Shown here: positions 1 to 64,000 of the stretch, one piece after another
Layout of the letters: each line of letters begins with the position of its first letter
How positions within the stretch are numbered: the first letter of the stretch is position 1
IMG/VR virus record: IMGVR_UViG_3300037137_001341
Span: 52,238 to 116,237 of that record
DNA from: a virus
DNA length: 64,000 nucleotides
Strand: one strand, 5' to 3'
Notes under the pieces: generated by a model
Told to the model about the DNA's origin: nothing
The model's database searches: none
What the model saw: only the letters and a program-made list of their open reading frames with translations
Program-made: the position numbers and the translations under genes

Positions 1-430
1 GGTCGCCGATGACGGCGAACTGCGTCCCGAGATCCTCGAAGAACACATCCCCGGACTTCACGAGCAGGAAGTCCTTGCCGGTCCCAGGGAAGCCCCTGGG
101 CGTGCGCCTGTAGATGGCCACGACGGTGCCCACGAACTCCCGGGATGTGCCGCCAGCTGGGTCCCCCGGCTCGGGGCCGCTCGGCGCGATCCGCAGGACG
201 GTCTTGCCGGTGAACTTCTCGGTGATCGAGCCGGGGCCAGTGGGGGCGTTCTCGATGATGTCGAGGGTCGACGGAGCGGTGTCTGTCAGCGTGGTAGCTA
301 CGGCCGTGTCCCACAGAACCTTCGGGGTTGCACCATCGAGGGTGATGATGGCGAAGTGTGGCGGCTGCAGCTGGATCGCAGATGGCCCGGCCGGAGCGAC
401 GTGGAGAGCGACGATGTCACCGTTTGCCAT
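1..430 (-). CDS. Unknown protein, 3' end off the window
   Basis: The frame opens at ATG 430-428 (MANGDIVALHVAPAG) and stays open to the left edge, giving 143 codons of an incomplete protein. It begins 3 bases after the stop of the upstream gene, so it is the next member of the same leftward operon. The visible part is rich in Ala, Thr and Pro with beta-type segments and no membrane helix. I do not recognise a family. A small virion or fibre-associated protein would fit the location, but that is inference. Confidence 0.7.
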   Translation of the reverse strand, partial: MANGDIVALHVAPAGPSAIQLQPPHFAIITLDGATPKVLWDTAVATTLTDTAPSTLDIIENAPTGPGSITEKFTGKTVLRIAPSGPEPGDPAGGTSREFVGTVVAIYRRTPRGFPGTGKDFLLVKSGDVFFEDLGTQFAVIGD

Positions 431-433
431 GGC

Positions 434-862
434 TCAGCGATCCTCCAAGGGATGGACGCTTGGGAACGGTAGTTCGTAGTACATCCCGTTCGAGAGCGAA
501 CGAATCAGCACCTTGGTGCTGCCTGGGGCGTTCACGTCGTACACGTCCACGACGCGACCGATGTACGCATCCGAGTAGGGAACGAGCGGCTTCGTCGCCG
601 TCGCAGGTACTGCGATCCCAACGACCACCTTGTCGAGAAAGACGGCCAGCTGGATCGGCGACGCCGTGTCCGTGATCTTGTCCAGGGCAGCGTCCGGGAC
701 GCCCGTCAACGCTTCCTGGCCAGAGAACGTCACGTCGTTCACTCCGGGCGCAGCCGCCGTGACGACGCCGACCAGCGGGGGCTGCGGCTGCAGCGTGCCT
801 GGCGCGAGCGAGCCGACGGTCGACAGCTTCACACGGACTCGATCTCCGGCCACGAACGCCAT
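434..862 (-). CDS. Unknown protein, 142 aa
   Basis: Soluble-looking protein starting MAFVAGDRVRVKLSTVG, with Val/Ala-rich beta-type sequence throughout and a C-terminus YYELPFPSVHPLEDR. I chose ATG 862 because an upstream start at 898 would overlap the preceding gene by 26 bases and its extra residues look like shadow sequence. The SD is weak (GGGG just upstream). It sits between a putative DNA-binding protein and the truncated gene at the left edge. No family recognised. Confidence 0.65.
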   Translation of the reverse strand: MAFVAGDRVRVKLSTVGSLAPGTLQPQPPLVGVVTAAAPGVNDVTFSGQEALTGVPDAALDKITDTASPIQLAVFLDKVVVGIAVPATATKPLVPYSDAYIGRVVDVYDVNAPGSTKVLIRSLSNGMYYELPFPSVHPLEDR

Positions 863-872
863 GACCCCGAGG

Positions 873-1526
873 CTACCGGCTGCCACCACCCGGGTCAAGT
901 GAGAGCGGATCGCCTGTGTAGTAGCGGGTTTCGTCGTCGTACATCATGGCCGCCGTCAGCTGGGGGATGTCCCGGTGCTCCCCCGCCATCGCCTCCAGGA
1001 CCAGAGCCCGCACGACGTTCGCCGCCTGCGCGCCGCGAGCACGTGACCGGCGCATCAGCGCCCGCCTGGCCCCGAGCGTGATGACCGTGTGCTCGTTCAC
1101 GGAGGAGCCCTTCACGTACGTCGGCAGAGGCTTCCCTTTCCAGAACCAGCGACGCGCCGATGCCGGCTCGTGCGACCCCATCAGGTAGTCGTGGATCAAG
1201 CTCCGCAGGAACGTCGGCGGGTGCGCGCTGCGAAGCTCGCACTCCGCCATCCACGCCGCATGGATCTGCGGCGGCATCCACATCTGGTACTGGTAGAGTC
1301 TCTCGATCCCCTCCTGGGTGCCGCCCGCGTTCGAGCGCGCTGGTGAGAGCCCGCGGTCGTGCAGCGCAAGGCGCGCCTGTGCCCGGACCTCCAGAAGCAG
1401 ATCCGTGTCGACGCCCAATCGCTTCGCGATGGCGTCAACACGGTCATCGGAGATGCGGACCGTCGCGTACTTCGTGCCCAGCAGCCGGGCCGCCAGCCAC
1501 TCGCGGAAGCTCTGCGGAGGCCCCAC
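873..1526 (-). CDS. Unknown protein with three ribbon-helix-helix-like units, 217 aa
   Basis: GTG start at 1526 overlaps the upstream stop by one base (TAGTG), suggesting translational coupling. Three segments follow a strand-helix-helix pattern: about residues 20-55 (TVRISDDRVDAIAKRLG), 80-120 (YQMWMPPQIHAAWMAEC) and 143-180 (HTVITLGARRALMRRSR). This resembles the ribbon-helix-helix DNA-binding fold repeated in tandem, but that is a pattern judgement from sequence, not a profile match. A structural phage protein with helical bundles is the alternative. Confidence 0.65.
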   Translation of the reverse strand: MGPPQSFREWLAARLLGTKYATVRISDDRVDAIAKRLGVDTDLLLEVRAQARLALHDRGLSPARSNAGGTQEGIERLYQYQMWMPPQIHAAWMAECELRSAHPPTFLRSLIHDYLMGSHEPASARRWFWKGKPLPTYVKGSSVNEHTVITLGARRALMRRSRARGAQAANVVRALVLEAMAGEHRDIPQLTAAMMYDDETRYYTGDPLSLDPGGGSR

Positions 1527-1864
1527 TACTGAGTGACGATGCGCGACTGGTGGATGTGCGTGCAGTAGAGAACGTCACGTGGGCTCACCGCCACGAGCGC
1601 GAAGTCCTTTCCGCTGCCCGTCAGCATCTCCACCACGAGCATGATCCCGCCTGCGCCATCTGGCTCGACGTGAAGCACGCCGCTCAGGACAGGCACGGCA
1701 ATCGCGCCGCCCTCCTTGTTCATCGCCGGGATATGAGCATACGTGCAGCCGATGTAGGGCTCCCGCAGCTGCAGCATCGCCGGCTTCTCGTTGAAGGCGA
1801 AGTAGCCACTCGGGCGCTCGCCGGTGACCTGTGTCTCTTGTTCCTGCGCGTTTTCTTCAGCCAT
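1526..1864 (-). CDS. Unknown small soluble protein, 112 aa
   Basis: Starts MAEENAQEQETQVTGERP and ends HIHQSRIVTQ. ATG 1864 overlaps the stop of the upstream glycosyltransferase by 8 bases (ATGGCTGA), the same arrangement used at two neighbouring junctions. Sequence is beta-rich (GGIMLVVEMLTGSGKDFALV) with no membrane helix. No family recognised. Its place directly after a glycosyltransferase is the only hint of role. Confidence 0.7.
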   Translation of the reverse strand: MAEENAQEQETQVTGERPSGYFAFNEKPAMLQLREPYIGCTYAHIPAMNKEGGAIAVPVLSGVLHVEPDGAGGIMLVVEMLTGSGKDFALVAVSPRDVLYCTHIHQSRIVTQ

Positions 1865-2972
1865 GATGCTTCTCCGCCTCCTGTAGCATGCGCCGGATAG
1901 CCGGCACGTTCTTGTTCTCCCACGACCACTCGGTGCGCAGGGCTTCAGCGTTCTGCTCGGCATGTGCCGCCACGGACGCCCAGTGCGAGTACATGACCCC
2001 GAGCGCCTCCGTGATGGCCTCCACGCTCACCGCCGGCGCCATCGAGCCCGGGAAGTCGTTCATCGAGGCGAGCGGCCCGTGCTCCACGATGACGGCCCCC
2101 GGCGGGTGGTTGCCCAGGAACTCCGCGTGACCGGTGCAGGCTGTCGCGATGACTGGGACGCCGCAGGCGAGCGCCTCCAGGGGAACCATGCCGAAGCCCT
2201 CGCCACGGGACGGCTGGCAGACCGCGTGCATCGCGCTGTACATGCCTGCGACGCCGTACTGCCCGTTCCCCAGTCCCGGCTGCGACTCCACGTCGCCGGT
2301 ACCGAGTCCCAGGTCGGCGCACCACCACCGCACCTTGGACATATGCAGCGGGTTCATCACCACGACGAGCTTCGCCAGCGGCGGCAGGGCCCCAGACCGC
2401 TTGGCGATCTGCCAGGCACGCAGGAGCATCTGCGTGCTCTTCCGCTCCGTCTCGCTGCTGGTCATGTGCAGCACCAGGAACCGCTCCAGCCGGAACTCAT
2501 GCTTCACGGCGTCGCGGAACTTGGGCATCAGCATGTGCACGGCAGGAGTGACTCCGTGCGGCGCAACAACCACGGGCATCGCGTCCGGCACATGCCGCCG
2601 GAGCACCGAGGCAGCCCAGGCGCTCGGAGCCAGGAGGCCGCCCGTGAGCATCCCCCGCGGCAGCACGCCTGACGGCTTCAGGAACGACTCCATCATCCCC
2701 TTCGGGAGTCCCTCGCTGTTCGGGGCGAGCAGGAGCCAGTGCGACTTATGCTCGCCCATGCGGTGCGCGTGCATGAGCCCCATCGGGGGGCCGAGGTTCA
2801 GCGACACCGGCGCGTTCGCCCCGGCTATCGCGTCTTCGCTCTCGAAGTCCATGGGCCATGTCCCTGCGTGCTCGCCAGCAGCCACGAGGGCACGCTCCAT
2901 GCCGCGTGTCACCTGCACGAACGAGTGCTCACCGACGGTGTGGCCGTAGAGGCGGACGCGCGACTCAGCCAA
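1857..2972 (-). CDS. Glycosyltransferase, GT-B fold, GT4-like
   Basis: The C-terminal half carries the retaining GT-B signature: CQPSRGEGFGMVPLEALACG, with the E-x7-E pair that contacts the sugar nucleotide in GT4-type enzymes, followed by GVPVIATACTGHAEFL. The enzyme should move a sugar from a nucleotide donor to an unknown acceptor (host surface glycan, virion protein or DNA). TTG 2972 gives MAESRVRLYGHTVGEHS and overlaps the upstream stop by 8 bases; residues further upstream look out of frame. Length of 371 aa is normal for the family. A second GT-B gene lies three genes upstream. Confidence 0.85.
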   Translation of the reverse strand: MAESRVRLYGHTVGEHSFVQVTRGMERALVAAGEHAGTWPMDFESEDAIAGANAPVSLNLGPPMGLMHAHRMGEHKSHWLLLAPNSEGLPKGMMESFLKPSGVLPRGMLTGGLLAPSAWAASVLRRHVPDAMPVVVAPHGVTPAVHMLMPKFRDAVKHEFRLERFLVLHMTSSETERKSTQMLLRAWQIAKRSGALPPLAKLVVVMNPLHMSKVRWWCADLGLGTGDVESQPGLGNGQYGVAGMYSAMHAVCQPSRGEGFGMVPLEALACGVPVIATACTGHAEFLGNHPPGAVIVEHGPLASMNDFPGSMAPAVSVEAITEALGVMYSHWASVAAHAEQNAEALRTEWSWENKNVPAIRRMLQEAEKHHG

Positions 2973-3174
2973 CGGAGAACCCCGTGGCCTTCGTGTGCAG
3001 CCAGCCGATGAAGCTCCATAGGGACATGCTCGTCTGGTCGAGGCCGGGAGCATGCAGCGCACTCCACCGGATCAGCTTCTTCTTGACCGGCTCCGGCATG
3101 AGTCGCTTGGCCTCGACGCGCTTCATCGCATCGACGAAGGCGTCGCTGAACACAGGTCCGGTCGGGTCAGCCAT
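2965..3174 (-). CDS. Unknown small protein, 69 aa
   Basis: Starts MADPTGPVFSDAFVDAM. ATG 3174 overlaps the upstream stop (ATGGCTGA). The middle is basic and helical (VEAKRLMPEPVKKKLI). No membrane helix and no recognised family. It is wedged in an overlapping series of short genes between two glycosyltransferases. Confidence 0.65.
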   Translation of the reverse strand: MADPTGPVFSDAFVDAMKRVEAKRLMPEPVKKKLIRWSALHAPGLDQTSMSLWSFIGWLHTKATGFSVG

Positions 3175-3364
3175 GTCGTCCTCTGTCTCCGGCGATGTGC
3201 TTCGCCAGTTCCGCCACCGCATCGATCAGGTAGTTCAACGCTTCCTCTGGGCCATCACCGTCGATGTCCATGCAGGACCTAGCGCGGTTGAGCGACTTGA
3301 AGATATCCACCATGTCCTCCGGCGGGATCCAGTCGCGGCTGTCGGGTTGCTTGTCGCGGCTCAC
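3167..3364 (-). CDS. Unknown small acidic protein, 65 aa
   Basis: GTG start at 3364 overlaps the upstream stop as GTGA. The sequence MSRDKQPDSRDWIPPEDM and a helical middle (EEALNYLIDAVAELAKH) suggest a small soluble helical protein. No motif recognised. Confidence 0.6.
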   Translation of the reverse strand: MSRDKQPDSRDWIPPEDMVDIFKSLNRARSCMDIDGDGPEEALNYLIDAVAELAKHIAGDRGRHG

Positions 3365-3627
3365 TTGAGCATCGTTCCCTTCGCAATGGTCGCCGAGCGG
3401 CGCTGGTACTGCGTCGTCTCCTCGAAGCGTCGCAGTATCGCGAATTGGATGCCGTGCTGCGCGATCTGCGTTGGGGTGATTACTCGCGCCCGAACAAGCG
3501 CGGCCCCGATCGCATCCAGCTGCTGACGGTAGCTGTCGGCTAGAGCGCGCCAGTTGTATTGGGTCTCACCGTTCGGCCCCCTGGTGATCTTCTGTGCCTT
3601 CTTCTTCTTTTTCTTCTTCGTGGCCAT
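3361..3627 (-). CDS. Unknown protein with Lys-rich N-terminus, 88 aa
   Basis: Begins MATKKKKKKKAQKITRG, a run of seven lysines, then a helical body (NWRALADSYRQQLDAIG). ATG 3627 overlaps the upstream glycosyltransferase stop (TGATG), which fixes the start. The basic N-terminus could bind nucleic acid or acidic glycans. No family recognised. Confidence 0.7.
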   Translation of the reverse strand: MATKKKKKKKAQKITRGPNGETQYNWRALADSYRQQLDAIGAALVRARVITPTQIAQHGIQFAILRRFEETTQYQRRSATIAKGTMLK

Positions 3628-4994
3628 CACCCGAACCCTCCTGCCTCGACCAGCTTCTTGTACGCATCCGGGAACCGCGTCGCGATCCGCGCCGCCATCA
3701 TGTTCCCCACGGGCCCGAGCCCGTACTTGGCGTAGAAGTCCGCAGGATGCACGCGCCGCTTCGGCGGCTGCGCCCTGCGGAGCGCGGCCCGTATCAAGAG
3801 CAGCGGGCTCTCCGCCCAGAGCGCGTCCTTCTCCCAGCCGTAGCCTGGATGCACAGGCTCGAAGGACACGTTTGGCGTGTCGGTCTGGCAGATCGAAACG
3901 TCGTCCGCTCCGGCGAACCCCGCCGGGCCGCTCCAGCCCGTGTAGACCATACGGTTGCCGGCGCAGCGAGCATCGAACGCCGGGAGATCCCAGCCCTCGG
4001 CATGTGAGCACGAGACGTAGATGTTGTTGTCCCGATGCAGATGCGCGATCTTCTCCTCCGGGAGCTTCTTCGAGAGCACACGTACGCGCTTGCTGAAGTT
4101 CCCCGGCGTCCAGCCCTTCGCCCGCACCGCCCCCTTGGCAAGCAGCTGCCTGATCGACTCCTCCACCGTGGGGTAGCCCTCCCACTCGCCCCACTCGTAC
4201 GTCTTGATGAACAGCGAGGCTCGCTCCTGCGGGGAGAACTCCAGGAGGAACGCCGTCAGAAGTCGGTGGTAGTTCTTCCGCGGCTCCCACTTGCCGATGG
4301 CGTAGAAGCGCCTGCCCTCCGGCACCGTCTCGGGCCCGCGAGGGGCCGACACGCGGCAGGCGAGGTTCGTGTCCGGGTCGTAGGGCGCCGGGATCGCGTA
4401 GACCTTCCTGACGCCGGCCCGACGGAATATGTCCACGGCCCACTCGCCGTGCACCCACACCTCGGCGCACCGGTTCAGCACGTTCGCGATCTCGGGGGAC
4501 ACCGTCGTGCGCTCCCACGGCGTGTAGACGATGGTGGACTCGTAGACCTTGATCTCGTCGGCGAAGCCGGACCAGCGGGCGCCGGCCGGCACGATCACCT
4601 GCTCCAAGTAGCTCGCGTTGTGGACGACCAGCTGCCGGATCGCGATGGGCACCGCTCCGAGGGATGTGTCCCGGAGGTAGCCGACAGTGGCCCGGATCTG
4701 CGGGTCTACGTCGTCCTCCATCATGTACTTCGGGCGCTGCAGCCGTCGTAGCGTCACCGGGAGCCCCGTACGCGCGAGCGCCTTCACCTGGGCACGAGCG
4801 TGTCGCGCGAGCCCATCCTCCAGGATGTCCCACCCGGCCTGGTACTCGATGCCGCAGGGCAGAAGCGCGTCGCTGCCGGGCGCTACGACGTGGCGCTCAA
4901 GCTCCGCGTCGGTGGGAGCCTGCCCCGTTCCGTCGCCGTCGAGCACGCCCGTCGGAGCGCGGAAGCCGGCCAGCTGCTCAATCAGTTCCGGCAT
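3627..4994 (-). CDS. Glycosyltransferase, GT-B fold, GT4-like, 455 aa
   Basis: The C-terminal half has the GT4-type donor-site motif YVSCSHAEGWDLPAFDARCA with its E-x7-type acidic pair, preceded by a Rossmann-type segment RRFYAIGKWEPRKNYHRLL that matches the donor domain of this fold. The N-terminal 200 residues hold the acceptor domain and are not recognisable further. Substrates are unknown. ATG 4994 overlaps the upstream stop (TGATG). With the enzyme at 1857-2972 and another at 24105-25172, the phage encodes three glycosyltransferases. Confidence 0.85.
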   Translation of the reverse strand: MPELIEQLAGFRAPTGVLDGDGTGQAPTDAELERHVVAPGSDALLPCGIEYQAGWDILEDGLARHARAQVKALARTGLPVTLRRLQRPKYMMEDDVDPQIRATVGYLRDTSLGAVPIAIRQLVVHNASYLEQVIVPAGARWSGFADEIKVYESTIVYTPWERTTVSPEIANVLNRCAEVWVHGEWAVDIFRRAGVRKVYAIPAPYDPDTNLACRVSAPRGPETVPEGRRFYAIGKWEPRKNYHRLLTAFLLEFSPQERASLFIKTYEWGEWEGYPTVEESIRQLLAKGAVRAKGWTPGNFSKRVRVLSKKLPEEKIAHLHRDNNIYVSCSHAEGWDLPAFDARCAGNRMVYTGWSGPAGFAGADDVSICQTDTPNVSFEPVHPGYGWEKDALWAESPLLLIRAALRRAQPPKRRVHPADFYAKYGLGPVGNMMAARIATRFPDAYKKLVEAGGFG

Positions 4995-5224
4995 CAGTTC
5001 GCACCCTCGGGCTTCTTCTCCAGAAGAGCCGTTACCTCATCACGCAGCATCCTCAAGTCCTCCTCCGACAGCCCGATACCGACGATCAAGCCACCGGCCA
5101 CCTTCACAGCAGTCGGGGCACCCACGAGGAGCGCAGGTCGCCCCTTCAGAATCCCCAGCGTCCACGTTCCCTTGCCACGCTTGAGCGCGGCAGATGCGCG
5201 CTTAAGGAGTTCCTCGTCGTCCAT
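4994..5224 (-). CDS. Unknown small protein, 76 aa
   Basis: MDDEELLKRASAALKRG, then a hydrophobic beta-type stretch (PALLVGAPTAVKVAGGLI) and a helical acidic end. The hydrophobic stretch is interrupted by Lys, so I do not call it a membrane helix. Its ATG lies 6 bases downstream of the preceding stop. No family recognised. Confidence 0.65.
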   Translation of the reverse strand: MDDEELLKRASAALKRGKGTWTLGILKGRPALLVGAPTAVKVAGGLIVGIGLSEEDLRMLRDEVTALLEKKPEGAN

Positions 5225-5230
5225 GTGCGA

Positions 5231-5509
5231 TCAGTTCAGGTTCGGGTCGCGCGCCGGCTTCTTCTTCTTGAAGCGCTGGTCCTTCGCTTCCTCGGCTATC
5301 GCCTGAGCGAATATCTCGCGCAGCATCGCTTTGGCCTTGGGGTCTTTCAGGCGCTTCCCTATCGCCGCCAGCGACGCGAACACGTGCTCCAGCGAGATCG
5401 TGACCGTGACCGTCCCCTGGGCCATCTTGCTTTTCACCCACGGAGCACGCTTGCCGATGCGGTGCGCCGTGCGCTTGCTCTTCTTCGAGACCTTCTTCCA
5501 TGTTGCCAT
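5231..5509 (-). CDS. Unknown basic protein, 92 aa
   Basis: Strongly basic at both ends (MATWKKVSKKSKRTAHRIGK and QRFKKKKPARDPNLN). ATG 5509 has a good SD (GAGGAGGA) and overlaps the groES stop (TGATG); the in-frame GTG one codon upstream is less likely. A nucleic-acid-binding role is plausible from charge only. Confidence 0.7.
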   Translation of the reverse strand: MATWKKVSKKSKRTAHRIGKRAPWVKSKMAQGTVTVTISLEHVFASLAAIGKRLKDPKAKAMLREIFAQAIAEEAKDQRFKKKKPARDPNLN

Positions 5510-5805
5510 CACTCCTCCTCGATCACACCGAGCACGTCGTCCTCGGACATGAAGATTGAGTCCTCCGCGCCGCGGTTCTCGATCTCCGAGCCAGAGTACT
5601 TGCCGAAGATCACGCGGTCGCCCACCTTCAGCTTCGTCTCGATGAAGTGCCCCTGGTCCGAGAGCCGCCCGCGGCCCGCGGCGGTCACCGTGCCCTTCGT
5701 GAGCTTCTGCTTGGCGTTCTCGGGGATGATGATGCCCCCTTTGGTCACGTCCGTTGCCGGATCACGACGGACCACGATGCGGTTGCCGATGGGTCGAATC
5801 TTCAT
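5509..5805 (-). CDS. groES: GroES-type co-chaperonin (Cpn10)
   Basis: A complete 98-residue Cpn10. It opens MKIRPIGNRIVVRRDPATDV, has the mobile-loop region (TKGGIIIPENAKQK) that docks onto GroEL, the central GDRVIFGKYSGSEIE and the C-terminal EDDVLGVIEEE. GroES caps the GroEL cage during protein folding. Phage homologues such as T4 gp31 replace the host protein to fold the capsid protein. ATG 5805 has an SD of GGGAGG 7 bases upstream and overlaps the preceding stop (ATGA). No GroEL partner is seen, so host GroEL is presumably used. Confidence 0.93.
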   Translation of the reverse strand: MKIRPIGNRIVVRRDPATDVTKGGIIIPENAKQKLTKGTVTAAGRGRLSDQGHFIETKLKVGDRVIFGKYSGSEIENRGAEDSIFMSEDDVLGVIEEE

Positions 5806-6005
5806 AGCGAACCTCCCTTCCTTGATGTCTGCCCTTGCAAGCTCTGCTGCCACATGTCCGACACCCCGGTGAGCCACGACGTGGCGTCACTCTCCGTCTG
5901 GTTGTACAGCGGCGCGTAGCCGATGATCTCCCGCACCGCGTCCACCGTCTCCCGCACCGCCCGCGTCTCTTCTCGGGACCGCTTCCTGTACCGGTTGTGC
6001 CCCAT
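5802..6005 (-). CDS. Unknown small protein, 67 aa
   Basis: Starts MGHNRYRKRSREETRAVRET: a basic head, then a short helical body ending GQTSRKGGSL. Its stop overlaps the groES start, so it is probably translated just ahead of groES. ATG 6005 is chosen because earlier starts would run into the upstream gene. No family recognised. Confidence 0.65.
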   Translation of the reverse strand: MGHNRYRKRSREETRAVRETVDAVREIIGYAPLYNQTESDATSWLTGVSDMWQQSLQGQTSRKGGSL

Positions 6006-6010
6006 CTCGC

Positions 6011-6607
6011 TCAGGCTTCCTCGACCTTCGAGTCCGCGATCCTGACGGCCCACGTGCAGCCGAAGTTGCTGCACCGGATGAGATCGTCCACGAAGATCGT
6101 GCCGCATATCCGCACGTAGAACGGCACCCCGTACGGGTCGACCAGCTGCACCATCTTCCCCTCCTGCTTCGTGTCCAGGAAAAACTTCCGGTGGCTCTTC
6201 CTGACCATCACCTGCGAAGACCCGTGCGGCTCACCACGCTCCAGGCACTTCGGGCACACGAGCGTGAAAAGCTCGTCTCCGTCCGGCGTCAGCACGATCT
6301 CGCCCACGCACTCCTGCCGGATGCTCTTGTCCCGGTTCAGGTAGTAGAAGACCACGCGCGGCGAGCCCGTGTCGTGCATCCGCATCGACGTGAGCTTCGC
6401 GTGCACGAACCCGTCCTTGGTCATCCCGGCGCCGTGGGCCGCAGCCGCCTGCTGCCTATCCTGGTGCGCCCTGCCAACCTCGGACATGTGCGCCTGCTTG
6501 GCGCGCTGCTTGTCGTAGGCGCCGCTGGTCGTCCCGCCTTTGACGATGATCTGCAGCGGGCTGGCGCCGATGGACGAGGCGCCACCCTTCTCATCAGGGT
6601 CGGACAT
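6011..6607 (-). CDS. Unknown protein with a zinc-ribbon-like C-terminal half, 198 aa
   Basis: Two Cys pairs, VCPKCLERGEPHG and IRCSNFGCTWAV, about 50 residues apart would make a zinc ribbon. The N-terminal 60 residues are Gln/Ala-rich and probably disordered. The ATG at 6607 lies 11 bases after a -10 box, with almost no leader and no SD. This gene therefore looks like the first of a leftward unit under the promoter at 6618-6646. Function unknown. Confidence 0.75.
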   Translation of the reverse strand: MSDPDEKGGASSIGASPLQIIVKGGTTSGAYDKQRAKQAHMSEVGRAHQDRQQAAAAHGAGMTKDGFVHAKLTSMRMHDTGSPRVVFYYLNRDKSIRQECVGEIVLTPDGDELFTLVCPKCLERGEPHGSSQVMVRKSHRKFFLDTKQEGKMVQLVDPYGVPFYVRICGTIFVDDLIRCSNFGCTWAVRIADSKVEEA

Positions 6608-6646
6608 GTGGCTAGCATTGCTAGCTTAGCTAGCCGAACATGTCAA
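6608..6646 (-). promoter_or_regulatory. Leftward promoter with triple GCTAGC repeat
   Basis: On the minus strand TTGACA (6646-6641), 17 bases, then TAGCAA (6623-6618). Predicted +1 near 6611, only about 4 bases before the ATG at 6607. Three GCTAGC hexamers start at 6611, 6620 and 6629, exactly 9 bases apart, covering the spacer, the -10 box and the start point. This looks like an operator array. Promoter and operator are inferred from sequence. Confidence 0.65.
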
Positions 6647-6951
6647 CGGCGTGCAGCGGCCATCAGGGCAGAAAGTCCGAAGATAGCCACCGAGCCGAGG
6701 ACCAGGGGCTTCCACCCGACGTCCTTGACAGCGTCCCGGACCATGAACCCGAAGAGCCCGAGCCCGCCGAGGAGGGCGAACGTGCCAGCCTCCTGGTTCT
6801 TCGGCAAGGCGTCCGTCTTGAAGAGGTCCCCATCACGGATCGCGCGGCCCGCCTCGTAGGCGATGAGCCCCCCACCGACGATGCCGGCGAACGCGAGGAC
6901 AGCCGTCTGGGTCTGTACCGTCGTCTCCGGGAGAAGCTCGTAGTCGCTCAT
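6643..6951 (-). CDS. Small membrane protein with three hydrophobic segments, 102 aa
   Basis: Hydrophobic helices at about residues 17-33, 57-72 and 82-99, with short charged loops. The three-helix layout recalls phage holins but is not specific, and there is no adjacent lysin. ATG 6951 overlaps the stop of the fibre gene (ATGA), so it is translated after the fibre. Holin or virion membrane protein are both possible. Confidence 0.7.
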   Translation of the reverse strand: MSDYELLPETTVQTQTAVLAFAGIVGGGLIAYEAGRAIRDGDLFKTDALPKNQEAGTFALLGGLGLFGFMVRDAVKDVGWKPLVLGSVAIFGLSALMAAARR

Positions 6952-9146
6952 GGGGAGCAGCGCACTTCGGCCCACTGGATCTCTCCCACGCACCTGAGCG
7001 CGGGGGCTCCGCCTGGGAGCACGACACTGAACGTGATCTCGTGGGCCGCCGTCGCTACCGCCGTCATCGTGACTCCGAGCGCCCCAGGATCTAGCCCACC
7101 GGACGCTACGGATGCGTCCACCACGGCGCCTCCCTCGTCATGTGCCAGGACGTCGAACCAGATCGACTGCCGTTGCGTGGATGGCGCCGCACTCTCCGCG
7201 ACGATCAGCATGACGCGGAAGGTGTACGCGAAGTGGTCCCGCGTCAGGAACGGCTTCACCGTGAAGTTGGTGAGGATCCCGACTACGCTCGGGCCGGCGG
7301 GAGTGAGCCGTCCCATAACCACGGTGCCCGACTGACAGCCGCCGTCCGCGCCGAAGCGCGGACCGCCACCGAGTACATGCCCGGACTCTTGCATCGAGTA
7401 GCCGTCCTCTCCGCCCGCATGGGAAGCGAACGCGGTCGACGTGCTGTTCTGGCCCTGCGCGTGGGAGTCGTTACCGCTTGCCGTGCACGAGATACCCTCG
7501 GCGTGCGAGTTACTGCCGCTTGCCAGTGCGCTCGCGCCCTCGGCGTGGCTCGCGATGCCCTGCGCAACGCTGTGGAATCCCTCGGCATGTGACGTAGGAC
7601 CGGACGCGACGCTCGTGTCTCCTTCGGCATGAGAGTTCAGACCACTGGCGATCGTTGTGATGCCTTCCGCGTGGGCATTATCCCCACTTGCAAGAGCGCT
7701 GTTCCCTTCGGCGTGCGAACGATCCCCCTGAGCGTTGCATGCGTCGCCTTCGGCGTGAGAAGCGAAACCGCTAGCAGATCCGCTGCTGCCCTCTACGTGC
7801 GAGTTCACGCCAAGGCTCTGTCCGGCCGATCCCTCGGCATGTGAGTTCGCTCCCTGCGCCAGTGTTCCTACACCCTCGGAGTGAGAGTTCCCTCCCGTCG
7901 CCTGCGTCGCGTTGCCCTCGGCGTGAGACACCTGACCGAGCGCTTGCGTCGAGCTTCCTTCGGAGTGCGAGAAGTCTCCTACGGCATGCGTCGAGAGCCC
8001 TTCGGCATGTGCCGAGTCACCGTTCGCCAGAGTCGCACTGCCCTCGGCGTGGGATGATGGCCCGTTCGCATGCGCCTGGAGGCCCTCGGAGTGAGACTGC
8101 AGGCCGTTGGCCTGCGTCTGCCTTCCTTCGGCATGAGCGAAGTTCGCCGTCGCCTGCGACTGGACGCCTTCAGCGTGCGATGCCTCACCGCTCGCGACCG
8201 TCGAGTGCCCCTCAGAATGTGACGAGAGCCCGGATGCCAGTGATGCCGTTCCCTCGGCATGTGACGCGACCCCAGATGCTGTCGTGAAGTTCGGGCCTTC
8301 GCCCTGCCCCTCGGCGTGGCTGTTCGTCCCGGTCGCTCTCGTAAGGTGGTTCTCCGCGTGAGATCGGGTGCCGCTCGCGAGGGTCTGCTCGCCCTCCGCG
8401 TGAGAGTGGTCCCCGCTCGCCGTACAGGACGCTCCCTCGGCGTGTGACACGTCTCCGCTGGCCGTGCTGTCGGCCCCCTCGGCGTGCGAGTGCCTGCCGG
8501 TGGCATCACAGGACACGCCCTCGGCGTGCGAGTTCTCGCCGCTGGCGATCGATAGTTGCCCTTCGGCATGTGACCGCAGACCGCTCGCCTGGGTCTGAGT
8601 TCCCTCGCAGTGGGACGCCTCGCCGCTCGCCGTCGAGTTGAGGCCCGTGGCGAAACTCGCGTGCCCGCTGGCCGTCGTCCCGTCGTTCTCGGCACATGCG
8701 TACAGACCGGTAATCGTGACGTTGTTCTTGACGCAGCCCTCCACGATCGGGCCGGCTATAAGCGTCCCGAAGATCACCAGCCCCATCACTCGTTGGCCCT
8801 TCGCCGCTCCGGCGATCTGGACATCGAGGATTGGGTCCGTGATTGTGAGCGCCTCGATCTGCTTCTGCAGATCCTCGGCAGTCGCTGCGAGCAGGATCCG
8901 CAGGTTGTCGATGTTCGCCCCGCCGACCATATTGGACCGGTCAGCGCCCTCGACCTCCAGGAAGAACATGTGCCCGTCGCCCGCGCCCGTGAGCGTGATG
9001 GATGCGACGGTCGAGTTCGGGAGAGCCTCAAACAGAGGAACTATTTTTGCGAGTATCTGCGCCCCCATGTCTTCCGCTGTTGCAGACTGAATTACCGCGC
9101 TTATCGCATTGGCGGTACCACCGAGGATTGTTCCGTATCTCGACAT
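6948..9146 (-). CDS. Fibre/adhesin with 30 YadA-type head repeats, 732 aa
   Basis: Residues 1-146 form an N-terminal domain containing GAGDGHMFFLEVEG and AGAAKGQRVMGL. Residues 147-571 are 30 copies of a 14-residue repeat of the form SHAEGxxxxASGxx, one carrying a 5-residue insertion. Such repeats are known from YadA-like trimeric autotransporter heads and phage fibres and fold as a left-handed trimeric beta-roll. Residues 572-732 form a beta-rich tip. It probably acts in host-receptor binding. SD AAGGAG lies 8 bases before ATG 9146. The N-terminal domain shares motifs with the protein at 48948-49703. Confidence 0.85.
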   Translation of the reverse strand: MSRYGTILGGTANAISAVIQSATAEDMGAQILAKIVPLFEALPNSTVASITLTGAGDGHMFFLEVEGADRSNMVGGANIDNLRILLAATAEDLQKQIEALTITDPILDVQIAGAAKGQRVMGLVIFGTLIAGPIVEGCVKNNVTITGLYACAENDGTTASGHASFATGLNSTASGEASHCEGTQTQASGLRSHAEGQLSIASGENSHAEGVSCDATGRHSHAEGADSTASGDVSHAEGASCTASGDHSHAEGEQTLASGTRSHAENHLTRATGTNSHAEGQGEGPNFTTASGVASHAEGTASLASGLSSHSEGHSTVASGEASHAEGVQSQATANFAHAEGRQTQANGLQSHSEGLQAHANGPSSHAEGSATLANGDSAHAEGLSTHAVGDFSHSEGSSTQALGQVSHAEGNATQATGGNSHSEGVGTLAQGANSHAEGSAGQSLGVNSHVEGSSGSASGFASHAEGDACNAQGDRSHAEGNSALASGDNAHAEGITTIASGLNSHAEGDTSVASGPTSHAEGFHSVAQGIASHAEGASALASGSNSHAEGISCTASGNDSHAQGQNSTSTAFASHAGGEDGYSMQESGHVLGGGPRFGADGGCQSGTVVMGRLTPAGPSVVGILTNFTVKPFLTRDHFAYTFRVMLIVAESAAPSTQRQSIWFDVLAHDEGGAVVDASVASGGLDPGALGVTMTAVATAAHEITFSVVLPGGAPALRCVGEIQWAEVRCSP
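7434..8708 (-). repeat. 30 tandem 42-bp coding repeats (YadA head type)
   Basis: Within the fibre gene, 14-codon units with invariant Ser-His-x-Glu-Gly and x-Ala-x-Gly positions repeat 30 times. The DNA copies differ at many positions, especially third positions, so the array is old or under recombination-limiting divergence. Unit 9 has five extra codons. Confidence 0.9.
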
Positions 9147-9158
9147 GTTCGTTCTCCT

Positions 9159-9434
9159 TCAGTCCGCAAATAGCTTCGTTCGCTTCTGGATCTGCTTCAC
9201 GGCGATGCCCGCGATGAGCGAGACCACCACAGCCGTCGTGACCGAGATGAACAGTGGGCGACGGTACCAGACAACCTTGCCGTCGCGACACCCGTCACAT
9301 GACGGATGATCGTCTGGGCCTACGCAGACGACGCAATCGCCGTCCTTCAGATACGTGCACTCGGGGCACGTGACCAGGGCCATGCGCGTTTGCACCTGGC
9401 CGGTCGCAGTCGGGTAACCCACGTAGCCGATCAT
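9159..9434 (-). CDS. Tail-anchored small protein with Cys pairs, 91 aa
   Basis: Three CxxC pairs (residues 23/26, 34/37, 46/49: CPEC, CVVC, CDGC) precede one membrane helix at about 61-79 and a basic C-terminus (QIQKRTK). The Cys pairs could bind zinc or form disulfides. Topology suggests anchoring by the C-terminus. ATG 9434 follows the upstream stop with a 3-base gap. No family recognised. Confidence 0.75.
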   Translation of the reverse strand: MIGYVGYPTATGQVQTRMALVTCPECTYLKDGDCVVCVGPDDHPSCDGCRDGKVVWYRRPLFISVTTAVVVSLIAGIAVKQIQKRTKLFAD

Positions 9435-9437
9435 GGG

Positions 9438-9761
9438 TCAGTCCTCGTCGTCGTCGTCCTCGTGACGCTCGCACCACTCGATGAAGCCGGCGATGGCGTC
9501 GAGGATGGTCTCGTAGCCGTCGTCGATCCGCAGGTGCTTCCTGAACTCTTCGCCTGACTTCAGGTCGACCTCTCGGATCTCGTAGCCACACGTCCTCGAC
9601 TCGTCGTTCGCTCCAGCGCCCTTCTCCCAGAAGAACGTGACGGCGACGTCCTCGCGACCGAGACAATCCTCGGCGCGCTCCGTCATGGCCTCCAGAAGCT
9701 CCGTGCCGACCTCGGCGTCTTCGAGGTAGTCCTCTTGGGGCAGGTGGTTGTTCGCGCGCAT
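9438..9761 (-). CDS. Unknown acidic soluble protein, 107 aa
   Basis: MRANNHLPQEDYLEDAEVG, mixed helix/strand, and a C-terminal acidic run (ERHEDDDDED). No membrane helix, which is unusual among its neighbours. No family recognised. Confidence 0.7.
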   Translation of the reverse strand: MRANNHLPQEDYLEDAEVGTELLEAMTERAEDCLGREDVAVTFFWEKGAGANDESRTCGYEIREVDLKSGEEFRKHLRIDDGYETILDAIAGFIEWCERHEDDDDED

Positions 9762-9767
9762 GGACGC

Positions 9768-10424
9768 CTACCGGCCTCTCGCTCGCGATTCGTGCTGCGC
9801 CTTCAGCTTCAGCCTGTACCGCTCTCCGGCTGCGAGCCTACTCTGATGCTTCTCGTAGGCACTCGTGTAGTCCGACGGTGAACGGGGGCGGTGCTTGTGC
9901 TGATGCGACTCCCACGCCATGTACTCGGCCGGTGAGCGGTGCATGTTCTCCTCGTACCCCTCCCCAGGCACGTAGTACTCGTACTCGGCGATGCCGCGCT
10001 TCCCGAGCCTTCGCTCTCCCTTGCGCGACTTGCGCCTCCCTCGCCGTTGCCGATGCCAGTCGTCGCCTGGCTTCCGCGGCGCTTCCCTGCCACGCTGGTG
10101 CCGCTTGTTCGGCGTGAGCTTCTTCTGCCCCCACCAGGCGTACCCGAACAGGAGCCCGAGCCCGATGCCGAGCGCAACACCGCCAGCGACCACGCCCCAC
10201 GACGTCTCCTTGTACGTCGCCTCCGGGTCGGCCCCGAGCGCTGCCCAGTGCGGCAGGAAGTCATCCTCCCCCGGGATGCTCTGCCCGAGCCCGCCGATGC
10301 CAACGCGCATGGGGCCCGCACGCAGCGGGTTGATGCCCCAGCCCGGCACCGGCGCGTTCTGCCAGCCAGGCGTCGCGACGGCAAGCTCGTGGTAGTCGGC
10401 GTCAGGCACGTTCCAGTACGACAT
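9768..10424 (-). CDS. Single-pass membrane protein with basic cytosolic-type tail, 218 aa
   Basis: N-terminal soluble part (MSYWNVPDADYHELAVA), a GIGGLGQ motif near residue 43, one membrane helix at about 76-98 and then a 115-residue very basic region rich in Arg, Lys and His (HRQRRGRRKSRKGERRLGK). The basic part could contact DNA inside a virion. Start ATG 10424 has SD GAAGGAG. The N-terminal M-S-Y and the GLG motif are shared with many neighbours. Confidence 0.75.
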   Translation of the reverse strand: MSYWNVPDADYHELAVATPGWQNAPVPGWGINPLRAGPMRVGIGGLGQSIPGEDDFLPHWAALGADPEATYKETSWGVVAGGVALGIGLGLLFGYAWWGQKKLTPNKRHQRGREAPRKPGDDWHRQRRGRRKSRKGERRLGKRGIAEYEYYVPGEGYEENMHRSPAEYMAWESHQHKHRPRSPSDYTSAYEKHQSRLAAGERYRLKLKAQHESRARGR

Positions 10425-10563
10425 CGTCTTCTCCTTCGTCCGACGCCATCGCGGGCACCGGGATCGTGTCCCGTTCGTTGTCGACGACCACGCCCCACTC
10501 CCAGGGGGAGGAGGCAAAGTCTTCCTGCGGCTCCTGGTTCTCCTGGTCGGGGTCCGGCGGCAT
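10402..10563 (-). CDS. Small acidic protein, 53 aa
   Basis: Starts MPPDPDQENQEPQEDFASS and ends GEDDVVLERA. It fills the space between two clear genes and overlaps the start of the next gene by 23 bases. Acidic and Pro/Gln-rich, no membrane helix. It is short enough that the call rests mainly on position and reading-frame continuity. Confidence 0.5.
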   Translation of the reverse strand: MPPDPDQENQEPQEDFASSPWEWGVVVDNERDTIPVPAMASDEGEDDVVLERA

Positions 10564-10595
10564 GTGCCCCAGTCTACATGCCCCCTGGGCGCGAG

Positions 10596-10832
10596 TCACC
10601 TGCGGCCCCGCATCCACCAGGCTCCCAGGCCCACGGCCATGACCACCGCGGCGGAGATGACCACGGCGCCCCGCATGACGGCCATGTTGATGGCCGGCTG
10701 GGCCTGGTCCGAGGCGTCGTTGACCAGGGCCTCCATGGGCAGCGTGATCTCCGTGTCCTTCCCCCAGGGGAGGGGCAGGTCCACGAGGTACGTGATCGTC
10801 TTGCCGGGGCCGGCACCCATCGCTCGGTACAT
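10596..10832 (-). CDS. Tail-anchored membrane protein, short paralogue, 78 aa
   Basis: MYRAMGAGPGKTITYLV, then PLPWGKDTEITLPMEALV, then a membrane helix at about 54-73 ending in AWWMRGRR. The gene at 11074-11460 has the same GAGPG, PWGKDTEI and GLxAWW blocks but an extra ~45-residue helical insert. The two are clear paralogues. Family otherwise unknown; a virion membrane protein is the likely role from context. Confidence 0.75.
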   Translation of the reverse strand: MYRAMGAGPGKTITYLVDLPLPWGKDTEITLPMEALVNDASDQAQPAINMAVMRGAVVISAAVVMAVGLGAWWMRGRR

Positions 10833-10835
10833 GAG

Positions 10836-11069
10836 TCATTCCTCCGGTGGCGCGCCCGGAGGCACCCACCACGCTTCGACATCACAGTCGACGTCGCGCC
10901 ATCGCTGCTTGGTCACGCAGCCTCTGAGGAAGGCGTCCGTCTTCATGTGGGAGTCGAAGTACCCCTCCGCCTCCTCGCGCGTGTCACCCGCGAACACGTG
11001 TCTCACGATCGGATAGTCGTGCCCGCCGCCAGGCTCGTAGATGTCGACGACGAGACGCCACGCATGCAC
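10836..11069 (-). CDS. Unknown small soluble protein, 77 aa
   Basis: GTG start at 11069 (MHAWRLVVDIYEPGGGH). A distinctive middle part, HVFAGDTREEAEGYFDSHMK, is followed by FLRGCVTKQRW. It has an alpha/beta look and no membrane helix, and lies between the two paralogous membrane proteins. No family I can name. Confidence 0.7.
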   Translation of the reverse strand: MHAWRLVVDIYEPGGGHDYPIVRHVFAGDTREEAEGYFDSHMKTDAFLRGCVTKQRWRDVDCDVEAWWVPPGAPPEE

Positions 11070-11073
11070 CGCG

Positions 11074-11460
11074 CTACACGCCCTTCTTGATCCACCAGGC
11101 AGCGAGGCCGACCGAGAGGACCACCATGCCGGCGATGCCGAGCGCGGCCTTGATCGCGTCGTCCTTGACCATGTCGACCTTGGCGAACGTGATCTCCATC
11201 TGCTTCGCGATCTCGGGACGGATCACCTCGTCCATCACCTTCTTCACGAGCTTCGGCCCGTAGAGGTTCGCCTCGTCCTCCATGTCGTTGATGAGCTTCG
11301 TCTCCAGCGCGTTGATGTCCGGCGTGAGCGAAGCCCACGTGTCGGCGACCATCGCGTCGACCGGCACGACGATCTCCGTGTCCTTGCCCCACGGAAACGG
11401 CGCGTCGACCTTGTAGGTCTTCGTGGGACCGGGGCCTGCGCCGACGCCGTGGTAGCTCAC
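11074..11460 (-). CDS. Tail-anchored membrane protein, long paralogue, 128 aa
   Basis: GTG 11460 overlaps the upstream stop (GTGA) and gives VSYHGVGAGPGPTKTYKVD. Blocks PFPWGKDTEIVVPVDAM and GLAAWWIKKGV match the shorter paralogue at 10596-10832. Between them lies a helical insert with DEANLYGPKLVKKVMDEVI. The membrane helix is at about 105-123. It was probably derived by duplication of the neighbour. Confidence 0.8.
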   Translation of the reverse strand: MSYHGVGAGPGPTKTYKVDAPFPWGKDTEIVVPVDAMVADTWASLTPDINALETKLINDMEDEANLYGPKLVKKVMDEVIRPEIAKQMEITFAKVDMVKDDAIKAALGIAGMVVLSVGLAAWWIKKGV

Positions 11461-12098
11461 GCTGCCGCCTTCTGCTCGTACTCCCGCCGCAAGACCTCGT
11501 AGGCCACGTTGAACTTCTTCAGTCGCTCGACGTTCAATGCGCGCTGCCGATCGCTCTGCGGCCGGTCGGCGTTGTACTTCAACACGAGCTTCCGGTACTG
11601 CCGCTTGATCTGCTCCCAGTTCGAGCGCGGCGGCATCTTCAGCGCCTTGAGCGCCATCGCCACGGACATGCCGCCGGGAGCCTGCTGCGCCGGAGGCGGC
11701 GGGGATTCCTGACGGCCGTTGGTCCATCCCTCGGCGCGCTTCCTGGCCTTCGTCTCCCCGATGCAGACCTCGCAGATCGCGTCCGCCATGTAGTCCACGC
11801 GGGAATGTGCCAGGCAGCACGGGCGCCCGCACACGTCGCACTTCACGACCGCGTACGACCGGCAGGCTCGGGGTCTCCCGGTGCTCACGTCGGGCGAGGC
11901 GCAGGGCGTGGGGGACATGACGGCGAACGTCCACTTCGAGAGCGCGTTCTTCGTGAGATGCGAGCCCCACTCCTTCAGCTGTTCGGCGACCTCCTGAGCG
12001 GCGGTCGAGCTAGCGCCAAGGTTCTGCGCCATGACGGACGCGAACGTCTCCCACGGGATCTCTGCGGTGGCCCGCTTGAGGCGCTCGAAGAGATCCAT
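11457..12098 (-). CDS. J-domain-like protein with zinc finger, 213 aa
   Basis: The C-terminal 65 residues (MALKALKMPPRSNWEQIKRQ, then RKLVLKYNADRPQS and LKKFNVAYEVLRREYEQK) follow the helix II-loop-helix III pattern of DnaJ J-domains. The HPD tripeptide that triggers Hsp70 ATPase is replaced by NAD. Upstream, KCDVCGRPCCLAHS and ICEVCIGE form a zinc-finger-like Cys/His set. The N-terminal 80 residues are helical. Loss of HPD suggests it does not stimulate DnaK and may compete or act as an assembly factor. ATG 12098 chosen by clear coding start MDLFERLKRATAE. Confidence 0.7.
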   Translation of the reverse strand: MDLFERLKRATAEIPWETFASVMAQNLGASSTAAQEVAEQLKEWGSHLTKNALSKWTFAVMSPTPCASPDVSTGRPRACRSYAVVKCDVCGRPCCLAHSRVDYMADAICEVCIGETKARKRAEGWTNGRQESPPPPAQQAPGGMSVAMALKALKMPPRSNWEQIKRQYRKLVLKYNADRPQSDRQRALNVERLKKFNVAYEVLRREYEQKAAA

Positions 12099-12105
12099 CT
12101 GGCGC

Positions 12106-12801
12106 CTACGCCGCGGCAGCCGGCCGCGTCGCGTAGAAGGCGCCGAGACCGAGCACGGCCCCGATGCCCACGCCGGCCGCCATGCCCATCGGCTTGGTCT
12201 TCTTCCACAGGACGGCACCGAGGAGCCCCGCGACCGCGCCGCCACCGGCGTACATCGCGAGGTTCTTCTTGTCGTCATCCGTGAGCGGAGCCGCCGAGCC
12301 GAGACCGCGCAGATGACCACTGTGAACGACGGGGCGACGGGGAGGCCGCCGGCGCACCCTGCCGAGCCCGGCCGTAGCGCCTGCGTTGTACCAGGCGATC
12401 AGCGCCTTCTGGAAGCCGGCGTTCATGTGTGACCAGTCGTAGTCCGACAGAGACTCTGTCACATCGACGAGCATCATGTCGCACGAGTCCAGCTGGTTGA
12501 ACCGACCGAGCCCGTGCGCCTGACCCTTGTACGCAGACACGGTACACACGGAGATCCACCGTCCTGTATCCGTGTCGGTGTACCCACCGGTGTACCAGTG
12601 GTAGAGCGTGCTGCGGAATGTGTCCGGCAGCGCTTCCCACTCGCTGTCGTCCATGGCTTCCACTGCCGCGACGAGAGCCGCGTCCGTCCCGTCGCTCTTG
12701 TTGTACTGGCCGACGCCGCTGAAGTACTCGCCCATGCCCTTCATCCCGGGCGGCTTGTACGCGAAAAACTCACCCATTCCTGCTGGTGCTTGCTTGTACA
12801 T
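12106..12801 (-). CDS. Membrane protein with GMGEFF/GMGEYF motifs, 231 aa
   Basis: The N-terminus MYKQAPAGMGEFFAYKPPG is followed by GMGEYFSGVGQYN. The same G-x-G-E-(Y/F)-F motif occurs three times in the 837-aa protein at 21148-23661. Residues 35-165 are a soluble helical domain with two Cys. Two membrane helices lie at about 181-199 and 206-224. GLG motifs occur at residues 97, 145 and 166. Probably a virion membrane protein. Confidence 0.75.
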   Translation of the reverse strand: MYKQAPAGMGEFFAYKPPGMKGMGEYFSGVGQYNKSDGTDAALVAAVEAMDDSEWEALPDTFRSTLYHWYTGGYTDTDTGRWISVCTVSAYKGQAHGLGRFNQLDSCDMMLVDVTESLSDYDWSHMNAGFQKALIAWYNAGATAGLGRVRRRPPRRPVVHSGHLRGLGSAAPLTDDDKKNLAMYAGGGAVAGLLGAVLWKKTKPMGMAAGVGIGAVLGLGAFYATRPAAAA

Positions 12802-12806
12802 TGGAG

Positions 12807-13856
12807 TTACCTCTTCCTTCGTAGAACGAGTGCGATCCCGAGCAGCGCCACAGCGCCGAGCCCATACATCGCCATGGTGCTCATCATCGGCGCGCTCGCG
12901 CCCCCGGTGTCCACCCGCGTGCCCTTCGTCTTGTCGGCCAGCGACAAGTACGGAGGCAGCACCGGGCCGCCGCCGCCAGCGAACCAGGCGTACAGGTTCG
13001 GCATCGACTTCTTCACGAAGTCCGGGCCCCCGCCCGCAGTGGTCGGAGCCGCCATGAGCCCGACCATGATCCCGATCCCAGTGGCGTTCGGGTACGTCTG
13101 CGCTCCCGCGGACGCGCTCACGGTCTTGCCGCTCATCACCGGGGACGCGGATACGATGTACTGCCAGAGCACGCTCGCCGCCGGCTCCCAGATCCCGCTG
13201 GTGTAGAAGTCGGGCGTGTAGGTCGCCTGCGCCGTCGTACTGAGCGCGAAGCCGCCGCTCGACAGCGCCATCAGCGACTTCACCTCGGCGAGCGTTGCCG
13301 CGTCACCGAGATCGAGCGTTATCCCGGTCACCGCAGCCGGCGCGCCTGCGCCGAGGCTTCCGTCATTGAACGCCCGCAGCGGGCCGAACGTGTTCATGCC
13401 CTCGTAGTGCGGCCCAAGGATCCCCTGGTTGTAGACCGAGATGGGCGTGCCACCGGCCTCGTCCGTATCTCCGAGCGAGCCATCGTTGTATGACCGCAGC
13501 GGTCCCGGCATCGAGGCGTCTGCCGGTGAGCCACCGACCACGCCGTCGGCGTACGCGAAGAGCGATCCAGCGGAGGCGTCACCGAGCCCGAGCGATCCGT
13601 CCGAGTACGCGAACAGCGGGCCAGGCATCGCGGACTCGTCCGGCGAGCCGCCGAACACGCCGTCCGAGTACGCCTGCAACGGCCCCTGCCCGAGCCCGAG
13701 CGATCCGTCCGAGTACGCGAACAACGGGCCAGGCATCTCGGCGCTTGCCGCCGAGCCCCCGACGACACCGTCGGCATATGCCTGCAGCGGGCCCTGACCC
13801 AAGCCGCCGGCGCCCTGGGTGATCTTGGTGCTTCCGAAATATGCGCCTAGCGGCAT
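12807..13856 (-). CDS. Tail-anchored protein with GPLxAYxDG repeats, 349 aa
   Basis: Eight units of about 12 residues with consensus GPLxAYxDGxxG (for example GPLFAYSDGSLG) fill residues 22-169, spaced by Ser/Gly/Glu-rich linkers. A soluble domain (170-320) follows, then a membrane helix at about 327-344 ending RRKR. The repeats resemble no family I can name and could form an extended stalk or bind a partner repeatedly. ATG 13856 is preceded by GAGGAACAC. A TAGGCT -10-like box lies upstream but without a good -35. Confidence 0.8.
   Translation of the reverse strand: MPLGAYFGSTKITQGAGGLGQGPLQAYADGVVGGSAASAEMPGPLFAYSDGSLGLGQGPLQAYSDGVFGGSPDESAMPGPLFAYSDGSLGLGDASAGSLFAYADGVVGGSPADASMPGPLRSYNDGSLGDTDEAGGTPISVYNQGILGPHYEGMNTFGPLRAFNDGSLGAGAPAAVTGITLDLGDAATLAEVKSLMALSSGGFALSTTAQATYTPDFYTSGIWEPAASVLWQYIVSASPVMSGKTVSASAGAQTYPNATGIGIMVGLMAAPTTAGGGPDFVKKSMPNLYAWFAGGGGPVLPPYLSLADKTKGTRVDTGGASAPMMSTMAMYGLGAVALLGIALVLRRKR
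13350..13793 (-). repeat. Eight GPLxAYxDG coding repeats
   Basis: The N-terminal half of the protein at 12807-13856 is made of eight imperfect units, with alternating longer (DGVVGGS) and shorter (DGSLG) forms. The alternation suggests the array grew by duplication of a two-unit block. Confidence 0.85.
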
Positions 13857-13885
13857 GTGTTCCTCGTTCCTGAGCCTACTCCGGG

Positions 13886-14113
13886 TCAGTCCCCTACGAA
13901 AGCCTCGATGCGGGGCCGCAGAAAGTACATGGCGATCCCGCCGGCTACGACGCCGACCCCGAGCCAGGCCCAGCCGGGCACACCGGCGCCGATCTCGTCC
14001 GCCCCGAGCCCAACGGCCCTCCCGAGGATCCCCATGGGGCCGCCCACGTTGTCCATCGTGGGCCCGAGCGCCTCGGCGCCAGCCGCAAGAGACCTCTTCT
14101 GCTGATCGGTCAT
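13886..14113 (-). CDS. Small single-pass membrane protein, 75 aa
   Basis: MTDQQKRSLAAGAEALG, a GLGAD motif at about residues 35-39, and a membrane helix at about 48-65 followed by LRPRIEAFVGD. ATG 14113 overlaps the upstream stop (ATGA). No family recognised; one of the series of C-terminally anchored proteins. Confidence 0.75.
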   Translation of the reverse strand: MTDQQKRSLAAGAEALGPTMDNVGGPMGILGRAVGLGADEIGAGVPGWAWLGVGVVAGGIAMYFLRPRIEAFVGD

Positions 14114-14334
14114 CGGGACCTCGGCCTCACCGGATCACGCAGCACGAAATACCCGAGCACGATCGCCACCCCGAGGAGCCCGAGCGCCATCCGGTGCGCC
14201 AGCTGCACGGTCTCCGGCGACGGCTCCGTTGGAGCATCGCCCATCGCGCCCGAGCAGCCGCAGCCGCCCACGCCGACGAGCTTGCCGGACATGTCCCCGT
14301 AGGGAGGGACACCGGCGATGGCGACCAGATTCAT
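14110..14334 (-). CDS. Small single-pass membrane protein, 74 aa
   Basis: MNLVAIAGVPPYGDMSGK, a Gly/Cys-rich stretch (VGVGGCGCSG) and a membrane helix at about 49-65 followed by a basic end (RDPVRPRSR). A GTG two codons upstream (14340) overlaps the preceding stop as GTGA and could be the real start. No family recognised. Confidence 0.7.
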   Translation of the reverse strand: MNLVAIAGVPPYGDMSGKLVGVGGCGCSGAMGDAPTEPSPETVQLAHRMALGLLGVAIVLGYFVLRDPVRPRSR

Positions 14335-14336
14335 GT

Positions 14337-15254
14337 TCACTTCTTGTACTTCCGGTACATGTAGTAGCCGCCGCCACCCACCGCGAGCAGCGCAAGGATC
14401 CCCCACATCGCCGACGTCGAGGACGCCTGCGTCGTTGGCTTGTGGAACATCGGGATGCAGTTGCTGCCGACCAGATGTGATCCGGGCGGGCAAGTCGTCG
14501 CTACTGTCAGCGCCACGCAGTTGCCGTTCGCGTCCCACACGTACCCTGGTGAGCAGTCGCCCGCGCAGACGCTCGTGCCGTCCGTGAAGTGGAACGGTGA
14601 CCTGCCCGCTGGACACGTCACGCAGTTCCCGTTCGCGTCCCAGGCATGCTCCGGGTCACAGATCCCCGCGCACTGCCCCTTGAAGAGCGCGTGCCCCGGA
14701 GGACACGACGTCACCGCGCACGGCGGCGCCGCCATCAGCTTCGCCCACCAAGCGGGATCGTGTTGGCCGAGCCAGCAGAGGACGTTCCAGTCCTTGTTGT
14801 CCCCACCTCCCGCGTTGCAGTAGTCCCGCAGCTTCGCGAACTCCGGCGTGATGCACGCAGCAGGAGCCGGGAGTCCGGCGCCGGGACAGAACGGGAGCTT
14901 CGAGAGCGCGATGGCGGTCCACTGCGCCGCCGTGTCATTCACGCAGTCGAAGTCCGGGTTCAGCACGCGGCCATTGGCGCAGTTGGCGATAACGCCGGCC
15001 GTGTACGTGTCGATGCACGTCGGCGTCGGGCAGATGTTCGAGTCGGCAACAGAACACGGCGGAAAGGCGGCCAGCCTCCCACTCATCTTGTACTCGACGC
15101 CGAGCCCGGTCAGCGTTCCGCTTCTCTGAGCCGCACAGAGCCCGACCGCCTCGTCATGCTCCGCCTGCGAGACACACGTCGGCTCCGAGAGGGAGCGGAT
15201 CCCGCTGGGGGTCATCTCCAGGAGGCCGAGACCTGTCATCGATCGGTACGTCAT
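14337..15254 (-). CDS. Cys-rich tail-anchored protein A, 305 aa
   Basis: Starts MTYRSMTGLGLLE. Residues 25-170 contain regularly placed Cys and a block LRDYCNAGG...NVLCWLGQHDPAWW also found in the next two genes. Residues 175-260 hold Cys modules CPPGHALFKGQC and CSPGYVWDANGNC that resemble short EGF-like or disulfide knots. A membrane helix at about 281-299 ends YRKYKK. The high Cys content suggests exposure to an oxidising or extracellular setting. Function unknown; probably a virion surface or spike-base protein. Confidence 0.75.
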   Translation of the reverse strand: MTYRSMTGLGLLEMTPSGIRSLSEPTCVSQAEHDEAVGLCAAQRSGTLTGLGVEYKMSGRLAAFPPCSVADSNICPTPTCIDTYTAGVIANCANGRVLNPDFDCVNDTAAQWTAIALSKLPFCPGAGLPAPAACITPEFAKLRDYCNAGGGDNKDWNVLCWLGQHDPAWWAKLMAAPPCAVTSCPPGHALFKGQCAGICDPEHAWDANGNCVTCPAGRSPFHFTDGTSVCAGDCSPGYVWDANGNCVALTVATTCPPGSHLVGSNCIPMFHKPTTQASSTSAMWGILALLAVGGGGYYMYRKYKK

Positions 15255-15258
15255 CGGA

Positions 15259-15813
15259 TCACTTCTTCCTGAGCATCATGTACCCGAGGCCGAGCACAGC
15301 GACGGCACCGAGCCCGTACAGAGCCATGGTGGTCGTGCTCATGCCGGCCTGCGTGTCTCCGCCGCCGCCGGCGGAGCAGTGCGGAGTCTCCTGCGCCTTG
15401 TCCCAGTACGTCGGCGACTTGCTGGCGGCCCAGCAGAGCGAGTTCATCCCGGCCGTCGGCCCGTCGAAGAACGGGTACTTGTCGCAGTACGCGAGCCCCT
15501 GCAGATACGTTTCGTCGAGGCACGCCGGCATGCCACCGGCGAACGCCGTGTCGAAGCTCGGGCACCCTGGAAGGGCGTCCACGCCGCACTGATTCAGGTG
15601 AGCGCAGAGCGCGCTCCACACGGCGGCGCTCACGCCGGGGGGAGCCGGCTCCTTGGCCTTACATTCGGCGATGGCCGCGATCCAAGTCTGATCGAGGCAC
15701 GTGTTCCCGCCCTCCGTGGGGATCCCCTGACCGCACGGCAGAGCGGTCGCGTACTGCATGGCCTGCTCAAGCGTGGGGGGCGGTTCGGCTCCTATGCTGC
15801 TGTTTCGGTACAT
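15259..15813 (-). CDS. Cys-rich tail-anchored protein B, 184 aa
   Basis: MYRNSSIGAEPPPTLEQ, then about ten Cys in the ectodomain with the shared block NSLCWAASKSPTYWDKAQ, and a membrane helix at about 162-181 (TMALYGLGAVAVLGLGYM) ending LRKK. It lacks the GYVWDANGNC modules of its two neighbours and so is the minimal member of the family. Start ATG 15813 follows the upstream stop closely. Confidence 0.75.
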   Translation of the reverse strand: MYRNSSIGAEPPPTLEQAMQYATALPCGQGIPTEGGNTCLDQTWIAAIAECKAKEPAPPGVSAAVWSALCAHLNQCGVDALPGCPSFDTAFAGGMPACLDETYLQGLAYCDKYPFFDGPTAGMNSLCWAASKSPTYWDKAQETPHCSAGGGGDTQAGMSTTTMALYGLGAVAVLGLGYMMLRKK

Positions 15814-15819
15814 GGCGCA

Positions 15820-16860
15820 TCACTTCTTTCTCATCACCATGTAGCCGACACCGAGTGCGACGAGCGCGCCGATCCCGAACATAGCCATGGTCGTGCTGCT
15901 CATTCCGGCTTGCTGCGTGCCGCCACCGCCACCGCCGGCGGACGGCGGGACACATGCGCCGGTGACCGGATCACGGGTGTACCCGTAGCCGTATACGGAG
16001 CAGTCGTCGGCCGGCAGGATGTGCTTGGTCGTGTCGGCCTGCAGCACGCAGGTACCGCTGGAGTCCCTGATGTAGCCGGTGTCGCACGGGGTCGGCAGCT
16101 TCACGTCTGCAACGCAGTCGCTTCCGACCAGATGGAAGCCCGCGCTGCACGTCTTGGGTGGTGGCGGCGTCGGCGCCGCTACAGGGATGCAGTTGCCGTT
16201 CGCGTCCCACACGTACCCTGGTGAGCAGTCGCCGACGCACTGGCCCTTGAACATCGAGTGCCCAGGAGGGCACGTCGTCGGGGCGGCGCCCGCAGTTGCC
16301 ACGCAGTTGCCGTTCGCGTCCCAGACATATCCCGGTGAGCAGTCGCCGACGCACACGAACTTCTTCGACGGCAGCATGAACATCGAGTGCCCAGGAGCGG
16401 CAACCGGAACGTCCATGAACTGCTGGTACAGATCCGGGAAGCGATGCAGCGTCCAGCAAGCCGCGTCGAGACTAGGGTTCCGTGGGTAATTGACCGGAAA
16501 CGTCTTGCAGTAGTTGATCTCGTTCCGAAAGACGGTCCCGACTTCCGACGTATCGGTGCATCCCGGAATCATGGCGATCCATGGCGCCGTGTCGATGTCC
16601 GAGCAGCCCAGCTTCTTGAACATGCCGCAGGTTCCGAGTGCAGCACGCGCATCCTGGAACTGCTGGTCGGTCAAGTTGGCCGGCTTCTGGCCGGTGTAGA
16701 ACAGCGACAGGATCTGGATCATCTGCGCGCTGAGACACGGCGCGTTAGCCAAGTCCGCGGGGCAGCCGTTCACTGCGATCCCGTAGAGCAGGTACGCGAC
16801 CTGATCCGGCGTCAGCGGGGCCTCGGCGGCCCCGAGTCCTCTCATCTCTCTGTACGTCAT
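15820..16860 (-). CDS. Cys-rich tail-anchored protein C, 346 aa
   Basis: MTYREMRGLGAAEAPLTPDQ, a Cys-rich helical part with DAACWTLHRFPDLYQQF, then two copies of the module CSPGYVWDANGNCV and related Cys units (CPPGHSMFKGQCVG, CSAGFHLVGSDC). A Gly run precedes a membrane helix at about 324-343 ending MRKK. Same family as the two downstream genes. ATG 16860 overlaps the upstream stop (ATGA). The modules recur in the protein at 27560-27799. Confidence 0.78.
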   Translation of the reverse strand: MTYREMRGLGAAEAPLTPDQVAYLLYGIAVNGCPADLANAPCLSAQMIQILSLFYTGQKPANLTDQQFQDARAALGTCGMFKKLGCSDIDTAPWIAMIPGCTDTSEVGTVFRNEINYCKTFPVNYPRNPSLDAACWTLHRFPDLYQQFMDVPVAAPGHSMFMLPSKKFVCVGDCSPGYVWDANGNCVATAGAAPTTCPPGHSMFKGQCVGDCSPGYVWDANGNCIPVAAPTPPPPKTCSAGFHLVGSDCVADVKLPTPCDTGYIRDSSGTCVLQADTTKHILPADDCSVYGYGYTRDPVTGACVPPSAGGGGGGTQQAGMSSTTMAMFGIGALVALGVGYMVMRKK

Positions 16861-17693
16861 CGCCGACGGTTCCTTGCCAGCTGCCGCGAGGCAGGCGTGT
16901 AGGAGCCGCCGATCCTGGGCGCCCGCTTCGACCAGAGCATGTACCCCAGCACCGCGGCTCCGAGGCCCACGGCGATGGGCAAGCTCAGGTTCGTCTTGGT
17001 GTCCACGGAAGGCGTCGTCGGGACGAGCTTGATCGGCGGCGCGGCAGGCGGCCCCGTCGGCACCGTGACCGGCGTCGCGATCGTCATCTGCGCCGTCAGC
17101 GCATCCTGGAAGGACGAGGTCGCCGGGGTCGAGCGCGTCGTCGAGCCCTGCGACGGGATCTGCGCCGCGAAGACGAGTGCACCACCGACGGCGGCGGCTC
17201 TCGGCGCGATGGTGAGCGTGTGCTTCGGCAGCTGGGACATGTCGATGCGCTCGCCCCAGTGGAGGAACGCAATCGTCGGGACGGGCTTCGCGTCGTCCTG
17301 CCGGTAGACGGCCTGCGTCTCGTACGCCTTGTACGCCGTCCCCTTCCACATTGCGTCGATCGACGCCTGCGTCATCGGGCCCTTCGTGATGATCGCTACG
17401 AAGGGCAGCGGGGAGCCGTAGGACAGCTGCATGGCCGCAGCGATCTGGTCGTCGTTCAGGCCCCAGAGCACGATGTTCGTGTCCGGGTTCGTGATCTCCT
17501 CCCAGGTCGTGTCGCTCGTGCGCGACGCCCACGGCGTGTACGTGCCGAGCACCTGGAGGTCCAGCGCCGTGGTGAGTTCCGAGAAGATGCTCTGCGCCGG
17601 CATGTCCCCGAGGGACGTGCCCGGGGGCGCCGGGATCATGCGCAGCGAGTCCCAGGCCGCGCCCGAGCCGCCATGCTCCATGTAGGAGGACAT
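16857..17693 (-). CDS. Membrane protein with large soluble N-terminal domain, 278 aa
   Basis: MSSYMEHGGSGAAWDSLRM, then a soluble alpha/beta domain (DLQVLGTYTPWASRTSD; FVAIITKGPMTQASID), a Pro/Thr-rich linker and one membrane helix at about 236-254 (LPIAVGLGAAVLGYMLW), followed by a 24-residue basic tail ending RNRRR. ATG 17693 was chosen because upstream sequence is a structured gap. Family unknown. Confidence 0.75.
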   Translation of the reverse strand: MSSYMEHGGSGAAWDSLRMIPAPPGTSLGDMPAQSIFSELTTALDLQVLGTYTPWASRTSDTTWEEITNPDTNIVLWGLNDDQIAAAMQLSYGSPLPFVAIITKGPMTQASIDAMWKGTAYKAYETQAVYRQDDAKPVPTIAFLHWGERIDMSQLPKHTLTIAPRAAAVGGALVFAAQIPSQGSTTRSTPATSSFQDALTAQMTIATPVTVPTGPPAAPPIKLVPTTPSVDTKTNLSLPIAVGLGAAVLGYMLWSKRAPRIGGSYTPASRQLARNRRR

Positions 17694-17847
17694 CACCACG
17701 GGAGCCTCACTCGCTCGCCCGCAGAAGCCAGCCGGCCGCCGTTTCCCGAGCACGACTCGGCTGCCAGCATGTCCGACGCTGGAGCGGTTGCCGATGCCCG
17801 CCGAAAGAGCGACGTCGGCCGACTGGCCTCTACGGGTGAACGAAAAG
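17694..17847. other. Non-coding gap with a long imperfect inverted repeat
   Basis: Between two leftward genes lies 154 bases with no convincing gene. Positions 17716-17742 and the reverse complement of about 17812-17838 match at 22 of 27 positions, separated by about 69 bases. The arms could fold into a long stem in the leftward transcript. It may be a terminator-like or processing structure separating the capsid genes from the membrane-protein genes, or a remnant duplication. Confidence 0.55.
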
Positions 17848-18135
17848 TCACGGCTTGTACCTCGAAGGGTTGAGCCGCACGGCGGTATCCCATGCTCCGT
17901 CCCTGGAGATCAGGGCAGTCTCCGCCGCCTCCACATCTCCGGCGTCCTCCAGGTAAACGCGCATGTCCTCGAAGACACCAGACACGATCTCGAAGAGCTT
18001 TGATGGATCTCCGTGCAGGAGGTCCAGCGCCTCCATGACTCGCTCGTGCGCCATGTCCGACTTCGTCGGTGGACCACGACGGCTTTTCTTGCCGTGAATC
18101 CCAGCCGCCGGAAGCATCTTCATGTTCCTTTTCAT
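17848..18135 (-). CDS. Unknown small soluble protein, 95 aa
   Basis: Starts MKRNMKMLPAAGIHGKKSRR, a basic head, then an acidic helical body (VYLEDAGDVEAAETALIS) ending RLNPSRYKP. ATG 18135 overlaps the stop of the upstream capsid candidate (ATGA), so it is coupled to it. The helical acidic body would suit a chaperone or scaffold-type partner, but no family is recognised. Confidence 0.7.
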   Translation of the reverse strand: MKRNMKMLPAAGIHGKKSRRGPPTKSDMAHERVMEALDLLHGDPSKLFEIVSGVFEDMRVYLEDAGDVEAAETALISRDGAWDTAVRLNPSRYKP

Positions 18136-19040
18136 CGTGGCCCTCCACCGAGCGACCCTGGACCACCGCTCGCGTTCGTCAGGGGCTTCATGCACTCCAT
18201 CAAGGAGTCGAGGTGAAGCTCCGGGATCAGCATCCCCGCGATGTCGTACTCGATGAACGCGATCGGCGACGGGATGGGCTGGAAGATCACGCACCGGACC
18301 TGCACGGTCTGGTTCGACCTCGCGTAAAGCGTGAACGGCACCGACAAGGGACCGTACCGCGTCGGCCGCTGCGGCAAGAGCGACGTACCGACGCCGGCCG
18401 CGCTCGCGAAGCTCGACGCCCCGGCGATGTTGAACGTGGACCCCTGCGCCGCTCCGACCGCTGCCGCGAGCGCGGGCGGAAGCTCACCCCCTCCGATCGC
18501 TGGCGTCGTGAAGGCCTGCGTGAACGTCTGGATGGGCACGGGGTCCAGCTGGTACAGCAGGTTCCCCGGCTGGTGCTGGTCCACGCTGATCTGGAAGCCC
18601 ATGATCGAGGAGAAGCGCCGGGCTTCGACAGGCACGGTGTCGCCAGCGTCCACACCCGAGAACCGGTAGATGTCCGGGCGGAGATCGAACAGGAGGAGCG
18701 CGAACGTGCTCGGCACCTTGAAGGCACCAAGCTCGAACGTGAACGGCGTCTCCGGGCTGACGTCGTCGAGGAACATGCCCTCCTCGGGCAGCCGCCGGTA
18801 CAGCTGCTCGAACGGCACCACCGACGGGTGCACCATCAGGGAGCCCAGGAAGCCACCCGCAAGCTGCACCCGATCCGCGTTGCACCCGAGGGATGTGCCC
18901 TCGCCAGGGTACGGCGCCGGGGGCGGAGCATCGCCCAGCCCCGGTCGCAGGTACTGCGCGGGGCGCGCGGGCGGCTGGACCGAAGGAAGGCCCAGCCCCG
19001 CGATCTGCCTTGCTGAAAGGTGCAGAGGGGGCTGGTTCAT
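18132..19040 (-). CDS. Candidate virion coat protein 1, 302 aa
   Basis: Soluble and beta-rich, with no membrane helix. The Pro-rich N-terminus carries AGLGLPS and PGLGDAPP. The core has alternating strand-like segments (VPSTFALLLFDLRPDIY; YGPLSVPFTLYARSNQTVQV; RCVIFQPIPSPIAFIEYDIA). Its size, lack of enzyme motifs, strong SD (CGGAGG, 7 bases) and position among three large soluble proteins in a membrane-protein operon make a coat-protein role likely. A jelly-roll fold is inference. Confidence 0.55.
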   Translation of the reverse strand: MNQPPLHLSARQIAGLGLPSVQPPARPAQYLRPGLGDAPPPAPYPGEGTSLGCNADRVQLAGGFLGSLMVHPSVVPFEQLYRRLPEEGMFLDDVSPETPFTFELGAFKVPSTFALLLFDLRPDIYRFSGVDAGDTVPVEARRFSSIMGFQISVDQHQPGNLLYQLDPVPIQTFTQAFTTPAIGGGELPPALAAAVGAAQGSTFNIAGASSFASAAGVGTSLLPQRPTRYGPLSVPFTLYARSNQTVQVRCVIFQPIPSPIAFIEYDIAGMLIPELHLDSLMECMKPLTNASGGPGSLGGGPR

Positions 19041-19053
19041 GCGTGCCTCCGCT

Positions 19054-20163
19054 TCAGGTCAGACGGACCGGACCAGGCGGCTGGATGATCTTGAACCCGT
19101 GCAGCCCGATGAAGAGGAGGCCATCGGGCAGGCGCGTGATCGGATCGACCGTCGCCGTCTGGTTCAGCGGATCCACGACGCCCTCATGGACGTCGTACTG
19201 GCTGCCCAGGAACGGGTAGAGCCCGCCGGCCGCGAAGCCGGAGGCGTTGCCCGCGGGCGGGTTGTTCACGTGCGTCGGCTGCACCTTCCACTGGACCGTC
19301 TCGCCACGCTCGAAGAAGTCGAGCGCGCCCAGCTGGAAGGGGCTGTTGATGCTGTCCGAGTAGAACGCCGAGGGCACCGGGTCGTTCGACCGCGGGTAGC
19401 CGGCGCCCTGGTTCAGCATCGTGATGACCGCGTCGAACTCCATCGAGCGGAAGGACGAGTGGTTCGAGGGGCTCGCGTAGATCGGCGCGCCCGTGCCCGG
19501 CGCCGCGATGCCGGTGATCGGCTGGTAGCCCGCCGCGCCGTCGTTCAAGTCCCAGGCCGAGTGGATCGGCCGGAAGCGACCGAACGAACGTCCCTGGAAC
19601 GCCGCCTGCGCCTGCGACACAGGATCGCGGGCCGCGAACTGGAAGGCCGACTGGAAGGCCGCGAACCGCGCAACGGCCACGAACGGGCCGTCCTGCGAGA
19701 TCGTCTTCGTGCCCTGCTGCTCCGAGATCGTGTTCGACCCGATGGGGATCGTCACGAGGAGGTCGAACGGAACCCGCCGGCCCGGGATCGACTCGATGTA
19801 CCGGACGTGATCGTTCACGTTGCCGTTACCGAAGCCGTTCCCGTTGCTCTTGCCCTCGACGCCCTGCAAGGCGTTCGCGAGGTTCTGCAAGTCGCGCGTG
19901 TTGCGCTCCAGCGCCTGACGAAGCAGCGCGGTGTCGCCCTGGTTCGCCTTCGCCATGTCCGCGGCCTGGCGCGCCTGGCCCGCCGCGTACCCAGCCTGCT
20001 GCTGCAGCTGAGCGAGGATCTGATTGAGGTCTGCCACTGTCTTGTGCCTCCGGTTAGGAGTACCGGACGGGAACCCAGGGTACATGCCCCAAGCGTCCCA
20101 GTCCGTGCCATCGGTCAGATTCAGGCCCGGCCCCAGGTCGCCCCAGGGCCGGTCCGCGCTCAC
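19054..20163 (-). CDS. Candidate virion coat protein 2, 369 aa
   Basis: An N-terminal helical region (QILAQLQQQAGYAAGQARQ, Gln/Ala-rich) precedes a beta-rich body (PFDLLVTIPIGSNTISEQQG; GALDFFERGETVQWKVQPTH; ending DGLLFIGLHGFKIIQPPG). No membrane helix or enzyme motif. GTG 20163 is used here. An in-frame GTG at 20037 has a better SD (GGAGG) and would remove 42 residues. The gene between two similar-sized soluble genes suggests a multi-protein shell. Fold assignment is inference. Confidence 0.55.
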   Translation of the reverse strand: MSADRPWGDLGPGLNLTDGTDWDAWGMYPGFPSGTPNRRHKTVADLNQILAQLQQQAGYAAGQARQAADMAKANQGDTALLRQALERNTRDLQNLANALQGVEGKSNGNGFGNGNVNDHVRYIESIPGRRVPFDLLVTIPIGSNTISEQQGTKTISQDGPFVAVARFAAFQSAFQFAARDPVSQAQAAFQGRSFGRFRPIHSAWDLNDGAAGYQPITGIAAPGTGAPIYASPSNHSSFRSMEFDAVITMLNQGAGYPRSNDPVPSAFYSDSINSPFQLGALDFFERGETVQWKVQPTHVNNPPAGNASGFAAGGLYPFLGSQYDVHEGVVDPLNQTATVDPITRLPDGLLFIGLHGFKIIQPPGPVRLT

Positions 20164-20212
20164 TGAGACGTCCAGTGACTCACAGGCAAGTGCCCGGAAT
20201 CACTGGGCTTTC
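20164..20212. other. Short gap with a 10-bp stem-loop
   Basis: Arms at 20172-20181 and 20197-20206 pair at 9 of 10 positions with a 15-base loop, between two capsid-candidate genes. There is no U-tract, so I read it as an mRNA structure or attenuator rather than a standard terminator. Confidence 0.5.
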
Positions 20213-20992
20213 TCACTGAACGTCGCGCGCGAAGAGACCGTCGAAGGTGAATTGGATCACCTTGTTGATGCCGTCCACGGCGTTCAGGTTGCTCTGGAGG
20301 GACAGGTAGTTCCGTCCCTGGGGACCGTTGGTCATCCCCGCGAGCACGCCGTTGCCGCCGTCCGGCAGCGGCAGGATCTGCGCCGTGCAAAGCACGTTCT
20401 GCCGTGGTGGCAGGAGAATCGCGCGGGCGAGGCGCAAAATCGCAGTGTGGTCCGGCGTCCCGTTGTTGAAGTGGATCAGATCCGAGGATCCGCCGAGGTC
20501 GCCCCAGAGGCCGCCGCCGTCCGGGAAGTACTTCGTGGCCATGTTCGAGATCGAGTTCTTCTCGCCCGTCCCATAGCTCCAGTGCAACTGCTCTTCGGCT
20601 TGCCAGTAAAGCCGATAGACGTCTTCGATCGAGCCCGGGTACTGCCCCGCGCCGGGCCCACCGGGGTTCGCGAAGAAGTTCGCCGCGCCGTCCTGGGAGA
20701 AGTCGCCGTTCTGCTTGATGTTGCCGTTCGCAGGACCGGTCGCCCGGATCTGCGGGTTGCGGAACCACGTGAACACGCGCAGGGCGAGCGTCACGTGCGA
20801 CTGGTCGGACGGCAGGGTCGAACCGTTCTGGAGGTTCGTCAGCGCGTTCGGGTCGTCGATGCGCTGCTGGTTCGAGAACAGCTTCTGCGTCGCGTTGACG
20901 GGGTTGATGTTGCCACCGAGCCCGCTGGTGCGGATCAGGGTGTCGTAGAAGGGCTGGTGCACACGCTCGCGGACGTTCGTCAGCTTTGCCAT
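20213..20992 (-). CDS. Candidate virion coat protein 3, 259 aa
   Basis: MAKLTNVRERVHQPFYDTLI, GLGGN at about residue 26, then beta-rich sequence (SHVTLALRVFTWFRNPQIRA; ending KVIQFTFDGLFARDVQ). No membrane helix or enzyme motif. It has a strong SD (AAGGAG, 7 bases from ATG 20992), as expected of an abundant product, and its own 155-base leader region. Candidate coat or vertex protein; fold and role are inferred from context. Confidence 0.55.
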   Translation of the reverse strand: MAKLTNVRERVHQPFYDTLIRTSGLGGNINPVNATQKLFSNQQRIDDPNALTNLQNGSTLPSDQSHVTLALRVFTWFRNPQIRATGPANGNIKQNGDFSQDGAANFFANPGGPGAGQYPGSIEDVYRLYWQAEEQLHWSYGTGEKNSISNMATKYFPDGGGLWGDLGGSSDLIHFNNGTPDHTAILRLARAILLPPRQNVLCTAQILPLPDGGNGVLAGMTNGPQGRNYLSLQSNLNAVDGINKVIQFTFDGLFARDVQ

Positions 20993-21147
20993 GGAAATCT
21001 CCTTGAGAGATGGGTGGGTGACCCCGGGACCGTTTTGTAAGGGTGTCGTCCCTTGTTTCCCGAAGTCGGTTCTAACGCCCCGCGCCCCGGGGTCTGCTGC
21101 GTGGGATGCACGCAGCGCCTACCGGGGCGAGAGGAGAGAGGAAGTGA
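20993..21147. other. Non-coding gap with nested hairpin before coat gene 3
   Basis: A perfect 8-bp stem (21096-21103 with 21109-21116, 5-base loop) is enclosed by outer arms CGCCCCG (21076-21082) and CGGGGCG (21123-21129). Read leftward it follows the stop of the 837-aa gene. There is no U-run, so it may be a partial terminator or stabilising structure. A weak promoter-like pair (TTCGGG, 18 bases, TACAAA) could serve the downstream gene, but I give it little weight. Confidence 0.5.
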
Positions 21148-23661
21148 TCAGCCGCCGCTGAGCACCCCGTTCCCACCAGGACCCTGGAGGATCCCCGCGG
21201 GAAGCTCGGACTCCGTGTAGTGCGCGTCCGCAGAGGTCGTCCCGGCCCAGAGAGGACCGTTCGGGATCCACTGCGACTGCGTCGGCACGGTGCTCTCCGC
21301 GAACCCGCCGTTGCTCGGCGAGGCCGTGAAGAACTCACCGAGCCCCGCAGCAGCCTGCCCAGCGACCGCCTGCGTCGCGCCCTGACCCAGTCCAGCAGCC
21401 GACTCGGCGAGATCCAGGATCTGATCCAGGTTCGCGTCGGGACGGATGCCGTCGTCGATGGGAAGCTGCCCCATGTGCGAACGACCGGGCATGAGGGCGA
21501 GCGGGCCGGCCTTCTCGTAGAATCCCACTCCCTGGGTGCCGGGACCAGCGAAGTACTCGCCCACGCCCGAGGCGGGCTTGAAGTACTCGCCCACGCCGGC
21601 GTGCGCCTGCGTGAACTGCGGTGCCTGCCCGATCGATGCGTACTGGGGCATGATCGAGTGAGCGTTCTTTGCGATGCCGAGGCCTCGCAGGTGACGCGGC
21701 TGGTAGCGACCCGAACCGCGCAGCGCGGATGCCCGGCTGTTCGAGTAGCCGTCGAGGTACGAGAGCACCTGCGGCTGGTTGGCCGCAGTGAGTGCCGTCC
21801 GAACGAAGGACTCCAGGAAGGAGACCATCATACCGGCCGACACCGCCATCCTGGTCTCGACCTTGACGGCCTTGACCATGGACATGCCCGCGATGCCCAC
21901 GCCACCGATGACGAGGCCCGTGATGGGCTTCTGCCAGGTCGCGATGATCGACTGCTTGCCGTTGGAATCGACGACCGCCATGCCCGCGAACGTGGTGCCG
22001 TCAGCCGACGTCAGCGCCTTCACTGCCGCGCCCGTGAGGGCTCGGTGCGCGAAGAAGCCGATGAGGATGAGGCCGCCCGTCTTGAGCAGCGCCGTCATGT
22101 CCCCGGCGAACCCGTTCTTGAGGTACCGGTTCGCGTGAAGCCGACGACCGAGCCCGTGACGGCGATGACGCCTGCTGTGGCGCCGACGCCGGCTGTTCTC
22201 CTCGTAGTGCCTGTTCCGCACGAGGTACAGGCCGCGCTTCAGACGGCGGACCTTCCGACGACCGATGCGACGCGGCACTCCACGCACGCGACGGGACTTG
22301 CTCTTGCGCTTCGCGACCTTGCGCTTGCCGCGCTTCTTGCCGCCCTTGCCCTTGGCCTTGCGCGTACGCCACGCCTTCCGCGCAGCGGCTGCACGCTTGG
22401 TGCTCTTGCGCTTCCCCTTGCGCTTCGCGACCTTGCGCTTGCCGCGCTTCTTGCCGCCCTTGCCCTTGGCCTTGCGTGTACGCCACGCCTTCCGCGCAGC
22501 GGCTGCACGCTTGGTGCTCTTGCGCTTCCCGCTCTTGCGGGACTTCGCCTTCTTCTTCTTCTTTCTCGCCTTGGCCATTCTCTTCGCTCCCGCGTTGGGT
22601 GTGAACGCATCCATGCCTCGCTCGACACGAGCGGCAGCAGCCTTGCGGCGCTTCGCGATCCGATCGCGCGCCTTCTTGTACGCCTCGACGTTCTTGTAGT
22701 CCTTGGCGCTGATCGCCCCCGCGATTGCCCACTCGGGGATCTTGCGGAGCCGCTTGCCCTTGCGGGTCATGTAGCTCAGCCCCCGCGCGCCCCGGCGCGG
22801 GTTGTAGAGGCTCGCCCGACGGAACGGACCGTAGGCCACGCGCGCCCGGTGCCCGCTCTTGGAGGTCTTCGACTGCTTCGGCCACTTGGACTTCACGGCC
22901 TTGCGGTGCCGCTTCGCCACGTTCGCCGGCAGCATCCGCTTCGCCTCGCGGATCTTCTCTTTCTCGGCCCGGATCTTCAGCCGCTCGATGGCCTTGTTCT
23001 CGCGCTGCACCGCCTTCTCGGCCTGCGTCTTCGCGCGCTCCATCGCCTTCCCCGCCGCCTTGATCCGCTTCTCGGCCGCCTTGATCCGCTTCTCGGCCGC
23101 CTTCACGGTCTTCGACGCGCGCTTGCGCTTGGCCGGAGTCGACGTGGCCGCCGCACCGCGACGCCCCGACGCCTCCTGCCAGTGCTGCCACGGAGTCTTG
23201 CGTGGAGAAGATGAGGAGGAAGCAGCAGCGCGACCCTTCCCGAAGGTGGCCTCGTGAGAGGCCTCGTAGGCCTCCCGCTGCGCCTTGGTCTGCCGCTTGG
23301 ACAGATTGCGCCGGAGCCCGCGCTTCCGCGTGCGACCGCCACCTGCTGCGCGACGGTTTTCCTGCATGCGCCGCACGAAGGCGGCGCGGTGAACTCCGTT
23401 CGATGACATTGCCATGCTTCCGCTCCTGTTGGCCATGAGGCGCCGAGCGCGAGCAACGCGCTCGGCGCGGGACAGACCGTGGACTGCGCTGCGAGCGGAG
23501 TGGGCACGCGCATAGGCCCCGGGGCCATTCACCGCCGAGAGCGTCGTGACGCCCATGGGGTTCGGCCGGTAGCTGCCGGCGTTCGGCCGCGCCATGCGGT
23601 ACGCGCCCACATCCGCCTTGCGGATGGGGAACGCGCGACCGATTGCTTTGCGACTTGCCAC
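21148..23661 (-). CDS. Histone-like/membrane fusion protein, 837 aa
   Basis: Residues 1-510 are extremely Lys/Arg/Ala-rich, resembling histone H1 tails, with helical stretches (KTVKAAEKRIKAAEKRIKAA) and two tandem 38-residue basic repeats. Residues 515-620 hold two or three membrane segments (GGLILIGFFAHRAL; ITGLVIGGVGIAGMSM). The C-terminal 210 residues are Gly/Ala/Gln-rich with GVGEYF twice, GLGEFF once and several GLG motifs. I infer that it condenses genome DNA and ties it to a membrane. GTG 23661 has a purine-rich SD. First gene of the leftward structural operon. Confidence 0.75.
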   Translation of the reverse strand: MASRKAIGRAFPIRKADVGAYRMARPNAGSYRPNPMGVTTLSAVNGPGAYARAHSARSAVHGLSRAERVARARRLMANRSGSMAMSSNGVHRAAFVRRMQENRRAAGGGRTRKRGLRRNLSKRQTKAQREAYEASHEATFGKGRAAASSSSSPRKTPWQHWQEASGRRGAAATSTPAKRKRASKTVKAAEKRIKAAEKRIKAAGKAMERAKTQAEKAVQRENKAIERLKIRAEKEKIREAKRMLPANVAKRHRKAVKSKWPKQSKTSKSGHRARVAYGPFRRASLYNPRRGARGLSYMTRKGKRLRKIPEWAIAGAISAKDYKNVEAYKKARDRIAKRRKAAAARVERGMDAFTPNAGAKRMAKARKKKKKAKSRKSGKRKSTKRAAAARKAWRTRKAKGKGGKKRGKRKVAKRKGKRKSTKRAAAARKAWRTRKAKGKGGKKRGKRKVAKRKSKSRRVRGVPRRIGRRKVRRLKRGLYLVRNRHYEENSRRRRHSRRHRRHGLGRRLHANRYLKNGFAGDMTALLKTGGLILIGFFAHRALTGAAVKALTSADGTTFAGMAVVDSNGKQSIIATWQKPITGLVIGGVGIAGMSMVKAVKVETRMAVSAGMMVSFLESFVRTALTAANQPQVLSYLDGYSNSRASALRGSGRYQPRHLRGLGIAKNAHSIMPQYASIGQAPQFTQAHAGVGEYFKPASGVGEYFAGPGTQGVGFYEKAGPLALMPGRSHMGQLPIDDGIRPDANLDQILDLAESAAGLGQGATQAVAGQAAAGLGEFFTASPSNGGFAESTVPTQSQWIPNGPLWAGTTSADAHYTESELPAGILQGPGGNGVLSGG
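22303..22530 (-). repeat. Two tandem 114-bp repeats coding Lys/Arg-rich 38-residue units
   Basis: Two adjacent, almost identical 114-bp copies encode the same 38-residue basic unit beginning GKRKSTKRAAAARKAWRTRK. Near identity at silent positions points to a recent duplication. Copy number could vary between isolates or be collapsed in assemblies. Confidence 0.9.
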
Positions 23662-23711
23662 TCTTCTCGACTCTTCTCGGCGGATCTGTGATCCGGCGAG
23701 GCGTCGGGAAG

Positions 23712-23785
23712 GCGCCCTGCGAACTCTTGAAAGCTACCGAGAGGATGTCCCTACGTCAAGGAAAAGCGTTTCTCCTGGGTTTTCC
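23712..23785 (-). promoter_or_regulatory. Extended leftward promoter of the structural operon
   Basis: TTGACG (23759-23754), 17 bases, TAGCTT (23736-23731), predicted +1 near 23724, leader of about 63 bases to GTG 23661. Thirteen bases above the -35 is a box that reads GGAAAACCCAGGA leftward (23785-23773). The initial transcribed part contains GCAGGGCGC. The same three elements in the same order occur at 35597-35667. A small hairpin (CGGATC/GATCCG at 23681-23695) lies in the leader. Confidence 0.7.
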
Positions 23786-23793
23786 CCGAGAGT

Positions 23794-24108
23794 ATGCTCC
23801 AGCTGGCCATGCTCGCGCCCCCACACGGACCGACGGCTGCGCGCCCCCTGCATCTGGCGTACCCGGAGGTTTTTGCTGGACTCGGAGAGAGCCAAAATCC
23901 CGCCGGAACCGCGATGCACGCGGTGTCCTGGTCCACAGGCTCGATCGTCATCGACACCATGATCGGCGGCGCGGCCGGCTACGCCCTCTCTCCGTCCCCC
24001 GGGGACCGATGGAAGTGGGCCCTCGGGGGGGGAGCAGCGACCGGGCTCGCCGGGGTGTTCGGGTTGCTCGCCACGGCTGGATTCAGCTACGTGCGGCGAC
24101 GTCGATGA
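23794..24108 (+). CDS. Small membrane protein at the head of a rightward island, 104 aa
   Basis: MLQLAMLAPPHGPTAARPLH, an AGLGES motif near residue 28, a weakly hydrophobic segment at 49-65 and a strong membrane helix at about 75-99 ending YVRRRR. It looks like the leftward structural membrane proteins but is on the opposite strand. Its stop overlaps the next ATG (ATGA). No clear promoter of the TTGA/TAG type is visible upstream on this strand. Confidence 0.7.
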   Translation: MLQLAMLAPPHGPTAARPLHLAYPEVFAGLGESQNPAGTAMHAVSWSTGSIVIDTMIGGAAGYALSPSPGDRWKWALGGGAATGLAGVFGLLATAGFSYVRRRR

Positions 24109-25172
24109 ACATTCTGTACGGCGTGTGCGGCGACGGGATGGGGCACGCGATGCGCTCTGCGGTGCTGGCCCATCACCTGGAGAACGCCGGGCACGAGATC
24201 ACGTTCGTGTCGAACGACGGGGCGCTCAAGTACTTGCGTCGGCGAACGAAGCGGCAGCCGATCGAGGTCATCGGGATGCACTCCAAGATCACGCGCAACG
24301 TCGTCTCTCCATTCGGCACGCTCGTGGCCAACGCGCTCCGCCAAAGCAAGGGCGTGTGGGGGAATATGCTGGCGTCCATGGAGATGGTGACGAAGCTGCC
24401 GGACGTCGTCATCACGGACTTCGAGCCGACGACGGCGCACTACGCGCTCACGATGTCGAAGCCGCTCATCGCCGTGGACAACGTCCACTTCCTGAACCAC
24501 TGCACGCACCCCGCATCGTTGATCAACAGCGATTACTCCGCAGCCGCCTTCATGTACGAGGTCTGCGAGAACCTCATCCCGACGGCGCGGCGGTATCTCG
24601 TTACGACCTTCGCACAAGCCCCGGTCTTGCGGCCCACCACCACGCTGCATCTTCCGATCCTTCGAGAAGAGATCCTCTCTGCCAAAGATTCCGCATCATG
24701 TGGCGAGCACGTCGTGGCCTACTTCAACGACAAGGCGGACCACGCGATGCTCGCCCGCGTGTTCCAGAAGGCCAGCGCGCCGATCTTTCTCTACGGGAAG
24801 GCTTCGCAGAAACACCGGAAACAGGAAGGCAACGTCACGTTCTGCCCGTTCTCGGACGAGGCGTTCATTCAGGACGTGGCTTCCTCGCGCGCCGTCATCG
24901 GCGGCTCCGGGTTCACGTTTATGACCGAGGCGATCTTCCTCGGGAAACCGATGTTTGCGCTTCCGTACGAGATGCAGTTCGAGCAGATCCTGAACGCGAA
25001 CTACCTGGAGGCGCTAGGATACGGGGAGCGCTGCAGGCACATGACGCCAGAATCCCTCCGCTCGTTCCTGGACAACGTCCCCCGCTACACGGAGAAGCTC
25101 CAGGAGTTTCGTCACGACGGGAACGCTGACCTGTTCGCGTCCGTTGAACGAGCGCTGCAGGAGGTTGCGTGA
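24105..25172 (+). CDS. Glycosyltransferase, MurG/COG1819-like GT-B, 355 aa
   Basis: The N-terminus NILYGVCGDGMGHAMRS is the glycine-rich loop of MurG/UGT-like GT-B enzymes (GxGxGH type). The C-terminal GGSGFTFMTEAIFLGKPM and PYEMQFEQILNANYLEALGY match the donor-binding region of this class. Acceptor unknown. ATG 24105 overlaps the upstream stop; upstream in-frame residues are shadow sequence. The partner gene downstream overlaps by GTGA. Distinct subfamily from the two leftward glycosyltransferases. Confidence 0.88.
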   Translation: MNILYGVCGDGMGHAMRSAVLAHHLENAGHEITFVSNDGALKYLRRRTKRQPIEVIGMHSKITRNVVSPFGTLVANALRQSKGVWGNMLASMEMVTKLPDVVITDFEPTTAHYALTMSKPLIAVDNVHFLNHCTHPASLINSDYSAAAFMYEVCENLIPTARRYLVTTFAQAPVLRPTTTLHLPILREEILSAKDSASCGEHVVAYFNDKADHAMLARVFQKASAPIFLYGKASQKHRKQEGNVTFCPFSDEAFIQDVASSRAVIGGSGFTFMTEAIFLGKPMFALPYEMQFEQILNANYLEALGYGERCRHMTPESLRSFLDNVPRYTEKLQEFRHDGNADLFASVERALQEVA

Positions 25173-25900
25173 CCCGCATCGCGCACCTGACGGACATGCA
25201 CCTGGACGGCGGGTACGAGCGCCGCGCTCGACTCGATAAAGCCATCGCGCATGCCGCGCAGCTGGGATCGCAGCATCTGCTTCTCACCGGCGATCTCACC
25301 GAGTCAGGAAGCCTCAGAGAGTTCGAGGACATCGCTGACGCGCTTCACGGCTGGCCCACCAACGCGGTTACGATCGTGCCAGGCAATCACGACGGGCACC
25401 CCGCTCGCTGGCGCGAGGCCCTCAACGGTCCGCTGCAGGAGTTCCGACTCACCAGCACCCCCGGGATGGTCACCGATGTTGGGGACGCCGTGATCGTACC
25501 GGTCTCGACACAGATCGGCAGCCGGGCTCCGTTGTTCTGGGCACTCGGGCATGTGAGCGCAGCGCAGGTCCGCATGCTGCACGCCGCCGCCGATGCCACA
25601 GCCGTCAGAAGGAAGGCGATGATCGTGGCGATGCACCACGGGCCGCAACTGAATCTCCTGCAGCCTCTCGACGGCCTCACGAACCGGCACGCCATCGGCG
25701 CGCTCGTGAAGAAGCATCCTCACGTGTGGCTTTGCTGCGGACATGACCATCGCGCCCTGGACCTGGGGCATGTGTTCGTGGCCGCCAGCGTGGCGGGACA
25801 TGACGACCCTCTGCGCGTCTATGACGTTCGCGGGCCGCAGCTGGCGCCGGTCTACAAGAGCGGGAAGAGTGGCTCGTACTTCGACTGGCTAGGTCTGTAG
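25169..25900 (+). CDS. Calcineurin-like metallophosphoesterase, 243 aa
   Basis: All metal-binding motifs of the family are present in order: D9-x-H11, GDLTE (41-45), GNHD (72-75), MHHGP and CCGHDH. Such enzymes hydrolyse phosphomonoesters or diesters (nucleotides, cAMP, DNA ends, nucleotide sugars). The substrate cannot be read from sequence. The tight overlap with the glycosyltransferase (GTGA) suggests a shared pathway. Its 3' end overlaps the convergent leftward gene by 12 bases. Confidence 0.9.
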   Translation: MTRIAHLTDMHLDGGYERRARLDKAIAHAAQLGSQHLLLTGDLTESGSLREFEDIADALHGWPTNAVTIVPGNHDGHPARWREALNGPLQEFRLTSTPGMVTDVGDAVIVPVSTQIGSRAPLFWALGHVSAAQVRMLHAAADATAVRRKAMIVAMHHGPQLNLLQPLDGLTNRHAIGALVKKHPHVWLCCGHDHRALDLGHVFVAASVAGHDDPLRVYDVRGPQLAPVYKSGKSGSYFDWLGL

Positions 25901-26155
25901 ATTCTGCTTCTGGTTGTGGCTCACGACCCAGGTCAGCACGAACGCCTCGATTGCGAGCGCCGCTCCGAACGAACGGACCCAGAGACGAGGGTGCTCGTCC
26001 CCCGCGAGGAATCGAAGGCCGCCCGCAATCAGGATCGTGCGGCCTGCAACGCTGATCGCGATGTCGCGCAGAGCCGTCGGCTTGCCGTCTACAAGCCCGA
26101 TCGCAGCCGCGCTCGACGGAAGCTGTCTTGGATCATCGCACGGAGACATGATCAT
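25889..26155 (-). CDS. Small membrane protein, two helices, 88 aa
   Basis: Helices at about residues 32-51 and 60-79, short N-terminal MIMSPCDDPRQLP. ATG 26155 overlaps the upstream stop (ATGA); a second ATG at 26149 is possible. Last gene of the second structural operon and convergent with the metallophosphoesterase gene. Family unknown. Confidence 0.7.
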   Translation of the reverse strand: MIMSPCDDPRQLPSSAAAIGLVDGKPTALRDIAISVAGRTILIAGGLRFLAGDEHPRLWVRSFGAALAIEAFVLTWVVSHNQKQNLQT

Positions 26156-26517
26156 CTCCGCCGCCTCGTAAGCACGAACGCCGCCAGGAACGCGGCGCCC
26201 CCCGCGATGGCCACCTGGAGCCCGAGCCCTGGCCGCGCCGTCAGTGCGCCACGGGCCCGAGCCTGGAAGCATGTGACCTCGTCCCACGACGGCTTGATCT
26301 CCGGGTCACATGTATCCATCCAGTGCCGGATGTCCTCCTGCGTGTACCCGCGGCGCTCGTACGGGGCCATGAGCGCGAAGGGGATCTGCCACTCCGGGAC
26401 CTTCGCCGGGTCGACGCCTGCCTCGTGCAGCAAGATCCCGAGGTACTGATACTCGCGCTTCGCCCGCACCTCCGGCGCGTCGCGGTAGATCGGCGTGTCC
26501 ATCGTCATGGTCGCCAT
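26152..26517 (-). CDS. Tail-anchored membrane protein, 121 aa
   Basis: A soluble helical part (MATMTMDTPIYRDAPEVRAK; WMDTCDPEIKPSWDEV) is followed by PGLGLQ and a membrane helix at about 97-116 ending TRRRR. Same C-terminal plan as its neighbours. Family unknown. Confidence 0.75.
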   Translation of the reverse strand: MATMTMDTPIYRDAPEVRAKREYQYLGILLHEAGVDPAKVPEWQIPFALMAPYERRGYTQEDIRHWMDTCDPEIKPSWDEVTCFQARARGALTARPGLGLQVAIAGGAAFLAAFVLTRRRR

Positions 26518-27563
26518 CAGCGTCTCCCTCGGAAGAAGTACACGCCGAGCGCAACGGCGGCCAGTGCGCCAACGGCAACGAGCACCTTCGCGCGGTTGTC
26601 CTGCGCTCGCTGGTCCGCCTCACCGAGCGCGAGGTTCATGCGCTGGCGGAAGCAGTCGGGGTCTCCGTTGCAGCCGATGACCCAATCGAGTGCCTCTACC
26701 GGCTCGACGCCACGGCTCTTCAGAGCGGCGAGCACGGTGAGGTCCGCGGCGTTCTGCGGGACGTTTAGCGCGAGATCGAGCCAGGCACGCTCCTGCACCA
26801 TCGATCCGATATACGCAGCAAGCTCGTTAAGCTCCTGCGTGCGTTCCATGTCATCGAGGCTCTCTCCAGCGGCGACTTGCTGTCGCGCTGCAGCGGCAAT
26901 CTGCGCGTGTGTCGGAGGCGGAACCGGAGCCGCGGCCGACGCCGGAGGAGGAGACAGCACCGTGCCGGGAGGAGGCTCGGCGGCAGAGACGAACTGGATC
27001 TTGTTCGCACTGTCCGTCGTCATCTTGCAGACGGCGATCGGCTGACACGGCACAGAGTCGCCGCCGAAGTTAAACCGCAGTTCGCGCTCACACCAGCCGG
27101 TCGGCGTTCCGTACGCGCGCAGCGTCGTGCTCACCGCGCTCCACGCCTCGAAGGCGTCCTGGAAGTTCTGCGCGCAGGGCGCCGGATCCTTCCTGTTGTG
27201 GAGCTTGTCCTGGACCCTTGCCGCCAAGTCGTACGCGAGCGCGCTGGCCTGCTTGTAGTCCTTGCCCGGCTTGACCCTCTGCTCCGCGATGACCGTGTTC
27301 GCTACGATGTGAGCCGCCGTGATCGCGTAGTTCAGCGGCCACACCGCGGCGACCAGCGGATCGGCAGGGATCACCACAGATGCGCCCTGGTCACCGGCAT
27401 ATGCCAGAATCGTATGGACGTCTCCCCCACCGCTGAGCATCGCCTGCGCAGTCTCGACGGCGACGCGATGTAGCTCCGCAAGCCCGGGGCCACCCCAGAG
27501 GTAGTCGTACGGTTCCGGCACCACCTGCGGGACCGGCAGTTCACCGAAGCCCCCGTAGCTCAC
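26517..27563 (-). CDS. Tail-anchored membrane protein with large ectodomain, 348 aa
   Basis: GTG 27563 overlaps the upstream stop (GTGA) and gives VSYGGFGELPVPQVVPEP. A helical domain with several Cys (PAPCAQNFQDAFEAW; GWCERELRFNFGG), a Pro-rich linker and a second helical part precede a membrane helix at about 325-343 ending FFRGRR. Family unknown; likely a virion membrane protein. Confidence 0.75.
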   Translation of the reverse strand: MSYGGFGELPVPQVVPEPYDYLWGGPGLAELHRVAVETAQAMLSGGGDVHTILAYAGDQGASVVIPADPLVAAVWPLNYAITAAHIVANTVIAEQRVKPGKDYKQASALAYDLAARVQDKLHNRKDPAPCAQNFQDAFEAWSAVSTTLRAYGTPTGWCERELRFNFGGDSVPCQPIAVCKMTTDSANKIQFVSAAEPPPGTVLSPPPASAAAPVPPPTHAQIAAAARQQVAAGESLDDMERTQELNELAAYIGSMVQERAWLDLALNVPQNAADLTVLAALKSRGVEPVEALDWVIGCNGDPDCFRQRMNLALGEADQRAQDNRAKVLVAVGALAAVALGVYFFRGRR

Positions 27564-27799
27564 GACTGCCTCCAGATCATGTACCCCGACGCAACCAGGA
27601 GCCCGAGGCCGATGAACCCGACAGTCGACAGACGTACCTGCGACGTCTCCTGCTCTGAGAGCGTCTTGCTGATCTGCAACAGCTGCTTTTGCTCCAGCGT
27701 CAGCGGCTTGCAGTCGCCGTTCTCGTCCCAGGCGTAGCCGGGGCTGCATATGCCGACGCACTGGCCCTTGAAGAGCGCATGACCAGAAGCGCAGGTCAT
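27560..27799 (-). CDS. Tail-anchored single Cys-module protein, 79 aa
   Basis: Residues 1-30 (MTCASGHALFKGQCVGICSP, then GYAWDENGDC) are one copy of the Cys module repeated in the proteins at 14337-15254 and 15820-16860. A helical stalk (31-56) and a membrane helix (58-76) follow. It is a minimal stand-alone version of the module and links the two structural operons. ATG 27799 overlaps the upstream stop (ATGA). Confidence 0.78.
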   Translation of the reverse strand: MTCASGHALFKGQCVGICSPGYAWDENGDCKPLTLEQKQLLQISKTLSEQETSQVRLSTVGFIGLGLLVASGYMIWRQS

Positions 27800-29946
27800 C
27801 GCCTCATCATCCTCGCTGCGGCCCATCCCGCAAGGGCGCCGCCGCCGACGGCAAGAAGCCCGTAGTTCAGCGCGTCGCCACGGCGCTGGCCCCGGCGGCG
27901 CGCCTCCTTCACAGCGGTGCGGAACGAGGCTGCGTTCGCGGCCACCTTGCGCACAGCATCCCGCTTGATGGCCGCGCTCGCGACGAGCCACTCGTTGCCG
28001 GTATGTGTCGCCGCCACGTCGGCCGCCTGCGCCATCTGCTGCTGGACCGAGTACTGGCTCGTGGCCATCGAGACCGTTCGCGCCACGTCACGCTGCACAA
28101 GAGCCGACGCCGCGGCGGCCTGCTGGAGCGACCCATGCAGCCACCGACCCCACTCCGGGGTCGAGCAGCCACCAACCTCGGTGCCTCCACTCCACGCGAC
28201 CGTTCCGATCTTCTGAAGCTCCTCCTTGTCGGAGTGCTCGTAGCTGTCCCACTTGGTCACGTTGCGGTCTGCGAACTGCCCCTCGACGCAGTCGTAGTCC
28301 CACTTCCACATGTTCGGCTTGCCGGCGCGACGATGGCAGCGGTTGACCGTGCGGGGATCTTCTGCCGCCGCGTACTCGGAGCCCTTCATCGCCAGGACCA
28401 CCTGGAACGGCGTCACGTACCGGCGGGCTCTCCAGAACGCCAAGGAGGAGAGGGCGTCGCAGCTGGGGCTCTGCTCGGTGATGTTCGGGATGCGAGCCTG
28501 CCCGAGCGCGGCGCGCGAGTAGTCATACGAGTCGCGAACGACGATCGGGTCGGTGAAGAACTGCAGGTACGGACACCCGGCCGGAACGACGCAGGAGCGT
28601 GTGACCGGATACGGGTAGCGCATGTACTGGTGCGCCTTCGCGTCGATCGGGACCGGGTTGCCGTTCTGGTCGTAGACGAAGTCGAGCGTGTTGCCGCCGG
28701 CTTCCATCTCAGGAAACAGGCGGATTCCGTCCCCGCTCGCCGCCGTGCAGCTGATCCCTTGCGAACGACCGTACGGGCGCAGCCATTCATCGTTCACCTG
28801 CATGAGCCCGTCGAGGCTTCCCTGCATCTTCTGCCAGTACAGCTGGTACTGGACCCACAATGTCGCCGCGAGATCCGTGCAGACCGCGGTCCCGGCCGCC
28901 GCCGCCTGACGCGCTGCCTGCTGCGCCAAGCTGAGCTTCTCGCTGTCGGTCGGACCGAATCCGAGCGCGTCTGCCAGAACCGGGACGAGCGCGCCGCCGA
29001 TGATGTTCCCCAGAATGGCTCCGATCGGAGCGGGGAGCCCGAACAGCTGCCCGATGGCAGCGCACATGGTGCCGCACGCGCCGATGATGATGCCCTCAAC
29101 GCCCGCGAGCGAGATTGAGCCAGTGCTGATCGCGTCCACGGTAAGCTCGCACATGGAGAACGCGGTGCCGGGAATGATCTGCAGCATTGCGGCCCGACCG
29201 CAGGAGTGCAGGAACGCGGTCGGATCCGTGTTCGTAATGATCGGGATGCCGAACCGCGACATGTAGGAGGACCCGAGCGCGAGCGCCCACGATTCGGCGC
29301 CGTCCACGGTCGTCGGCAGATTGTGGATCATCTGCCCGGCGGCGATCAGTTCGGGAGGCAGACCGATCTGTCCGCAGTTCGTGAGGACGAACGACTGCAT
29401 CATCGCCACCGCGGCTTCGGGCGTCGGGTTCGTCAGCAGGTTCGGGTGCGAGAAGATGTAGGCCTCGCACCAGTTGACGGTCTCGTCGTCGCTGAGCGGG
29501 TTCCTGATGCTGATGTCGGGCGCGTTCGGCAAGCCGCTACGCGCCTTGGCCAAGGTATCGCGCCCCCGCTGGACATATCCCTGAAAGACCGGTCCGGCCC
29601 AGGCGGCTGCCTGCTCCCCCGCCCACTTCTTGATGGTATCTCTGCCGCTGCTCGACGTCGGGTCCACGATGGGGACCCACGGCACCTGGATGCCGGTGTC
29701 ACTGGCGAAGTCGCTCCTCGCCTTGTCCGCCGCCGCCTGCGTCACATACCCCTGCGCGCCGGGGCTGATGGTGTTCACGTACGCGGGCGCCCCGGCGGGG
29801 CCTCCGGCGACCACGGCCTTGTAGAGCCCCACTTGCGTGCCGGTGTCGGCTGGGATGGCGATGCCGCCGTTCACGGAAATCTGCCCCAGCCCACTCCGGC
29901 GCGGGACCCAGATGTGCGGGCCACGGCCGCCGCCGGAGAAGGTCAT
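27796..29946 (-). CDS. Large membrane-associated structural-type protein, 716 aa
   Basis: Starts MTFSGGGRGPHIWVPRRSGL with an SGLGQ motif near residue 19. The middle has a long hydrophobic stretch (EGIIIGACGTMCAAIGQLFG and LGNIIGGALVPVLADALG) that may insert in a membrane. A Cys-containing region, a helical part and a C-terminal membrane helix (about 693-712, GLLAVGGGALAGWAAARMM) ending RR follow. Largest protein of this operon; no family recognised. Candidate roles are vertex, DNA-delivery or membrane-remodelling protein. Confidence 0.72.
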   Translation of the reverse strand: MTFSGGGRGPHIWVPRRSGLGQISVNGGIAIPADTGTQVGLYKAVVAGGPAGAPAYVNTISPGAQGYVTQAAADKARSDFASDTGIQVPWVPIVDPTSSSGRDTIKKWAGEQAAAWAGPVFQGYVQRGRDTLAKARSGLPNAPDISIRNPLSDDETVNWCEAYIFSHPNLLTNPTPEAAVAMMQSFVLTNCGQIGLPPELIAAGQMIHNLPTTVDGAESWALALGSSYMSRFGIPIITNTDPTAFLHSCGRAAMLQIIPGTAFSMCELTVDAISTGSISLAGVEGIIIGACGTMCAAIGQLFGLPAPIGAILGNIIGGALVPVLADALGFGPTDSEKLSLAQQAARQAAAAGTAVCTDLAATLWVQYQLYWQKMQGSLDGLMQVNDEWLRPYGRSQGISCTAASGDGIRLFPEMEAGGNTLDFVYDQNGNPVPIDAKAHQYMRYPYPVTRSCVVPAGCPYLQFFTDPIVVRDSYDYSRAALGQARIPNITEQSPSCDALSSLAFWRARRYVTPFQVVLAMKGSEYAAAEDPRTVNRCHRRAGKPNMWKWDYDCVEGQFADRNVTKWDSYEHSDKEELQKIGTVAWSGGTEVGGCSTPEWGRWLHGSLQQAAAASALVQRDVARTVSMATSQYSVQQQMAQAADVAATHTGNEWLVASAAIKRDAVRKVAANAASFRTAVKEARRRGQRRGDALNYGLLAVGGGALAGWAAARMMRR

Positions 29947-30506
29947 CCCGCGATGCCGTCCTTCCCAATCGTGAGCGAGCCGCCGGTCAGGAGCATGTGC
30001 ACCCCCTCGGGGGTGTACACGAACAGAAACGTCTCCCCTGTCTCTGGGTGCTTCGCCGAAGCGAGCATCGCCCGTGAGATTCGGACCTCGTAGAAACCGA
30101 CGTTCTTCGGGAGCACAAGCTCCCCGCCATCGTCCTCTTCGTAGAGGTGCACCTGGACGCCGAGTAGCGGTCCGAGCCGCGTGAAGTGCTTCGGCATGGG
30201 CTCGTCGAACTGCACGACGGGGCCCACGACCTCGATGCGGCTCGACGGGGAGCCCCACTCGCGAAGAAAGCCTGGCGCCGCGTACACGGTGCGTGAACCC
30301 TCTGCCACGTGCTTGTAGTCCTCGTGCTCCGCGAGGTTCTTCTGCCACTTGTTCGAGCGGTACATCTCGGCGCCGCCGACACCGATCTCCTGCATCCGAG
30401 ATGGCCAGGTGAACGGCATCTCGATCTCGCGCTCAGACTCCCGCGCGTAGAACGTCTTGAACGTCTTCAGCGCCTGCGGCTTAGTATCGACGACGCGGAG
30501 GGCCAT
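29943..30506 (-). CDS. Unknown soluble protein, 187 aa
   Basis: MALRVVDTKPQALKTFKTFY, then alpha/beta sequence (GVQVHLYEEDDGGELVLPKN; FLFVYTPEGVHMLLTGGS). No membrane helix, making it an exception in this operon. ATG 30506 chosen because all upstream sequence reads as shadow. A peripheral virion protein is possible. No family recognised. Confidence 0.72.
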   Translation of the reverse strand: MALRVVDTKPQALKTFKTFYARESEREIEMPFTWPSRMQEIGVGGAEMYRSNKWQKNLAEHEDYKHVAEGSRTVYAAPGFLREWGSPSSRIEVVGPVVQFDEPMPKHFTRLGPLLGVQVHLYEEDDGGELVLPKNVGFYEVRISRAMLASAKHPETGETFLFVYTPEGVHMLLTGGSLTIGKDGIAG

Positions 30507-30517
30507 GACGGAGGATT

Positions 30518-30868
30518 CTACCTCTTCTTCGCGACGTACCAGAGAAGCACTGCACCGGCGACTCCAGCGACCACCCAGAGTACTGTTGACGGCGGCGCTC
30601 CGTCGAGCCCGGCGAGCGAGCGCGTGCGGCGCACGAGGCGCGCCTCGTCCACCGGAGCGATGAGGCCGACAGCTACGTCGCCCTCGCCGACGATCTTGGA
30701 GCCCGGCGGGACCGGGCGGCCCGCCTCGATCGAGGGGACGCCGATCTTCGTGGCGGCCTGAAGGACAGGGGACGGGAGATCGTCGTTGATGTTGAAGCTC
30801 CCCGGTGCCTGCAGGTACTCGTACCCGCCGGTGTCCGGCTTCCATCGCGAGTAGATCGTGGTGCTCAC
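30518..30868 (-). CDS. Tail-anchored membrane protein, 116 aa
   Basis: GTG 30868 overlaps the upstream stop (GTGA): VSTTIYSRWKPDTGGYEYL. A beta-type segment (GSKIVGEGDVAVGLIAPVDE) resembles an SAF/antifreeze-like or AFP-like strand pattern only loosely. The membrane helix at about 95-112 ends VAKKR. Family unknown. Confidence 0.72.
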   Translation of the reverse strand: MSTTIYSRWKPDTGGYEYLQAPGSFNINDDLPSPVLQAATKIGVPSIEAGRPVPPGSKIVGEGDVAVGLIAPVDEARLVRRTRSLAGLDGAPPSTVLWVVAGVAGAVLLWYVAKKR

Positions 30869-31770
30869 GCCGCCGCTCCTCGCCGCCGAGACGCGAGCAT
30901 CATGGGGACGACGATGCTCGCCACGTAGAGCCCGAGCCCGATCGCGGCGACCCAAGCGAGCGGCTGCAGCAGGGTCCCCATGAAGCCAAGGAGATCCGGG
31001 TTCCCATTCTTCTGGATGCTCTGCATCGCGGCGACGCAGTTGCGCATGTCATCCGCGGTGCCGGTCTTGCTGAGCTTGTCGCAGTACGCGATGACCTTGT
31101 CGGTGATCGGGGAGCCGATCTGCCAGACGTACACGAGGTAGCAGACCCCGAGGACAAGTACGATGCCGAGCGCCGCGAGCGCCCAACCGCCGAGCACCAG
31201 CTGGATTGCCCCGACACCAGCTGCCGGCGCCTCCGGCGTCGTCTTGAACTGATCAAGGTGCCCGTTCTTTTCCAGGTCCACGAACGTCTGCCACGTCTGC
31301 ACAAGCGAGTTCGCGTGCGCCATGACGTCGCCCGGCGTGACCTTGCCGGCCCGCATCGCGTTCTCCATGACGCCGTCGTAGTGGAGGTACGCGCCGTTCA
31401 TGGACGAGGCCGCGAGCGTCGCGAGCGCGTCCACCGCGAGGGAGCGAGGGAAGTGCACCGACGCCTCCCAGTCGCCAGCCTTCGTCGCCTGCCACACGTC
31501 GGCGCCCGTCTGGTTGATGAGCGCCATCAGCTGCGTCATCGCATGCCGAGCATCGCCCGCCTGGATGGTCCGGTACTTGTCCCGGAACTCCTGGCTGAGC
31601 TTGCCGAGCACGCCGAGGAACTTGGCGCCCTCCTGGAGCATGAGATCCTGGTACGCGCTGTCGAAGCCGTTCTCGTCGATGCCATGACCCTTCGCGATCA
31701 GGCCGTCCCATGGGATCCCGGGCGGCCCCACGAGGTCGTCGTACATCCCGGCGAGCTTCTCGATGAACAT
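30865..31770 (-). CDS. Membrane protein with long helical N-terminal domain, 301 aa
   Basis: Residues 1-170 are predicted helical (LGKLSQEFRDKYRTIQAGDA). Two long membrane segments, about 180-207 (LALxxLGIVLVLGVCYLVYV type) and 265-292 (LAWVAAIGLGLYVASIVVPM), flank a soluble loop with two Cys (YCDK; RNCVA). Ends ASRRRGAAA. Family unknown. Confidence 0.73.
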   Translation of the reverse strand: MFIEKLAGMYDDLVGPPGIPWDGLIAKGHGIDENGFDSAYQDLMLQEGAKFLGVLGKLSQEFRDKYRTIQAGDARHAMTQLMALINQTGADVWQATKAGDWEASVHFPRSLAVDALATLAASSMNGAYLHYDGVMENAMRAGKVTPGDVMAHANSLVQTWQTFVDLEKNGHLDQFKTTPEAPAAGVGAIQLVLGGWALAALGIVLVLGVCYLVYVWQIGSPITDKVIAYCDKLSKTGTADDMRNCVAAMQSIQKNGNPDLLGFMGTLLQPLAWVAAIGLGLYVASIVVPMMLASRRRGAAA

Positions 31771-31776
31771 GTGCGT

Positions 31777-32148
31777 TCAGACCTTTGCTGCGCGTTTTCT
31801 GTCCGTCCGCCAGGCCATGTACGCGAAGATGCTGAAGCCGGCAGCAACCGTGGCCCAGGCCCACTGAGGCACCTGATCGATTGCTGTTCGGAGGTCGCGC
31901 CCGAAGTTGCTCGGCTTCGGACCGCCAGTGAGGTAGGCCGCCCAGCCCTGCGTGAAGAGATCGGGCGGCGAGTAGTACCCGAGGTTCACCAGCGTCGCCG
32001 GGTCCGGGTGCCCGTTCGGATCCATCCCGTACGTCGCGTTCCGCGCCGTCTGCTGGTACGCGAGGATCGCGCCATCCGTTGCGCTATCCCAGTGCCCCGT
32101 TTGAGGGACGCCGAGATTCTGCTGAACCTTCTGGATCGCCGTGGGCAT
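31777..32148 (-). CDS. Peptidoglycan-binding-like, tail-anchored protein, 123 aa
   Basis: Residues 3-58 (IQKVQQNLGVPQTGHWDSAT, then LAYQQTARNATYGMDPNG) fit the peptidoglycan-binding domain 1 pattern: a three-helix bundle with a G-x-W/Y-D-x-A-T turn. A membrane helix at about 96-113 follows, with a basic end (TDRKRAAKV). A membrane-anchored cell-wall-binding protein in a virion operon suggests a role at genome entry. A related segment lies in the LysM protein two genes upstream. Confidence 0.78.
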   Translation of the reverse strand: MPTAIQKVQQNLGVPQTGHWDSATDGAILAYQQTARNATYGMDPNGHPDPATLVNLGYYSPPDLFTQGWAAYLTGGPKPSNFGRDLRTAIDQVPQWAWATVAAGFSIFAYMAWRTDRKRAAKV

Positions 32149-32154
32149 GGACGC

Positions 32155-32553
32155 TCACCTCTTCTTGGAAGCGCGGTAGATGAGGGCTCCACCGACAGCG
32201 ACGGCCGCGATGGCCCCGCCGTAGAGCATCCAGTTCGTGCCGCCGGTGCCGCCGAACATGCCTGCGCTGGTGCCAGGTTTCTTCGTCCCCGTGTCGCCGT
32301 ACACGACCACCTCGGGAAGCGTGATCACGCCGATGCTGTTGCCCGAGAGGCTCCCGTTGCCGACCCCGTTCATGCCGTCCGGGCTGAGCCCCACCTGCTT
32401 CGGCAGAATGGCGCGGAGCCTCGCGTTCAGGAACGAGATGTCCCTGTACTGGTGCTGCCCAGCGTACCCGAGCCCTGCCATCGGAGGACGAGCCTGCTGC
32501 CACTCCGCGTTCAGCAGAGCGTAATCCTCGTAGGCGATTGTTCCGTAGGCCAT
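32155..32553 (-). CDS. Tail-anchored membrane protein, 132 aa
   Basis: MAYGTIAYEDYALLNAEWQQ, AGLGYAG near residue 26, a Gly/Ser-rich middle and a membrane helix at about 108-127 (GGAIAAVAVGGALIYRASKKR end). It lies between the two cell-wall-binding proteins. Family unknown. Confidence 0.74.
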   Translation of the reverse strand: MAYGTIAYEDYALLNAEWQQARPPMAGLGYAGQHQYRDISFLNARLRAILPKQVGLSPDGMNGVGNGSLSGNSIGVITLPEVVVYGDTGTKKPGTSAGMFGGTGGTNWMLYGGAIAAVAVGGALIYRASKKR

Positions 32554-32557
32554 CGGC

Positions 32558-33316
32558 TCACTTCCTCTTCTTCGACATGTACAGGCCGGCACCGACCGCG
32601 GCGACGACGAAACCACCGAGCATCCAGGCCGTGGCGCTGGAGGACTTGCCCGTCGTCGGCCCGACGTGCGGAGCATCGGCGATCTTCGCCGGGAGCACCA
32701 TGTTCGGGCAATCCAGATCGAAGCGGATGCTTGTACATCCAGCCGGCAGCGAGGGGAGCACCGGATGGAAGCTGATGCCAAGCTCATGGAGCTTGAACAT
32801 CGCTCCGCAGGTCGCGCTGTCGTACACACCGGTCTGCGGGATCGCGTTGTAGCCGGCGGCGGTCAGCGCAGTGCTCAGCGCATCCTGCAGATCATCCGCG
32901 ATATTGCTCTTCTGGTTCAACGCGAGGAAGCACGGATCGGCCGCCGGCCCGGCTGGGGGCGAGGTCCCACCACTAGAGGGCGCGACCGGCGCGGCGGTCG
33001 AGTCCGACGGGGCCTGAGAAGGAGCAGGCGCAGCCGCGACCCACGACGCCGGCAACTTCACGACGTCCCCGACCTTCGCGCAGAACCCGTACTGCGTGCA
33101 CTTGTGCGCCGGGTTCGCCGTGGCAAGTTCGGTCCACCGGTTGCCGTTGCCCGTGATCGCCTTCGCGACGGACGTGCCGGTGTCCCCGCTCCTCCAGGTG
33201 TACGTCGGCGCCGATGACAGACCGAGCCCCCCGAAGCCCATGTTCGAGCCGTCGAACAGGCCGCCGCCGTAGCCGCCGCCACCGAAGATGCCTTCTCGCG
33301 TGTGAACCTGGATCAT
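32558..33316 (-). CDS. LysM-domain tail-anchored protein, 252 aa
   Basis: Starts MIQVHTREGIFGGGGYGGG with GGLGLSSAP. Residues about 35-90 (YTWRSGDTGTSVAKAITGNG, then ELATANPAHK and VGDVVKLPASW) form a LysM-type domain, which binds GlcNAc of peptidoglycan. After a Pro/Ser linker, IPQTGVYDSATCGAMFKL matches the peptidoglycan-binding segment of the protein at 31777-32148. A membrane helix at about 228-246 ends SKKRK. ATG 33316 has SD CAGGAG. Probably attaches the virion membrane to the cell wall. Confidence 0.8.
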   Translation of the reverse strand: MIQVHTREGIFGGGGYGGGLFDGSNMGFGGLGLSSAPTYTWRSGDTGTSVAKAITGNGNRWTELATANPAHKCTQYGFCAKVGDVVKLPASWVAAAPAPSQAPSDSTAAPVAPSSGGTSPPAGPAADPCFLALNQKSNIADDLQDALSTALTAAGYNAIPQTGVYDSATCGAMFKLHELGISFHPVLPSLPAGCTSIRFDLDCPNMVLPAKIADAPHVGPTTGKSSSATAWMLGGFVVAAVGAGLYMSKKRK

Positions 33317-33318
33317 TG

Positions 33319-33594
33319 CTATCTCCTGACGAGACAAAAACCGCCGATGACGCCGATTGCACCGAGGAGCCATGGCGTCCACGGCGCGTAGGTCTCCGCA
33401 GTCGCCGCCGCCTGACCGAGTCCGTTGGCAGGGACGAAGCCGCGCCTGAGCATCCCCGGCTGGAGCCCCATCGTGCGCGGCGGGATCATGCCCAGGCCCT
33501 GCGTCGACCAGTTCGACGGAACGTGGATGACGTCACGGAAGATGGCCGCGCCCTCTTCGCGCTCCTGCAGACCCTTTCCATCTCGACGGTACAT
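33319..33594 (-). CDS. Small tail-anchored membrane protein, 91 aa
   Basis: MYRRDGKGLQEREEGAAIFR, two GLG motifs (QGLGMIPP, NGLGQAAA) and a membrane helix at about 70-89 ending CLVRR. Family unknown. Confidence 0.75.
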   Translation of the reverse strand: MYRRDGKGLQEREEGAAIFRDVIHVPSNWSTQGLGMIPPRTMGLQPGMLRRGFVPANGLGQAAATAETYAPWTPWLLGAIGVIGGFCLVRR

Positions 33595-33597
33595 GAC

Positions 33598-33918
33598 CTA
33601 GTAGCTGCCTTTGTAGCCGGAGAAGTGGAGGTACGCATACGTCGCAAGCCCCAGGGCCGCGATGAACAGCACCGTCTTCCCGACGGACGGGCCAGCCGTG
33701 TCGTCCCCAAGCCCTTGCATCCCCGCTTCGAGCCCGAAGTCGTTCGGTCGCTCCGCCCACGGGAGCCCGAACTGCGGGCGCGTGTAGATCGGCCCGTGGA
33801 ACCGCGTCGGGTACGAGTGCAGCATCACGGTGTACGGGTTCGGCACGCCAGGGGGCACCGGACCGTCGTACGTGTTCAGCGACTGGCCTAAACCAGCCAT
33901 GCAGGGAACGCACGCCAT
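33598..33918 (-). CDS. Small tail-anchored membrane protein, 106 aa
   Basis: MACVPCMAGLGQSLNTYDGP with two Cys at the start, a Pro-rich middle, QGLGDD just before the membrane helix at about 82-98, and a short tail YLHFSGYKGSY. Family unknown. Confidence 0.75.
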   Translation of the reverse strand: MACVPCMAGLGQSLNTYDGPVPPGVPNPYTVMLHSYPTRFHGPIYTRPQFGLPWAERPNDFGLEAGMQGLGDDTAGPSVGKTVLFIAALGLATYAYLHFSGYKGSY

Positions 33919-33921
33919 CGT

Positions 33922-34317
33922 TCAGCCCTTCCTCTTGTTCGCGACGATGCCCATGACGCCGAGACCGAGCACCCCGGTGAAGAGCCCGACCGGCACACCG
34001 ATCCAGCCCCACGTGGTCGCATCCTGCCGAGACGGCGCAATCGCCTTGCCCGCCTGGTAGCTCAGCGCGCCTGCGACGCCGAGGATCGCCAGCATCCAGG
34101 CCATGTCCGCGCTCGTCATCTTCGTGTCCACCGGGACGCCAGTCCCTGTGTCAGCCGGGGCATCCCCGAGCCCACGTATCGCAGCCACCACGGGGCTCAG
34201 CGCGAAGAACCGTGACTTGCCGACCGCGCCGGTGCCGGCGGCTGCCTGCGTCATGGCGCCGGCAGGGACGTCCTGCGAGAAGACGTCGAACGTGGGCAAA
34301 ATGCTTTGGCTGTCCAT
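33922..34317 (-). CDS. Membrane protein, two helices, 131 aa
   Basis: An N-terminal soluble part with RGLGDAPAD near residue 49, helices at about 70-87 and 103-125, ends ANKRKG. Preceded by GAGGAGCAC at a good SD distance from ATG 34317. Family unknown. Confidence 0.75.
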   Translation of the reverse strand: MDSQSILPTFDVFSQDVPAGAMTQAAAGTGAVGKSRFFALSPVVAAIRGLGDAPADTGTGVPVDTKMTSADMAWMLAILGVAGALSYQAGKAIAPSRQDATTWGWIGVPVGLFTGVLGLGVMGIVANKRKG

Positions 34318-34324
34318 GTGCTCC

Positions 34325-35020
34325 TCACTTCTTCATCAGGGTCGCGGCCACGATGCCGACCGCGACGCCGACGATGGCGAATCCCGCGAAGATGCCGAAC
34401 TTGGAGCCGGAATCCGTCGCCGGAGCATCGGCACCGAGCCCGTTCACTGGCCACGCCTCCTCGTTCGGGATCCAGGTCCCGCCGGGATCGGGATGCGTGA
34501 CGTTCTGCGGACTCACGCCGGGAGGAAGCTCCCAGAGCAGCTGCCTCTCGCGCACGGTGTCCAGCTGGCTCTGATCGATCGCGACCGCGCCGCCGGGCAC
34601 GTACATGACGGGCTGGCCAGTGGTCGCGTCGATCACCTCCGACGGCTGGTAGTCGATCGAGTTCACCAAGTAACCCGGCATCGAAGCGTGGTCCGCGAAC
34701 ACGCCGTAATCCGGGTGGATGTTCCCCTGCGTGCCGTGCGGATCGAACACGCCATTGCCTTGTACATCGTCCGCTGCTGCGAGCGTGTTTAGCTCGTTCG
34801 CGTAATCCTTGATTCCGATGTCTGCGGTCATGCCGTTGTCTCCCAGGCCCGCGATGTTGCGCCCACGCGCGCCGCGGTACATGTCGTACGAAGGGTTCAT
34901 GCCGCTCGGACGCATGTCCGGCGGCCCGATCTCGTCGATGCTCGGAAGGTCGCCGCCGAACATCGGCTGGCTCGCGTACACCGGGTACGGGGGACGCAGG
35001 GCTCGAAGGACGTTGCTCAT
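34325..35020 (-). CDS. Tail-anchored membrane protein, 231 aa
   Basis: A long soluble part (MSNVLRALRPPYPVYASQPM; GGAVAIDQSQLDTVRERQLL) with AGLGDNG and NGLGADAP motifs, the second just before the membrane helix at about 208-227 ending MKK. ATG 35020 overlaps the peptidase stop (ATGA). Family unknown. Confidence 0.75.
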   Translation of the reverse strand: MSNVLRALRPPYPVYASQPMFGGDLPSIDEIGPPDMRPSGMNPSYDMYRGARGRNIAGLGDNGMTADIGIKDYANELNTLAAADDVQGNGVFDPHGTQGNIHPDYGVFADHASMPGYLVNSIDYQPSEVIDATTGQPVMYVPGGAVAIDQSQLDTVRERQLLWELPPGVSPQNVTHPDPGGTWIPNEEAWPVNGLGADAPATDSGSKFGIFAGFAIVGVAVGIVAATLMKK

Positions 35021-35505
35021 GTGATGCTCCTTGGCGCTCCCGGATCTTCATCGAGGCTCACCGTGTAAAAAGTCGTCACACGATCGAGCATGCCGCGCTC
35101 GTCCGTGCCCCCGACGGGGTCACAAACTACCCATTCCCCGCTTCGCGGTTCCTTCACGCGCGTGAACACGTGGCTGTACTGGCCGGCCTCACCGAAGCCG
35201 ACGACCACGAACTCGGCGACGCGGCCAAGCTGCAACGCCATCGTCGCGATGATCGTCGCCATGTCATCGCAATCACCGATCGCACTTCCGTGCGCGGCTA
35301 CTTCCTCGACGAGCCTCTGTGCGTCCTTCACGAGTTCGGTGTGCAGGGGGTCGTTGACGTAATGAACGCGCTCCGTCACCCAGTACCGCACCGCCAGGAT
35401 CTCGCCGAGGTAGTCCTTCGGCTGCACCTGTCGAACGATCTGCTCGACCATGCTCCGCACGAGCATGCTCTTCTCGCCCCGTTCGCCATGCGTCGCGCTC
35501 ACCAT
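35017..35505 (-). CDS. Transglutaminase-like cysteine peptidase, 162 aa
   Basis: The transglutaminase/papain-type triad is complete: Cys in AIGDCDDMATI, His in GQYSHVFTR, Asp in WVVCDPVGG, with YLGEILAVRYWVTERVHYVN upstream as in phage members of this superfamily. Such proteins cleave peptide bonds or form isopeptide links. It is the first gene after the extended promoter at 35.6 kb, so it is co-expressed with virion membrane proteins. ATG 35505 is used; an in-frame TTG at 35544 would add 13 residues and is also plausible. No good SD for either. Confidence 0.82.
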   Translation of the reverse strand: MVSATHGERGEKSMLVRSMVEQIVRQVQPKDYLGEILAVRYWVTERVHYVNDPLHTELVKDAQRLVEEVAAHGSAIGDCDDMATIIATMALQLGRVAEFVVVGFGEAGQYSHVFTRVKEPRSGEWVVCDPVGGTDERGMLDRVTTFYTVSLDEDPGAPRSIT

Positions 35506-35596
35506 GGCCCGGAGTGTGTCCGGGTGACCATGAAAAGCGCTCAATGAGTGTGGCGGGTTAGCGGAGAGCAAGGGTATCCCGAGCCGGGGGTCGGGA

Positions 35597-35667
35597 GCGC
35601 CCTGCACTCGGAAGCCTACCGGCGCCAGGCTCGTAACTCAAGCGCGGGATATGTCCTGGGGTTTTCC
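35597..35667 (-). promoter_or_regulatory. Extended leftward promoter of the second structural operon
   Basis: TTGAGT (35641-35636), 17 bases, TAGGCT (35618-35613). Twelve bases above the -35 is GGAAAACCCCAGGA read leftward (35667-35654). GCAGGGCGC then TCCCGAC lie at the start of the transcript (35605 downward). The same elements in the same order occur at 23712-23785, so the two structural operons are probably switched on together by one activator or sigma factor. Confidence 0.7.
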
Positions 35668-35679
35668 GGCTACTTCGTC

Positions 35680-35886
35680 TCAGCCCCGCGGCTCCGACAG
35701 CATCCATGCGCGCCCCTCGGCGCGCCGCATCGCGACCACGCGGGCCGTGCCCTTATCGAGCAGCACGCTCGCGATGGCGAGCGCGGCGAAGATGCTGGTC
35801 CCGAGCCACCAAACCTTTCTGTCCTCCTCGCTCGTGTCAGCGCCGATGCCGATGGAGGAGCAGCAGGTTCCGATTTGGCGGTACAT
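35680..35886 (-). CDS. Small membrane protein, 68 aa
   Basis: MYRQIGTCCSSIGIGADTSE, a membrane helix at about 26-43 and a 25-residue tail (MRRAEGRAWMLSEPRG). The SGIGADT-like block is shared with the next gene upstream. Family unknown. Confidence 0.72.
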   Translation of the reverse strand: MYRQIGTCCSSIGIGADTSEEDRKVWWLGTSIFAALAIASVLLDKGTARVVAMRRAEGRAWMLSEPRG

Positions 35887-35889
35887 GAT

Positions 35890-36093
35890 CTACCGGCTCC
35901 CCCGAAGCCCGAGCGGGTCCTTCGCGTCAATGGCGAAGAACGCGACCGCGAGGCCCACGAGGAGGCCGCCTGCGACCCAGCTGGTGCCCGAACCCATCTG
36001 CGCCGTGTCGGCGCCGATCCCAGACATGTGTCTGCGCCCGTGCGGCCTGACCAGTGGCGCGCCGCCGTAGCCACCTGCGACGCTGTGGTACAT
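35890..36093 (-). CDS. Small membrane protein, 67 aa
   Basis: MYHSVAGGYGGAPLVRPHGR, SGIGADT at about residues 24-30 and a membrane helix at about 38-56. The ATG at 36093 lies 7 bases below a TAGCCT -10 box, so it may be read from a nearly leaderless mRNA. Family unknown. Confidence 0.72.
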   Translation of the reverse strand: MYHSVAGGYGGAPLVRPHGRRHMSGIGADTAQMGSGTSWVAGGLLVGLAVAFFAIDAKDPLGLRGSR

Positions 36094-36100
36094 GTCCCAG

Positions 36101-36129
36101 AGGCTACCAGGAGGTCAGGGGCCGGGCAA
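36101..36129 (-). promoter_or_regulatory. Leftward promoter close to the start codon
   Basis: TTGCCC (36129-36124), 17 bases, TAGCCT (36106-36101), then 7 bases to ATG 36093. The -10 fits the TAGNNT form seen at other promoters here. It drives two small membrane proteins ahead of the extended promoter at 35.6 kb. Confidence 0.5.
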
Positions 36130-36133
36130 CCTC

Positions 36134-38776
36134 CTACGACGGCTGCGCCTGCGCTGCCCGCGCCTGATGCTGCGCCGCGATCTGCTGCCAGAGCTTCTCG
36201 ACCCAGCGCTTGCCGTCGCGTCGCAGGATCACCGACTCGGCGCCGCCCGGCATCCCCCTCACGACGCTCAGCAAGTCCTCCGGCTTGTGCATCTGCACGA
36301 GCGCGCCGCTCGGGTCGGGGTACGCCTCCACGAAGCGCTGCGCGAAGATTTCTGCCGGGAGCCCGACGTTGATCGCCCGCTCGACCTCGGCGCGGAACTC
36401 CACGATGGCCGTGTCCGGGAAGATGGCCCCCAGCGCGTTCGTGCCCTGTCCGTTCTGGGGCACATGCTCCTGCGGTGGGGACTGGACCTGCGGGGCCGGC
36501 TGCGGGGACATGTTCTGGGGAGGCGGCTGGACCTGCTGCATCGGAGGAGCCATCGGCGTGGTCGGCTGCATCGGCTGGACCTGTTGCTGTGGCTGCGGCT
36601 GCGGCTGGAACGGCGCCTCGGGCGGGATAGTCGGCTGGTGCCCCGCGACGGGCACAGATCCCTGCGAGGCCCACGCAACCGTCCGTCGCGGCTGCGGCCT
36701 CGGGATCCGCTGCTGCTGTGGCGGCTGCCCCTGCCCCTGAGCCGGCGGCAGCTGGCGCGGAGCGCCCGGTTGCCCCTGTCCACCACCGGCGCGTGCTTCC
36801 ATCGCCCTCGGGAGCCACTCGTTCATCGTCTCGAACGCCTTCGAGAGCCCCATGCCGACGGTGCCGACGAAGCGCTCGCCCGCGGTCTGGTTCGCGTTCT
36901 CGTCGGTCTTCGTGAAACCGAGCGCCTCGGCCTGCGCCGTGATCTTGCCGATCACCTGCACCGGGTCCTTCGACTTCTCGGCTTCCTCTCGGGCCTCCGA
37001 AAGCTCCTCTTCGAGCCGCGCGATCCGCTCCTTCGCGTTCGCCAGCTGCATGTCCCACGTGCTCTTGGTCGTGTCCACGCGGGTCGTATGCTGCTCACCC
37101 TGCATCCGAAGCTCGCGGGCGTGCTGCTCCCGCATGTCCTTGATGCGGTCGTCGAAGCGCGCAACCGTCTCGGCCACCCGGCGCTCGGCGACGTCGCGCT
37201 CCTCGCGCCTCGTCTGCTCGACCTGCCCCTTCAGTTCGGTCTCGCGGTCACGCCACCGGCGCTCGGTCTGCTCCAGAATCTCCCGTGCATGCTTCTCGGA
37301 GTCTTCGAGCCGCTCACGCAGGCGCTTCAGTTCATCGTCGTGCCGCTCCTTCAGCGCCGAGCCGGACTCGCGGTTCTGCTCGCGGATCCGGTTCGTCTCC
37401 TCCATGTGAGCCTGACGCAGACGCACGATCTCGTCCTCGGCGTTCTTGCCTGGGTGCATCTCCTTCACGAGATGCACGGCGTCCTGCACCGGGTTCTGCG
37501 ACACGCGCTGGTTCTGCTGCTGCTCCGCGAGCCTTTCGAGCTTCAGACCCATCTGCTTGGCGTCCTCGCGTGCGAGGGACAGCTGCTCGCGCAGCGACTC
37601 TTCGCGTCTCTCAGCCGACCTGTTCGCCTGCTCCACTGCCTGCTTGCTGGCATCGCTGACGATCGACAGGACGTCCTTGTTCGGGGCGGCACTCACCAGC
37701 GCCGCCTTGCGAAGCTCCTCCTTCTCCTCGTCGGCACGCTTCAGCAGGTTCTGCATGAAGTCGATATTCGTCCGGTGCATCGCTGCGTCGGCCGGTGTCG
37801 CCGGGACGGCGCCTTGCTGGAACCCTGGTGCGAACGGATTCATCGAACTTTCTCCCTGCTTCTGCTGATTCTGCTTGGTCGGATTGGTGCCCGGGAGCAC
37901 CGCCAGGTTCGGCGGGAACACCGGAACGGTGTAGCGGAACGGATCGGTCTTCGCCTTGATGATGGGAAGGCCAGTCGCTGGATCTCGGCGCCCCTTCGGA
38001 TCGGGGCCGTAGACGGTGAGCGCGTAGACACGGCCCCCGTACCACTGGTGGAACTCGCTCTCGGTGATCGCCTCCCGGATCTCACCGAGGTAGCCCGAGC
38101 ACGGGATCTGCGCCCAGACCCTCGGTTCCAGCCGCTCGACGCGAATGAAGTGCTGGCCGTCACCGATGGTGAAGCGCGCGTACACATCCCGCAGGTTCTT
38201 CGGCTGCTTCCAGCCGACCAGATCCTCGTTGTCTGTCGGCCGCACCTCCCCGATCGTCGGGTGAGTACGCATCCTCGGATCTGCTTCGGTCGCGGGGATC
38301 TCGTCCATCGGTGAGTGGACCACTTCCTCCTGCGGGTCACCCTCCGTGAGCCCCTCGTCGTACACGTCGGCCACCGGCTGCTGCGAGCGCGAGGGCCTGG
38401 CAGGGAGCGGTGGCTCGCTCTCCCCCTCATCTGCTGGGGGCGGGTGCCGCCGCAGCACAGCCTCGAAGGCAGCGGAGACGGCAGCTGCCGGCGCTTCGCG
38501 GCGTTTGACGGCCACGACTGGCTCGGGGTGCTCTTTCCTGGCCTCTTCCCGGGCGTCCTCGGTCATGGCCAGGAACTCGTCCGGGTCTATGCGCCGACGG
38601 CGAGCTTCGGCGCGGAGCTTGTTGGCCCAGCGCGCCTTGAGTGCGCCCCGCTCCCTCGGTGACATGTCCGCGTACGGCTGGTACGCGACGCCGTAGAGCC
38701 GGGACTCAGCCAGCAACTGCCGATCGATCTGCCTGGCTGAATCCTCGGGCTGCTGCTCGGAGGCCGGTTCGCTCAT
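36134..38776 (-). CDS. Long coiled-coil scaffold-like protein, 880 aa
   Basis: Residues 1-170 are helical and acidic. Residues 195-300 form a compact alpha/beta domain (FTIGDGQHFIRVERLEPRVW; YGGRVYALTVYGPDPKGR). Residues 340-640 are a long heptad-rich coiled coil full of Glu/Arg/Gln. Residues 680-800 are Pro/Gln-rich and disordered, and the last 80 form a helical domain. No catalytic motif. Size and architecture suit an assembly scaffold or internal virion protein. ATG 38776 overlaps the upstream stop (ATGA). Confidence 0.72.
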   Translation of the reverse strand: MSEPASEQQPEDSARQIDRQLLAESRLYGVAYQPYADMSPRERGALKARWANKLRAEARRRRIDPDEFLAMTEDAREEARKEHPEPVVAVKRREAPAAAVSAAFEAVLRRHPPPADEGESEPPLPARPSRSQQPVADVYDEGLTEGDPQEEVVHSPMDEIPATEADPRMRTHPTIGEVRPTDNEDLVGWKQPKNLRDVYARFTIGDGQHFIRVERLEPRVWAQIPCSGYLGEIREAITESEFHQWYGGRVYALTVYGPDPKGRRDPATGLPIIKAKTDPFRYTVPVFPPNLAVLPGTNPTKQNQQKQGESSMNPFAPGFQQGAVPATPADAAMHRTNIDFMQNLLKRADEEKEELRKAALVSAAPNKDVLSIVSDASKQAVEQANRSAERREESLREQLSLAREDAKQMGLKLERLAEQQQNQRVSQNPVQDAVHLVKEMHPGKNAEDEIVRLRQAHMEETNRIREQNRESGSALKERHDDELKRLRERLEDSEKHAREILEQTERRWRDRETELKGQVEQTRREERDVAERRVAETVARFDDRIKDMREQHARELRMQGEQHTTRVDTTKSTWDMQLANAKERIARLEEELSEAREEAEKSKDPVQVIGKITAQAEALGFTKTDENANQTAGERFVGTVGMGLSKAFETMNEWLPRAMEARAGGGQGQPGAPRQLPPAQGQGQPPQQQRIPRPQPRRTVAWASQGSVPVAGHQPTIPPEAPFQPQPQPQQQVQPMQPTTPMAPPMQQVQPPPQNMSPQPAPQVQSPPQEHVPQNGQGTNALGAIFPDTAIVEFRAEVERAINVGLPAEIFAQRFVEAYPDPSGALVQMHKPEDLLSVVRGMPGGAESVILRRDGKRWVEKLWQQIAAQHQARAAQAQPS

Positions 38777-39309
38777 GCGTCCTCGGGAGCCTCATCCTCG
38801 TCGTCATCGTCATCGTCGTCATCATCCTCGTCCTCGATGACGATCGACTTGGTGAAGTCAGCCATCCCCTGTGTCATGCGCCGCAAGGTCGCGAAGACCT
38901 CCCGCTGCGCGTCACCCTCGACACCGGCGGGGACCAGGCTCGTGAGCCCGTCGAGCAGCTTGGTGTACTGCTCGAACAGCTGGAGGTACTTGTCGGCGTC
39001 TTCCTTCAGGAGCGCTGACGTGTCACCGGCACCATCCGGGAGATCCGCGACGTGGTTTTCGAGATCCACGATGGCGACGGCGCTAGCCGACGCGAGATCC
39101 ATGATCAGCGTCATCACGGTGCCGCCGACCTCGCGGTAGACCTTCGCAATCTCCGGCTTGCCAGCGTCGTCCGCGGACTTCGCCAGGGACGCAAACCTGT
39201 CGCGTCCCTCCGCGGCGTCGATGTAGAGCGTGCGGAACTCGCTCTCGGTGTCGGGCTCGTCTGTCGGTTCGGCCGGCGTCGTCTGCAGCGTCTGAGTGGG
39301 TTCGGACAT
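38773..39309 (-). CDS. Acidic helical protein, 178 aa
   Basis: Helical throughout (FASLAKSADDAGKPEIAKVY; ADKYLQLFEQYTKLLDGLTS) with a C-terminal run of about 18 Asp/Glu residues. Acidic tails of this kind occur in DNA mimics, histone chaperones and scaffold proteins. Directly upstream of the coiled-coil protein. It could handle the very basic 837-aa protein, but that is speculation. Confidence 0.7.
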   Translation of the reverse strand: MSEPTQTLQTTPAEPTDEPDTESEFRTLYIDAAEGRDRFASLAKSADDAGKPEIAKVYREVGGTVMTLIMDLASASAVAIVDLENHVADLPDGAGDTSALLKEDADKYLQLFEQYTKLLDGLTSLVPAGVEGDAQREVFATLRRMTQGMADFTKSIVIEDEDDDDDDDDDEDEAPEDA

Positions 39310-39314
39310 GTACT

Positions 39315-40031
39315 TCAGTTCTCCTGGTTCTCGTCGTCGCGCTTCGGCTCATCGAAGATCCCGAAGCCCTGGAAGATGGGAAGGTGTGTGCGTTTTGCGC
39401 CCTGCTCGATCTTGAACTTGTCGAAGTCGTCGAGGCGCTTGATGCTCTCGACGTCGTACGGGTGGCGCATGTCGCAGGCCCACATGCCGAGATCGGACAC
39501 GGTCATAAACGTGCCCTCGGTCGTGCGACGCGCGGAGCAGAGGCGGTAGTGCTTCTTGTGCGTGGCGTTCAGGTAGAAGCTGCCCTGCTGGCGCACGTAG
39601 TGGTGGCACTGCGGCCGGATCGGCAAGACCTCGACCCACTCGTCGCTGGAGATGTTGGTCGCGCCCTGCTCCCGCACGAGGTTGTTCTTGACTCGATAGC
39701 AACCGTTCGGTGCGCGCGAAACGTCCGCGGGCTCGAACGTCGCTTTGATCTCTCCCCATTCGTCGCGCATCACGAACTTCGAGACGTCCGCCATGCACAC
39801 GAGCGACTCCGTCGAGAGCGCGGGGATGTCGTCGCCGTTGGTCGTCGTGTCGACCGTCACGGGCATCCCATCGGGGCCCGTGACGCGCATCGCTGGCCCC
39901 GGCTGGAAGTCCTCGTCCACCTCATCGAAGGGGTGGAACTCGGTTTCCGCGTCTACGTCGCCCTCGGGCCCCTCGTGAACGGTCTCATCCGGCTCAGCGC
40001 TGTCGCGCGAGTCCCCTGGTTCGTCGGACAT
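39315..40031 (-). CDS. Unknown protein with Cys/His cluster, 238 aa
   Basis: An acidic N-terminus (MSDEPGDSRDSAEPDETVHE) precedes a domain with PQCHHYVRQQ, RLCSARR and WACDMRHPYD, which could ligate zinc or an Fe-S cluster. ATG 40031 lies 9 bases below the -10 of a good promoter, so the mRNA is probably leaderless. First gene of a three-gene leftward unit with the two genes above. Function unknown. Confidence 0.72.
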   Translation of the reverse strand: MSDEPGDSRDSAEPDETVHEGPEGDVDAETEFHPFDEVDEDFQPGPAMRVTGPDGMPVTVDTTTNGDDIPALSTESLVCMADVSKFVMRDEWGEIKATFEPADVSRAPNGCYRVKNNLVREQGATNISSDEWVEVLPIRPQCHHYVRQQGSFYLNATHKKHYRLCSARRTTEGTFMTVSDLGMWACDMRHPYDVESIKRLDDFDKFKIEQGAKRTHLPIFQGFGIFDEPKRDDENQEN

Positions 40032-40039
40032 GTGCCGGC

Positions 40040-40068
40040 ATGCTAACCACGGACATGTGCCCGATCAA
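40040..40068 (-). promoter_or_regulatory. Leftward promoter, probable leaderless start
   Basis: TTGATC (40068-40063), 17 bases, TAGCAT (40045-40040), predicted +1 near 40033, two bases before ATG 40031. There is no SD for the downstream gene, consistent with leaderless translation. Confidence 0.65.
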
Positions 40069-40098
40069 CGCCCTGATCACTACCAAGCCTTGCAGAAC

Positions 40099-40590
40099 TC
40101 ACGCAGCGGGCTTGCCCGGCGCCTTGGGCACTTCCTGCGGCGTGGAGACATGTGACCCGTCGAACTCCTCGATGAAGCTCGCCAGCGCTGGGTCCGCCTG
40201 GACGATGGGGGCCTGTTTTCCGAGCTTCTGAAGCTCCGCCGCGAGGCCGTTCGAGACCCTCACGACGCGCTGAAGGTCGCGCATGAGCCACGCCTGGGCC
40301 ACGCCGGCCGCCTGACTCGACTCCCGGTAGAACCGCTGCCAGGTATCCCGCTCCTTTTCGATGCCCTCGATGATCCCGAAGAACTCGGAGGCCCTCCGCT
40401 CGTGCGTTCGGGCCAGATCGGCCAGTTCTCCGGCTGCCCCATTCGCGTCCTCGGCGCTCTTGACCGCGAGGTCGAACCCCGTTCGCAGCTGCTTGATCCG
40501 CTCCAGGGCCACATGCCACAGGGCCGCCAGCACCAGGAGGAGAAGCAGGGTGGAACCCCCGAATATCTGCGCAAGTAGTCGAAATGTCAT
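40099..40590 (-). CDS. N-terminally anchored coiled-coil protein, 163 aa
   Basis: A membrane helix at residues 8-27 (IFGGSTLLLLLVLAALWHVA) is followed by about 110 residues of helical coiled-coil (ERIKQLRTGFDLAVKSAEDA) and a Pro-rich end. Topology recalls phage inner-membrane spanins (Rz-type), but no outer-membrane partner is seen nearby. ATG 40590 overlaps the NUDIX stop (ATGA). Confidence 0.72.
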   Translation of the reverse strand: MTFRLLAQIFGGSTLLLLLVLAALWHVALERIKQLRTGFDLAVKSAEDANGAAGELADLARTHERRASEFFGIIEGIEKERDTWQRFYRESSQAAGVAQAWLMRDLQRVVRVSNGLAAELQKLGKQAPIVQADPALASFIEEFDGSHVSTPQEVPKAPGKPAA

Positions 40591-41015
40591 CCGTATTCTC
40601 TCTGAAGCCAACGGAGCGCGCAGTCGGCTCCAGGGTGAAGGTGGGGGCCCGTAGCCGCGGGATCGGCCCAGATCCAGGCCGTGTGCTCGCCGTCGAGCTT
40701 CGGCGCGAACTCCTCCCGCACGGTAACCACGAAGAGGGTGTAGGCCAGCGCGACGGGCTCGCCGTCGCCGTCCCCAGTGACGACGTCGCCGTCGAGCAGC
40801 TGGACGAGATCCAGGCATGTGACGCAGTCCGTCAGGATCGCGGGGAGCCCCGTCTCCTCGTCCAGTTCTCGGGCGGCCGTCGCTTCCGGCGCCTCGCCGG
40901 GATCGGACATGCCACCGGGGTGGCTCCATCCCTGGCCGTCCGTGCGCTCCATGAGCAGCACGCGGCCGGTGTTCTCGGCGAGAATGAGGGTGCCGGCGGC
41001 GCGAGGTATGGTCAC
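40587..41015 (-). CDS. NUDIX hydrolase, 142 aa
   Basis: The NUDIX box is intact at residues 35-57: G35-x5-E41-x7-RELDEE-x-GL (G35 MSDPGE, RELDEETGL). These Mg-dependent enzymes hydrolyse nucleoside diphosphates linked to another group, such as oxidised dNTPs, ADP-ribose or nucleotide sugars. Substrate unknown. GTG 41015 overlaps the upstream stop (GTGA). Phages use such enzymes to clean nucleotide pools or affect host mRNA caps and NAD. Confidence 0.9.
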   Translation of the reverse strand: MTIPRAAGTLILAENTGRVLLMERTDGQGWSHPGGMSDPGEAPEATAARELDEETGLPAILTDCVTCLDLVQLLDGDVVTGDGDGEPVALAYTLFVVTVREEFAPKLDGEHTAWIWADPAATGPHLHPGADCALRWLQREYG

Positions 41016-41281
41016 GTCACGTCACTCTCGGGGCGATCCCCGATGACGATCCCTCGATGCTGATTCGCGCGCCGCGCCCGCTTCTCCGGCTTCGGCGTGT
41101 CACGATCGTAGCCCTTCTCGCGCCATGCTTTCATGTACTTGCGGTGGCACTCCTTGCAGTGCCGCTGGTAGCCGTCGCGGCGGTGCGTGGCGAAAAGCGC
41201 GGTGCTCAGGAAGTCCTGGTGGCCGGCGCACCACGCCTTTCCCTCCGGCGGGTCGCCGTGAATGGTTGCACGCTTCGCCAT
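41012..41281 (-). CDS. Small zinc-binding protein, 89 aa
   Basis: WCAGHQDF then DGYQRHCKECHRKYMKAW gives a Cys/His set of the kind found at the N-terminus of phage HNH/recombination-endonuclease-VII-like proteins, but the nuclease part is absent. Basic C-terminal half (KPEKRARRANQHRG). Probably binds nucleic acid. Confidence 0.72.
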   Translation of the reverse strand: MAKRATIHGDPPEGKAWCAGHQDFLSTALFATHRRDGYQRHCKECHRKYMKAWREKGYDRDTPKPEKRARRANQHRGIVIGDRPESDVT

Positions 41282-41599
41282 TCACGCGCCCCGCAGAAAC
41301 GCTTCCATCCGATCCCCGAGCAAGTTCACGACCTGCTCCCTCGTGGTGGCCCCGGATTCGATCGCCATCACGAACAGTTCCGCGATCTTGCGCACGTCAT
41401 CTGCCGGCACATACCCCGCGTCCCGCAGATCCTGCTCGGTGGCCCATTCGCAGCCGCTGGGCTTGAAGTTCTCGGTGCCCACGACGGTCCCGGTCCCCCG
41501 GCCGGTCTTTGTCACCAGCAGGGCGAACCTCGTGGGATCCGGCCGGGTGAACATGATGGGGCGCGTGGCGCCGGCCGGGATGCTCTCTTCGTCCATCAT
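41282..41599 (-). CDS. Unknown protein, 105 aa
   Basis: MMDEESIPAGATRPIMFTRP, a beta-type core (TRFALLVTKTGRGTGTVVG) and a helical end. ATG 41599 overlaps the upstream stop (ATGA). No family recognised. Confidence 0.65.
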   Translation of the reverse strand: MMDEESIPAGATRPIMFTRPDPTRFALLVTKTGRGTGTVVGTENFKPSGCEWATEQDLRDAGYVPADDVRKIAELFVMAIESGATTREQVVNLLGDRMEAFLRGA

Positions 41600-42186
41600 T
41601 TTCCACGCCCCAGCCGGCGCGACGCAGCGCCCGGCAGCGCCCCGCGCCCCCCGCTCGGCGGCAGCTGCCCGCGCTCCGCTTCGGCCGCGATCAGCCGCTG
41701 TTCCAGCCGCTCGATCACCCCGAGGAGCTTGATGTTGGCCATCTGGCCGGTCCGGCTGTCGGCGCGCCCCATGGCCTCGGGATCGTAGATGTTCGTGGCG
41801 ATCGGGCCGCCGCCGAAGATCCCGCCCGCCGTGGAGCCCCCGAGGCCATGTACCCCGTCGAGAAGCTCGGCCTCCTCCTCGTACCAGCGCTCCCGCGCTT
41901 CCTCCGCGCTCTCCCCGCGGTCGTCCCCGCGGTACCTGACCACGGGGGACCCCTCGAACTCCTGCGACCTGTGCCGCTCGATCGCCTCCTCGCGGGTGCG
42001 CGCGAGCGCGGCGCCGCTGGCGTCCCCGAGCGGGTCCGGCCGCGTGATCGCCCGCGTCGGCGTTGGAGCGGGGTCGGCAGTGCCGACCCCCATCGCCTTC
42101 TCCAGCATCTCCCGCTTGATGACGTCGACCGTGACGCCCCGCATCTTGGCCAGCAGCTTCAGCGCCTCCTCGAAGTCGTCGGACAT
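41596..42186 (-). CDS. Unknown helical protein, 196 aa
   Basis: MSDDFEEALKLLAKMRGVTV, an Arg/Glu-rich middle, a Gly-rich stretch with HGLGGSTAGGIFGGG and a helical end (LGVIERLEQRLIAAEAERG). ATG 42186 is 8 bases below a -10 box that lies inside the end of the upstream gene. No family recognised. Confidence 0.68.
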   Translation of the reverse strand: MSDDFEEALKLLAKMRGVTVDVIKREMLEKAMGVGTADPAPTPTRAITRPDPLGDASGAALARTREEAIERHRSQEFEGSPVVRYRGDDRGESAEEARERWYEEEAELLDGVHGLGGSTAGGIFGGGPIATNIYDPEAMGRADSRTGQMANIKLLGVIERLEQRLIAAEAERGQLPPSGGRGALPGAASRRLGRGK

Positions 42187-42193
42187 GCGCTCA

Positions 42194-42222
42194 AGGGTAG
42201 CTAGCCACTCGACGATTCGCAA
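42194..42222 (-). promoter_or_regulatory. Leftward promoter with GGCTAGCT operator-like site
   Basis: TTGCGA (42222-42217), 17 bases, TACCCT (42199-42194), predicted +1 next to ATG 42186. GGCTAGCT (42206-42199) sits directly on the upstream edge of the -10 box. Weaker -35 and -10 than the other promoters, but the same leaderless geometry. Confidence 0.5.
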
Positions 42223-42566
42223 GCCCCGAGCGCCTTCTGCACCGCGTCCTCGCCGTCGTCCGTGTCCTCCGCGGGAGTGCCCTTTGGGAACTGTTCCCGC
42301 GCGAGCTTGCGGAGCGCCTTGCGGGACTCCTTCGTCATCACCCAGTCCGGGTTCCCGATGCAGCGCCCGGTGTTCAGACTGAACTCGACGGCGTTCGCGC
42401 TGCCCCAGGTGAGCAGGGCACGTGTCCGCGTATCCAGTCGGACGAGCGACTCCTCGCGTTCCTGCAGCGCGGCTGCGGTGCGCTTGTAACCGCCGCGCTT
42501 CAGCTTGCCGTCCTCGGTCTGCTCGCGGGTGAGAACGGGCCAGTACTGGAGCTTCACGGCGGTCAT
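42201..42566 (-). CDS. Unknown basic protein, 121 aa
   Basis: MTAVKLQYWPVLTREQTEDG, basic helical middle (KGGYKRTAAALQEREESLVR type) and an acidic end. ATG 42566 overlaps the upstream stop (ATGA). No family recognised. Confidence 0.65.
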   Translation of the reverse strand: MTAVKLQYWPVLTREQTEDGKLKRGGYKRTAAALQEREESLVRLDTRTRALLTWGSANAVEFSLNTGRCIGNPDWVMTKESRKALRKLAREQFPKGTPAEDTDDGEDAVQKALGACESSSG

Positions 42567-44032
42567 GGTTTGCCTCGCACTTCGTCACGGAGCGCCGACG
42601 GCAACGTCTCGAAGAGCGACACGATCAGGCGGTGAACACGCTCACCGAGGTTTGGCGTCGCCGCCAGTTGCCTTGCGAGCCGGACCAGCGCGGCGCGGTC
42701 GCTCTTCGCGGCGTCGCGCTCGGCCGTGATGGTCACGACCTCTTCCAGAGACGTGGACTTCTGGAGCGCGGCTACTTCGTCCACGAGAACGAGTGTCGCG
42801 CTGCGAACCGCGGAGCGAGTCCTCGTGGCTTCCTGATCCTGCACCAGAGACATATCCGCCTGCAGCTTCCGGTTCTCGGCAACCAGTCGCTCGTTCCCCG
42901 CTGCTAACAATCGTGCTTCACCCTCCGCGTCGTTGCGCCGCTTCGCGTGGTCGGCGATCTGTCCGATGGCGACCATCTTGGACTGCTCAGCCTCGTCCTT
43001 CTCGCGCTCCAGCCTGATGAGTCGCTGGTTGGCGAGCGCGAGCCGGCCGCGCACTACCTCTACCTCCGCCGTCAGCCACGCCACTCGACGCACGCTGTTG
43101 TGGTCCTCCAGATGCGCCGCTAACTTCTCAGCGTCGTCGAACGTCTTGTCGCAGATCAGGCAGGTGATCGGGCCGGCGAATGTCAGCGCCTCCGCGTCCA
43201 CAGCCCGCTCCGCTTCCGCTGCCTCCGCGTCGGTCAGGGCGAAGCCGACGTCCTCGCGCGGCTCCTGTCGCGGATCGCTCCACCCTTCGGGCATACCAAC
43301 CTCGTCGAGCTTGCGCTGCAGCTCGCTCACGCGGTCGTTCGCCGCCGCGTACTGCTGCGCGAGGTCGTTGTAATCCCTCACCATCGTCGCCACGACCGCG
43401 TCCACGTCCGCGCCGCGCTTGGCATACTCAGCCTGCTCGGCGAGCACCTCCTCGATGACCTCCGGCGACGCCGCCACATGCACCTGCTTGTTCCACTGCT
43501 CCCGCTGCGCGATGCGGAGCAAGATCAGGTAGCCCAGAAGATCCTTGATGACGTCCTCGCCTGCGGCGATGCCGCGCATGAGCCGCGAGAGCTTGTCGTC
43601 GATTCGGACACGGATCTGTTCCACCGTGTCGGACTTCGCGAAGATCCTGACGGGCGAGAGCGCAGAGGAACCGTATGCGCGGTTTTTCTCCAGCAGCATC
43701 GCCTTGAGCGCGTCGCACTCCTCGGAGATGCGCTCGGCGTCGCTGCGCATCGCGCGCTCGACCGCGTGGTCGTTCAGGTCATCGTTCGTGTTGCTTCCGT
43801 CCATGCTGCTGCCTCCAATGGTCCGTGCTCTCCACGCCTCGTCCTCGCCGGCTTCTTCCAGATCGGTCAACATCTCTCGCAGGCTCGTCACATCCTTGCC
43901 AAGTGAGACAGGGATACTGGAGTTCCCGTACTTGTGCCAAACCTCGAAGCCATCAGCGCAACCGGCACTGCGCACCGCGTAGAGATTGCCGCGCCGCCAG
44001 ACCGGGCTGTCATCGTTCGTCGTCTGTTCCAT
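42563..44032 (-). CDS. DUF1599/nucleotide-modification-associated protein with C2H2 finger, 489 aa
   Basis: Residues about 100-178 (LLEKNRAYGSSALSPVRIFA; RVRIDDKLSRLMRGIAAGED; DLLGYLILLRIA) match the DUF1599 / nucleotide-modification-associated domain 1 pattern found in phages, related to MazG/all-alpha NTP pyrophosphatases. A classical C2H2 finger (C291, C294, H307, H311) and a long coiled coil follow. The combination is unusual. It may act on modified or host nucleotides and bind DNA. ATG 44032 chosen; ATG 44044 is possible. Confidence 0.75.
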   Translation of the reverse strand: MEQTTNDDSPVWRRGNLYAVRSAGCADGFEVWHKYGNSSIPVSLGKDVTSLREMLTDLEEAGEDEAWRARTIGGSSMDGSNTNDDLNDHAVERAMRSDAERISEECDALKAMLLEKNRAYGSSALSPVRIFAKSDTVEQIRVRIDDKLSRLMRGIAAGEDVIKDLLGYLILLRIAQREQWNKQVHVAASPEVIEEVLAEQAEYAKRGADVDAVVATMVRDYNDLAQQYAAANDRVSELQRKLDEVGMPEGWSDPRQEPREDVGFALTDAEAAEAERAVDAEALTFAGPITCLICDKTFDDAEKLAAHLEDHNSVRRVAWLTAEVEVVRGRLALANQRLIRLEREKDEAEQSKMVAIGQIADHAKRRNDAEGEARLLAAGNERLVAENRKLQADMSLVQDQEATRTRSAVRSATLVLVDEVAALQKSTSLEEVVTITAERDAAKSDRAALVRLARQLAATPNLGERVHRLIVSLFETLPSALRDEVRGKP

Positions 44033-44135
44033 GCTCCCTCTCATCTTTTCGTTCCGCCCGTCGCCACACGTACGTCGCCACCATCACGACGCGCCAGGCG
44101 TTGCACCACCTGGACGCCTCACTCGTGTCGGTCAC
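44010..44135 (-). CDS. Putative micro-protein, 41 aa
   Basis: GTG 44135 overlaps the upstream stop as GTGA, like other genes here. The peptide VTDTSEASRWCNAWRVVMVA then TYVWRRAERKDEREHGTD has a short hydrophobic core and a charged tail. It overlaps the next start by 23 bases. It fills an otherwise empty ~90-base gap. Reality depends on the coupling pattern only. Confidence 0.45.
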   Translation of the reverse strand: MTDTSEASRWCNAWRVVMVATYVWRRAERKDEREHGTDDER

Positions 44136-44530
44136 GCGCCCTCCATCTTGCAGTCCTCGCCGCACGTTGCGCAGCACCCGTCCTCGTCCGCCTTGACGTG
44201 AGGGCCACAGGTCGGACAGGTGAACGACCCGCCCGCGAGTTCCGCGGCTCGTTCCTTCTCCCACTCGTCCAGCGCGTCTACTGCGTCGGCGAGCGCGTCG
44301 AGTAGACCGCGTCCCGTCTCCTCGTGCGCCTCTGCCTCCCTATCCATGTCCTCTTTCCGCCAGTCCCGCGCAGCGCAGACGATCTCGCGCTGCATCTTGA
44401 ACTTGTCCTCGTACGCGGCGCACATGGCACCAAGCTGGTCGCGCTCCTTCTCGGCGCGTGCCAGCCGGTCGCGTAGCTCCTGCTCGTACGGCGTGCTCGC
44501 TGGCATCTGGTCGCGGCTGATGAGGGTCAT
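44132..44530 (-). CDS. Coiled-coil protein with C-terminal zinc ribbon, 132 aa
   Basis: Helical body (YEQELRDRLARAEKERDQLG) and a C-terminal FTCPTCGPHVKADEDGCCAT-type ribbon with CxxC pairs. ATG 44530 overlaps the upstream stop (ATGA). The gene above has the same body plan (helical plus Cys pairs), so the two may be distant paralogues. Function unknown. Confidence 0.68.
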   Translation of the reverse strand: MTLISRDQMPASTPYEQELRDRLARAEKERDQLGAMCAAYEDKFKMQREIVCAARDWRKEDMDREAEAHEETGRGLLDALADAVDALDEWEKERAAELAGGSFTCPTCGPHVKADEDGCCATCGEDCKMEGA

Positions 44531-44958
44531 GTGCTGTTCGCGCACACCGCGCACCCCTCGTCGGGAGCGAGCAGCACAGTCCGGTGGTTCGGGCACGGTT
44601 GGCGCATCGAGTCGATGCGAGCGAGCAATCGGTCGCGCTCGTCGCTCAGGCGCTTCGCCTCGTCGGCGGCCTCCCCGATCAGCGCGTTCGCACGGTCGAG
44701 CGCTCCTCTCAGGTCGTCCCTCACGGATGGTTCCCACCACACGACAAGCACCTGTACCTGCGCCCACCAGAGGTTCTGTAGCTCCCACTGCAGCGTCTCG
44801 TGGGCGTCCTTCAGCGCCTCCCAGCGGGAGCGCTCCATCATCTCGGCGGGCACCACGAACGGCTCCATGTAGAGCGTGTGCAGGAAGTGCTCCACCGCGT
44901 CGGCAGCGCGCCCTTCCCAGACGCGGACACGGATGCTCAGCGGGGTCACGTCCTTCAT
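44527..44958 (-). CDS. Helical protein with C-terminal Cys cluster, 143 aa
   Basis: MKDVTPLSIRVRVWEGRAAD, a long helical part with several Trp (LQWELQNLWWAQVQVLVVWW) and a C-terminal CPNHRTVLLAPDEGCAVC, which could bind zinc. ATG 44958 overlaps the upstream stop (TGATG). Function unknown. Confidence 0.68.
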   Translation of the reverse strand: MKDVTPLSIRVRVWEGRAADAVEHFLHTLYMEPFVVPAEMMERSRWEALKDAHETLQWELQNLWWAQVQVLVVWWEPSVRDDLRGALDRANALIGEAADEAKRLSDERDRLLARIDSMRQPCPNHRTVLLAPDEGCAVCANST

Positions 44959-45143
44959 CAGTTCCCCTTCCCGCTGGGCGGCTCTTCCTGGAACAGCGCC
45001 ACGAAGTTCACGAAGAAGTCCGCGAGCGCCTTCGTGCCGCGCAGACGCGCGAACGTGGCGGCCGTGATGCTCACGGTCAGGAACCAACTACCGTCCTCGT
45101 TCTGGTGAACGCTGATCCCGTTGCGACTCGGAGGCATGTCCAT
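44958..45143 (-). CDS. Unknown small protein, 61 aa
   Basis: MDMPPSRNGISVHQNEDGSW, a beta hairpin-like middle (FLTVSITAATFARLRG) and a helical end. SD AAGGAG 6 bases before ATG 45143 fixes the start. No family recognised. Confidence 0.68.
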   Translation of the reverse strand: MDMPPSRNGISVHQNEDGSWFLTVSITAATFARLRGTKALADFFVNFVALFQEEPPSGKGN

Positions 45144-45153
45144 CGGTGCTCCT

Positions 45154-46065
45154 TCACTCCCCCATGTAGACGGCTTCGCCGGGCAGGAGCTTGCGAAACT
45201 GGATCCAGCCCTCGACGTTGCCGAGGAAGTTGCGAGCGCGCTTGTGCGTGAGCACCCACTCCCGTCCATTCCATTCGAGGTCGTCCTGACGGAAAAGCCC
45301 CAGTTCGCGCTGTGTCATGGGCCGAAGCGCGTGCTCGAACGGCGACATGTGCCCGTCGGCTCGGAGCTTGTCGCAGATCGCGCTCGCCTTCTCGGGCGTC
45401 GTAGCGTCGTGGCGCTCGTAGCTCACCGCCGCGCAGCGCCCGACACAGACCTTGACGGGATCGAAGCCGCGAGCGATTAGGGCGTGCTCCTCGACGCGCA
45501 CCACTCCGTACGGGCCGCGCACGAGCGGCAGATGCCAGTCACCGTAGTTCACCAAGAGCGGAACGCTGGCGAGCCTCGCTTCGCGCATCATGCCGGCGAT
45601 CTTGAACATCTCCGGCTGGGCCATCTTGCTGATGCGAAGCGCGTCCCAGTTGGCCCACTCAGTCGAGGTCACGATGACAGTGTGCCAAGCGTAGGTTTCG
45701 ATGACCCGGTTCGCGTGCTGCTTGTGGACGCCGTCGGCAGAGAGATCGCGCGCATGCGCCACGGCCTCAGCGACTGCGGTGTACCAGTGCCCACGCGCCT
45801 TGGCGTCGTCCATGTCGACGAGCACATCGTCCGCCTGCATGCCGCGCTGGTTCTTGCCGAACGCCTCCGGTACGAACGGATTCTCCATGACCTGCTCGAT
45901 GCGCCGCTCGACCGGGATCGCGCGGCTTGACGCGCTGTTGCGCGAGAGCACGCGGTGCGTGTTGAACTCTGCCAGGATGATCCTGGGGAATGTGACCTGC
46001 AACGTGGTCACGCGGTGGTCATTGGGACTCAGTGAGTCCGCCAGGATCTTTGCTTCGTAAGACAT
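45154..46065 (-). CDS. thyX: Flavin-dependent thymidylate synthase ThyX, 303 aa
   Basis: The ThyX signature appears as THRVLSRNSASSRAIP (H37, R38, S41, S46, R48), a variant of RHRxxSxxxxSxR. C-terminal HMSPFEHALRP and FLGNVEGWIQFRKLLPGE match the family's substrate-binding end. ThyX makes dTMP from dUMP using FAD, NADPH and methylene-THF, supplying thymidine for phage DNA. About 300 aa is longer than most cellular ThyX and typical of phage versions. Start MSYEAKILAD fits the family. Confidence 0.9.
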   Translation of the reverse strand: MSYEAKILADSLSPNDHRVTTLQVTFPRIILAEFNTHRVLSRNSASSRAIPVERRIEQVMENPFVPEAFGKNQRGMQADDVLVDMDDAKARGHWYTAVAEAVAHARDLSADGVHKQHANRVIETYAWHTVIVTSTEWANWDALRISKMAQPEMFKIAGMMREARLASVPLLVNYGDWHLPLVRGPYGVVRVEEHALIARGFDPVKVCVGRCAAVSYERHDATTPEKASAICDKLRADGHMSPFEHALRPMTQRELGLFRQDDLEWNGREWVLTHKRARNFLGNVEGWIQFRKLLPGEAVYMGE

Positions 46066-46066
46066 G

Positions 46067-46339
46067 CTACTTGCTCTCGCACTCCTTCCCGCGCTTCTCG
46101 ACCATCTGCCAGCACCGCGGGCGCTCTTTCAGGTCCATGACCCTCTTCGGCATCGTGTCCTCGCACACCGTCATCGCGCACTGCGCGCCGCTGCTGATGT
46201 AGACGGAGATGTCGTTCGGCACGCTGTCAGGCACGACCCAGCATCGGTCGGGCTCGCGACCCGTGACGATGATGTACGTGAGCACCGCGCAGAGCGCGAC
46301 GAACGCGGACGGCAGTACGAGTGGGATGATCTTCTTCAC
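46067..46339 (-). CDS. Small N-terminally anchored Cys-containing protein, 90 aa
   Basis: GTG 46339 overlaps the upstream stop (GTGA): [20 protein letters not shown], a signal-anchor helix at about 5-25, then an ectodomain with five Cys (DRCWVVPDS; AQCAMTVCED; RCWQMVEKRGKEC). Cys in pairs suggests disulfides outside the cytosol. It could be a superinfection-exclusion or envelope-modifying peptide; unknown. Confidence 0.68.
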   Translation of the reverse strand: MKKIIPLVLPSAFVALCAVLTYIIVTGREPDRCWVVPDSVPNDISVYISSGAQCAMTVCEDTMPKRVMDLKERPRCWQMVEKRGKECESK

Positions 46340-46665
46340 GAGCCGCCATCCCCTGCGAGCGCGTTCCGTCCCTTCCCGTGTCGCCCGAGGCGCTCCAGGA
46401 ACGCCTGCTCCTCCGCATCGTGCTTCGCCTTCTTCACCGCGGCGTACGCCTTGAGCCCAGCCCGAAGCTCGTCCTCCGGCATGTCTCCACGGTTCCAGCC
46501 GTTCAGGAGGTAGAGCGCCTTGCTCGACAGGTAGCTCAAGGCGATGTTCATGCCGTAGTTCACGCGCGCCCGCTCGTCGTCGATGCCATGTCGCTTGCCG
46601 ACACGGTAGAACCCCCAGCACAGCACCACCACGGTGCTGGCCGCTATCGCCGGCTCCCAGGTCAT
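46336..46665 (-). CDS. Small N-terminally anchored protein, 109 aa
   Basis: [20 protein letters not shown] gives a membrane helix at about 6-22; the rest is helical and charged ([20 protein letters not shown]). ATG 46665 overlaps the upstream stop (ATGA). Paired with the next anchored protein. Function unknown. Confidence 0.68.
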
Positions 46666-47048
46666 GTGCCCTCTCCCTCCATCACGGTCGCCGTCCACCC
46701 CTCGCGCGCCATCGCCTCCGCGATCTCGTCGTCGATGACGCCGTGGTCGTAGGAGCAGTAGTACGTCATGTAGTCGCCCTCGCCGACGATCGCCGCAATC
46801 ATGTCGCCCGCAGCGCGGAACGAGTAGCTCGCCGTGTCGCCGTTCGTGTGCTTCCAGTCGATGTTCGCAAGCGAGCCCCAGAGCCGGTGCCCGATGCCCT
46901 TGCCCTCGTACCAGCCGGGATGCCCCTGCCCGACATGTTCCTTGCGCAGTCGCTCCCCGAGCGCCCGCTCGACCGCCGCCTCGAAGAGATCCTCGTCGTT
47001 CCGCGGACGCCCGCCCGTCACGCCGCCCATGCCTCCGAAGTCCGTCAT
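46662..47048 (-). CDS. Unknown soluble protein, 128 aa
   Basis: [20 protein letters not shown], then [20 protein letters not shown] and [18 protein letters not shown]. Compact alpha/beta look, no membrane helix. ATG 47048 overlaps the upstream stop (ATGA). No family I can name. Confidence 0.68.
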
Positions 47049-47278
47049 GTGCCGTCCCATCCTTCCTGTCGAGCCCTGGCTAGCACGTCTCTGTCATCGA
47101 TCATGTTCGCTGTCCAGCGCTCACCGCGCTGCACTCCCGACTCGACATGTGCCAGCCGCACCGTCGTCTCCCCTGCGCTGCCTGCGATGATGGTGAACCA
47201 GCCCTCCTTCGGTCGCCAGATCCAGATCGGGCCGAAGAGCACCGTGCCGTCTTTCAGAACTACGCGAGCGTCGTGCAT
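47045..47278 (-). CDS. Unknown small beta-rich protein, 77 aa
   Basis: [20 protein letters not shown] then [20 protein letters not shown], which looks like a small beta barrel (Sm- or SH3-like strand pattern, low certainty). C-terminal helix. Function unknown. Confidence 0.66.
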
Positions 47279-47288
47279 CGCCCCTCAC

Positions 47289-47432
47289 TCAGTACCACTG
47301 CACATGCTTCTGGATGCACCGCTCGCAGAAGGGCATGCCGCAGCCGAAGCAGCGCTTGATCTGTTCCTTCGTGCCGCCGAGGCCGCAGTCCGAGCAGCGG
47401 GCACCTTCAGCGAAGTAGCGTCGGGCGTTCAC
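47289..47432 (-). CDS. Tiny zinc-finger protein, 47 aa
   Basis: GTG 47432 overlaps the upstream stop (GTGA). Three Cys pairs: RCSDCGLGG, RCFGCGMPFC and ERCIQKHV, enough for one or two zinc sites in 47 residues. Probably nucleic-acid or protein binding. Confidence 0.68.
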   Translation of the reverse strand: MNARRYFAEGARCSDCGLGGTKEQIKRCFGCGMPFCERCIQKHVQWY

Positions 47433-47779
47433 TGGGCTGCCTCCTCGTGCATCTTCTTGCCGAGCGCTGTCGCAAGCTGCAGGCCGCTCATGGGATGCGG
47501 CGTGTCCTGCTCGACTGGCAGCAGAGGCATATGCTGCAGAACCAGATCGTCCCGCGGCATCTTGTGGACCCACTCGGCGCGGGCACGCGCGCCGAACCAG
47601 TAGTGGTTCCAGACGACGCCGAGCACGCCGCCGGTCCCCCGGTGCGTCACGAGCCAGCGCTCGACGTTGCCGGTCGGGGCGCGGGGAGATGCCGTGCTGA
47701 TCGGGTTCACCGCCGGGAACGGCGCGAAGACGCGCCTGGGCTTCTTCTTGGCGAGCTTGAGCGGGGTCTTGAGGGCCAT
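47429..47779 (-). CDS. Unknown basic protein, 116 aa
   Basis: MALKTPLKLAKKKPRRVFAP, then VERWLVTHRGTGGVLGVVWN and a helical end. ATG 47779 overlaps the RuvC-like stop (TGATG). Basic N-terminus suggests nucleic-acid contact; position next to a resolvase is suggestive only. Confidence 0.66.
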   Translation of the reverse strand: MALKTPLKLAKKKPRRVFAPFPAVNPISTASPRAPTGNVERWLVTHRGTGGVLGVVWNHYWFGARARAEWVHKMPRDDLVLQHMPLLPVEQDTPHPMSGLQLATALGKKMHEEAAQ

Positions 47780-48300
47780 CACCGCACCATCCTCGCTCCC
47801 GCGAGCGCCACCGCAATCGCGTCGCTCGCGTGCTCGCTCATCACTTTCGGGCAGTCCCTCACGAGGGCACGTACCGCTCGCTGCACCTGTGCCTTGCTCG
47901 CTGTTCTCGGGATGCCGGCGAGCACCGCCTTCACCTGCACGGGCGTCGGCTCGTAGAACAGGAAGCCCTCCTGGAACGTGTACGCGCGGACCAGACCGAC
48001 GACCTGCTGCACGAGCATGCCGGAGGCGTTCGTCTGCCCGGTCCGGCGCTTGCCCTCCTGCACCCCGGCCTGCTCCTCGCAGGCGACGACCAGTTCTTCG
48101 GTCCTGACGCCCTGGAACACAGAACGCGGGATGGCTCGTAGCTTCCAGTAGATCATCGCCATGCGCTCGTTCGGGCGATCCTTGGACGACGTCCGTATGG
48201 TGTCCACGTGCGCTAGGCGCCACTTCTCTGCGTCGCGCATGATGACCGCGACCCCGCACGCAGCGAGCCCAGGGTCTATACCTATGGCCAGCCGGATCAC
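47779..48300 (-). CDS. RuvC-like Holliday-junction resolvase, 173 aa
   Basis: RNase H-fold catalytic residues are placed as in RuvC: D9 in LAIGIDPGLAACG, E75/E76 in VVACEEQAG, and the H157-x-x-D160 pair in SEHASDAIAVAL. RuvC cuts four-way DNA junctions; phages use such enzymes to resolve recombination or replication intermediates before packaging. Length is typical. GTG 48300 overlaps the upstream stop (GTGA). Confidence 0.87.
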   Translation of the reverse strand: MIRLAIGIDPGLAACGVAVIMRDAEKWRLAHVDTIRTSSKDRPNERMAMIYWKLRAIPRSVFQGVRTEELVVACEEQAGVQEGKRRTGQTNASGMLVQQVVGLVRAYTFQEGFLFYEPTPVQVKAVLAGIPRTASKAQVQRAVRALVRDCPKVMSEHASDAIAVALAGARMVR

Positions 48301-48536
48301 CAGTCCTCCTTGTCCCAGGCGATGACCTCCGACAGCGCGTTCATCACCGCGTCGTGCACGGCCGTGACGACAGTCTCCTCGTCCGGCTTGTTTGTGTGCT
48401 TGCGCGCATGCACGAGGCCGTACCGCACGCCCGCGTTCACGCAGTCGTTGATGATGGCATACGCGCGGAAGCGCACCTGCACTCCGGTCGCCAGCGGCTT
48501 CCGCCGCCTGCGCTTCACTCGCTTCCTCGCGACCAT
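48297..48536 (-). CDS. Unknown small protein with basic N-terminus, 79 aa
   Basis: MVARKRVKRRRRKPLATGVQ, then an alpha/beta body (FRAYAIINDCVNAGVRYGLV; VVTAVHDAVMNALSEVIAW). ATG 48536 overlaps the upstream stop (TGATG). Possibly an accessory to the resolvase; no family recognised. Confidence 0.66.
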   Translation of the reverse strand: MVARKRVKRRRRKPLATGVQVRFRAYAIINDCVNAGVRYGLVHARKHTNKPDEETVVTAVHDAVMNALSEVIAWDKEDW

Positions 48537-48844
48537 CAGTTCACCGGGGGCATCGGTGCCGCTGCAGCGACGACCGACGGCGGCCTGACCATCTCGTCCA
48601 GGAACCAGCGAAGCTCGTCGGCCTCCTTCTGGATCTTCGTGATGTCCGTCTCGTCGGCGACGGCGAGCGTGACGGACACGCCGCTGCGCGAGATCGAGAC
48701 GCTCTCGACCTCCACCGCGGAGAGCGACGTGATGACGCCGAGCGCCTGCTTGATCTCCGGGAGGCGGTTGTCCCAGTGGCGCGCCCACCACCACGGAGTG
48801 ACGTTGCTGACGAGAGAATGGCCCGAATAGCTGCTGTTGCTCAT
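48536..48844 (-). CDS. Unknown protein, 102 aa
   Basis: MSNSSYSGHSLVSNVTPWWW, a beta-strand-rich core (VEVESVSISRSGVSVTLAVA) and a helical end. ATG 48844 is directly next to a GGCTAGCT site and the predicted +1, so it heads the leftward unit with the resolvase. No family recognised. Confidence 0.66.
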   Translation of the reverse strand: MSNSSYSGHSLVSNVTPWWWARHWDNRLPEIKQALGVITSLSAVEVESVSISRSGVSVTLAVADETDITKIQKEADELRWFLDEMVRPPSVVAAAAPMPPVN

Positions 48845-48881
48845 GGCTAGCTACCTTGCGGCTAGCCAAGTGCTTCGTCAA
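48845..48881 (-). promoter_or_regulatory. Leftward promoter region with two GGCTAGC sites
   Basis: TTGACG (48881-48876) with a weak -10 CAAGGT 17 bases downstream (48858-48853) and ATG at 48844. GGCTAGCC (48867-48860) and AGCTAGCC (48852-48845) flank the -10 box. The -35 and geometry match the other promoters; the -10 is poor, so a bound regulator may be needed. Confidence 0.5.
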
Positions 48882-48947
48882 CGGCCAGTTTTCAGGGGAA
48901 CATGACCACGCGATTTTCTTTCGCGGGCATGTGACGGCGAACGCGAT

Positions 48948-49703
48948 CTACGGAGTGGGTTTGCCGCCGAGGCGTCCGAGGAACGGTGCGCCAGCGGCGG
49001 TGCGGGCCTTGATCGGCGCCGTCGCGGTCGCCTCGGTCTTCGAGGCCGACGAAGTCGGCCAGCCCTGATCGAACTTGAGTTTGTCCTTCAGCTTCATCAG
49101 CTTGTCGAGCGCTGGTGACGACTTCGTCGGGGCGTTGCCGCGCGGCAGCGGCGGGAAGTCGATGAAGCCGCCGATGGCGTTCATCAGCCGCGTTCCCTTC
49201 GCGGCGCCCGCGCTCATGTTGTAGATGACGAGCGCCTCCTCAAAGTCGTTCCCCGGACTCTTGTCCACGAGACGCTGAGCCATCGGTGAATACTGGTCTG
49301 CCAAGTCTGCGGCGGTGCCCGCAAGAGAGAACTCGAACCCCCAAAATTCCGGGAGGAAATTCTCCGGCGTAGGAGTGCCACCGAACGCTACGGCGAGCAG
49401 GTTGATGTTCGGCTGTATGAAGATCAGCGGCACGAACGTCAGCGAGAGCGTGAACGTGTGCCCGTCTCCGGCGCCGGCAAGCTCAGCGTCCGCAAGGCCC
49501 AGCAGGAGCTGGGAAGGGAAGTCCACTGCGATGAGTGCGTTCTGGGCAACGACAGAGTCCAGCGCCTCCTGGGCTTTGAGAGCCATCTCGTCTGCTTCGG
49601 CCGCCTGGACACATACCTCCAGGAACGGACGAATGGGCGTGGAAGGCGGGAGAGACGCAAAGAAGAGCCGGGGACTGAGCAACACCAGTGGCGAGATGGC
49701 CAT
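48948..49703 (-). CDS. Unknown protein sharing a domain with the fibre N-terminus, 251 aa
   Basis: LAGAGDGHTFTLSLTF and MSAGAAKGTRLMNAIGGF match motifs in the fibre N-terminal domain (LTGAGDGHMFFLEVEG; AGAAKGQRVMGLVIFG), in the same order and at similar spacing. It lacks the YadA repeats and ends in a basic, Ala/Thr-rich tail. It may be a second fibre-base or assembly partner, though it sits among replication-side genes. ATG 49703 lies at the predicted transcription start. Confidence 0.7.
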   Translation of the reverse strand: MAISPLVLLSPRLFFASLPPSTPIRPFLEVCVQAAEADEMALKAQEALDSVVAQNALIAVDFPSQLLLGLADAELAGAGDGHTFTLSLTFVPLIFIQPNINLLAVAFGGTPTPENFLPEFWGFEFSLAGTAADLADQYSPMAQRLVDKSPGNDFEEALVIYNMSAGAAKGTRLMNAIGGFIDFPPLPRGNAPTKSSPALDKLMKLKDKLKFDQGWPTSSASKTEATATAPIKARTAAGAPFLGRLGGKPTP

Positions 49704-49709
49704 GGCCCC

Positions 49710-49738
49710 AGATTGCCAGGACACATGCCTGTAGTCAA
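49710..49738 (-). promoter_or_regulatory. Possible leftward promoter, leaderless geometry
   Basis: TTGACT (49738-49733, overlapping the upstream stop codon), 17 bases, CAATCT (49715-49710), predicted +1 at about ATG 49703. The -35 is good, the -10 weak. Confidence 0.4.
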
Positions 49739-50409
49739 CGCACGAGCGAGCGGACCTCTTTCGCTGCGTCTTCAAGCCCCCCGGTGACGTCCAAGTGCCC
49801 GGTCGGCACGGCGTCGGGGCCCGTCGGGTCACCCTCCCAGAATGTGACCTGCCAGACGATGCCGGGCCTGGTCGAGCGGGTGATGCTGACCCAGCCGCGG
49901 TAGCTGCCGGTGCGGCGGAGGCTCATGCTCTCGTCGCGCATGGGGGAGGCGAACGCTCCGGTGCGCGCGACTTCTGAGCGCACATGCTCAGCGAAGGCGT
50001 CGCGCTCGTGTCGGAGACGGGCCGCGAACACCGCGAGTGGCTCGCGCGGGTTGTTCCTGTACTTCTCGTTGACCGAGACGCCGCTGCCTCTCGGGTAGCG
50101 CATCCCGAGTCGCCTGAGCAGCGCCTTGCGCGGACGGTCGTGCAGGTCGATGTTGTCGTAGCCGATGCGGTCCTCGTCGAACAGATCGAGAAGCTCCTCC
50201 AGCCGGTCCTGAGACACGTCTGCGTATGCGTCACGGTACTCGACGCCGCGCTCTTCGTGACCCGACACCCGCAGCTTGCCTTCGACCGCATCGACAAGCG
50301 GCTCGGCGCCCCTGTACATGTCCGCCGTCTCGTCCCACGTCGCGCACGCCTCCTCGTCAGCATCCGGTTCGAGCATGCTGCACGTAAGCTCGATCGTTGC
50401 GAACTTCAC
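49735..50409 (-). CDS. Unknown protein, 224 aa
   Basis: GTG 50409 overlaps the upstream stop (GTGA): VKFATIELTCSMLEPDADEE. A helical acidic middle (RLEELLDLFDEDRIGYDNID) and a beta-rich end (GSYRGWVSITRSTRPGIVWQ). No membrane helix and no motif recognised. Confidence 0.68.
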   Translation of the reverse strand: MKFATIELTCSMLEPDADEEACATWDETADMYRGAEPLVDAVEGKLRVSGHEERGVEYRDAYADVSQDRLEELLDLFDEDRIGYDNIDLHDRPRKALLRRLGMRYPRGSGVSVNEKYRNNPREPLAVFAARLRHERDAFAEHVRSEVARTGAFASPMRDESMSLRRTGSYRGWVSITRSTRPGIVWQVTFWEGDPTGPDAVPTGHLDVTGGLEDAAKEVRSLVR

Positions 50410-50729
50410 AGCATCCTCGCCGCGAGCTTCGCAAGCCGCGCCGGGCTCGGCGAGTACGCCCACATGATCAACGCCAGGTGCCTGCGCGTTGGCACGCCGT
50501 CCTTCCAGAGCGGCTCACCATGCGCCTTCACCTGGGCCATGTGCCTCGCCACGAAGTTGTCGCGCTTCAGCGCCCAGTGCTCCGACAGCCGATTCGGATC
50601 TCCGCCGGCACGTCGGTACGCGGTCATAAAGCCACGCGGGCTACGAGCTACGACCGACACGCCGAGCTTTCTGGCTGCGGACATGTACTGGTCGATGAGC
50701 CAGAGGCTCAGGTAGCGCGGACTGCTCAC
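50406..50729 (-). CDS. Unknown basic helical protein, 107 aa
   Basis: GTG 50729 overlaps the kinase-like stop (GTGA): MSSPRYLSLWLIDQYMSAAR, then ALKRDNFVARHMAQVKAHGE. Basic, helical, soluble. No family recognised. Confidence 0.66.
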   Translation of the reverse strand: MSSPRYLSLWLIDQYMSAARKLGVSVVARSPRGFMTAYRRAGGDPNRLSEHWALKRDNFVARHMAQVKAHGEPLWKDGVPTRRHLALIMWAYSPSPARLAKLAARML

Positions 50730-51769
50730 AGCGCCTCTCTCCCGTTCTCGACCAGCGCCTCCTCGATGTCCTTCCCGCCCGCCGTCGGCGTGTGCCCCGG
50801 ATCGAAGATCACGATGCGGTCCCAGTCATCGGCGTCACGCGCGACGTGCCAGCCGATGTTCAGCAGGTGTACGTCGCGCAGGTAGACGCCGTGCGACGCG
50901 AGCATGTTCAGGGACTCGCCGAGTGGAGCGGCGGCGGGACCGTTGAACATCGTCTCGACGACGCGGTTGATCTTGTACTCGGCGTCTTCCAACGACTTGG
51001 AATGAAGCCAAAACTGGGACGGGCTCGTACGAGGATTCTTCCGCTTGTGCCACTCGGTCGCCAGCATCCGGTACTTGCCGAGACCATCGAGCGCCACGTC
51101 TAAGTCCTGCGCCCCTGGGCCGTAATCTTTTAGGGCCGGAGATCGAAGCCCTAGCGGGAGCCCGTACTTCCCGCGCGTGAAATCGCTGAAGTGCAGACTG
51201 TCACGTCGGTTCACGAACACCGGCACGACATTCTCACGCACGATCGCCCAGACCTTCTTCTTCCGTCCGCCGTACACGATGTCCGGCGTGATCCGGTGGA
51301 TGCTCTTGATCTCCGGGAAGCCCTGAAGGCCCCACTGCTCGTCCCGTACGAGCCCAGCGATCTTCGACCAGATCGGCCCCTCTGTCGGATCGATCGAGAG
51401 CTTCACGACCCACGGTGGCGTGCTCTCGAAGACGCAGCCCCAGTGGCCGCATCCGAGCATCGCGCCGAGCGGCATCCCGATGGCCGCCTCGATCTTGTCG
51501 CGCTTCGTGAGCAGCTGCTCGACCCACGCCTTCTTGCGTACGTTCGCCACGTACTCGTCCTCGTCGTACGGCAGCGCCTCCAATCCTTCGCGCGTCCGCA
51601 CCATCACCACGGCGGCGCGTGTCGCGAGGAAGGCATCTCCAGGCTCTACGCCTGACTCGATCATACTCTCGGCGACGTCATCCGGCTCGACGCCGTACAC
51701 GGAGAGCGCCGCAGCCGCGCGCTGGATCAGGTCGTCGATGTCGCTCCGGGCGAAGTGCTCGGGGTTCAC
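50726..51769 (-). CDS. Protein-kinase-like protein, 347 aa
   Basis: Kinase-fold landmarks occur in order: a glycine loop GAMLGCGHWGCVFE (about 103-115), the strand Lys in WVVKLSID (K123), a catalytic-loop-like GVYLRDVHLLNIGW (R298, D299, N304) and IVIFDPGHTP (D323, DFG-like position). It could phosphorylate host or phage proteins. A helical domain (1-95) precedes it. GTG 51769 overlaps the upstream stop (GTGA). Assignment rests on motif order, not on a search. Confidence 0.68.
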   Translation of the reverse strand: MNPEHFARSDIDDLIQRAAAALSVYGVEPDDVAESMIESGVEPGDAFLATRAAVVMVRTREGLEALPYDEDEYVANVRKKAWVEQLLTKRDKIEAAIGMPLGAMLGCGHWGCVFESTPPWVVKLSIDPTEGPIWSKIAGLVRDEQWGLQGFPEIKSIHRITPDIVYGGRKKKVWAIVRENVVPVFVNRRDSLHFSDFTRGKYGLPLGLRSPALKDYGPGAQDLDVALDGLGKYRMLATEWHKRKNPRTSPSQFWLHSKSLEDAEYKINRVVETMFNGPAAAPLGESLNMLASHGVYLRDVHLLNIGWHVARDADDWDRIVIFDPGHTPTAGGKDIEEALVENGREAL

Positions 51770-51975
51770 GCGACCTCGGGTGCCGGCAGCCGCCGGATCG
51801 TGTGCACTCCCCTCGGGCACGGCGGGTGCGCGACTTCCAGCGGGTTCATCTTCGGGGTCATCCGGCAACCGAGCTTCGAGCAGCAGTCGGCGTCCACCTC
51901 GGCGGCTTCCTGGCTCACGTACGGGAAGTGCCGCACGAGGCCGTCAGGGCATATGATCTGCCACCAGTCGGTCAC
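51766..51975 (-). CDS. Small Cys-containing protein, 69 aa
   Basis: GTG 51975 gives MTDWWQIICPDGLVRHFPYV, then DADCCSKLGCRM and AHPPCPRG. Five Cys could bind zinc. Stop overlaps the next start (GTGA). Function unknown. Confidence 0.66.
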   Translation of the reverse strand: MTDWWQIICPDGLVRHFPYVSQEAAEVDADCCSKLGCRMTPKMNPLEVAHPPCPRGVHTIRRLPAPEVA

Positions 51976-51978
51976 GGG

Positions 51979-53964
51979 TCACCCGGCGCCCGAGTGCCAC
52001 TCGACTGACCACCCGTCATCCCCGCCGTACTTGCTCCGCGCGTACTGTGCTGCCTCGCGGTAGCTGCCGAAGCTGGTCGGGTCGATGTCGCCACCAACGA
52101 CGTGGATGCGCCAGGCGCTGCCTGGGACGTGCCACTTCCCACCCTCCGCGTTCGCCGCCATGTCCCCCGCGTTCGTCTCCAGGTGCATGCGCTCCGGCTG
52201 CAGCCACTCGACGCTGGTGCCCAGACTGCGCACTCGACTCACTCCTGGCCCGGGATGGCGCTGCATCTGTTCCGCCTGCGCAGACGCACCCTCGTACGCG
52301 CCTTCGCCTTGGCCGTAGCCCATGACGCCCCAGACGTAGCCGCGTGGGGCGCGCTCACCAGAGAACGGACTCACTGAGTACACGCGGTACGTGCCGTACC
52401 TGGAGAACTCCCCCGAGGCGTTCGCCGCCATGTTCACCGCGAAGTGGTGCGGCTTCGTATAGCTCTCGCGCGGCGCCGACGGATCGAACGGCTTCGATGA
52501 TGGCGGGGGCGGGGGGCGGCGGGCGTTCTCTTCGTAACCAGACACCGGCTGCAGATTATCGGCAGCCGTCGTCCACTCGGTCAGGTTCACGCCGGGCACC
52601 CGGTCGATCGCTACGACGTCCGCGGCGACACCACCTGGAACCCTACGCATGCTCTTGATCCGAACACGCTGGCTCCCGTGGAAAAGAGCGACGTCTCCGA
52701 CGGAGAGCCCGAAGTGTCTCTGCACAGCCTCGTCCCAGTTGGCGACGAGCTTGCGCTGGTTCCCGGCGTACCCGCGCTCCGCGAGCCACGTTTGCTCGAA
52801 CTCGTGCGCCGCCTCGGACGCGCTGAAGCCCGCCTGGTACAAGTGCCGCCAGTACTCGGCCTGCGCTTCACCAAAGTGATAGCCACCTCGTTCGAGCAGA
52901 ATCGACACGTCCTCGACCCAGTTCGCGTAGCTCGGGCCGCCGCGCCTGTTCCCTTCGTAGTCAGCGTCGGACTGCCTCCACCGCATCGTTGCCACCGTGC
53001 CAAGTTCTGGCGTGGTGACATCGACATCGCTACCGCCGTGGTACTCGTAGAACTCGGCGTCCGGGTACATCTTCAGCAGCCACCGTTTGGCTTCCAGGAG
53101 GGCAGACTTGCGCGTGTTGTCTGGGTAGCCGGCGAAATCGAAATCCCAGCCCGTCGCAAGAACCACTTCGTAACCGGATCGACGGTTCTTCACGAGCCCA
53201 TGCATGCCCGGCGGGAGCATCTCCCTCGCCGCCGCCTGCGCGTCTTCACGTTCCTCGCGCTCCTGCGCCGCGCCGCCACCGAACGCACGCCGCAGCGCCG
53301 CGACGTTCTCGGACTCCGCCGGTGCTGCAGCCGCTGCAGCAGCAGCCGGCTTCTTCCTCGGCTTCGGCGCTGGAGCAGCCGGTGCCGGCAACGCCCGTGT
53401 CACCGGAGCATATCCCCCAGGCGCGAGGTACTTGGCCATGCCGGGCGGCAGCATCCCATGCACGTAGGCTTCGTGTTCTTCCTGCCGCTGCGCAGCCGGG
53501 ACGAGGGCCTGTACCAGCGCGGCGCGTTGCTCCGGCGGCAGGACATGTGCTGGCAGCCCGGCCATGAACTGCTCCTCGGCCAAGACCAACGCGATCTCGA
53601 AGTCCTCGTCGGTCGCCTGCCCCCTGGCGCTCACCCCGTCGGCGGTGAGCATCAGGTCGAACTCGTTCTTCGCGGCGCCGAAGGTCAGGTGCGCGCCGTG
53701 CTGGTACAGGAACTCGTACAGGCGCGCCTCGAAGTCCGGGTCGATGCGCTTCGTGCGAGCACGTGACCCCATCGCCGCATTGAGCACGGTCTCGATGCTC
53801 ACGTCATGGAACTCGCCGCCGGGGTCGATCGTGATCTTGAACCCATCCGGCGTCACGCCGATGTCCACGACGCTCTTGGACTTCGACAGCCACTCGACGA
53901 GCTTGTTCTGGTAGCTCGGGTCGAGGTCGTGAAGCGTGACGTCGTCGGGATTGCTGCGGCCCAT
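51979..53964 (-). CDS. Large unknown multidomain protein, 661 aa
   Basis: An alpha/beta N-terminal domain (1-130, with IGVTPDGFKITIDPGGEFHD), a Pro/Ala-rich linker (175-225), a middle domain (GYEVVLATGWDFDFAGYPDN; FYEYHGGSDVDV), a helical part and a C-terminal domain with a SH3-like strand set (GDVALFHGSQRVRIKSMRRV) and GSAWRIHVVGGDIDP. LPPGM recurs three times near the linker. ATG 53964 is about 10 bases below a TAGCCT box. Function unknown. Confidence 0.7.
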   Translation of the reverse strand: MGRSNPDDVTLHDLDPSYQNKLVEWLSKSKSVVDIGVTPDGFKITIDPGGEFHDVSIETVLNAAMGSRARTKRIDPDFEARLYEFLYQHGAHLTFGAAKNEFDLMLTADGVSARGQATDEDFEIALVLAEEQFMAGLPAHVLPPEQRAALVQALVPAAQRQEEHEAYVHGMLPPGMAKYLAPGGYAPVTRALPAPAAPAPKPRKKPAAAAAAAAPAESENVAALRRAFGGGAAQEREEREDAQAAAREMLPPGMHGLVKNRRSGYEVVLATGWDFDFAGYPDNTRKSALLEAKRWLLKMYPDAEFYEYHGGSDVDVTTPELGTVATMRWRQSDADYEGNRRGGPSYANWVEDVSILLERGGYHFGEAQAEYWRHLYQAGFSASEAAHEFEQTWLAERGYAGNQRKLVANWDEAVQRHFGLSVGDVALFHGSQRVRIKSMRRVPGGVAADVVAIDRVPGVNLTEWTTAADNLQPVSGYEENARRPPPPPSSKPFDPSAPRESYTKPHHFAVNMAANASGEFSRYGTYRVYSVSPFSGERAPRGYVWGVMGYGQGEGAYEGASAQAEQMQRHPGPGVSRVRSLGTSVEWLQPERMHLETNAGDMAANAEGGKWHVPGSAWRIHVVGGDIDPTSFGSYREAAQYARSKYGGDDGWSVEWHSGAG

Positions 53965-53973
53965 CGAGAGCCA

Positions 53974-54003
53974 AGGCTACGCCCGCGGCGGGGCGGGGCG
54001 CAA
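53974..54003 (-). promoter_or_regulatory. Leftward promoter, probable leaderless start
   Basis: TTGCGC (54003-53998), 18 bases, TAGCCT (53979-53974), ATG 53964 about 10 bases below. The spacer is one base longer than in the other promoters. The 79-base gap to the primase-helicase stop holds nothing else I recognise. Confidence 0.5.
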
Positions 54004-54043
54004 GACCCCCACCCTGGACGGCGGGTTTTAGGGCTTTCGCCGC

Positions 54044-55927
54044 TCATCGATCCTCGTACTCACCGTACTCCGTCTGCGAGGTGTACTGGTTCTGCGTCTC
54101 GCCGTTGGTGGTCCTGAAGCTCGCGGTCACGTAATCGAACGGGATATGCACGCGCTCGATGTACCTGCTGCCGTCTTTGTTCTTCGCGAGATGGAACATG
54201 TGCTTCTCGGTTCTCGTGCCGCCAGGAGGCTCGTGAACCTCCAGATGACCAAGCAGCACATGCTCGGCCATGTTCTCCAGGTCGCCTGATTCTTTCAGGT
54301 CGTGCATCGTCGGCGGTTTGGTCGAGTTCTCCGGGCGCTTCAACTGCGAGAGCAATAGCCCAGCAGCGTTGCCTTGCTTGATCGCGTCGCTCAGCGTCCT
54401 GGCGATGTGCGTGATCTCGACGCGGCGATCTTGGCACCGTTTCGCGCACGTCAGCGCCTGCAGGTAGTCCACGATCACAAGCTGCACGTCTTCTTCTTTG
54501 CACACGGACAGCACGATGTGCGCCAGTTGCTCGGCCGGTTTACCTATGCCGTCGATGAAGAACGGAGTGCGTTCTGCCTGCAAGGCAGCGAGTTCCATCT
54601 TGTCGATGTCCTCTTGCCGCAAGTCGTTGTCGCGGATCCTGGAAGCGTTCACACGAGCACGTCGTGACATGAACCGCTGCCCGTACATCTCCGCGCCGTC
54701 TTCTCCCGTGACGATGAGCACACGCGCGCCTGCACGGATCGCTTCGTCGGCCACCATGATCGCGAAGGACGACTTTCCGAACGACGTCTCGGCGCCGAGG
54801 ATCGCGATCTTCTGACGACGCAGACCACCGAGGGCTTCGTCCAGCTGAAAGTTCCCGGTCGTGACTCCGCGTACCTTGACGTTCGTCCTGGCTAGCTTGA
54901 CGACAGCGTCCAGCAGGTCGCCGATGGATAGCAGGCCTGCTTTCTGCGCCGCTGTTCGCTTTGGCGCTGGCGCCGTTCCCTCCTCGGCGATTGCGGCACG
55001 CTCGACGTCATCGTCTTCCGATTCTTGCGGGAGCCACTCGGGGGGCTCGTCGTCTGCGGCGCCGTAGTGCTCCGGCGGTGGTTCGTAGCGGCGATCATCG
55101 GTGAGCTTGTAGCCGCTCGGCACGCGCGCCTTCTCGACCGCGTCGTGCGCCTTGTGCCGTAGCTCGCGCTCGGTCCACGGGGGCTCGCAGCGTGCGTTGA
55201 ACTCGCAGAGGATCCGGTACGTGGCTTCTACGTCGAGACCGAACCCTTGAGCAGCGGCGAGCGCGGCAGCCCACGTTGCAGCATGTCCCCCCTGTCCCGA
55301 GATCCCCGGCGGCATCTTCGCGACGTAACTCGACGCTCGACGCTCGTTGCGTGCGTACTCGTCGCGCGCCGTGTGAATCGGAATCACCGGGGCGGCATGG
55401 CGAGACGGAGGTTCCGGCATTGCCAGGATCGCGTCCGGGTCGAGCGGCTCTCCAGCGAGTCGATACGACACGAACTCGCCGCCGCCTGGCGTGAACCAGA
55501 AGCGTCCAGGGTCCTTCGGCGCCGGATCCAGTTTACCTCCAGCGCGAGCGTTCACGCGGCGCCAGATGGCCGCGTACTCGAACGGTGACACGGGGCGAGC
55601 GAGCGGAAGAATCACACGGAAGCGCGGTGCTTCTGCCGTGTGCTTGCGTGTCGTGTGCAGGAACCCGAAGGTGCCGCTCCAGAGATTCATGGCGCCCTGG
55701 ATCGTCTCGGCACCGTCGTAGTCGAGCACGACCGCGGTCACCTGTCGGACATTCTCGCCCTCTCTCGTCGGAGGATCGAAACGTGCTGCAGACCAACCCG
55801 GATGCTCTCGATCACCGTGGAACTCACCGCCGCGCTCGAACCTGTCAAACAACGCTTCCCATTCGGTCTCAACGGTCTGTCCCGACGTGTCGAGCAGGTT
55901 CGGCCAGTGCGTGACGATCGCTTTCAT
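54044..55927 (-). CDS. Bifunctional PrimPol-type primase/DnaB-family helicase, 627 aa
   Basis: N-terminal archaeo-eukaryotic primase domain: VVLDYD (metal-binding D69, D71), HTTRKHTAEAPRFRVILPL and GRFWFTPGGG. A PriCT-like helical domain at about 215-268 follows. C-terminal RecA/DnaB helicase: Walker A GAETSFGKSS (378-387), Walker B LVIVDYLQ (483-490), and LLSQLKRPEN. It primes and unwinds DNA at the fork, like T7 gp4 in layout but with a PrimPol rather than a TOPRIM primase. ATG 55927 overlaps the initiator-gene stop (ATGA). Confidence 0.88.
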   Translation of the reverse strand: MKAIVTHWPNLLDTSGQTVETEWEALFDRFERGGEFHGDREHPGWSAARFDPPTREGENVRQVTAVVLDYDGAETIQGAMNLWSGTFGFLHTTRKHTAEAPRFRVILPLARPVSPFEYAAIWRRVNARAGGKLDPAPKDPGRFWFTPGGGEFVSYRLAGEPLDPDAILAMPEPPSRHAAPVIPIHTARDEYARNERRASSYVAKMPPGISGQGGHAATWAAALAAAQGFGLDVEATYRILCEFNARCEPPWTERELRHKAHDAVEKARVPSGYKLTDDRRYEPPPEHYGAADDEPPEWLPQESEDDDVERAAIAEEGTAPAPKRTAAQKAGLLSIGDLLDAVVKLARTNVKVRGVTTGNFQLDEALGGLRRQKIAILGAETSFGKSSFAIMVADEAIRAGARVLIVTGEDGAEMYGQRFMSRRARVNASRIRDNDLRQEDIDKMELAALQAERTPFFIDGIGKPAEQLAHIVLSVCKEEDVQLVIVDYLQALTCAKRCQDRRVEITHIARTLSDAIKQGNAAGLLLSQLKRPENSTKPPTMHDLKESGDLENMAEHVLLGHLEVHEPPGGTRTEKHMFHLAKNKDGSRYIERVHIPFDYVTASFRTTNGETQNQYTSQTEYGEYEDR

Positions 55928-56820
55928 GCGCTCTCGCTTTCAACGCCGACTGGCGCGCCGTCGTCCGCTTCGAGCAGCTTGTGCAGCCGAACAGCTTCCG
56001 ACGCTGGCAACCTCGTTTGGCCAGCGGCGCGTCGGTTCGCTACACCGAGCAAGCGAGCGAACGTCGATGGGTTCCCGAAGATGTACCCGATGTCTTTGTG
56101 CTCCTTGCCCTTGTCCTCGGTGCCATTGACCATGCCGTCGTCGGACGCGACGTCGAGGATCCGGTGACAGCCCTGTTCGCCGTACAGGTCGATCGCCTCG
56201 GCGATGATCCGAGCGTGCACGTCGTCGGCACCGAGCCCGAGCTTCGCCCCGACGCGCCCCGTGACCTTGGCCCAGTGGGCGTGCACTTCCTGAACGTCTT
56301 TCCGTTGCCGCGGTGCGTTACCGCGTAGGCCATCCCCCATCGGGTCCCTCGGTCGGCCCTCCCCCTGCACCCCCTCTGGACGGGATGGGAAGGGAAGGGA
56401 AGGGAGGGGATTGGGACGCGCGCGAGGCGCGAGACTTTTGTTTTCTTTCCTGGGAGTCTCGGAAAGATTCTCGGGAGTCTCGCGAAAGTTCTCGGAAGGA
56501 GAAGGCACCTTTGGCTTACCAGGCTTGTCAACCCTCTGGTGTTTCGCCCAGTTACGGATCGAGTAGTACGACTGGCCGTCGACCACGTAAATCCGGCAGT
56601 AGCGGATTTCCACAAGCCGAGCCAACGCGGCTGAGACCACCTCAAGTGGTTGCCCAGAGAAAATCTGGGCGCCTAGAAACTTTTCGCTGCCGCGTCCGTT
56701 CCCGTGGTCGTCGGCCAGCAGGATGAGTCCGATGGAGAGGACCCTGGCGTCGGAAGATGACTCGTTGAGTAGCTCGTCTTCGAGCCACTCGGGTTTCAGA
56801 GAGCGGATGCGTCCGCTCAT
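55924..56820 (-). CDS. Phage replication initiator (replisome organiser-like), 298 aa
   Basis: Residues 1-95 (RIRSLKPEWLEDELLNESSS; IGLILLADDHGNGRGSEKFL; YYSIRNWAKHQRVDKPGKPK) match the winged-helix N-terminal domain of phage replication proteins that bind the origin. A Pro-rich linker and a helical C-terminal domain (DVHARIIAEAIDLYGEQGCH) that may load the helicase follow. Adjacent, overlapping helicase gene supports this. Many such proteins bind an origin inside their own gene. Confidence 0.8.
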   Translation of the reverse strand: MSGRIRSLKPEWLEDELLNESSSDARVLSIGLILLADDHGNGRGSEKFLGAQIFSGQPLEVVSAALARLVEIRYCRIYVVDGQSYYSIRNWAKHQRVDKPGKPKVPSPSENFRETPENLSETPRKENKSLAPRARPNPLPSLPFPSRPEGVQGEGRPRDPMGDGLRGNAPRQRKDVQEVHAHWAKVTGRVGAKLGLGADDVHARIIAEAIDLYGEQGCHRILDVASDDGMVNGTEDKGKEHKDIGYIFGNPSTFARLLGVANRRAAGQTRLPASEAVRLHKLLEADDGAPVGVESESA

Positions 56821-56869
56821 GGCGTACGACCTCGACGGGACGTCGACATGGGTTCCCCTCGGAGGCGAA

Positions 56870-57046
56870 CTACGCGACCCGTTGGGTCGATTCGGACTTG
56901 CAGCGCTTGGCGAACTCCCTGACGGATCGCCGGATAATCTCGGTGCGCGGGAGCTTCTCGATTCGAGCGGCTTCATCCACGAGTCCGAGATCCTCTTCGT
57001 CCAACGGGACCTGCACGACCGTCTTCTTGTTGCTGGGCATCTCCAT
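56870..57046 (-). CDS. Ribbon-helix-helix (Arc/CopG-like) regulator, 58 aa
   Basis: MEMPSNKKTVVQVPLDEEDL gives strand TVVQVPL; helix A is LGLVDEAARIEKL, followed by the N-cap PRTEIIRRSVREFAKRC. This is the standard RHH plan: dimeric, with the beta ribbon in the DNA major groove. Likely repressor or activator of phage promoters; the recurring GGCTAGCC palindrome is a candidate site. ATG 57046 chosen; ATG 57040 possible. It has its own promoter just upstream. Confidence 0.78.
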   Translation of the reverse strand: MEMPSNKKTVVQVPLDEEDLGLVDEAARIEKLPRTEIIRRSVREFAKRCKSESTQRVA

Positions 57047-57074
57047 GATCTTCTTGTTCTCCGGGGAGCAGCGG

Positions 57075-57103
57075 ACCCTATGTGAAACCCACGCAGTGGT
57101 CAA
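57075..57103 (-). promoter_or_regulatory. Leftward promoter of the RHH regulator
   Basis: TTGACC (57103-57098), 17 bases, TAGGGT (57080-57075), leader of about 22 bases with a GGAG SD. Just above the -35, TTACGTTA and TTACGTGTTA (57112-57132) form a near direct repeat that could be an autoregulat­ory site. Confidence 0.6.
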
Positions 57104-57129
57104 GCTATCTGTTACGTTAGCCTTACGTG

Positions 57130-57819
57130 TTACTTCCGCTTCGGCTTGCAATCCTTCGGATCTCCATGGATCCAGCCGGTCTGCGGCGACCACGTGGCGG
57201 GCATCCCCTCGGGCACCACGGTCTGGCAGCGGCGGCACGGGAGGGCGAAGCGTGCCGGGTAGATGTGTCCTACCTTGCTCGGAGCTAGCCACTCGTCGCT
57301 GTCGAACACCTGCGGGTATCTCCCGGTGCCGCCGAAGTCGTTGGCGCGGTCACCGCGCCCGAGCTTGCCGGATGTCTTCTTCTGTTCCTTCTTCAGATCG
57401 AAGCAGGAGCGCAGATCGGACGGCGGCACAACGAAGCGTCCTGTCGTCTCATTCCAGTAGACCGCGCGCTTCGCGTCCTTGCTGCCGGTCCAGCCGGCAA
57501 GCACGAACGTCGGCGCGTCGCGGTCGATCACGAGGATGAATACCGCGTCGTCCGGGTCATCCGTCTTCACGAGTAGCTCTCCAGCCGCGGAGCTAGCCGT
57601 GCGGATGATCACGCAGGATGGGGCACGTCCGAGCCGCTGCCATATCTTCCAGTCCTTCAGCGCGGTGAAGGCGCCGTCCCACTTCCTGTGCAGCGCGACG
57701 GCGACGGCCATCTCGGCGATGGCGGCATGTACCCCGGTGGGTGTACCGCGCTTCTTGCCGATCTCCGTCGCCGCCGCGATCTCGTCAACGCCGAGCTTCA
57801 CCGTGAAGCGCGGTGTCAC
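57130..57819 (-). CDS. Unknown protein next to RecT, nuclease-like possibility, 229 aa
   Basis: GTG 57819 overlaps the recT stop (GTGA). Alpha/beta N-terminal domain: VHAAIAEMAVAVALHRKWDG, VIIRTASSAAGELLVKTDD, AVFILVIDRDAPTFVLAGW. Its alternating acidic and strand pattern could be a PD-(D/E)xK-type nuclease, but I cannot place the Lys securely. C-terminal CRRCQTVV and DCKPK may bind zinc. Recombination accessory or nuclease by context. Confidence 0.66.
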   Translation of the reverse strand: MTPRFTVKLGVDEIAAATEIGKKRGTPTGVHAAIAEMAVAVALHRKWDGAFTALKDWKIWQRLGRAPSCVIIRTASSAAGELLVKTDDPDDAVFILVIDRDAPTFVLAGWTGSKDAKRAVYWNETTGRFVVPPSDLRSCFDLKKEQKKTSGKLGRGDRANDFGGTGRYPQVFDSDEWLAPSKVGHIYPARFALPCRRCQTVVPEGMPATWSPQTGWIHGDPKDCKPKRK

Positions 57820-58829
57820 TCGGCAACTTCGCCCATCTTGGTCTGTGTGTCGGGGATATGTGCCGCCGACTCCCTTCGCTCTTCGTGACGCGCTTCCTGT
57901 CGCGCGTCCAGGGCTTGTTCTTGCCGCTCCTGCTGCTGGCGCCGCCGTCGCTGCGGTTGCGGCGCTGGAGTCACTGCTGGGGCCGCGGCGTCTGCGAGCC
58001 GGTCGAGCGCGCTCGGTTGCGCCTCTCCAAGCTGACGTTCCGGCTGCGGCGCCGCCAGTGAGCCGACGTCAAGGTCGAGCCCCGCGAGCGCGTTCCGTCC
58101 CGCCTCCTCGGAGTCCTCGGAGACCATCGCCCTCGCGAGATCCGAGTCCGCGCTGAGCGTCAGCGTGTCACAGAGCCGCCGGAGCGCGGTCTTGCTCCAC
58201 ATGGCCTCGGTGTTGTCGATCCAGGGACCGTAGCCCTTCTTCGCCGCATCGCTCGCGCCCATGGCCTTCTTGATCTCCGGCGCGCCGATGACGACGAAGC
58301 GGTCGTAGTTCCCGACCTCCTTCGAGTGCCAGATGACCTTCGCGTAGGCGTACTTGAGCGCGCCGCGCACCTCCGAGTCCGTGGGCCTGTGCGCGAGCTT
58401 CGCCGGCTCGTAGGCGTACTCGAACTGGTCGTTCTCGAACACGACGCGGGCGTAGATGTCCCGGATCTCCTTGTCGCTGCCGAACGCGAGCTTGCGCAGC
58501 CCCTTGTACCCGGTCTGGAACCCGCACACGAAGGTGTTTGTGTTTTTGTTCCAGCGGGGGATCAGGTAGCCCTCACCGAACACGTTGTCGAGCGAGAGCC
58601 CGACCTGCGCGGCCTGGATGACGGCGCCGATGACGCTCACCGGGTCGCACTCCAGGATGCGCGGCGTGGTCTGCACCGCGGTGAGGTAGACGCGGAACAG
58701 GCGCTTGCCGTCGATGTGTCTCGGTAGCGCTGAGAGGATCTGTGCCTGCACCTTGTCGCTCATCAAGAGCGAACGGAGGCTGGCCATCTTCTGTCGTGCG
58801 GGGATGATCTCGTTGTTGGACATGCTCAT
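57816..58829 (-). CDS. recT: RecT-family single-strand annealing protein, 337 aa
   Basis: Conserved RecT core: LFRVYLTAVQTTPRILECDP, SVIGAVIQAAQVGLSLDNVF, GEGYLIPRWNKNT, CGFQTGYKGLRKLA, then MWSKTALRRLCDTLTLSAD. RecT coats ssDNA and anneals it to homologous strands, working with the exonuclease encoded next upstream. The C-terminal 80 residues are Gln/Arg/Glu-rich and disordered. SD AAGGAG precedes two ATGs (58829 and 58823); either may be used. Confidence 0.93.
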   Translation of the reverse strand: MSMSNNEIIPARQKMASLRSLLMSDKVQAQILSALPRHIDGKRLFRVYLTAVQTTPRILECDPVSVIGAVIQAAQVGLSLDNVFGEGYLIPRWNKNTNTFVCGFQTGYKGLRKLAFGSDKEIRDIYARVVFENDQFEYAYEPAKLAHRPTDSEVRGALKYAYAKVIWHSKEVGNYDRFVVIGAPEIKKAMGASDAAKKGYGPWIDNTEAMWSKTALRRLCDTLTLSADSDLARAMVSEDSEEAGRNALAGLDLDVGSLAAPQPERQLGEAQPSALDRLADAAAPAVTPAPQPQRRRRQQQERQEQALDARQEARHEERRESAAHIPDTQTKMGEVAE

Positions 58830-58846
58830 GTTCTCCTTCTTCTGAC

Positions 58847-59812
58847 TCAGACGTCGATGCGGTTGCTGAACTTCAGGATGCGCGTCGCGGCGACCACGTG
58901 CGCCTTCACGGGGTACGCGGCGCGCGTCTCGAACTTGTAGATGCCCTTGTTCTCCGGGAGGAGCCCGCGCTTCGCGGTGCCCATGAGCGCACTGATCTCG
59001 CGCTTCGCCTCCTTCTCCTCTTCCTCGGCGCTCTTGCGCCGCTCGGCGGCATCGAGCAGCTTGTCGTGCCACTTGAGCACGTCGGCGGGCAGCTGGATGA
59101 CGCGCCCGTCCTCGCGCATCTTCTTCAGCGTCGAGATCGTGGAGTCGCTCGCGTCGAGCGGCGGCGGGGTGCCCTCCTGGACCATCTGCCAGAACGCCTG
59201 CGTCTTCGTGATCAGCGTCTTCAGGAACTTCTCGTTGCGGGCGACGTGCGTGAAGATGAACTTCTGGCCGCCGATGAGGCATGCGATCGACGTGTAGAGG
59301 CGCGTCGTCACGAGCATCTGCTGCTGCACCTGGATCTGGTAGTAGAGTGGGGCCTCTTCACTCCAGTCCGCTGCGTATCGCTCGCCGGTGGTCTTACACT
59401 CCAGCAGGCCCGCGGTCACCGACCTGGGGTTCTGCTGCTCGTAGTCCGGCGTCGCGAGCAGCCAAGGGAACGCGCGTGAGCGGAGCAGGTGCGCCCCGAG
59501 CGGGTGCTTCCACACCTCGCGCCCCGTCTCCTCCGCGAACGTCTCGCCGACGATCGCTTCGAGCTTGCGACCCCACTTCATGCGCTCGTTGTCCGGCTGC
59601 GGATCGATCTCGCCGCGCTTCCGTTGGTACAGAGAGAACGGGCTCTCCCACGGGTTCACCCCGAAGATGATCGCGGCCTCGCTCGCGCCGATCCCGGTGT
59701 CACGCGCCTTGAGCCACCCCGCACGATCCTTCTCCGAGTCTGCGACCGTGAGGAACGGGCGGCGCCCGCTCCTGCTCCCCTTGCTCATCTGCCTGCGCTG
59801 CGGTATCTTCAT
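58847..59812 (-). CDS. YqaJ-type recombination exonuclease, 321 aa
   Basis: The YqaJ/lambda-Exo core is visible: WLKARDTGIGASEAAIIFGV, a conserved Glu in MKWGRKLEAIVGETFAEE, then WLLATPDYE and LLECKTTGERYAADW (PD-(D/E)xK motif D, E-x-K). It digests one strand of dsDNA ends to give 3' ssDNA for RecT. A C-terminal coiled coil is extra. ATG 59812 has SD AAGGAG at 10 bases; ATG 59788 is possible. First gene of the leftward replication/recombination operon. Confidence 0.92.
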   Translation of the reverse strand: MKIPQRRQMSKGSRSGRRPFLTVADSEKDRAGWLKARDTGIGASEAAIIFGVNPWESPFSLYQRKRGEIDPQPDNERMKWGRKLEAIVGETFAEETGREVWKHPLGAHLLRSRAFPWLLATPDYEQQNPRSVTAGLLECKTTGERYAADWSEEAPLYYQIQVQQQMLVTTRLYTSIACLIGGQKFIFTHVARNEKFLKTLITKTQAFWQMVQEGTPPPLDASDSTISTLKKMREDGRVIQLPADVLKWHDKLLDAAERRKSAEEEEKEAKREISALMGTAKRGLLPENKGIYKFETRAAYPVKAHVVAATRILKFSNRIDV

Positions 59813-59845
59813 GGTGTCAGGGCTCCTTCGTCGTGGTCCAGACTC

Positions 59846-59877
59846 GCGGCCCGCCCCTCATGCTCGGGGCGGGCCGC
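59846..59877. other. Perfect 12-bp GC-rich hairpin
   Basis: GCGGCCCGCCCC and its exact reverse complement are separated by 8 bases. In the leftward transcript it lies in the exonuclease leader, 35 bases upstream of the ATG. There is no U-run, so it is more likely an mRNA-protecting or attenuating structure than a terminator. Confidence 0.8.
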
Positions 59878-59900
59878 ATCTATTCGTGCTCGGGGAAAGC

Positions 59901-59929
59901 AAAGTGCTCCTCCTATGGCTAGCCGTCAA
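59901..59929 (-). promoter_or_regulatory. Leftward promoter for the recombination/replication operon
   Basis: TTGACG (59929-59924), 17 bases, CACTTT (59906-59901; poor -10). GGCTAGCC (59924-59917) immediately abuts the -35. Predicted start near 59894, leader about 80 bases including the 12-bp hairpin. Confidence 0.45.
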
Positions 59930-59966
59930 GGAGCGGTGTGACACACCCTGTCCGACCTCGCCTGCC

Positions 59967-59995
59967 TTGACAGATCGGGCTAGCCTGGCTATCAC
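59967..59995 (+). promoter_or_regulatory. Rightward promoter with GGCTAGCC in the spacer
   Basis: TTGACA (59967-59972), 17 bases, TATCAC (59990-59995), predicted +1 near 60002. GGCTAGCC (59978-59985) starts 5 bases after the -35, the same offset as in the 6.6-kb promoter. A bound regulator here would block RNA polymerase. Confidence 0.65.
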
Positions 59996-60092
59996 GGCTA
60001 TCCAGAGCATGCCGTCGGTGAGTGGGCGCTTTTCCCGCCACAAGCTCACCGGCGGCATGTTCGCTCCCGTCACATCCCCCAGGAGAGAAAGC

Positions 60093-60653
60093 ATGACACG
60101 CGAAGAGTTTTTGGCGCTTCCGTTGAAAGAGGCGCTCGGAGCGATCTGGGATCTCTCCCCACAGCGGTTCGAGGCGATGAAGGCGCCGGTCGTAACGCGC
60201 CCAGCGAGCCCAGTCCGCGCCGGCGGCAGGGGCCTAGCGCCAAAGTACGATCAGGTGGTCTACCGCAAGGACGGCGTCCAGTACGCGAGCGAGATGGATC
60301 TCTCCAGCCTGGTTTATTGGCGGGATCGGAGCGCCGCCGGCATCGACGATCCGAAATACGGTGAGAAGAACGAGAAGACCGCGAAGTCGCTGACGTACTG
60401 GATCGAGTACCGGGAGAAGACCCCGATGGCTCAGTGGTCGGGGGAGCGGAACCGCCAGCATGTGACGGCGGAGGTGCCGAGCGATGACGCGGCGATCTAC
60501 CCGCGAGAGCCCCGTGCTCCTTCTCCTTATGGTTCACAGCGCAGTGGGCCGCCACGCGGGACGCAGCATCGTGAAACTCGCGCCGCCGATCCCGAGCCCG
60601 AGCCCCCGGAGCAGCAGTTGTTCAGCGCTGATGAGGACGACATCCCGTTTTAG
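60093..60653 (+). CDS. Unknown protein with SSB-like acidic C-terminal tip, 186 aa
   Basis: MTREEFLALPLKEALGAIWD, a basic alpha/beta middle (YDQVVYRKDGVQYASEMDLS; ERNRQHVTAEVPSDD), a disordered Pro/Arg/Gln region and the end SADEDDIPF. Bacterial SSBs end in a tip like DDDIPF that recruits replication and repair enzymes. I do not see a clear OB fold, so it may be a divergent phage SSB or a tip mimic. ATG 60093 has SD AGGAG; an in-frame ATG at 60009 near the +1 would add 28 residues. Confidence 0.7.
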   Translation: MTREEFLALPLKEALGAIWDLSPQRFEAMKAPVVTRPASPVRAGGRGLAPKYDQVVYRKDGVQYASEMDLSSLVYWRDRSAAGIDDPKYGEKNEKTAKSLTYWIEYREKTPMAQWSGERNRQHVTAEVPSDDAAIYPREPRAPSPYGSQRSGPPRGTQHRETRAADPEPEPPEQQLFSADEDDIPF

Positions 60654-60657
60654 TCAC

Positions 60658-61587
60658 ATGACGCCGCTGCATGTCTCCGCACGCCCGGACTTCGACGCGC
60701 TCGACGTGAGCAGCGACGAGGGGCCAGCCCGTACAGAGGACGGGCGCGCGTGGGTGCGCTGGGCGAAAACTGGCGCGTTCTCGGGCTGGTACGCCGTCGG
60801 CGCGCGGAAGCCGAAGCTCGTGGGGCGGCCGACGTTCTGGGGGGCGGTCCACGCCGTGGCGTGCGCATGTGCTGGCGGGAACGTGGACCAGGCGCACTGC
60901 TGCGGCCGAGGCGTGCTTGCTCTCGGCGGGCTCGGTGTCACGATGCGCTCGGGATATGCCCAGCTGCTCCTGCATTGCTGCCTGCTGGCGAACCCGGCAC
61001 GCTACGTCGAGGTCATGGCCCCGGTGATCCGCGAGACGGGGATCTACACGAAGAAGACGGAGAAGAGCCCGAGCGGCGTTGCCCTCTGCACGCACGGGAA
61101 GTACGCGATGAACGAGAGCCAGATGCGGTCCCTCGTGATGATGGACTCCGACTCGATCACCTGGACGACGTCGCAGAAGAAGCGGGCGAAGGTCTGGGTC
61201 GCCTGCTGCTCGGAGCTTCTCCGGGACGAGGCGATGGACGTGGCGCAGCACGCCTTCGCCGAGCAGGTCATGCCGGCGATCCTAACCGACACGACAAAGG
61301 AGGCGATCAAGTGGCCGAAGGGCCCGCGTGACGCCTGGCAGTACACGCACGAGCAGCAGATGCTCTGGGCGCTGTCGCTCGTGATGGCGCTCGAAGACGA
61401 GCACGACACCGCGACGCTCGTGTGCGCGGCCCGAGACGGCGAGCCACTGGAAGATCCCCTTGCGGCAGCGGCGGTCCTGCGGAATATGCAGCGCGAAGTG
61501 CAAGACCCGCACTACGGGGATATGTTCAGGAACCGGTTCGTGACCGCGATGGCGCTGCTCGCGCCGTTGATGCAGGTGACGCTGTGA
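60658..61587 (+). CDS. Unknown Cys-containing protein, 309 aa
   Basis: MTPLHVSARPDFDALDVSSD, then a stretch with Cys and Gly (AVACACAGGNVDQAHCCGRG, VLALGGLGVTMRSGYAQLLL) and a long helical C-terminal half. No membrane helix. The start lacks an SD and follows the upstream stop by 4 bases. I cannot assign a family. Confidence 0.7.
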   Translation: MTPLHVSARPDFDALDVSSDEGPARTEDGRAWVRWAKTGAFSGWYAVGARKPKLVGRPTFWGAVHAVACACAGGNVDQAHCCGRGVLALGGLGVTMRSGYAQLLLHCCLLANPARYVEVMAPVIRETGIYTKKTEKSPSGVALCTHGKYAMNESQMRSLVMMDSDSITWTTSQKKRAKVWVACCSELLRDEAMDVAQHAFAEQVMPAILTDTTKEAIKWPKGPRDAWQYTHEQQMLWALSLVMALEDEHDTATLVCAARDGEPLEDPLAAAAVLRNMQREVQDPHYGDMFRNRFVTAMALLAPLMQVTL

Positions 61588-62123
61588 AGATGAAGCGGGA
61601 CGATGTCTCTGGCCCTGACTACATGGGCGAGTACTTCGAGTCCGGCTACGAGGCTGGCATCCGGGGCGCGCCGCTTCTGCCGGTGCCTGAGCCGCTGAAG
61701 CTGCAGTTTCGTTCGTACGGCTTCGTGTACGAGCACACGCATGTGAAGCGCGCGGACTCCTTCGATCTGGATGCGCCTCCCGATGAGGTTCTTCAGGCCC
61801 CCATGGAGCCCGGATTTGCGTTCTGCCTGAGATGTCAGGTGACCGCGCCGTACCGACCCAAGTGGCTGCTCGTGGCGACGCCGGGCTTCCAGATCCAGCG
61901 CCTGACTGTGGACCGTGTGTATATGTTGCTGGACGACGTCGATGGAGACCTCTATCTGACCACCGTGTGGGACACGATCACGGATGTGCTCCAGCTGGAG
62001 CGGTTGCGGCTGCCGGGCCACACCATCGACCGCAACGGCACATTGGAGCTTCAGGCCAAGCTCCGTCCCGGCAACGTCGCCACCCGGTTCAGCGCGATGG
62101 TCGTCGGCGAGGAGGCAGCCTGA
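61584..62123 (+). CDS. Unknown protein, 179 aa
   Basis: GTG 61584 overlaps the upstream stop (GTGA); ATG 61590 is an alternative. VKMKRDDVSGPDYMGEYFES, then a beta-rich domain (FCLRCQVTAPYRPKWLLVAT; HTIDRNGTLELQAKLRPGNV). Soluble. No family recognised. Confidence 0.68.
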   Translation: MKMKRDDVSGPDYMGEYFESGYEAGIRGAPLLPVPEPLKLQFRSYGFVYEHTHVKRADSFDLDAPPDEVLQAPMEPGFAFCLRCQVTAPYRPKWLLVATPGFQIQRLTVDRVYMLLDDVDGDLYLTTVWDTITDVLQLERLRLPGHTIDRNGTLELQAKLRPGNVATRFSAMVVGEEAA

Positions 62124-62554
62124 TGGCCCGGATAATCGGCCTCGGGGTGCGTAACCAGTACGGGCGCATGGTCTGGCATCGGCTTCCGGCACGTGTCAAC
62201 CGTCCCGCTAGGCTCCATGCCTGCCTGATTCGCCCGGAGGAGGCGCTGTACGAACTCCTGGACGCGGAGGGTCCCAGGCTCCGCGAGTGGCGGCCGGTCC
62301 ACCCGGCGCGTGCGCCGCAAGTGATCGCCGCCGTGCTGCAGGCACGGGCACAACAGCTGCCTCGGCTGCATCGCGAGCAGATCGAACTCCCGCCTCCTCG
62401 GCGCATCGGCGGTCCGGTGATCCCGTACCGCCTGCAGCCCTATCTTGCCGCCCTCGAACTCGTGGCCATGATGTCGCTCGCTACGCGAGCACTCGAAGGA
62501 GACCTATGCACAAAGACAAGCACCAGGCAGCGATCGATGCGCTCTCCGAACTGA
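62123..62554 (+). CDS. Unknown basic protein, 143 aa
   Basis: MARIIGLGVRNQYGRMVWHR, an Arg/Pro/Leu-rich body (QVIAAVLQARAQQLPRLHRE). ATG 62123 follows the upstream stop with a one-base overlap (TGATG). The 3' end overlaps the next gene by 49 bases. No family recognised. Confidence 0.62.
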   Translation: MARIIGLGVRNQYGRMVWHRLPARVNRPARLHACLIRPEEALYELLDAEGPRLREWRPVHPARAPQVIAAVLQARAQQLPRLHREQIELPPPRRIGGPVIPYRLQPYLAALELVAMMSLATRALEGDLCTKTSTRQRSMRSPN

Positions 62555-63198
62555 TGCGGAGCGAACTCGACGGCGACATGCGCGGGAGGTTCGCGTGCGT
62601 GAACCGGCTCGCGGTGCTCGCGCAGAAGCTCCAGATCGAGATGAACCCGCGCCCCGAGGACATGGACGAACAGCAGAATGAGTACGGCATAAACGTCGCC
62701 GACCACGGCATGATCAGGGGTGGCAACGCCATGTACGGCGGCGATCAGCAGCAGATGGCCCGTGAGATGCTCGCGATGCTCGGCCCCGCGATGGGCGGCC
62801 TCCAGGGCAACAACGAGGCGAAGAAGCGGGAGTCGATGGCTCGGGAACTGAACGAGCTACTCGATGCCAGGAACCGTTTTCTATTCGGCACCGGAGCCCA
62901 GGACCCGGAAGCTGTGGCCGCTGCGGCACGACTCGCGAAACGGATCAACGTGCTCACCGAACTGGTGAGCCAGGAAGAAGAAGAGGAGAAGCCCCATGCA
63001 CAAGCCCCAGAACTTCACGTGGTTCCTGCCGTCGATGTACGGCGACATCAAGCTGGAGAAGGTCACGGACAAGACGACGCGCCTCACGCTCGTCGGGCTC
63101 TCCCCGACGGAGAAGGAGGCCGTGAAGGCGCTCTTCGCGCGGGCGGTGAAGCCGGGGGCCTTCAAGAAGGTGTGGACATCAGAGACGGCGCTGCGTGA
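62506..63198 (+). CDS. Helical protein with long out-of-frame overlap, 230 aa
   Basis: MHKDKHQAAIDALSELMRSE, helical, Gln/Met-rich, ending its plausible part at TELVSQEEEEEKP near 62992. The frame then stays open for another 67 codons that read as shadow of the next gene, overlapping it by 203 bases. Either the gene really extends, or a stop has been lost, or a frameshift (+1) joins it to the next gene. SD AAGGAG 5 bases before ATG 62506. Confidence 0.65.
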   Translation: MHKDKHQAAIDALSELMRSELDGDMRGRFACVNRLAVLAQKLQIEMNPRPEDMDEQQNEYGINVADHGMIRGGNAMYGGDQQQMAREMLAMLGPAMGGLQGNNEAKKRESMARELNELLDARNRFLFGTGAQDPEAVAAAARLAKRINVLTELVSQEEEEEKPHAQAPELHVVPAVDVRRHQAGEGHGQDDAPHARRALPDGEGGREGALRAGGEAGGLQEGVDIRDGAA

Positions 63199-63856
63199 CG
63201 TCGACCTCGGCTCCCTGAAGGAGCAGATGCTCTCGCTCGACGCGCCGATCTCGCAGGTGCAGGACTTCCTGCAGAAGAAGCTGAAGCCACACCGGAAGCA
63301 GGTGTCCGTGGTGCGCTTCGCAAGCGGGCGGCTCGAAGAGCTTTCCGAGGCGACGCTGCAGGTCATCGACGGCTCCGGGGAGGATGTGCCTGGGACGGTC
63401 GTGGAGGCTCAGGCGGTGGAGCCGGTCGTGGAGAAGAAGGAGAAGCCGGCACCCAGGAAGGAGGACAAGCCCGCGGTGGCGGCGACGGTGGGGCAGCCGG
63501 CGCTCGGGTGCCCGGTACCGGAGTTCGACGAGGTCGAGATCCGGGCGACACGTGTCCTCAAAGCGTTCCTGACGCCGGAGCAGATCGAGGACTTCAACCG
63601 GCGGCAGCAGTTCGTGGCCGTCGGCGCGGACACGGGGCACAGGTACCTGCTCACGTCGCGGCAGTCGCGGCACGCCTTCGAGCAGGCGAGCTTCCGCTCG
63701 CTCTACGACATGGACGAGCGGCAGGCGCTCTGCGTACATGACTGGGAGGTGCCGGCCGCCGAGGAGCTTCTCGGTTTGTTCCTGCATGTATCCCTGCCGG
63801 GGCTCGAAGGCTTCGTGCGGTCCATGCCGGACCGGGACGGAGTGCTGCACCGGTGA
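62996..63856 (+). CDS. Unknown multidomain protein, 286 aa
   Basis: MHKPQNFTWFLPSMYGDIKL, an alpha/beta N-terminal part (RLTLVGLSPTEKEAVKALFA), a Lys/Glu/Pro linker (about 140-165) and a C-terminal alpha/beta domain (FNRRQQFVAVGADTGHRYLL). SD GAGGAG before ATG 62996. No family recognised. Confidence 0.7.
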   Translation: MHKPQNFTWFLPSMYGDIKLEKVTDKTTRLTLVGLSPTEKEAVKALFARAVKPGAFKKVWTSETALRDVDLGSLKEQMLSLDAPISQVQDFLQKKLKPHRKQVSVVRFASGRLEELSEATLQVIDGSGEDVPGTVVEAQAVEPVVEKKEKPAPRKEDKPAVAATVGQPALGCPVPEFDEVEIRATRVLKAFLTPEQIEDFNRRQQFVAVGADTGHRYLLTSRQSRHAFEQASFRSLYDMDERQALCVHDWEVPAAEELLGLFLHVSLPGLEGFVRSMPDRDGVLHR

Positions 63857-64000
63857 GCATCCTGAAGATCCTTGGGGCGATGGGCCTGCCGACGAAGCTG
63901 CCGAACGGCCACGATCTCGGCTGCCTGTGCAACGAGTGTCACGCCCTCCGCGCCGCCCGGCAGGAAGCGATCGGTGAGCGCATCCGAGCCGGCAAGGAGC
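63853..64000 (+). CDS. Partial unknown protein with CxxC motif
   Basis: GTG 63853 overlaps the upstream stop (GTGA) and the frame is open to the window edge (49 codons). MSILKILGAMGLPTKLPNG is followed by GCLCNECHALRAARQEA, a Cys pair pattern. The rest lies outside the window. Confidence 0.6.
   Translation, partial: MSILKILGAMGLPTKLPNGHDLGCLCNECHALRAARQEAIGERIRAGKE

Follow-up and report, generated by a model that had tools for sequence, protein, structure and literature searches.

A tailless membrane virus lineage probably related to SSIP-1, proposed from a block of anchored protein genes in a 116 kbp virus record

Related membrane-containing viruses

SSIP-1 is an isolated salt lake phage that has been an orphan since 2012. 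It contains a membrane and is counted among the vertical single beta-barrel phages (PMC4958249, PMC6356626), and its gp40 is its predicted packaging ATPase (PMC4124505). The Sphaerolipoviridae and Simuloviridae (SH1, HHIV-2 and SNJ1; Helvetiavirae, Singelaviria) are likewise tailless, with an internal membrane, more than one soluble shell protein and genomes of 16-30 kb (PMC12642351, PMC12643093). The PRD1/PM2-type double jelly-roll phages are tailless and carry small virion membrane proteins, and their genomes of roughly 7-18 kb encode an FtsK-HerA ATPase (PMC5894146). In the surveyed literature, the genomes of tailless membrane-containing prokaryotic viruses measure about 7-44 kb.

Here we describe a stretch of 64,000 nucleotides (the window), bases 52238-116237 of the 116,237 bp IMG/VR virus record IMGVR_UViG_3300037137_001341. 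We suggest that its gene block at 9159-36093 probably encodes the virion of a large dsDNA virus that has no tail and whose membrane is internal (or lines the capsid), a member of an undescribed lineage distantly related to SSIP-1. The original prediction of a large tailless membrane phage of an undescribed group is supported by a homologue of SSIP-1 gp34, by a block order like that of SSIP-1 and by the anchors and GxG motifs of SSIP-1. It had also likened the virus to PRD1, PM2 and P23-77; the membrane phage plan is supported, but the closest known virus is SSIP-1. The lineage would share the tailless plan of the groups named above, but it has no FtsK/HerA ATPase (apart from one HerA-like gene, see below) and no sequence relation to the Sphaerolipoviridae and Simuloviridae, and no match to the double jelly-roll major capsid protein (MCP) or ATPase of the PRD1/PM2 type. 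With about 80-180 kb, its genomes are 2-4 times larger than the 44 kb of SSIP-1. Relatives of this size in metagenomes would give SSIP-1 a lineage and, if our reading is true, giant-virus-like genome size enters the tailless membrane morphotype in prokaryotes.

Genome record and lineage

Gene calling gave 41 genes inside the block and 146 elsewhere in the record. The record encodes the replication genes RecE/YqaJ, RecT, DnaB and RuvC, lysis-type genes (SLT, amidase, M23), a tyrosine integrase and glycosyltransferases. It looks like a virus of a bacterium or archaeon with a genome above 100 kb. Four MAG bins of the lineage fall in four groups (Pseudomonadota, Methanomicrobiales, Deltaproteobacteria and Planctomycetota), and we therefore distrust host assignment by binning.

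Seven related records are complete, with exact end repeats of 120-127 bp and sizes of 83-160 kb; the window's own record has no end repeats. In record G031, the gp34-type gene and the gene of candidate MCP1 are located at opposite contig ends, with the usual spacing across the ends, which fits a circular map. The lineage genomes are probably circular-mapping; SSIP-1 is a circular dsDNA virus. When 2.9 million viral contigs were searched with an alignment of gp34-type sequences, 24 loci emerged, comprising the present lineage, SSIP-1 itself and a subgroup of 80-86 kb. Candidate MCP1 is present in all five records of this subgroup, and in L093-L095 it is located 7-9 kb downstream of the gp34-type gene.

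Membrane protein genes

Membrane segments were called by a fixed hydropathy rule. A C-terminal anchor was defined as a last segment at most 25 residues from the C-terminus, followed by a tail of net basic charge. Of the 41 block proteins, 27 have one or more membrane segments, against 20 of the 146 proteins outside the block (p 2e-10); C-terminal anchors with basic tails number 22/41 against 5/146 (Fisher p 5e-13). Shuffled block proteins had a mean of 0.36 anchored sequences and a maximum of 3 (200 runs). A similar excess was seen in four other lineage records, with 27, 19, 21 and 7 C-terminally anchored proteins. The block had been predicted to hold about thirty membrane proteins, most with the helix near the C-terminus and a basic tail. 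The cluster and the anchor type were borne out; the number was a slight overcount under our rule, and a few borderline segments would nearly make up the difference. We considered LPXTG/sortase or another surface anchor as the role of the C-terminal helices and rejected it, as no LPXTG-type motif was seen by eye in the translations. The membrane protein genes, and one soluble protein gene among them, are listed below; locus counts are out of 30 loci.

9159-9434, minus strand, membrane-anchored protein, 91 aa, tail KQIQKRTK
9768-10424, minus strand, membrane protein, 218 aa, long basic C-terminal domain (12/30 loci)
10596-10832, minus strand, C-terminally anchored protein, tail RGRR
11074-11460, minus strand, C-terminally anchored protein, tail KKGV
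12106-12801, minus strand, membrane protein, repeated G[ML]GE[YF]F-type motifs
12807-13856, minus strand, C-terminally anchored repeat protein, 349 aa, tail RRKR
13886-14113, minus strand, small membrane protein, 75 aa (17/30 loci)
14110-14340, minus strand, C-terminally anchored protein, tail RPRSR
14337-15254, minus strand, Cys-rich C-terminally anchored protein, tail RKYKK
15259-15759, minus strand, C-terminally anchored protein, tail LRKK
15820-16860, minus strand, Cys-rich C-terminally anchored protein, tail MRKK
16857-17693, minus strand, anchored protein, 278 aa, basic tail, adjoins the capsid cassette (16/30 loci)
26152-26517, minus strand, C-terminally anchored protein, tail TRRRR
26517-27563, minus strand, C-terminally anchored protein, tail RGRR
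27560-27826, minus strand, C-terminally anchored Cys-rich protein
27796-29946, minus strand, large C-terminally anchored protein, 716 aa, tail RMMRR (12/30 loci)
29943-30506, minus strand, conserved soluble protein, 187 aa, no match among GenBank phages (22/30 loci)
30518-30868, minus strand, C-terminally anchored protein, tail AKKR (19/30 loci)
30865-31770, minus strand, two-helix membrane protein, tail SRRRGAAA
32155-32553, minus strand, C-terminally anchored protein, tail RASKKR
32558-33316, minus strand, C-terminally anchored protein, tail SKKRK
33319-33594, minus strand, C-terminally anchored protein, tail LVRR
33598-33918, minus strand, C-terminally anchored protein, two GLG motifs
33922-34317, minus strand, two-helix membrane protein, tail NKRKG
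34325-35020, minus strand, C-terminally anchored protein, tail LMKK, two GLG motifs
35680-35886, minus strand, small membrane protein, GIGAD motif
35890-36093, minus strand, small membrane protein, GIGAD motif

As in the lineage block, the late genes of SSIP-1 encode C-terminal anchors with Lys tails (6/25 late genes against 0/32 early genes) and GxG motifs (15 in late against 1 in early genes). The order of the block is also alike in SSIP-1 and the lineage: a coiled-coil gene, a gp34-type gene, small anchored proteins and a soluble cassette. The small anchored proteins fill 8-14 kb between the gp34-like gene and three beta-rich soluble proteins.

Homologue of SSIP-1 gp34

35017-35505, minus strand, transglutaminase-like cysteine protein, 162 aa, SSIP-1 gp34 homologue (GenBank search, hhalign, Pfam)
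36134-38776, minus strand, long coiled-coil protein of 880 aa, rich in Pro and Gln, encoded upstream of the gp34 homologue

The sole match of the 35017-35505 protein among 50,697 GenBank phages was SSIP-1 gp34 (E 2e-7), and hhalign gave 97.5% for the pair. The gp34-type triad, C79-H112-D129, is invariant across six sequences, and there is a Pfam Transglut_core match within the block. The protein is a candidate maturation protease. As judged by sequence, the gp34-type protein, common to SSIP-1 and the present lineage, is the only one demonstrably homologous to SSIP-1; single-sequence searches with gp45 or gp34, meant to bridge to SSIP-1, returned SSIP-1 alone. Transglutaminase-like domains are found outside viruses too, which counts against our reading. 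The coiled-coil protein upstream is conserved in G002, G018, G007 and G022, and SSIP-1 ORF33 resembles it in make-up and position. Homology between the two was rejected, since hhalign on the termini was empty and the likeness is one of make-up only.

The block could instead belong to a mobile element that is not viral, plasmid-like or otherwise, with the anchored proteins forming a cell surface or secretion system. A role in the cell envelope would suit the membrane proteins and glycosyltransferases, and the record has an integrase. We consider this highly improbable: in SSIP-1, gp34 is part of the virion, candidate MCP1 is absent from the 72,556 plasmids searched, and the matches listed include no conjugation or secretion family.

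Candidate capsid proteins

18132-19040, minus strand, third soluble protein of the capsid cassette, 302 aa (24/30 loci, tblastn)
19054-20163, minus strand, candidate major capsid protein 2 (MCP2), 369 aa, N-terminal helix, C-terminal beta domain
20213-20992, minus strand, candidate major capsid protein 1 (MCP1), 259 aa, soluble, beta-rich (conservation, AF2/Foldseek)
21148-23106, minus strand, very basic membrane protein, 652 aa, hydrophobic segments, repeated G[VL]GE[YF]F

The three large soluble proteins predicted at 18-21 kb were confirmed to be without membrane segments, and paralogy among them was considered and none was detectable. Candidate MCP1 is the most conserved protein of the lineage (alignment A6, 31 sequences). 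It was found in 24/24 virus records searched, of which the 19 large ones carry a single copy each, and shortens to about 190 aa in L095. Candidate MCP2 (alignment A9) adjoins it in 30/30 loci. The third protein (alignment A10) was also found by profile in L031, L033 and L039.

The AF2 model of candidate MCP1 has pLDDT 70 and pTM 0.71, and that of candidate MCP2 pLDDT 63. Jelly-roll capsids of internal-membrane viruses stand at or near the top of the Foldseek lists (E>0.01), and no match of these medium quality models reaches E 0.001. For candidate MCP2, the best PDB matches are SH1 and HHIV-2 capsid chains (prob 0.75 and 0.57, E>0.03). For candidate MCP1, the best capsid-like PDB match is a chain of Sulfolobus polyhedral virus 1 (SPV1; prob 0.38, non-significant). 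In BFVD, the second rank for candidate MCP1 is an unnamed 211 aa entry, I1ZBH9, which is as long as SSIP-1 gp46. The models point weakly to single jelly-roll capsid proteins of the SH1, HHIV-2 and SPV1 type. Structure prediction, as had been proposed for 18-21 kb, gave for these two candidates beta-rich models with a weak, non-significant jelly-roll resemblance. A PDB sequence search with the candidate MCP1 and MCP2 profiles gave nothing, and both proteins lack sequence similarity to SSIP-1 gp45-47. In the block, neither Pfam nor PHROGs showed a double jelly-roll MCP, and the 259 aa length of candidate MCP1 was weighed against such a protein on sequence evidence.

The very basic membrane protein is kept beside candidate MCP1 in 18/30 loci, and in the distant L093 an equivalent R/K-rich protein precedes candidate MCP1. 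Its residues 1-330 are 41% K+R with pI 11.7, and an upstream GTG would lengthen the gene to 23661. From its composition, it may be a DNA-condensing core protein.

Tail, terminase and portal genes

The window had been predicted to have no tail, terminase or portal genes, and this holds across 116 kb. Using Pfam and PHROGs over the whole record, we did not find terminase, portal, tape-measure, tail-tube or sheath families, and about 24 related virus records gave no terminase, portal or tail gene either. The main alternative raised at the outset, tail genes outside the window, fails because the remaining 52 kb and the relatives complete by end repeats have none.

A further alternative is a tailed phage (Caudoviricetes) with terminase, portal and tail genes too diverged to recognise and with accessory membrane proteins. 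Its replication genes would fit, as these types are common in tailed phages and RecT best matches tailed phages (34-39%). G018 also shows some matches to PHROG 'tail fiber' families, but these coincide with Pfam collagen repeats. The TerL model was silent in 31 virus records, as in Pfam scans of G000, G018 and G022, and the Pfam portal model in 24, closed records included, and both models do score in bacterial control genomes. Scanned in six frames for P-loops, G018 and G022 gave no TerL-like ATPase, and a TerL-like match in G014 is a ResIII-type helicase. A PHROG 'portal' label (E 1.7e-7) in the record was set aside: on rescanning it belonged to none of ten large candidates, and the Pfam portal model was negative. 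Together with the SSIP-1 link, this makes a tailed phage improbable.

Proposed virion assembly

For a tailless membrane virus, we propose the following assembly. In brief, the soluble proteins at 18-21 kb would form a shell upon a vesicle derived from the host membrane and bearing at least 20 small anchored proteins, with the main domain facing the shell and the basic tail facing the DNA. Condensation of the genome upon the membrane would fall to the K/R-rich membrane protein at 21-23 kb. The transglutaminase-like gp34 homologue would be a virion component, and its role may be to process or cross-link block proteins, perhaps at the xxG[LIVM]G motif that they share. We are least certain of the packaging step, for which there is no recognisable translocating motor. 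Because the capsid fold evidence is suggestive only, we infer the lipid and the particle shape of the lineage from its genes.

We also speculate, as a rather doubtful extension, that this is a new high-rank lineage of tailless prokaryotic membrane viruses with circular dsDNA above 100 kb, no translocating motor, a membrane-embedded protamine-like protein that condenses the genome onto the vesicle, and gp34-type maturation at xxG[LIVM]G. The lineage would make genome packaging without an identifiable motor testable. Candidate MCP1, candidate MCP2 and the gp34-type protein are a marker set for such viruses in existing data; since the lineage escapes tail and terminase searches, the set finds what those searches miss.

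Packaging ATPases

Most viruses of the tailless internal-membrane morphotype carry a packaging ATPase, and its lack here counts against our reading. The FtsK/HerA-type ATPase expected by the original prediction is not in the record. With PF01580 and PF01935, no gene of the lineage scored above cut-off save one HerA-like gene in G014. SSIP-1 has the gp40 ATPase, but the present lineage has no homologue; a search for gp40-like ATPases gave no match in 24 records, and SSIP-1 itself does score.

Some viruses assembled by budding also have no packaging ATPase. The missing ATPase, the many membrane proteins and the candidate condensing protein would thus suit a membrane virus of another architecture, externally enveloped or pleomorphic and without an icosahedral jelly-roll shell. 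The lysis-type genes argue against it, as do the three conserved beta-rich soluble proteins with their weak jelly-roll resemblance and gp34, which ties the lineage to an icosahedral virus, and we regard it as unlikely. We retain the tailless reading, in which the membrane is internal or lines the capsid.

The HerA-like ATPase of G014 was rejected as a packaging motor, as it is not conserved in the lineage. It adjoins a gene that by eye resembles 62996-63856 of the window; the neighbour in G018 is a transposase-like zinc-ribbon gene.

Membrane proteins of the probable virion block

The window forms the right-hand end of a 116,237-bp IMG/VR record. The other 52 kb were added to it, and genes were called on the whole record with a codon-usage script that gives approximate start sites. 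This yielded 41 genes in the probable virion block at 9159-36093. By a fixed hydropathy rule, 27 of these encode a membrane segment, versus 20 of 146 in the rest of the record (Fisher p 2e-10). A terminal membrane segment with a short net-basic tail is found in 22 of 41 versus 5 of 146 (Fisher p 5e-13), and in a mean of 0.36 shuffled block proteins. The clustering is real and far from chance, and the many proteins with C-terminal anchors and basic tails originally noted here are borne out. Features of the block are as follows.

11457-12098 (-), DnaJ-domain protein, kept in 17 of 30 loci
14337-15254, 15820-16860 and 27560-27826 (-), anchored proteins with Cys-rich CPPGHxxFKGQC...DANGNC repeats (TIL-like)
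18132-19040, third soluble protein of the candidate capsid cassette
19054-20163, MCP2, candidate major capsid protein
20213-20992, MCP1, candidate major capsid protein
24105-25900 (+), glycosyltransferase and calcineurin-like phosphatase, opposite strand
35017-35505, gp34-type gene, transglutaminase-like

The TIL-like repeats suggest disulphide bonding beyond the cytoplasm or in virions once released, and the DnaJ-domain protein is possibly a virion-linked J-protein. The pair at 24105-25900 breaks up the block; it is likely recent cargo, because it is restricted to one close relative (L004/L012, 61-68% identity).

Lineage and closed genomes

Relatives of MCP1 turned up at 26 IMG/VR loci and on four MAG contigs, and in none of 50,697 GenBank phage records or 72,556 plasmids. 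MCP1 is present in 24 of 24 virus records searched, and the 19 large ones have a single copy apiece; in an 80-86-kb subgroup the matches are adjoining pieces of one open frame, and record G031 has one further weak partial match. MCP2 and the third soluble protein follow MCP1 in relatives also.

Several relatives are closed. Seven records (G001, G005, G017, G018, G024, G028, G031) begin and end with the same 120-127 bp, and G004, G012 and G022 have near-terminal repeats. Repeats of this length may arise when an assembler overlaps the ends of a circular genome. In G031 the contig ends must be joined to keep the usual spacing between the gp34-type gene and MCP1. The closed genomes span 82.6 to 159.9 kb.

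Gene content

Proteins of 60 aa or longer, split into three groups, were compared with Pfam and PHROGs, and for each group the listing covers the 25 commonest families; 20 large proteins were additionally scanned directly. The matches listed include RecE/YqaJ, RecT, DnaB, primase, RuvC, Thy1, GroES, Nudix, glycosyltransferases, tyrosine integrase, SLT, amidase and M23 enzymes. No terminase, portal, tape measure, tube or sheath is among those listed for the whole record or in the 20 large proteins. The TerL model phrog_2 detected no TerL in 31 virus records of the lineage, and the Pfam portal model matched none in 24. One weak phrog_2 match was rejected as a ResIII-type helicase. The absence of tail genes extends to the rest of the record and, for terminase and portal, to related records; the alternative that they lie outside the window fails, as the 52 kb there show none among the matches listed.

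Relationship to SSIP-1

The sole GenBank phage match of the 35017-35505 protein is gp34, annotated as a structural protein, of the salt-lake phage SSIP-1 (two records of the same phage). Four lineage homologues likewise match gp34, and profile-profile comparison of the family with gp34 gave 97.5%. Cys79, His112 and Asp129 are invariant across six gp34-type sequences. A family search of 2.9 million viral contigs retrieved the lineage, SSIP-1 and the 80-86-kb subgroup, which carries MCP1 downstream of the gp34-type gene (MCP2 too in two records).

SSIP-1 has no tail, contains a membrane and belongs to the vertical single beta-barrel phages (PMC4958249, PMC6356626), with T=49, a diameter of about 100 nm and a 44 kb genome. 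Its late genes resemble the block: a C-terminal anchor with basic tail occurs in 6 of 25, versus 0 of 32 early genes, and G[LIVM]G motifs number 15 versus one. The order is shared: a coiled-coil gene is followed by the gp34-type gene, then by anchored proteins, most of them small, over 8-14 kb, and last by the soluble cassette.

AF2 models of MCP1 (259 aa; pLDDT 70, pTM 0.71) and MCP2 (pLDDT 63) are beta-rich. The top capsid-like structure matches were SPV1 for MCP1 and SH1, HHIV-2, PBCV-1 and vaccinia D13 for MCP2, with no E-value <0.01. Each of these is a jelly-roll protein, as would be expected, but the heads of influenza haemagglutinin reach similar scores. The second match of the MCP1 model in BFVD is an unnamed 211-aa entry, as long as SSIP-1 gp46. 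A jelly-roll fold of both proteins is taken as probable.

The reading as a probable tailless membrane phage holds as far as sequence can tell; the lineage, closed genomes, SSIP-1 connection and missing motor are added to it. We file the lineage as a variant of the SSIP-1 kind. Its membership in Singelaviria, which was established as a realm for Helvetiavirae in 2025 (PMC12714852), is not regarded as demonstrated, because the defining capsid fold is predicted from models and the ATPase was sought and not found.

A shared motif

The block has 44 copies of G[LIVM]G that lie outside membrane segments, versus 16 expected from composition, with an excess in four relatives also. The position two residues ahead is Met, Ile or Leu in 46 of 137 cases versus 14% expected; homologous proteins are counted repeatedly here, which makes the p-value too favourable. 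This resembles the adenovirus protease consensus, (M/I/L)xGx-G. As the block also encodes a conserved cysteine enzyme, the gp34-type protein, one may reasonably guess that it acts in maturation; a motif for assembly or docking is just as compatible with the data.

Genome packaging

The expected FtsK/HerA-type packaging ATPase did not materialize: FtsK_SpoIIIE and DUF87/HerA profiles gave nothing above cut-off in the lineage except one HerA-like gene in G014. SSIP-1 has gp40, its predicted packaging ATPase (PMC4124505), whereas no gp40 homologue was found in the lineage. P-loop scans of closed G018 left DnaB and a small kinase-like ATPase. The membrane protein adjoining MCP1 has 41% Lys+Arg over its first 330 residues and is found in distant members too. 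Given that no motor was found and that this protein lies beside MCP1, we tentatively propose that the genome is packaged by condensation on the membrane; the task could also fall to DnaB, to a host enzyme or to an ATPase that escaped recognition.

Other genes

1857-2852 (-), GT4-type glycosyltransferase downstream of the block, with a homologue even in distant G022
3627-4994 (-), conserved 455-aa protein, also downstream
6948-9068 (-), 706-aa protein rich in SHAEG/ASG repeats of the YadA head type (Pfam YadA_head)
L003 (the window's own record) 3200-5673 (+), left half, MoxR-type AAA+ ATPase, then a probable VWA-type gene
L003 11962-16236 (+), 1,424-aa protein with a tyrosine-integrase domain at residues 230-556, kept in G002

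The 706-aa protein is probably a receptor-binding fibre. The 1,424-aa protein is unusually long for an integrase. G022 (L056-L063) also has a MoxR-like gene and, by Pfam, a Tad2-like anti-Thoeris domain, two Cas12f/TnpB-type zinc-ribbon genes and a TOTE-type primase.
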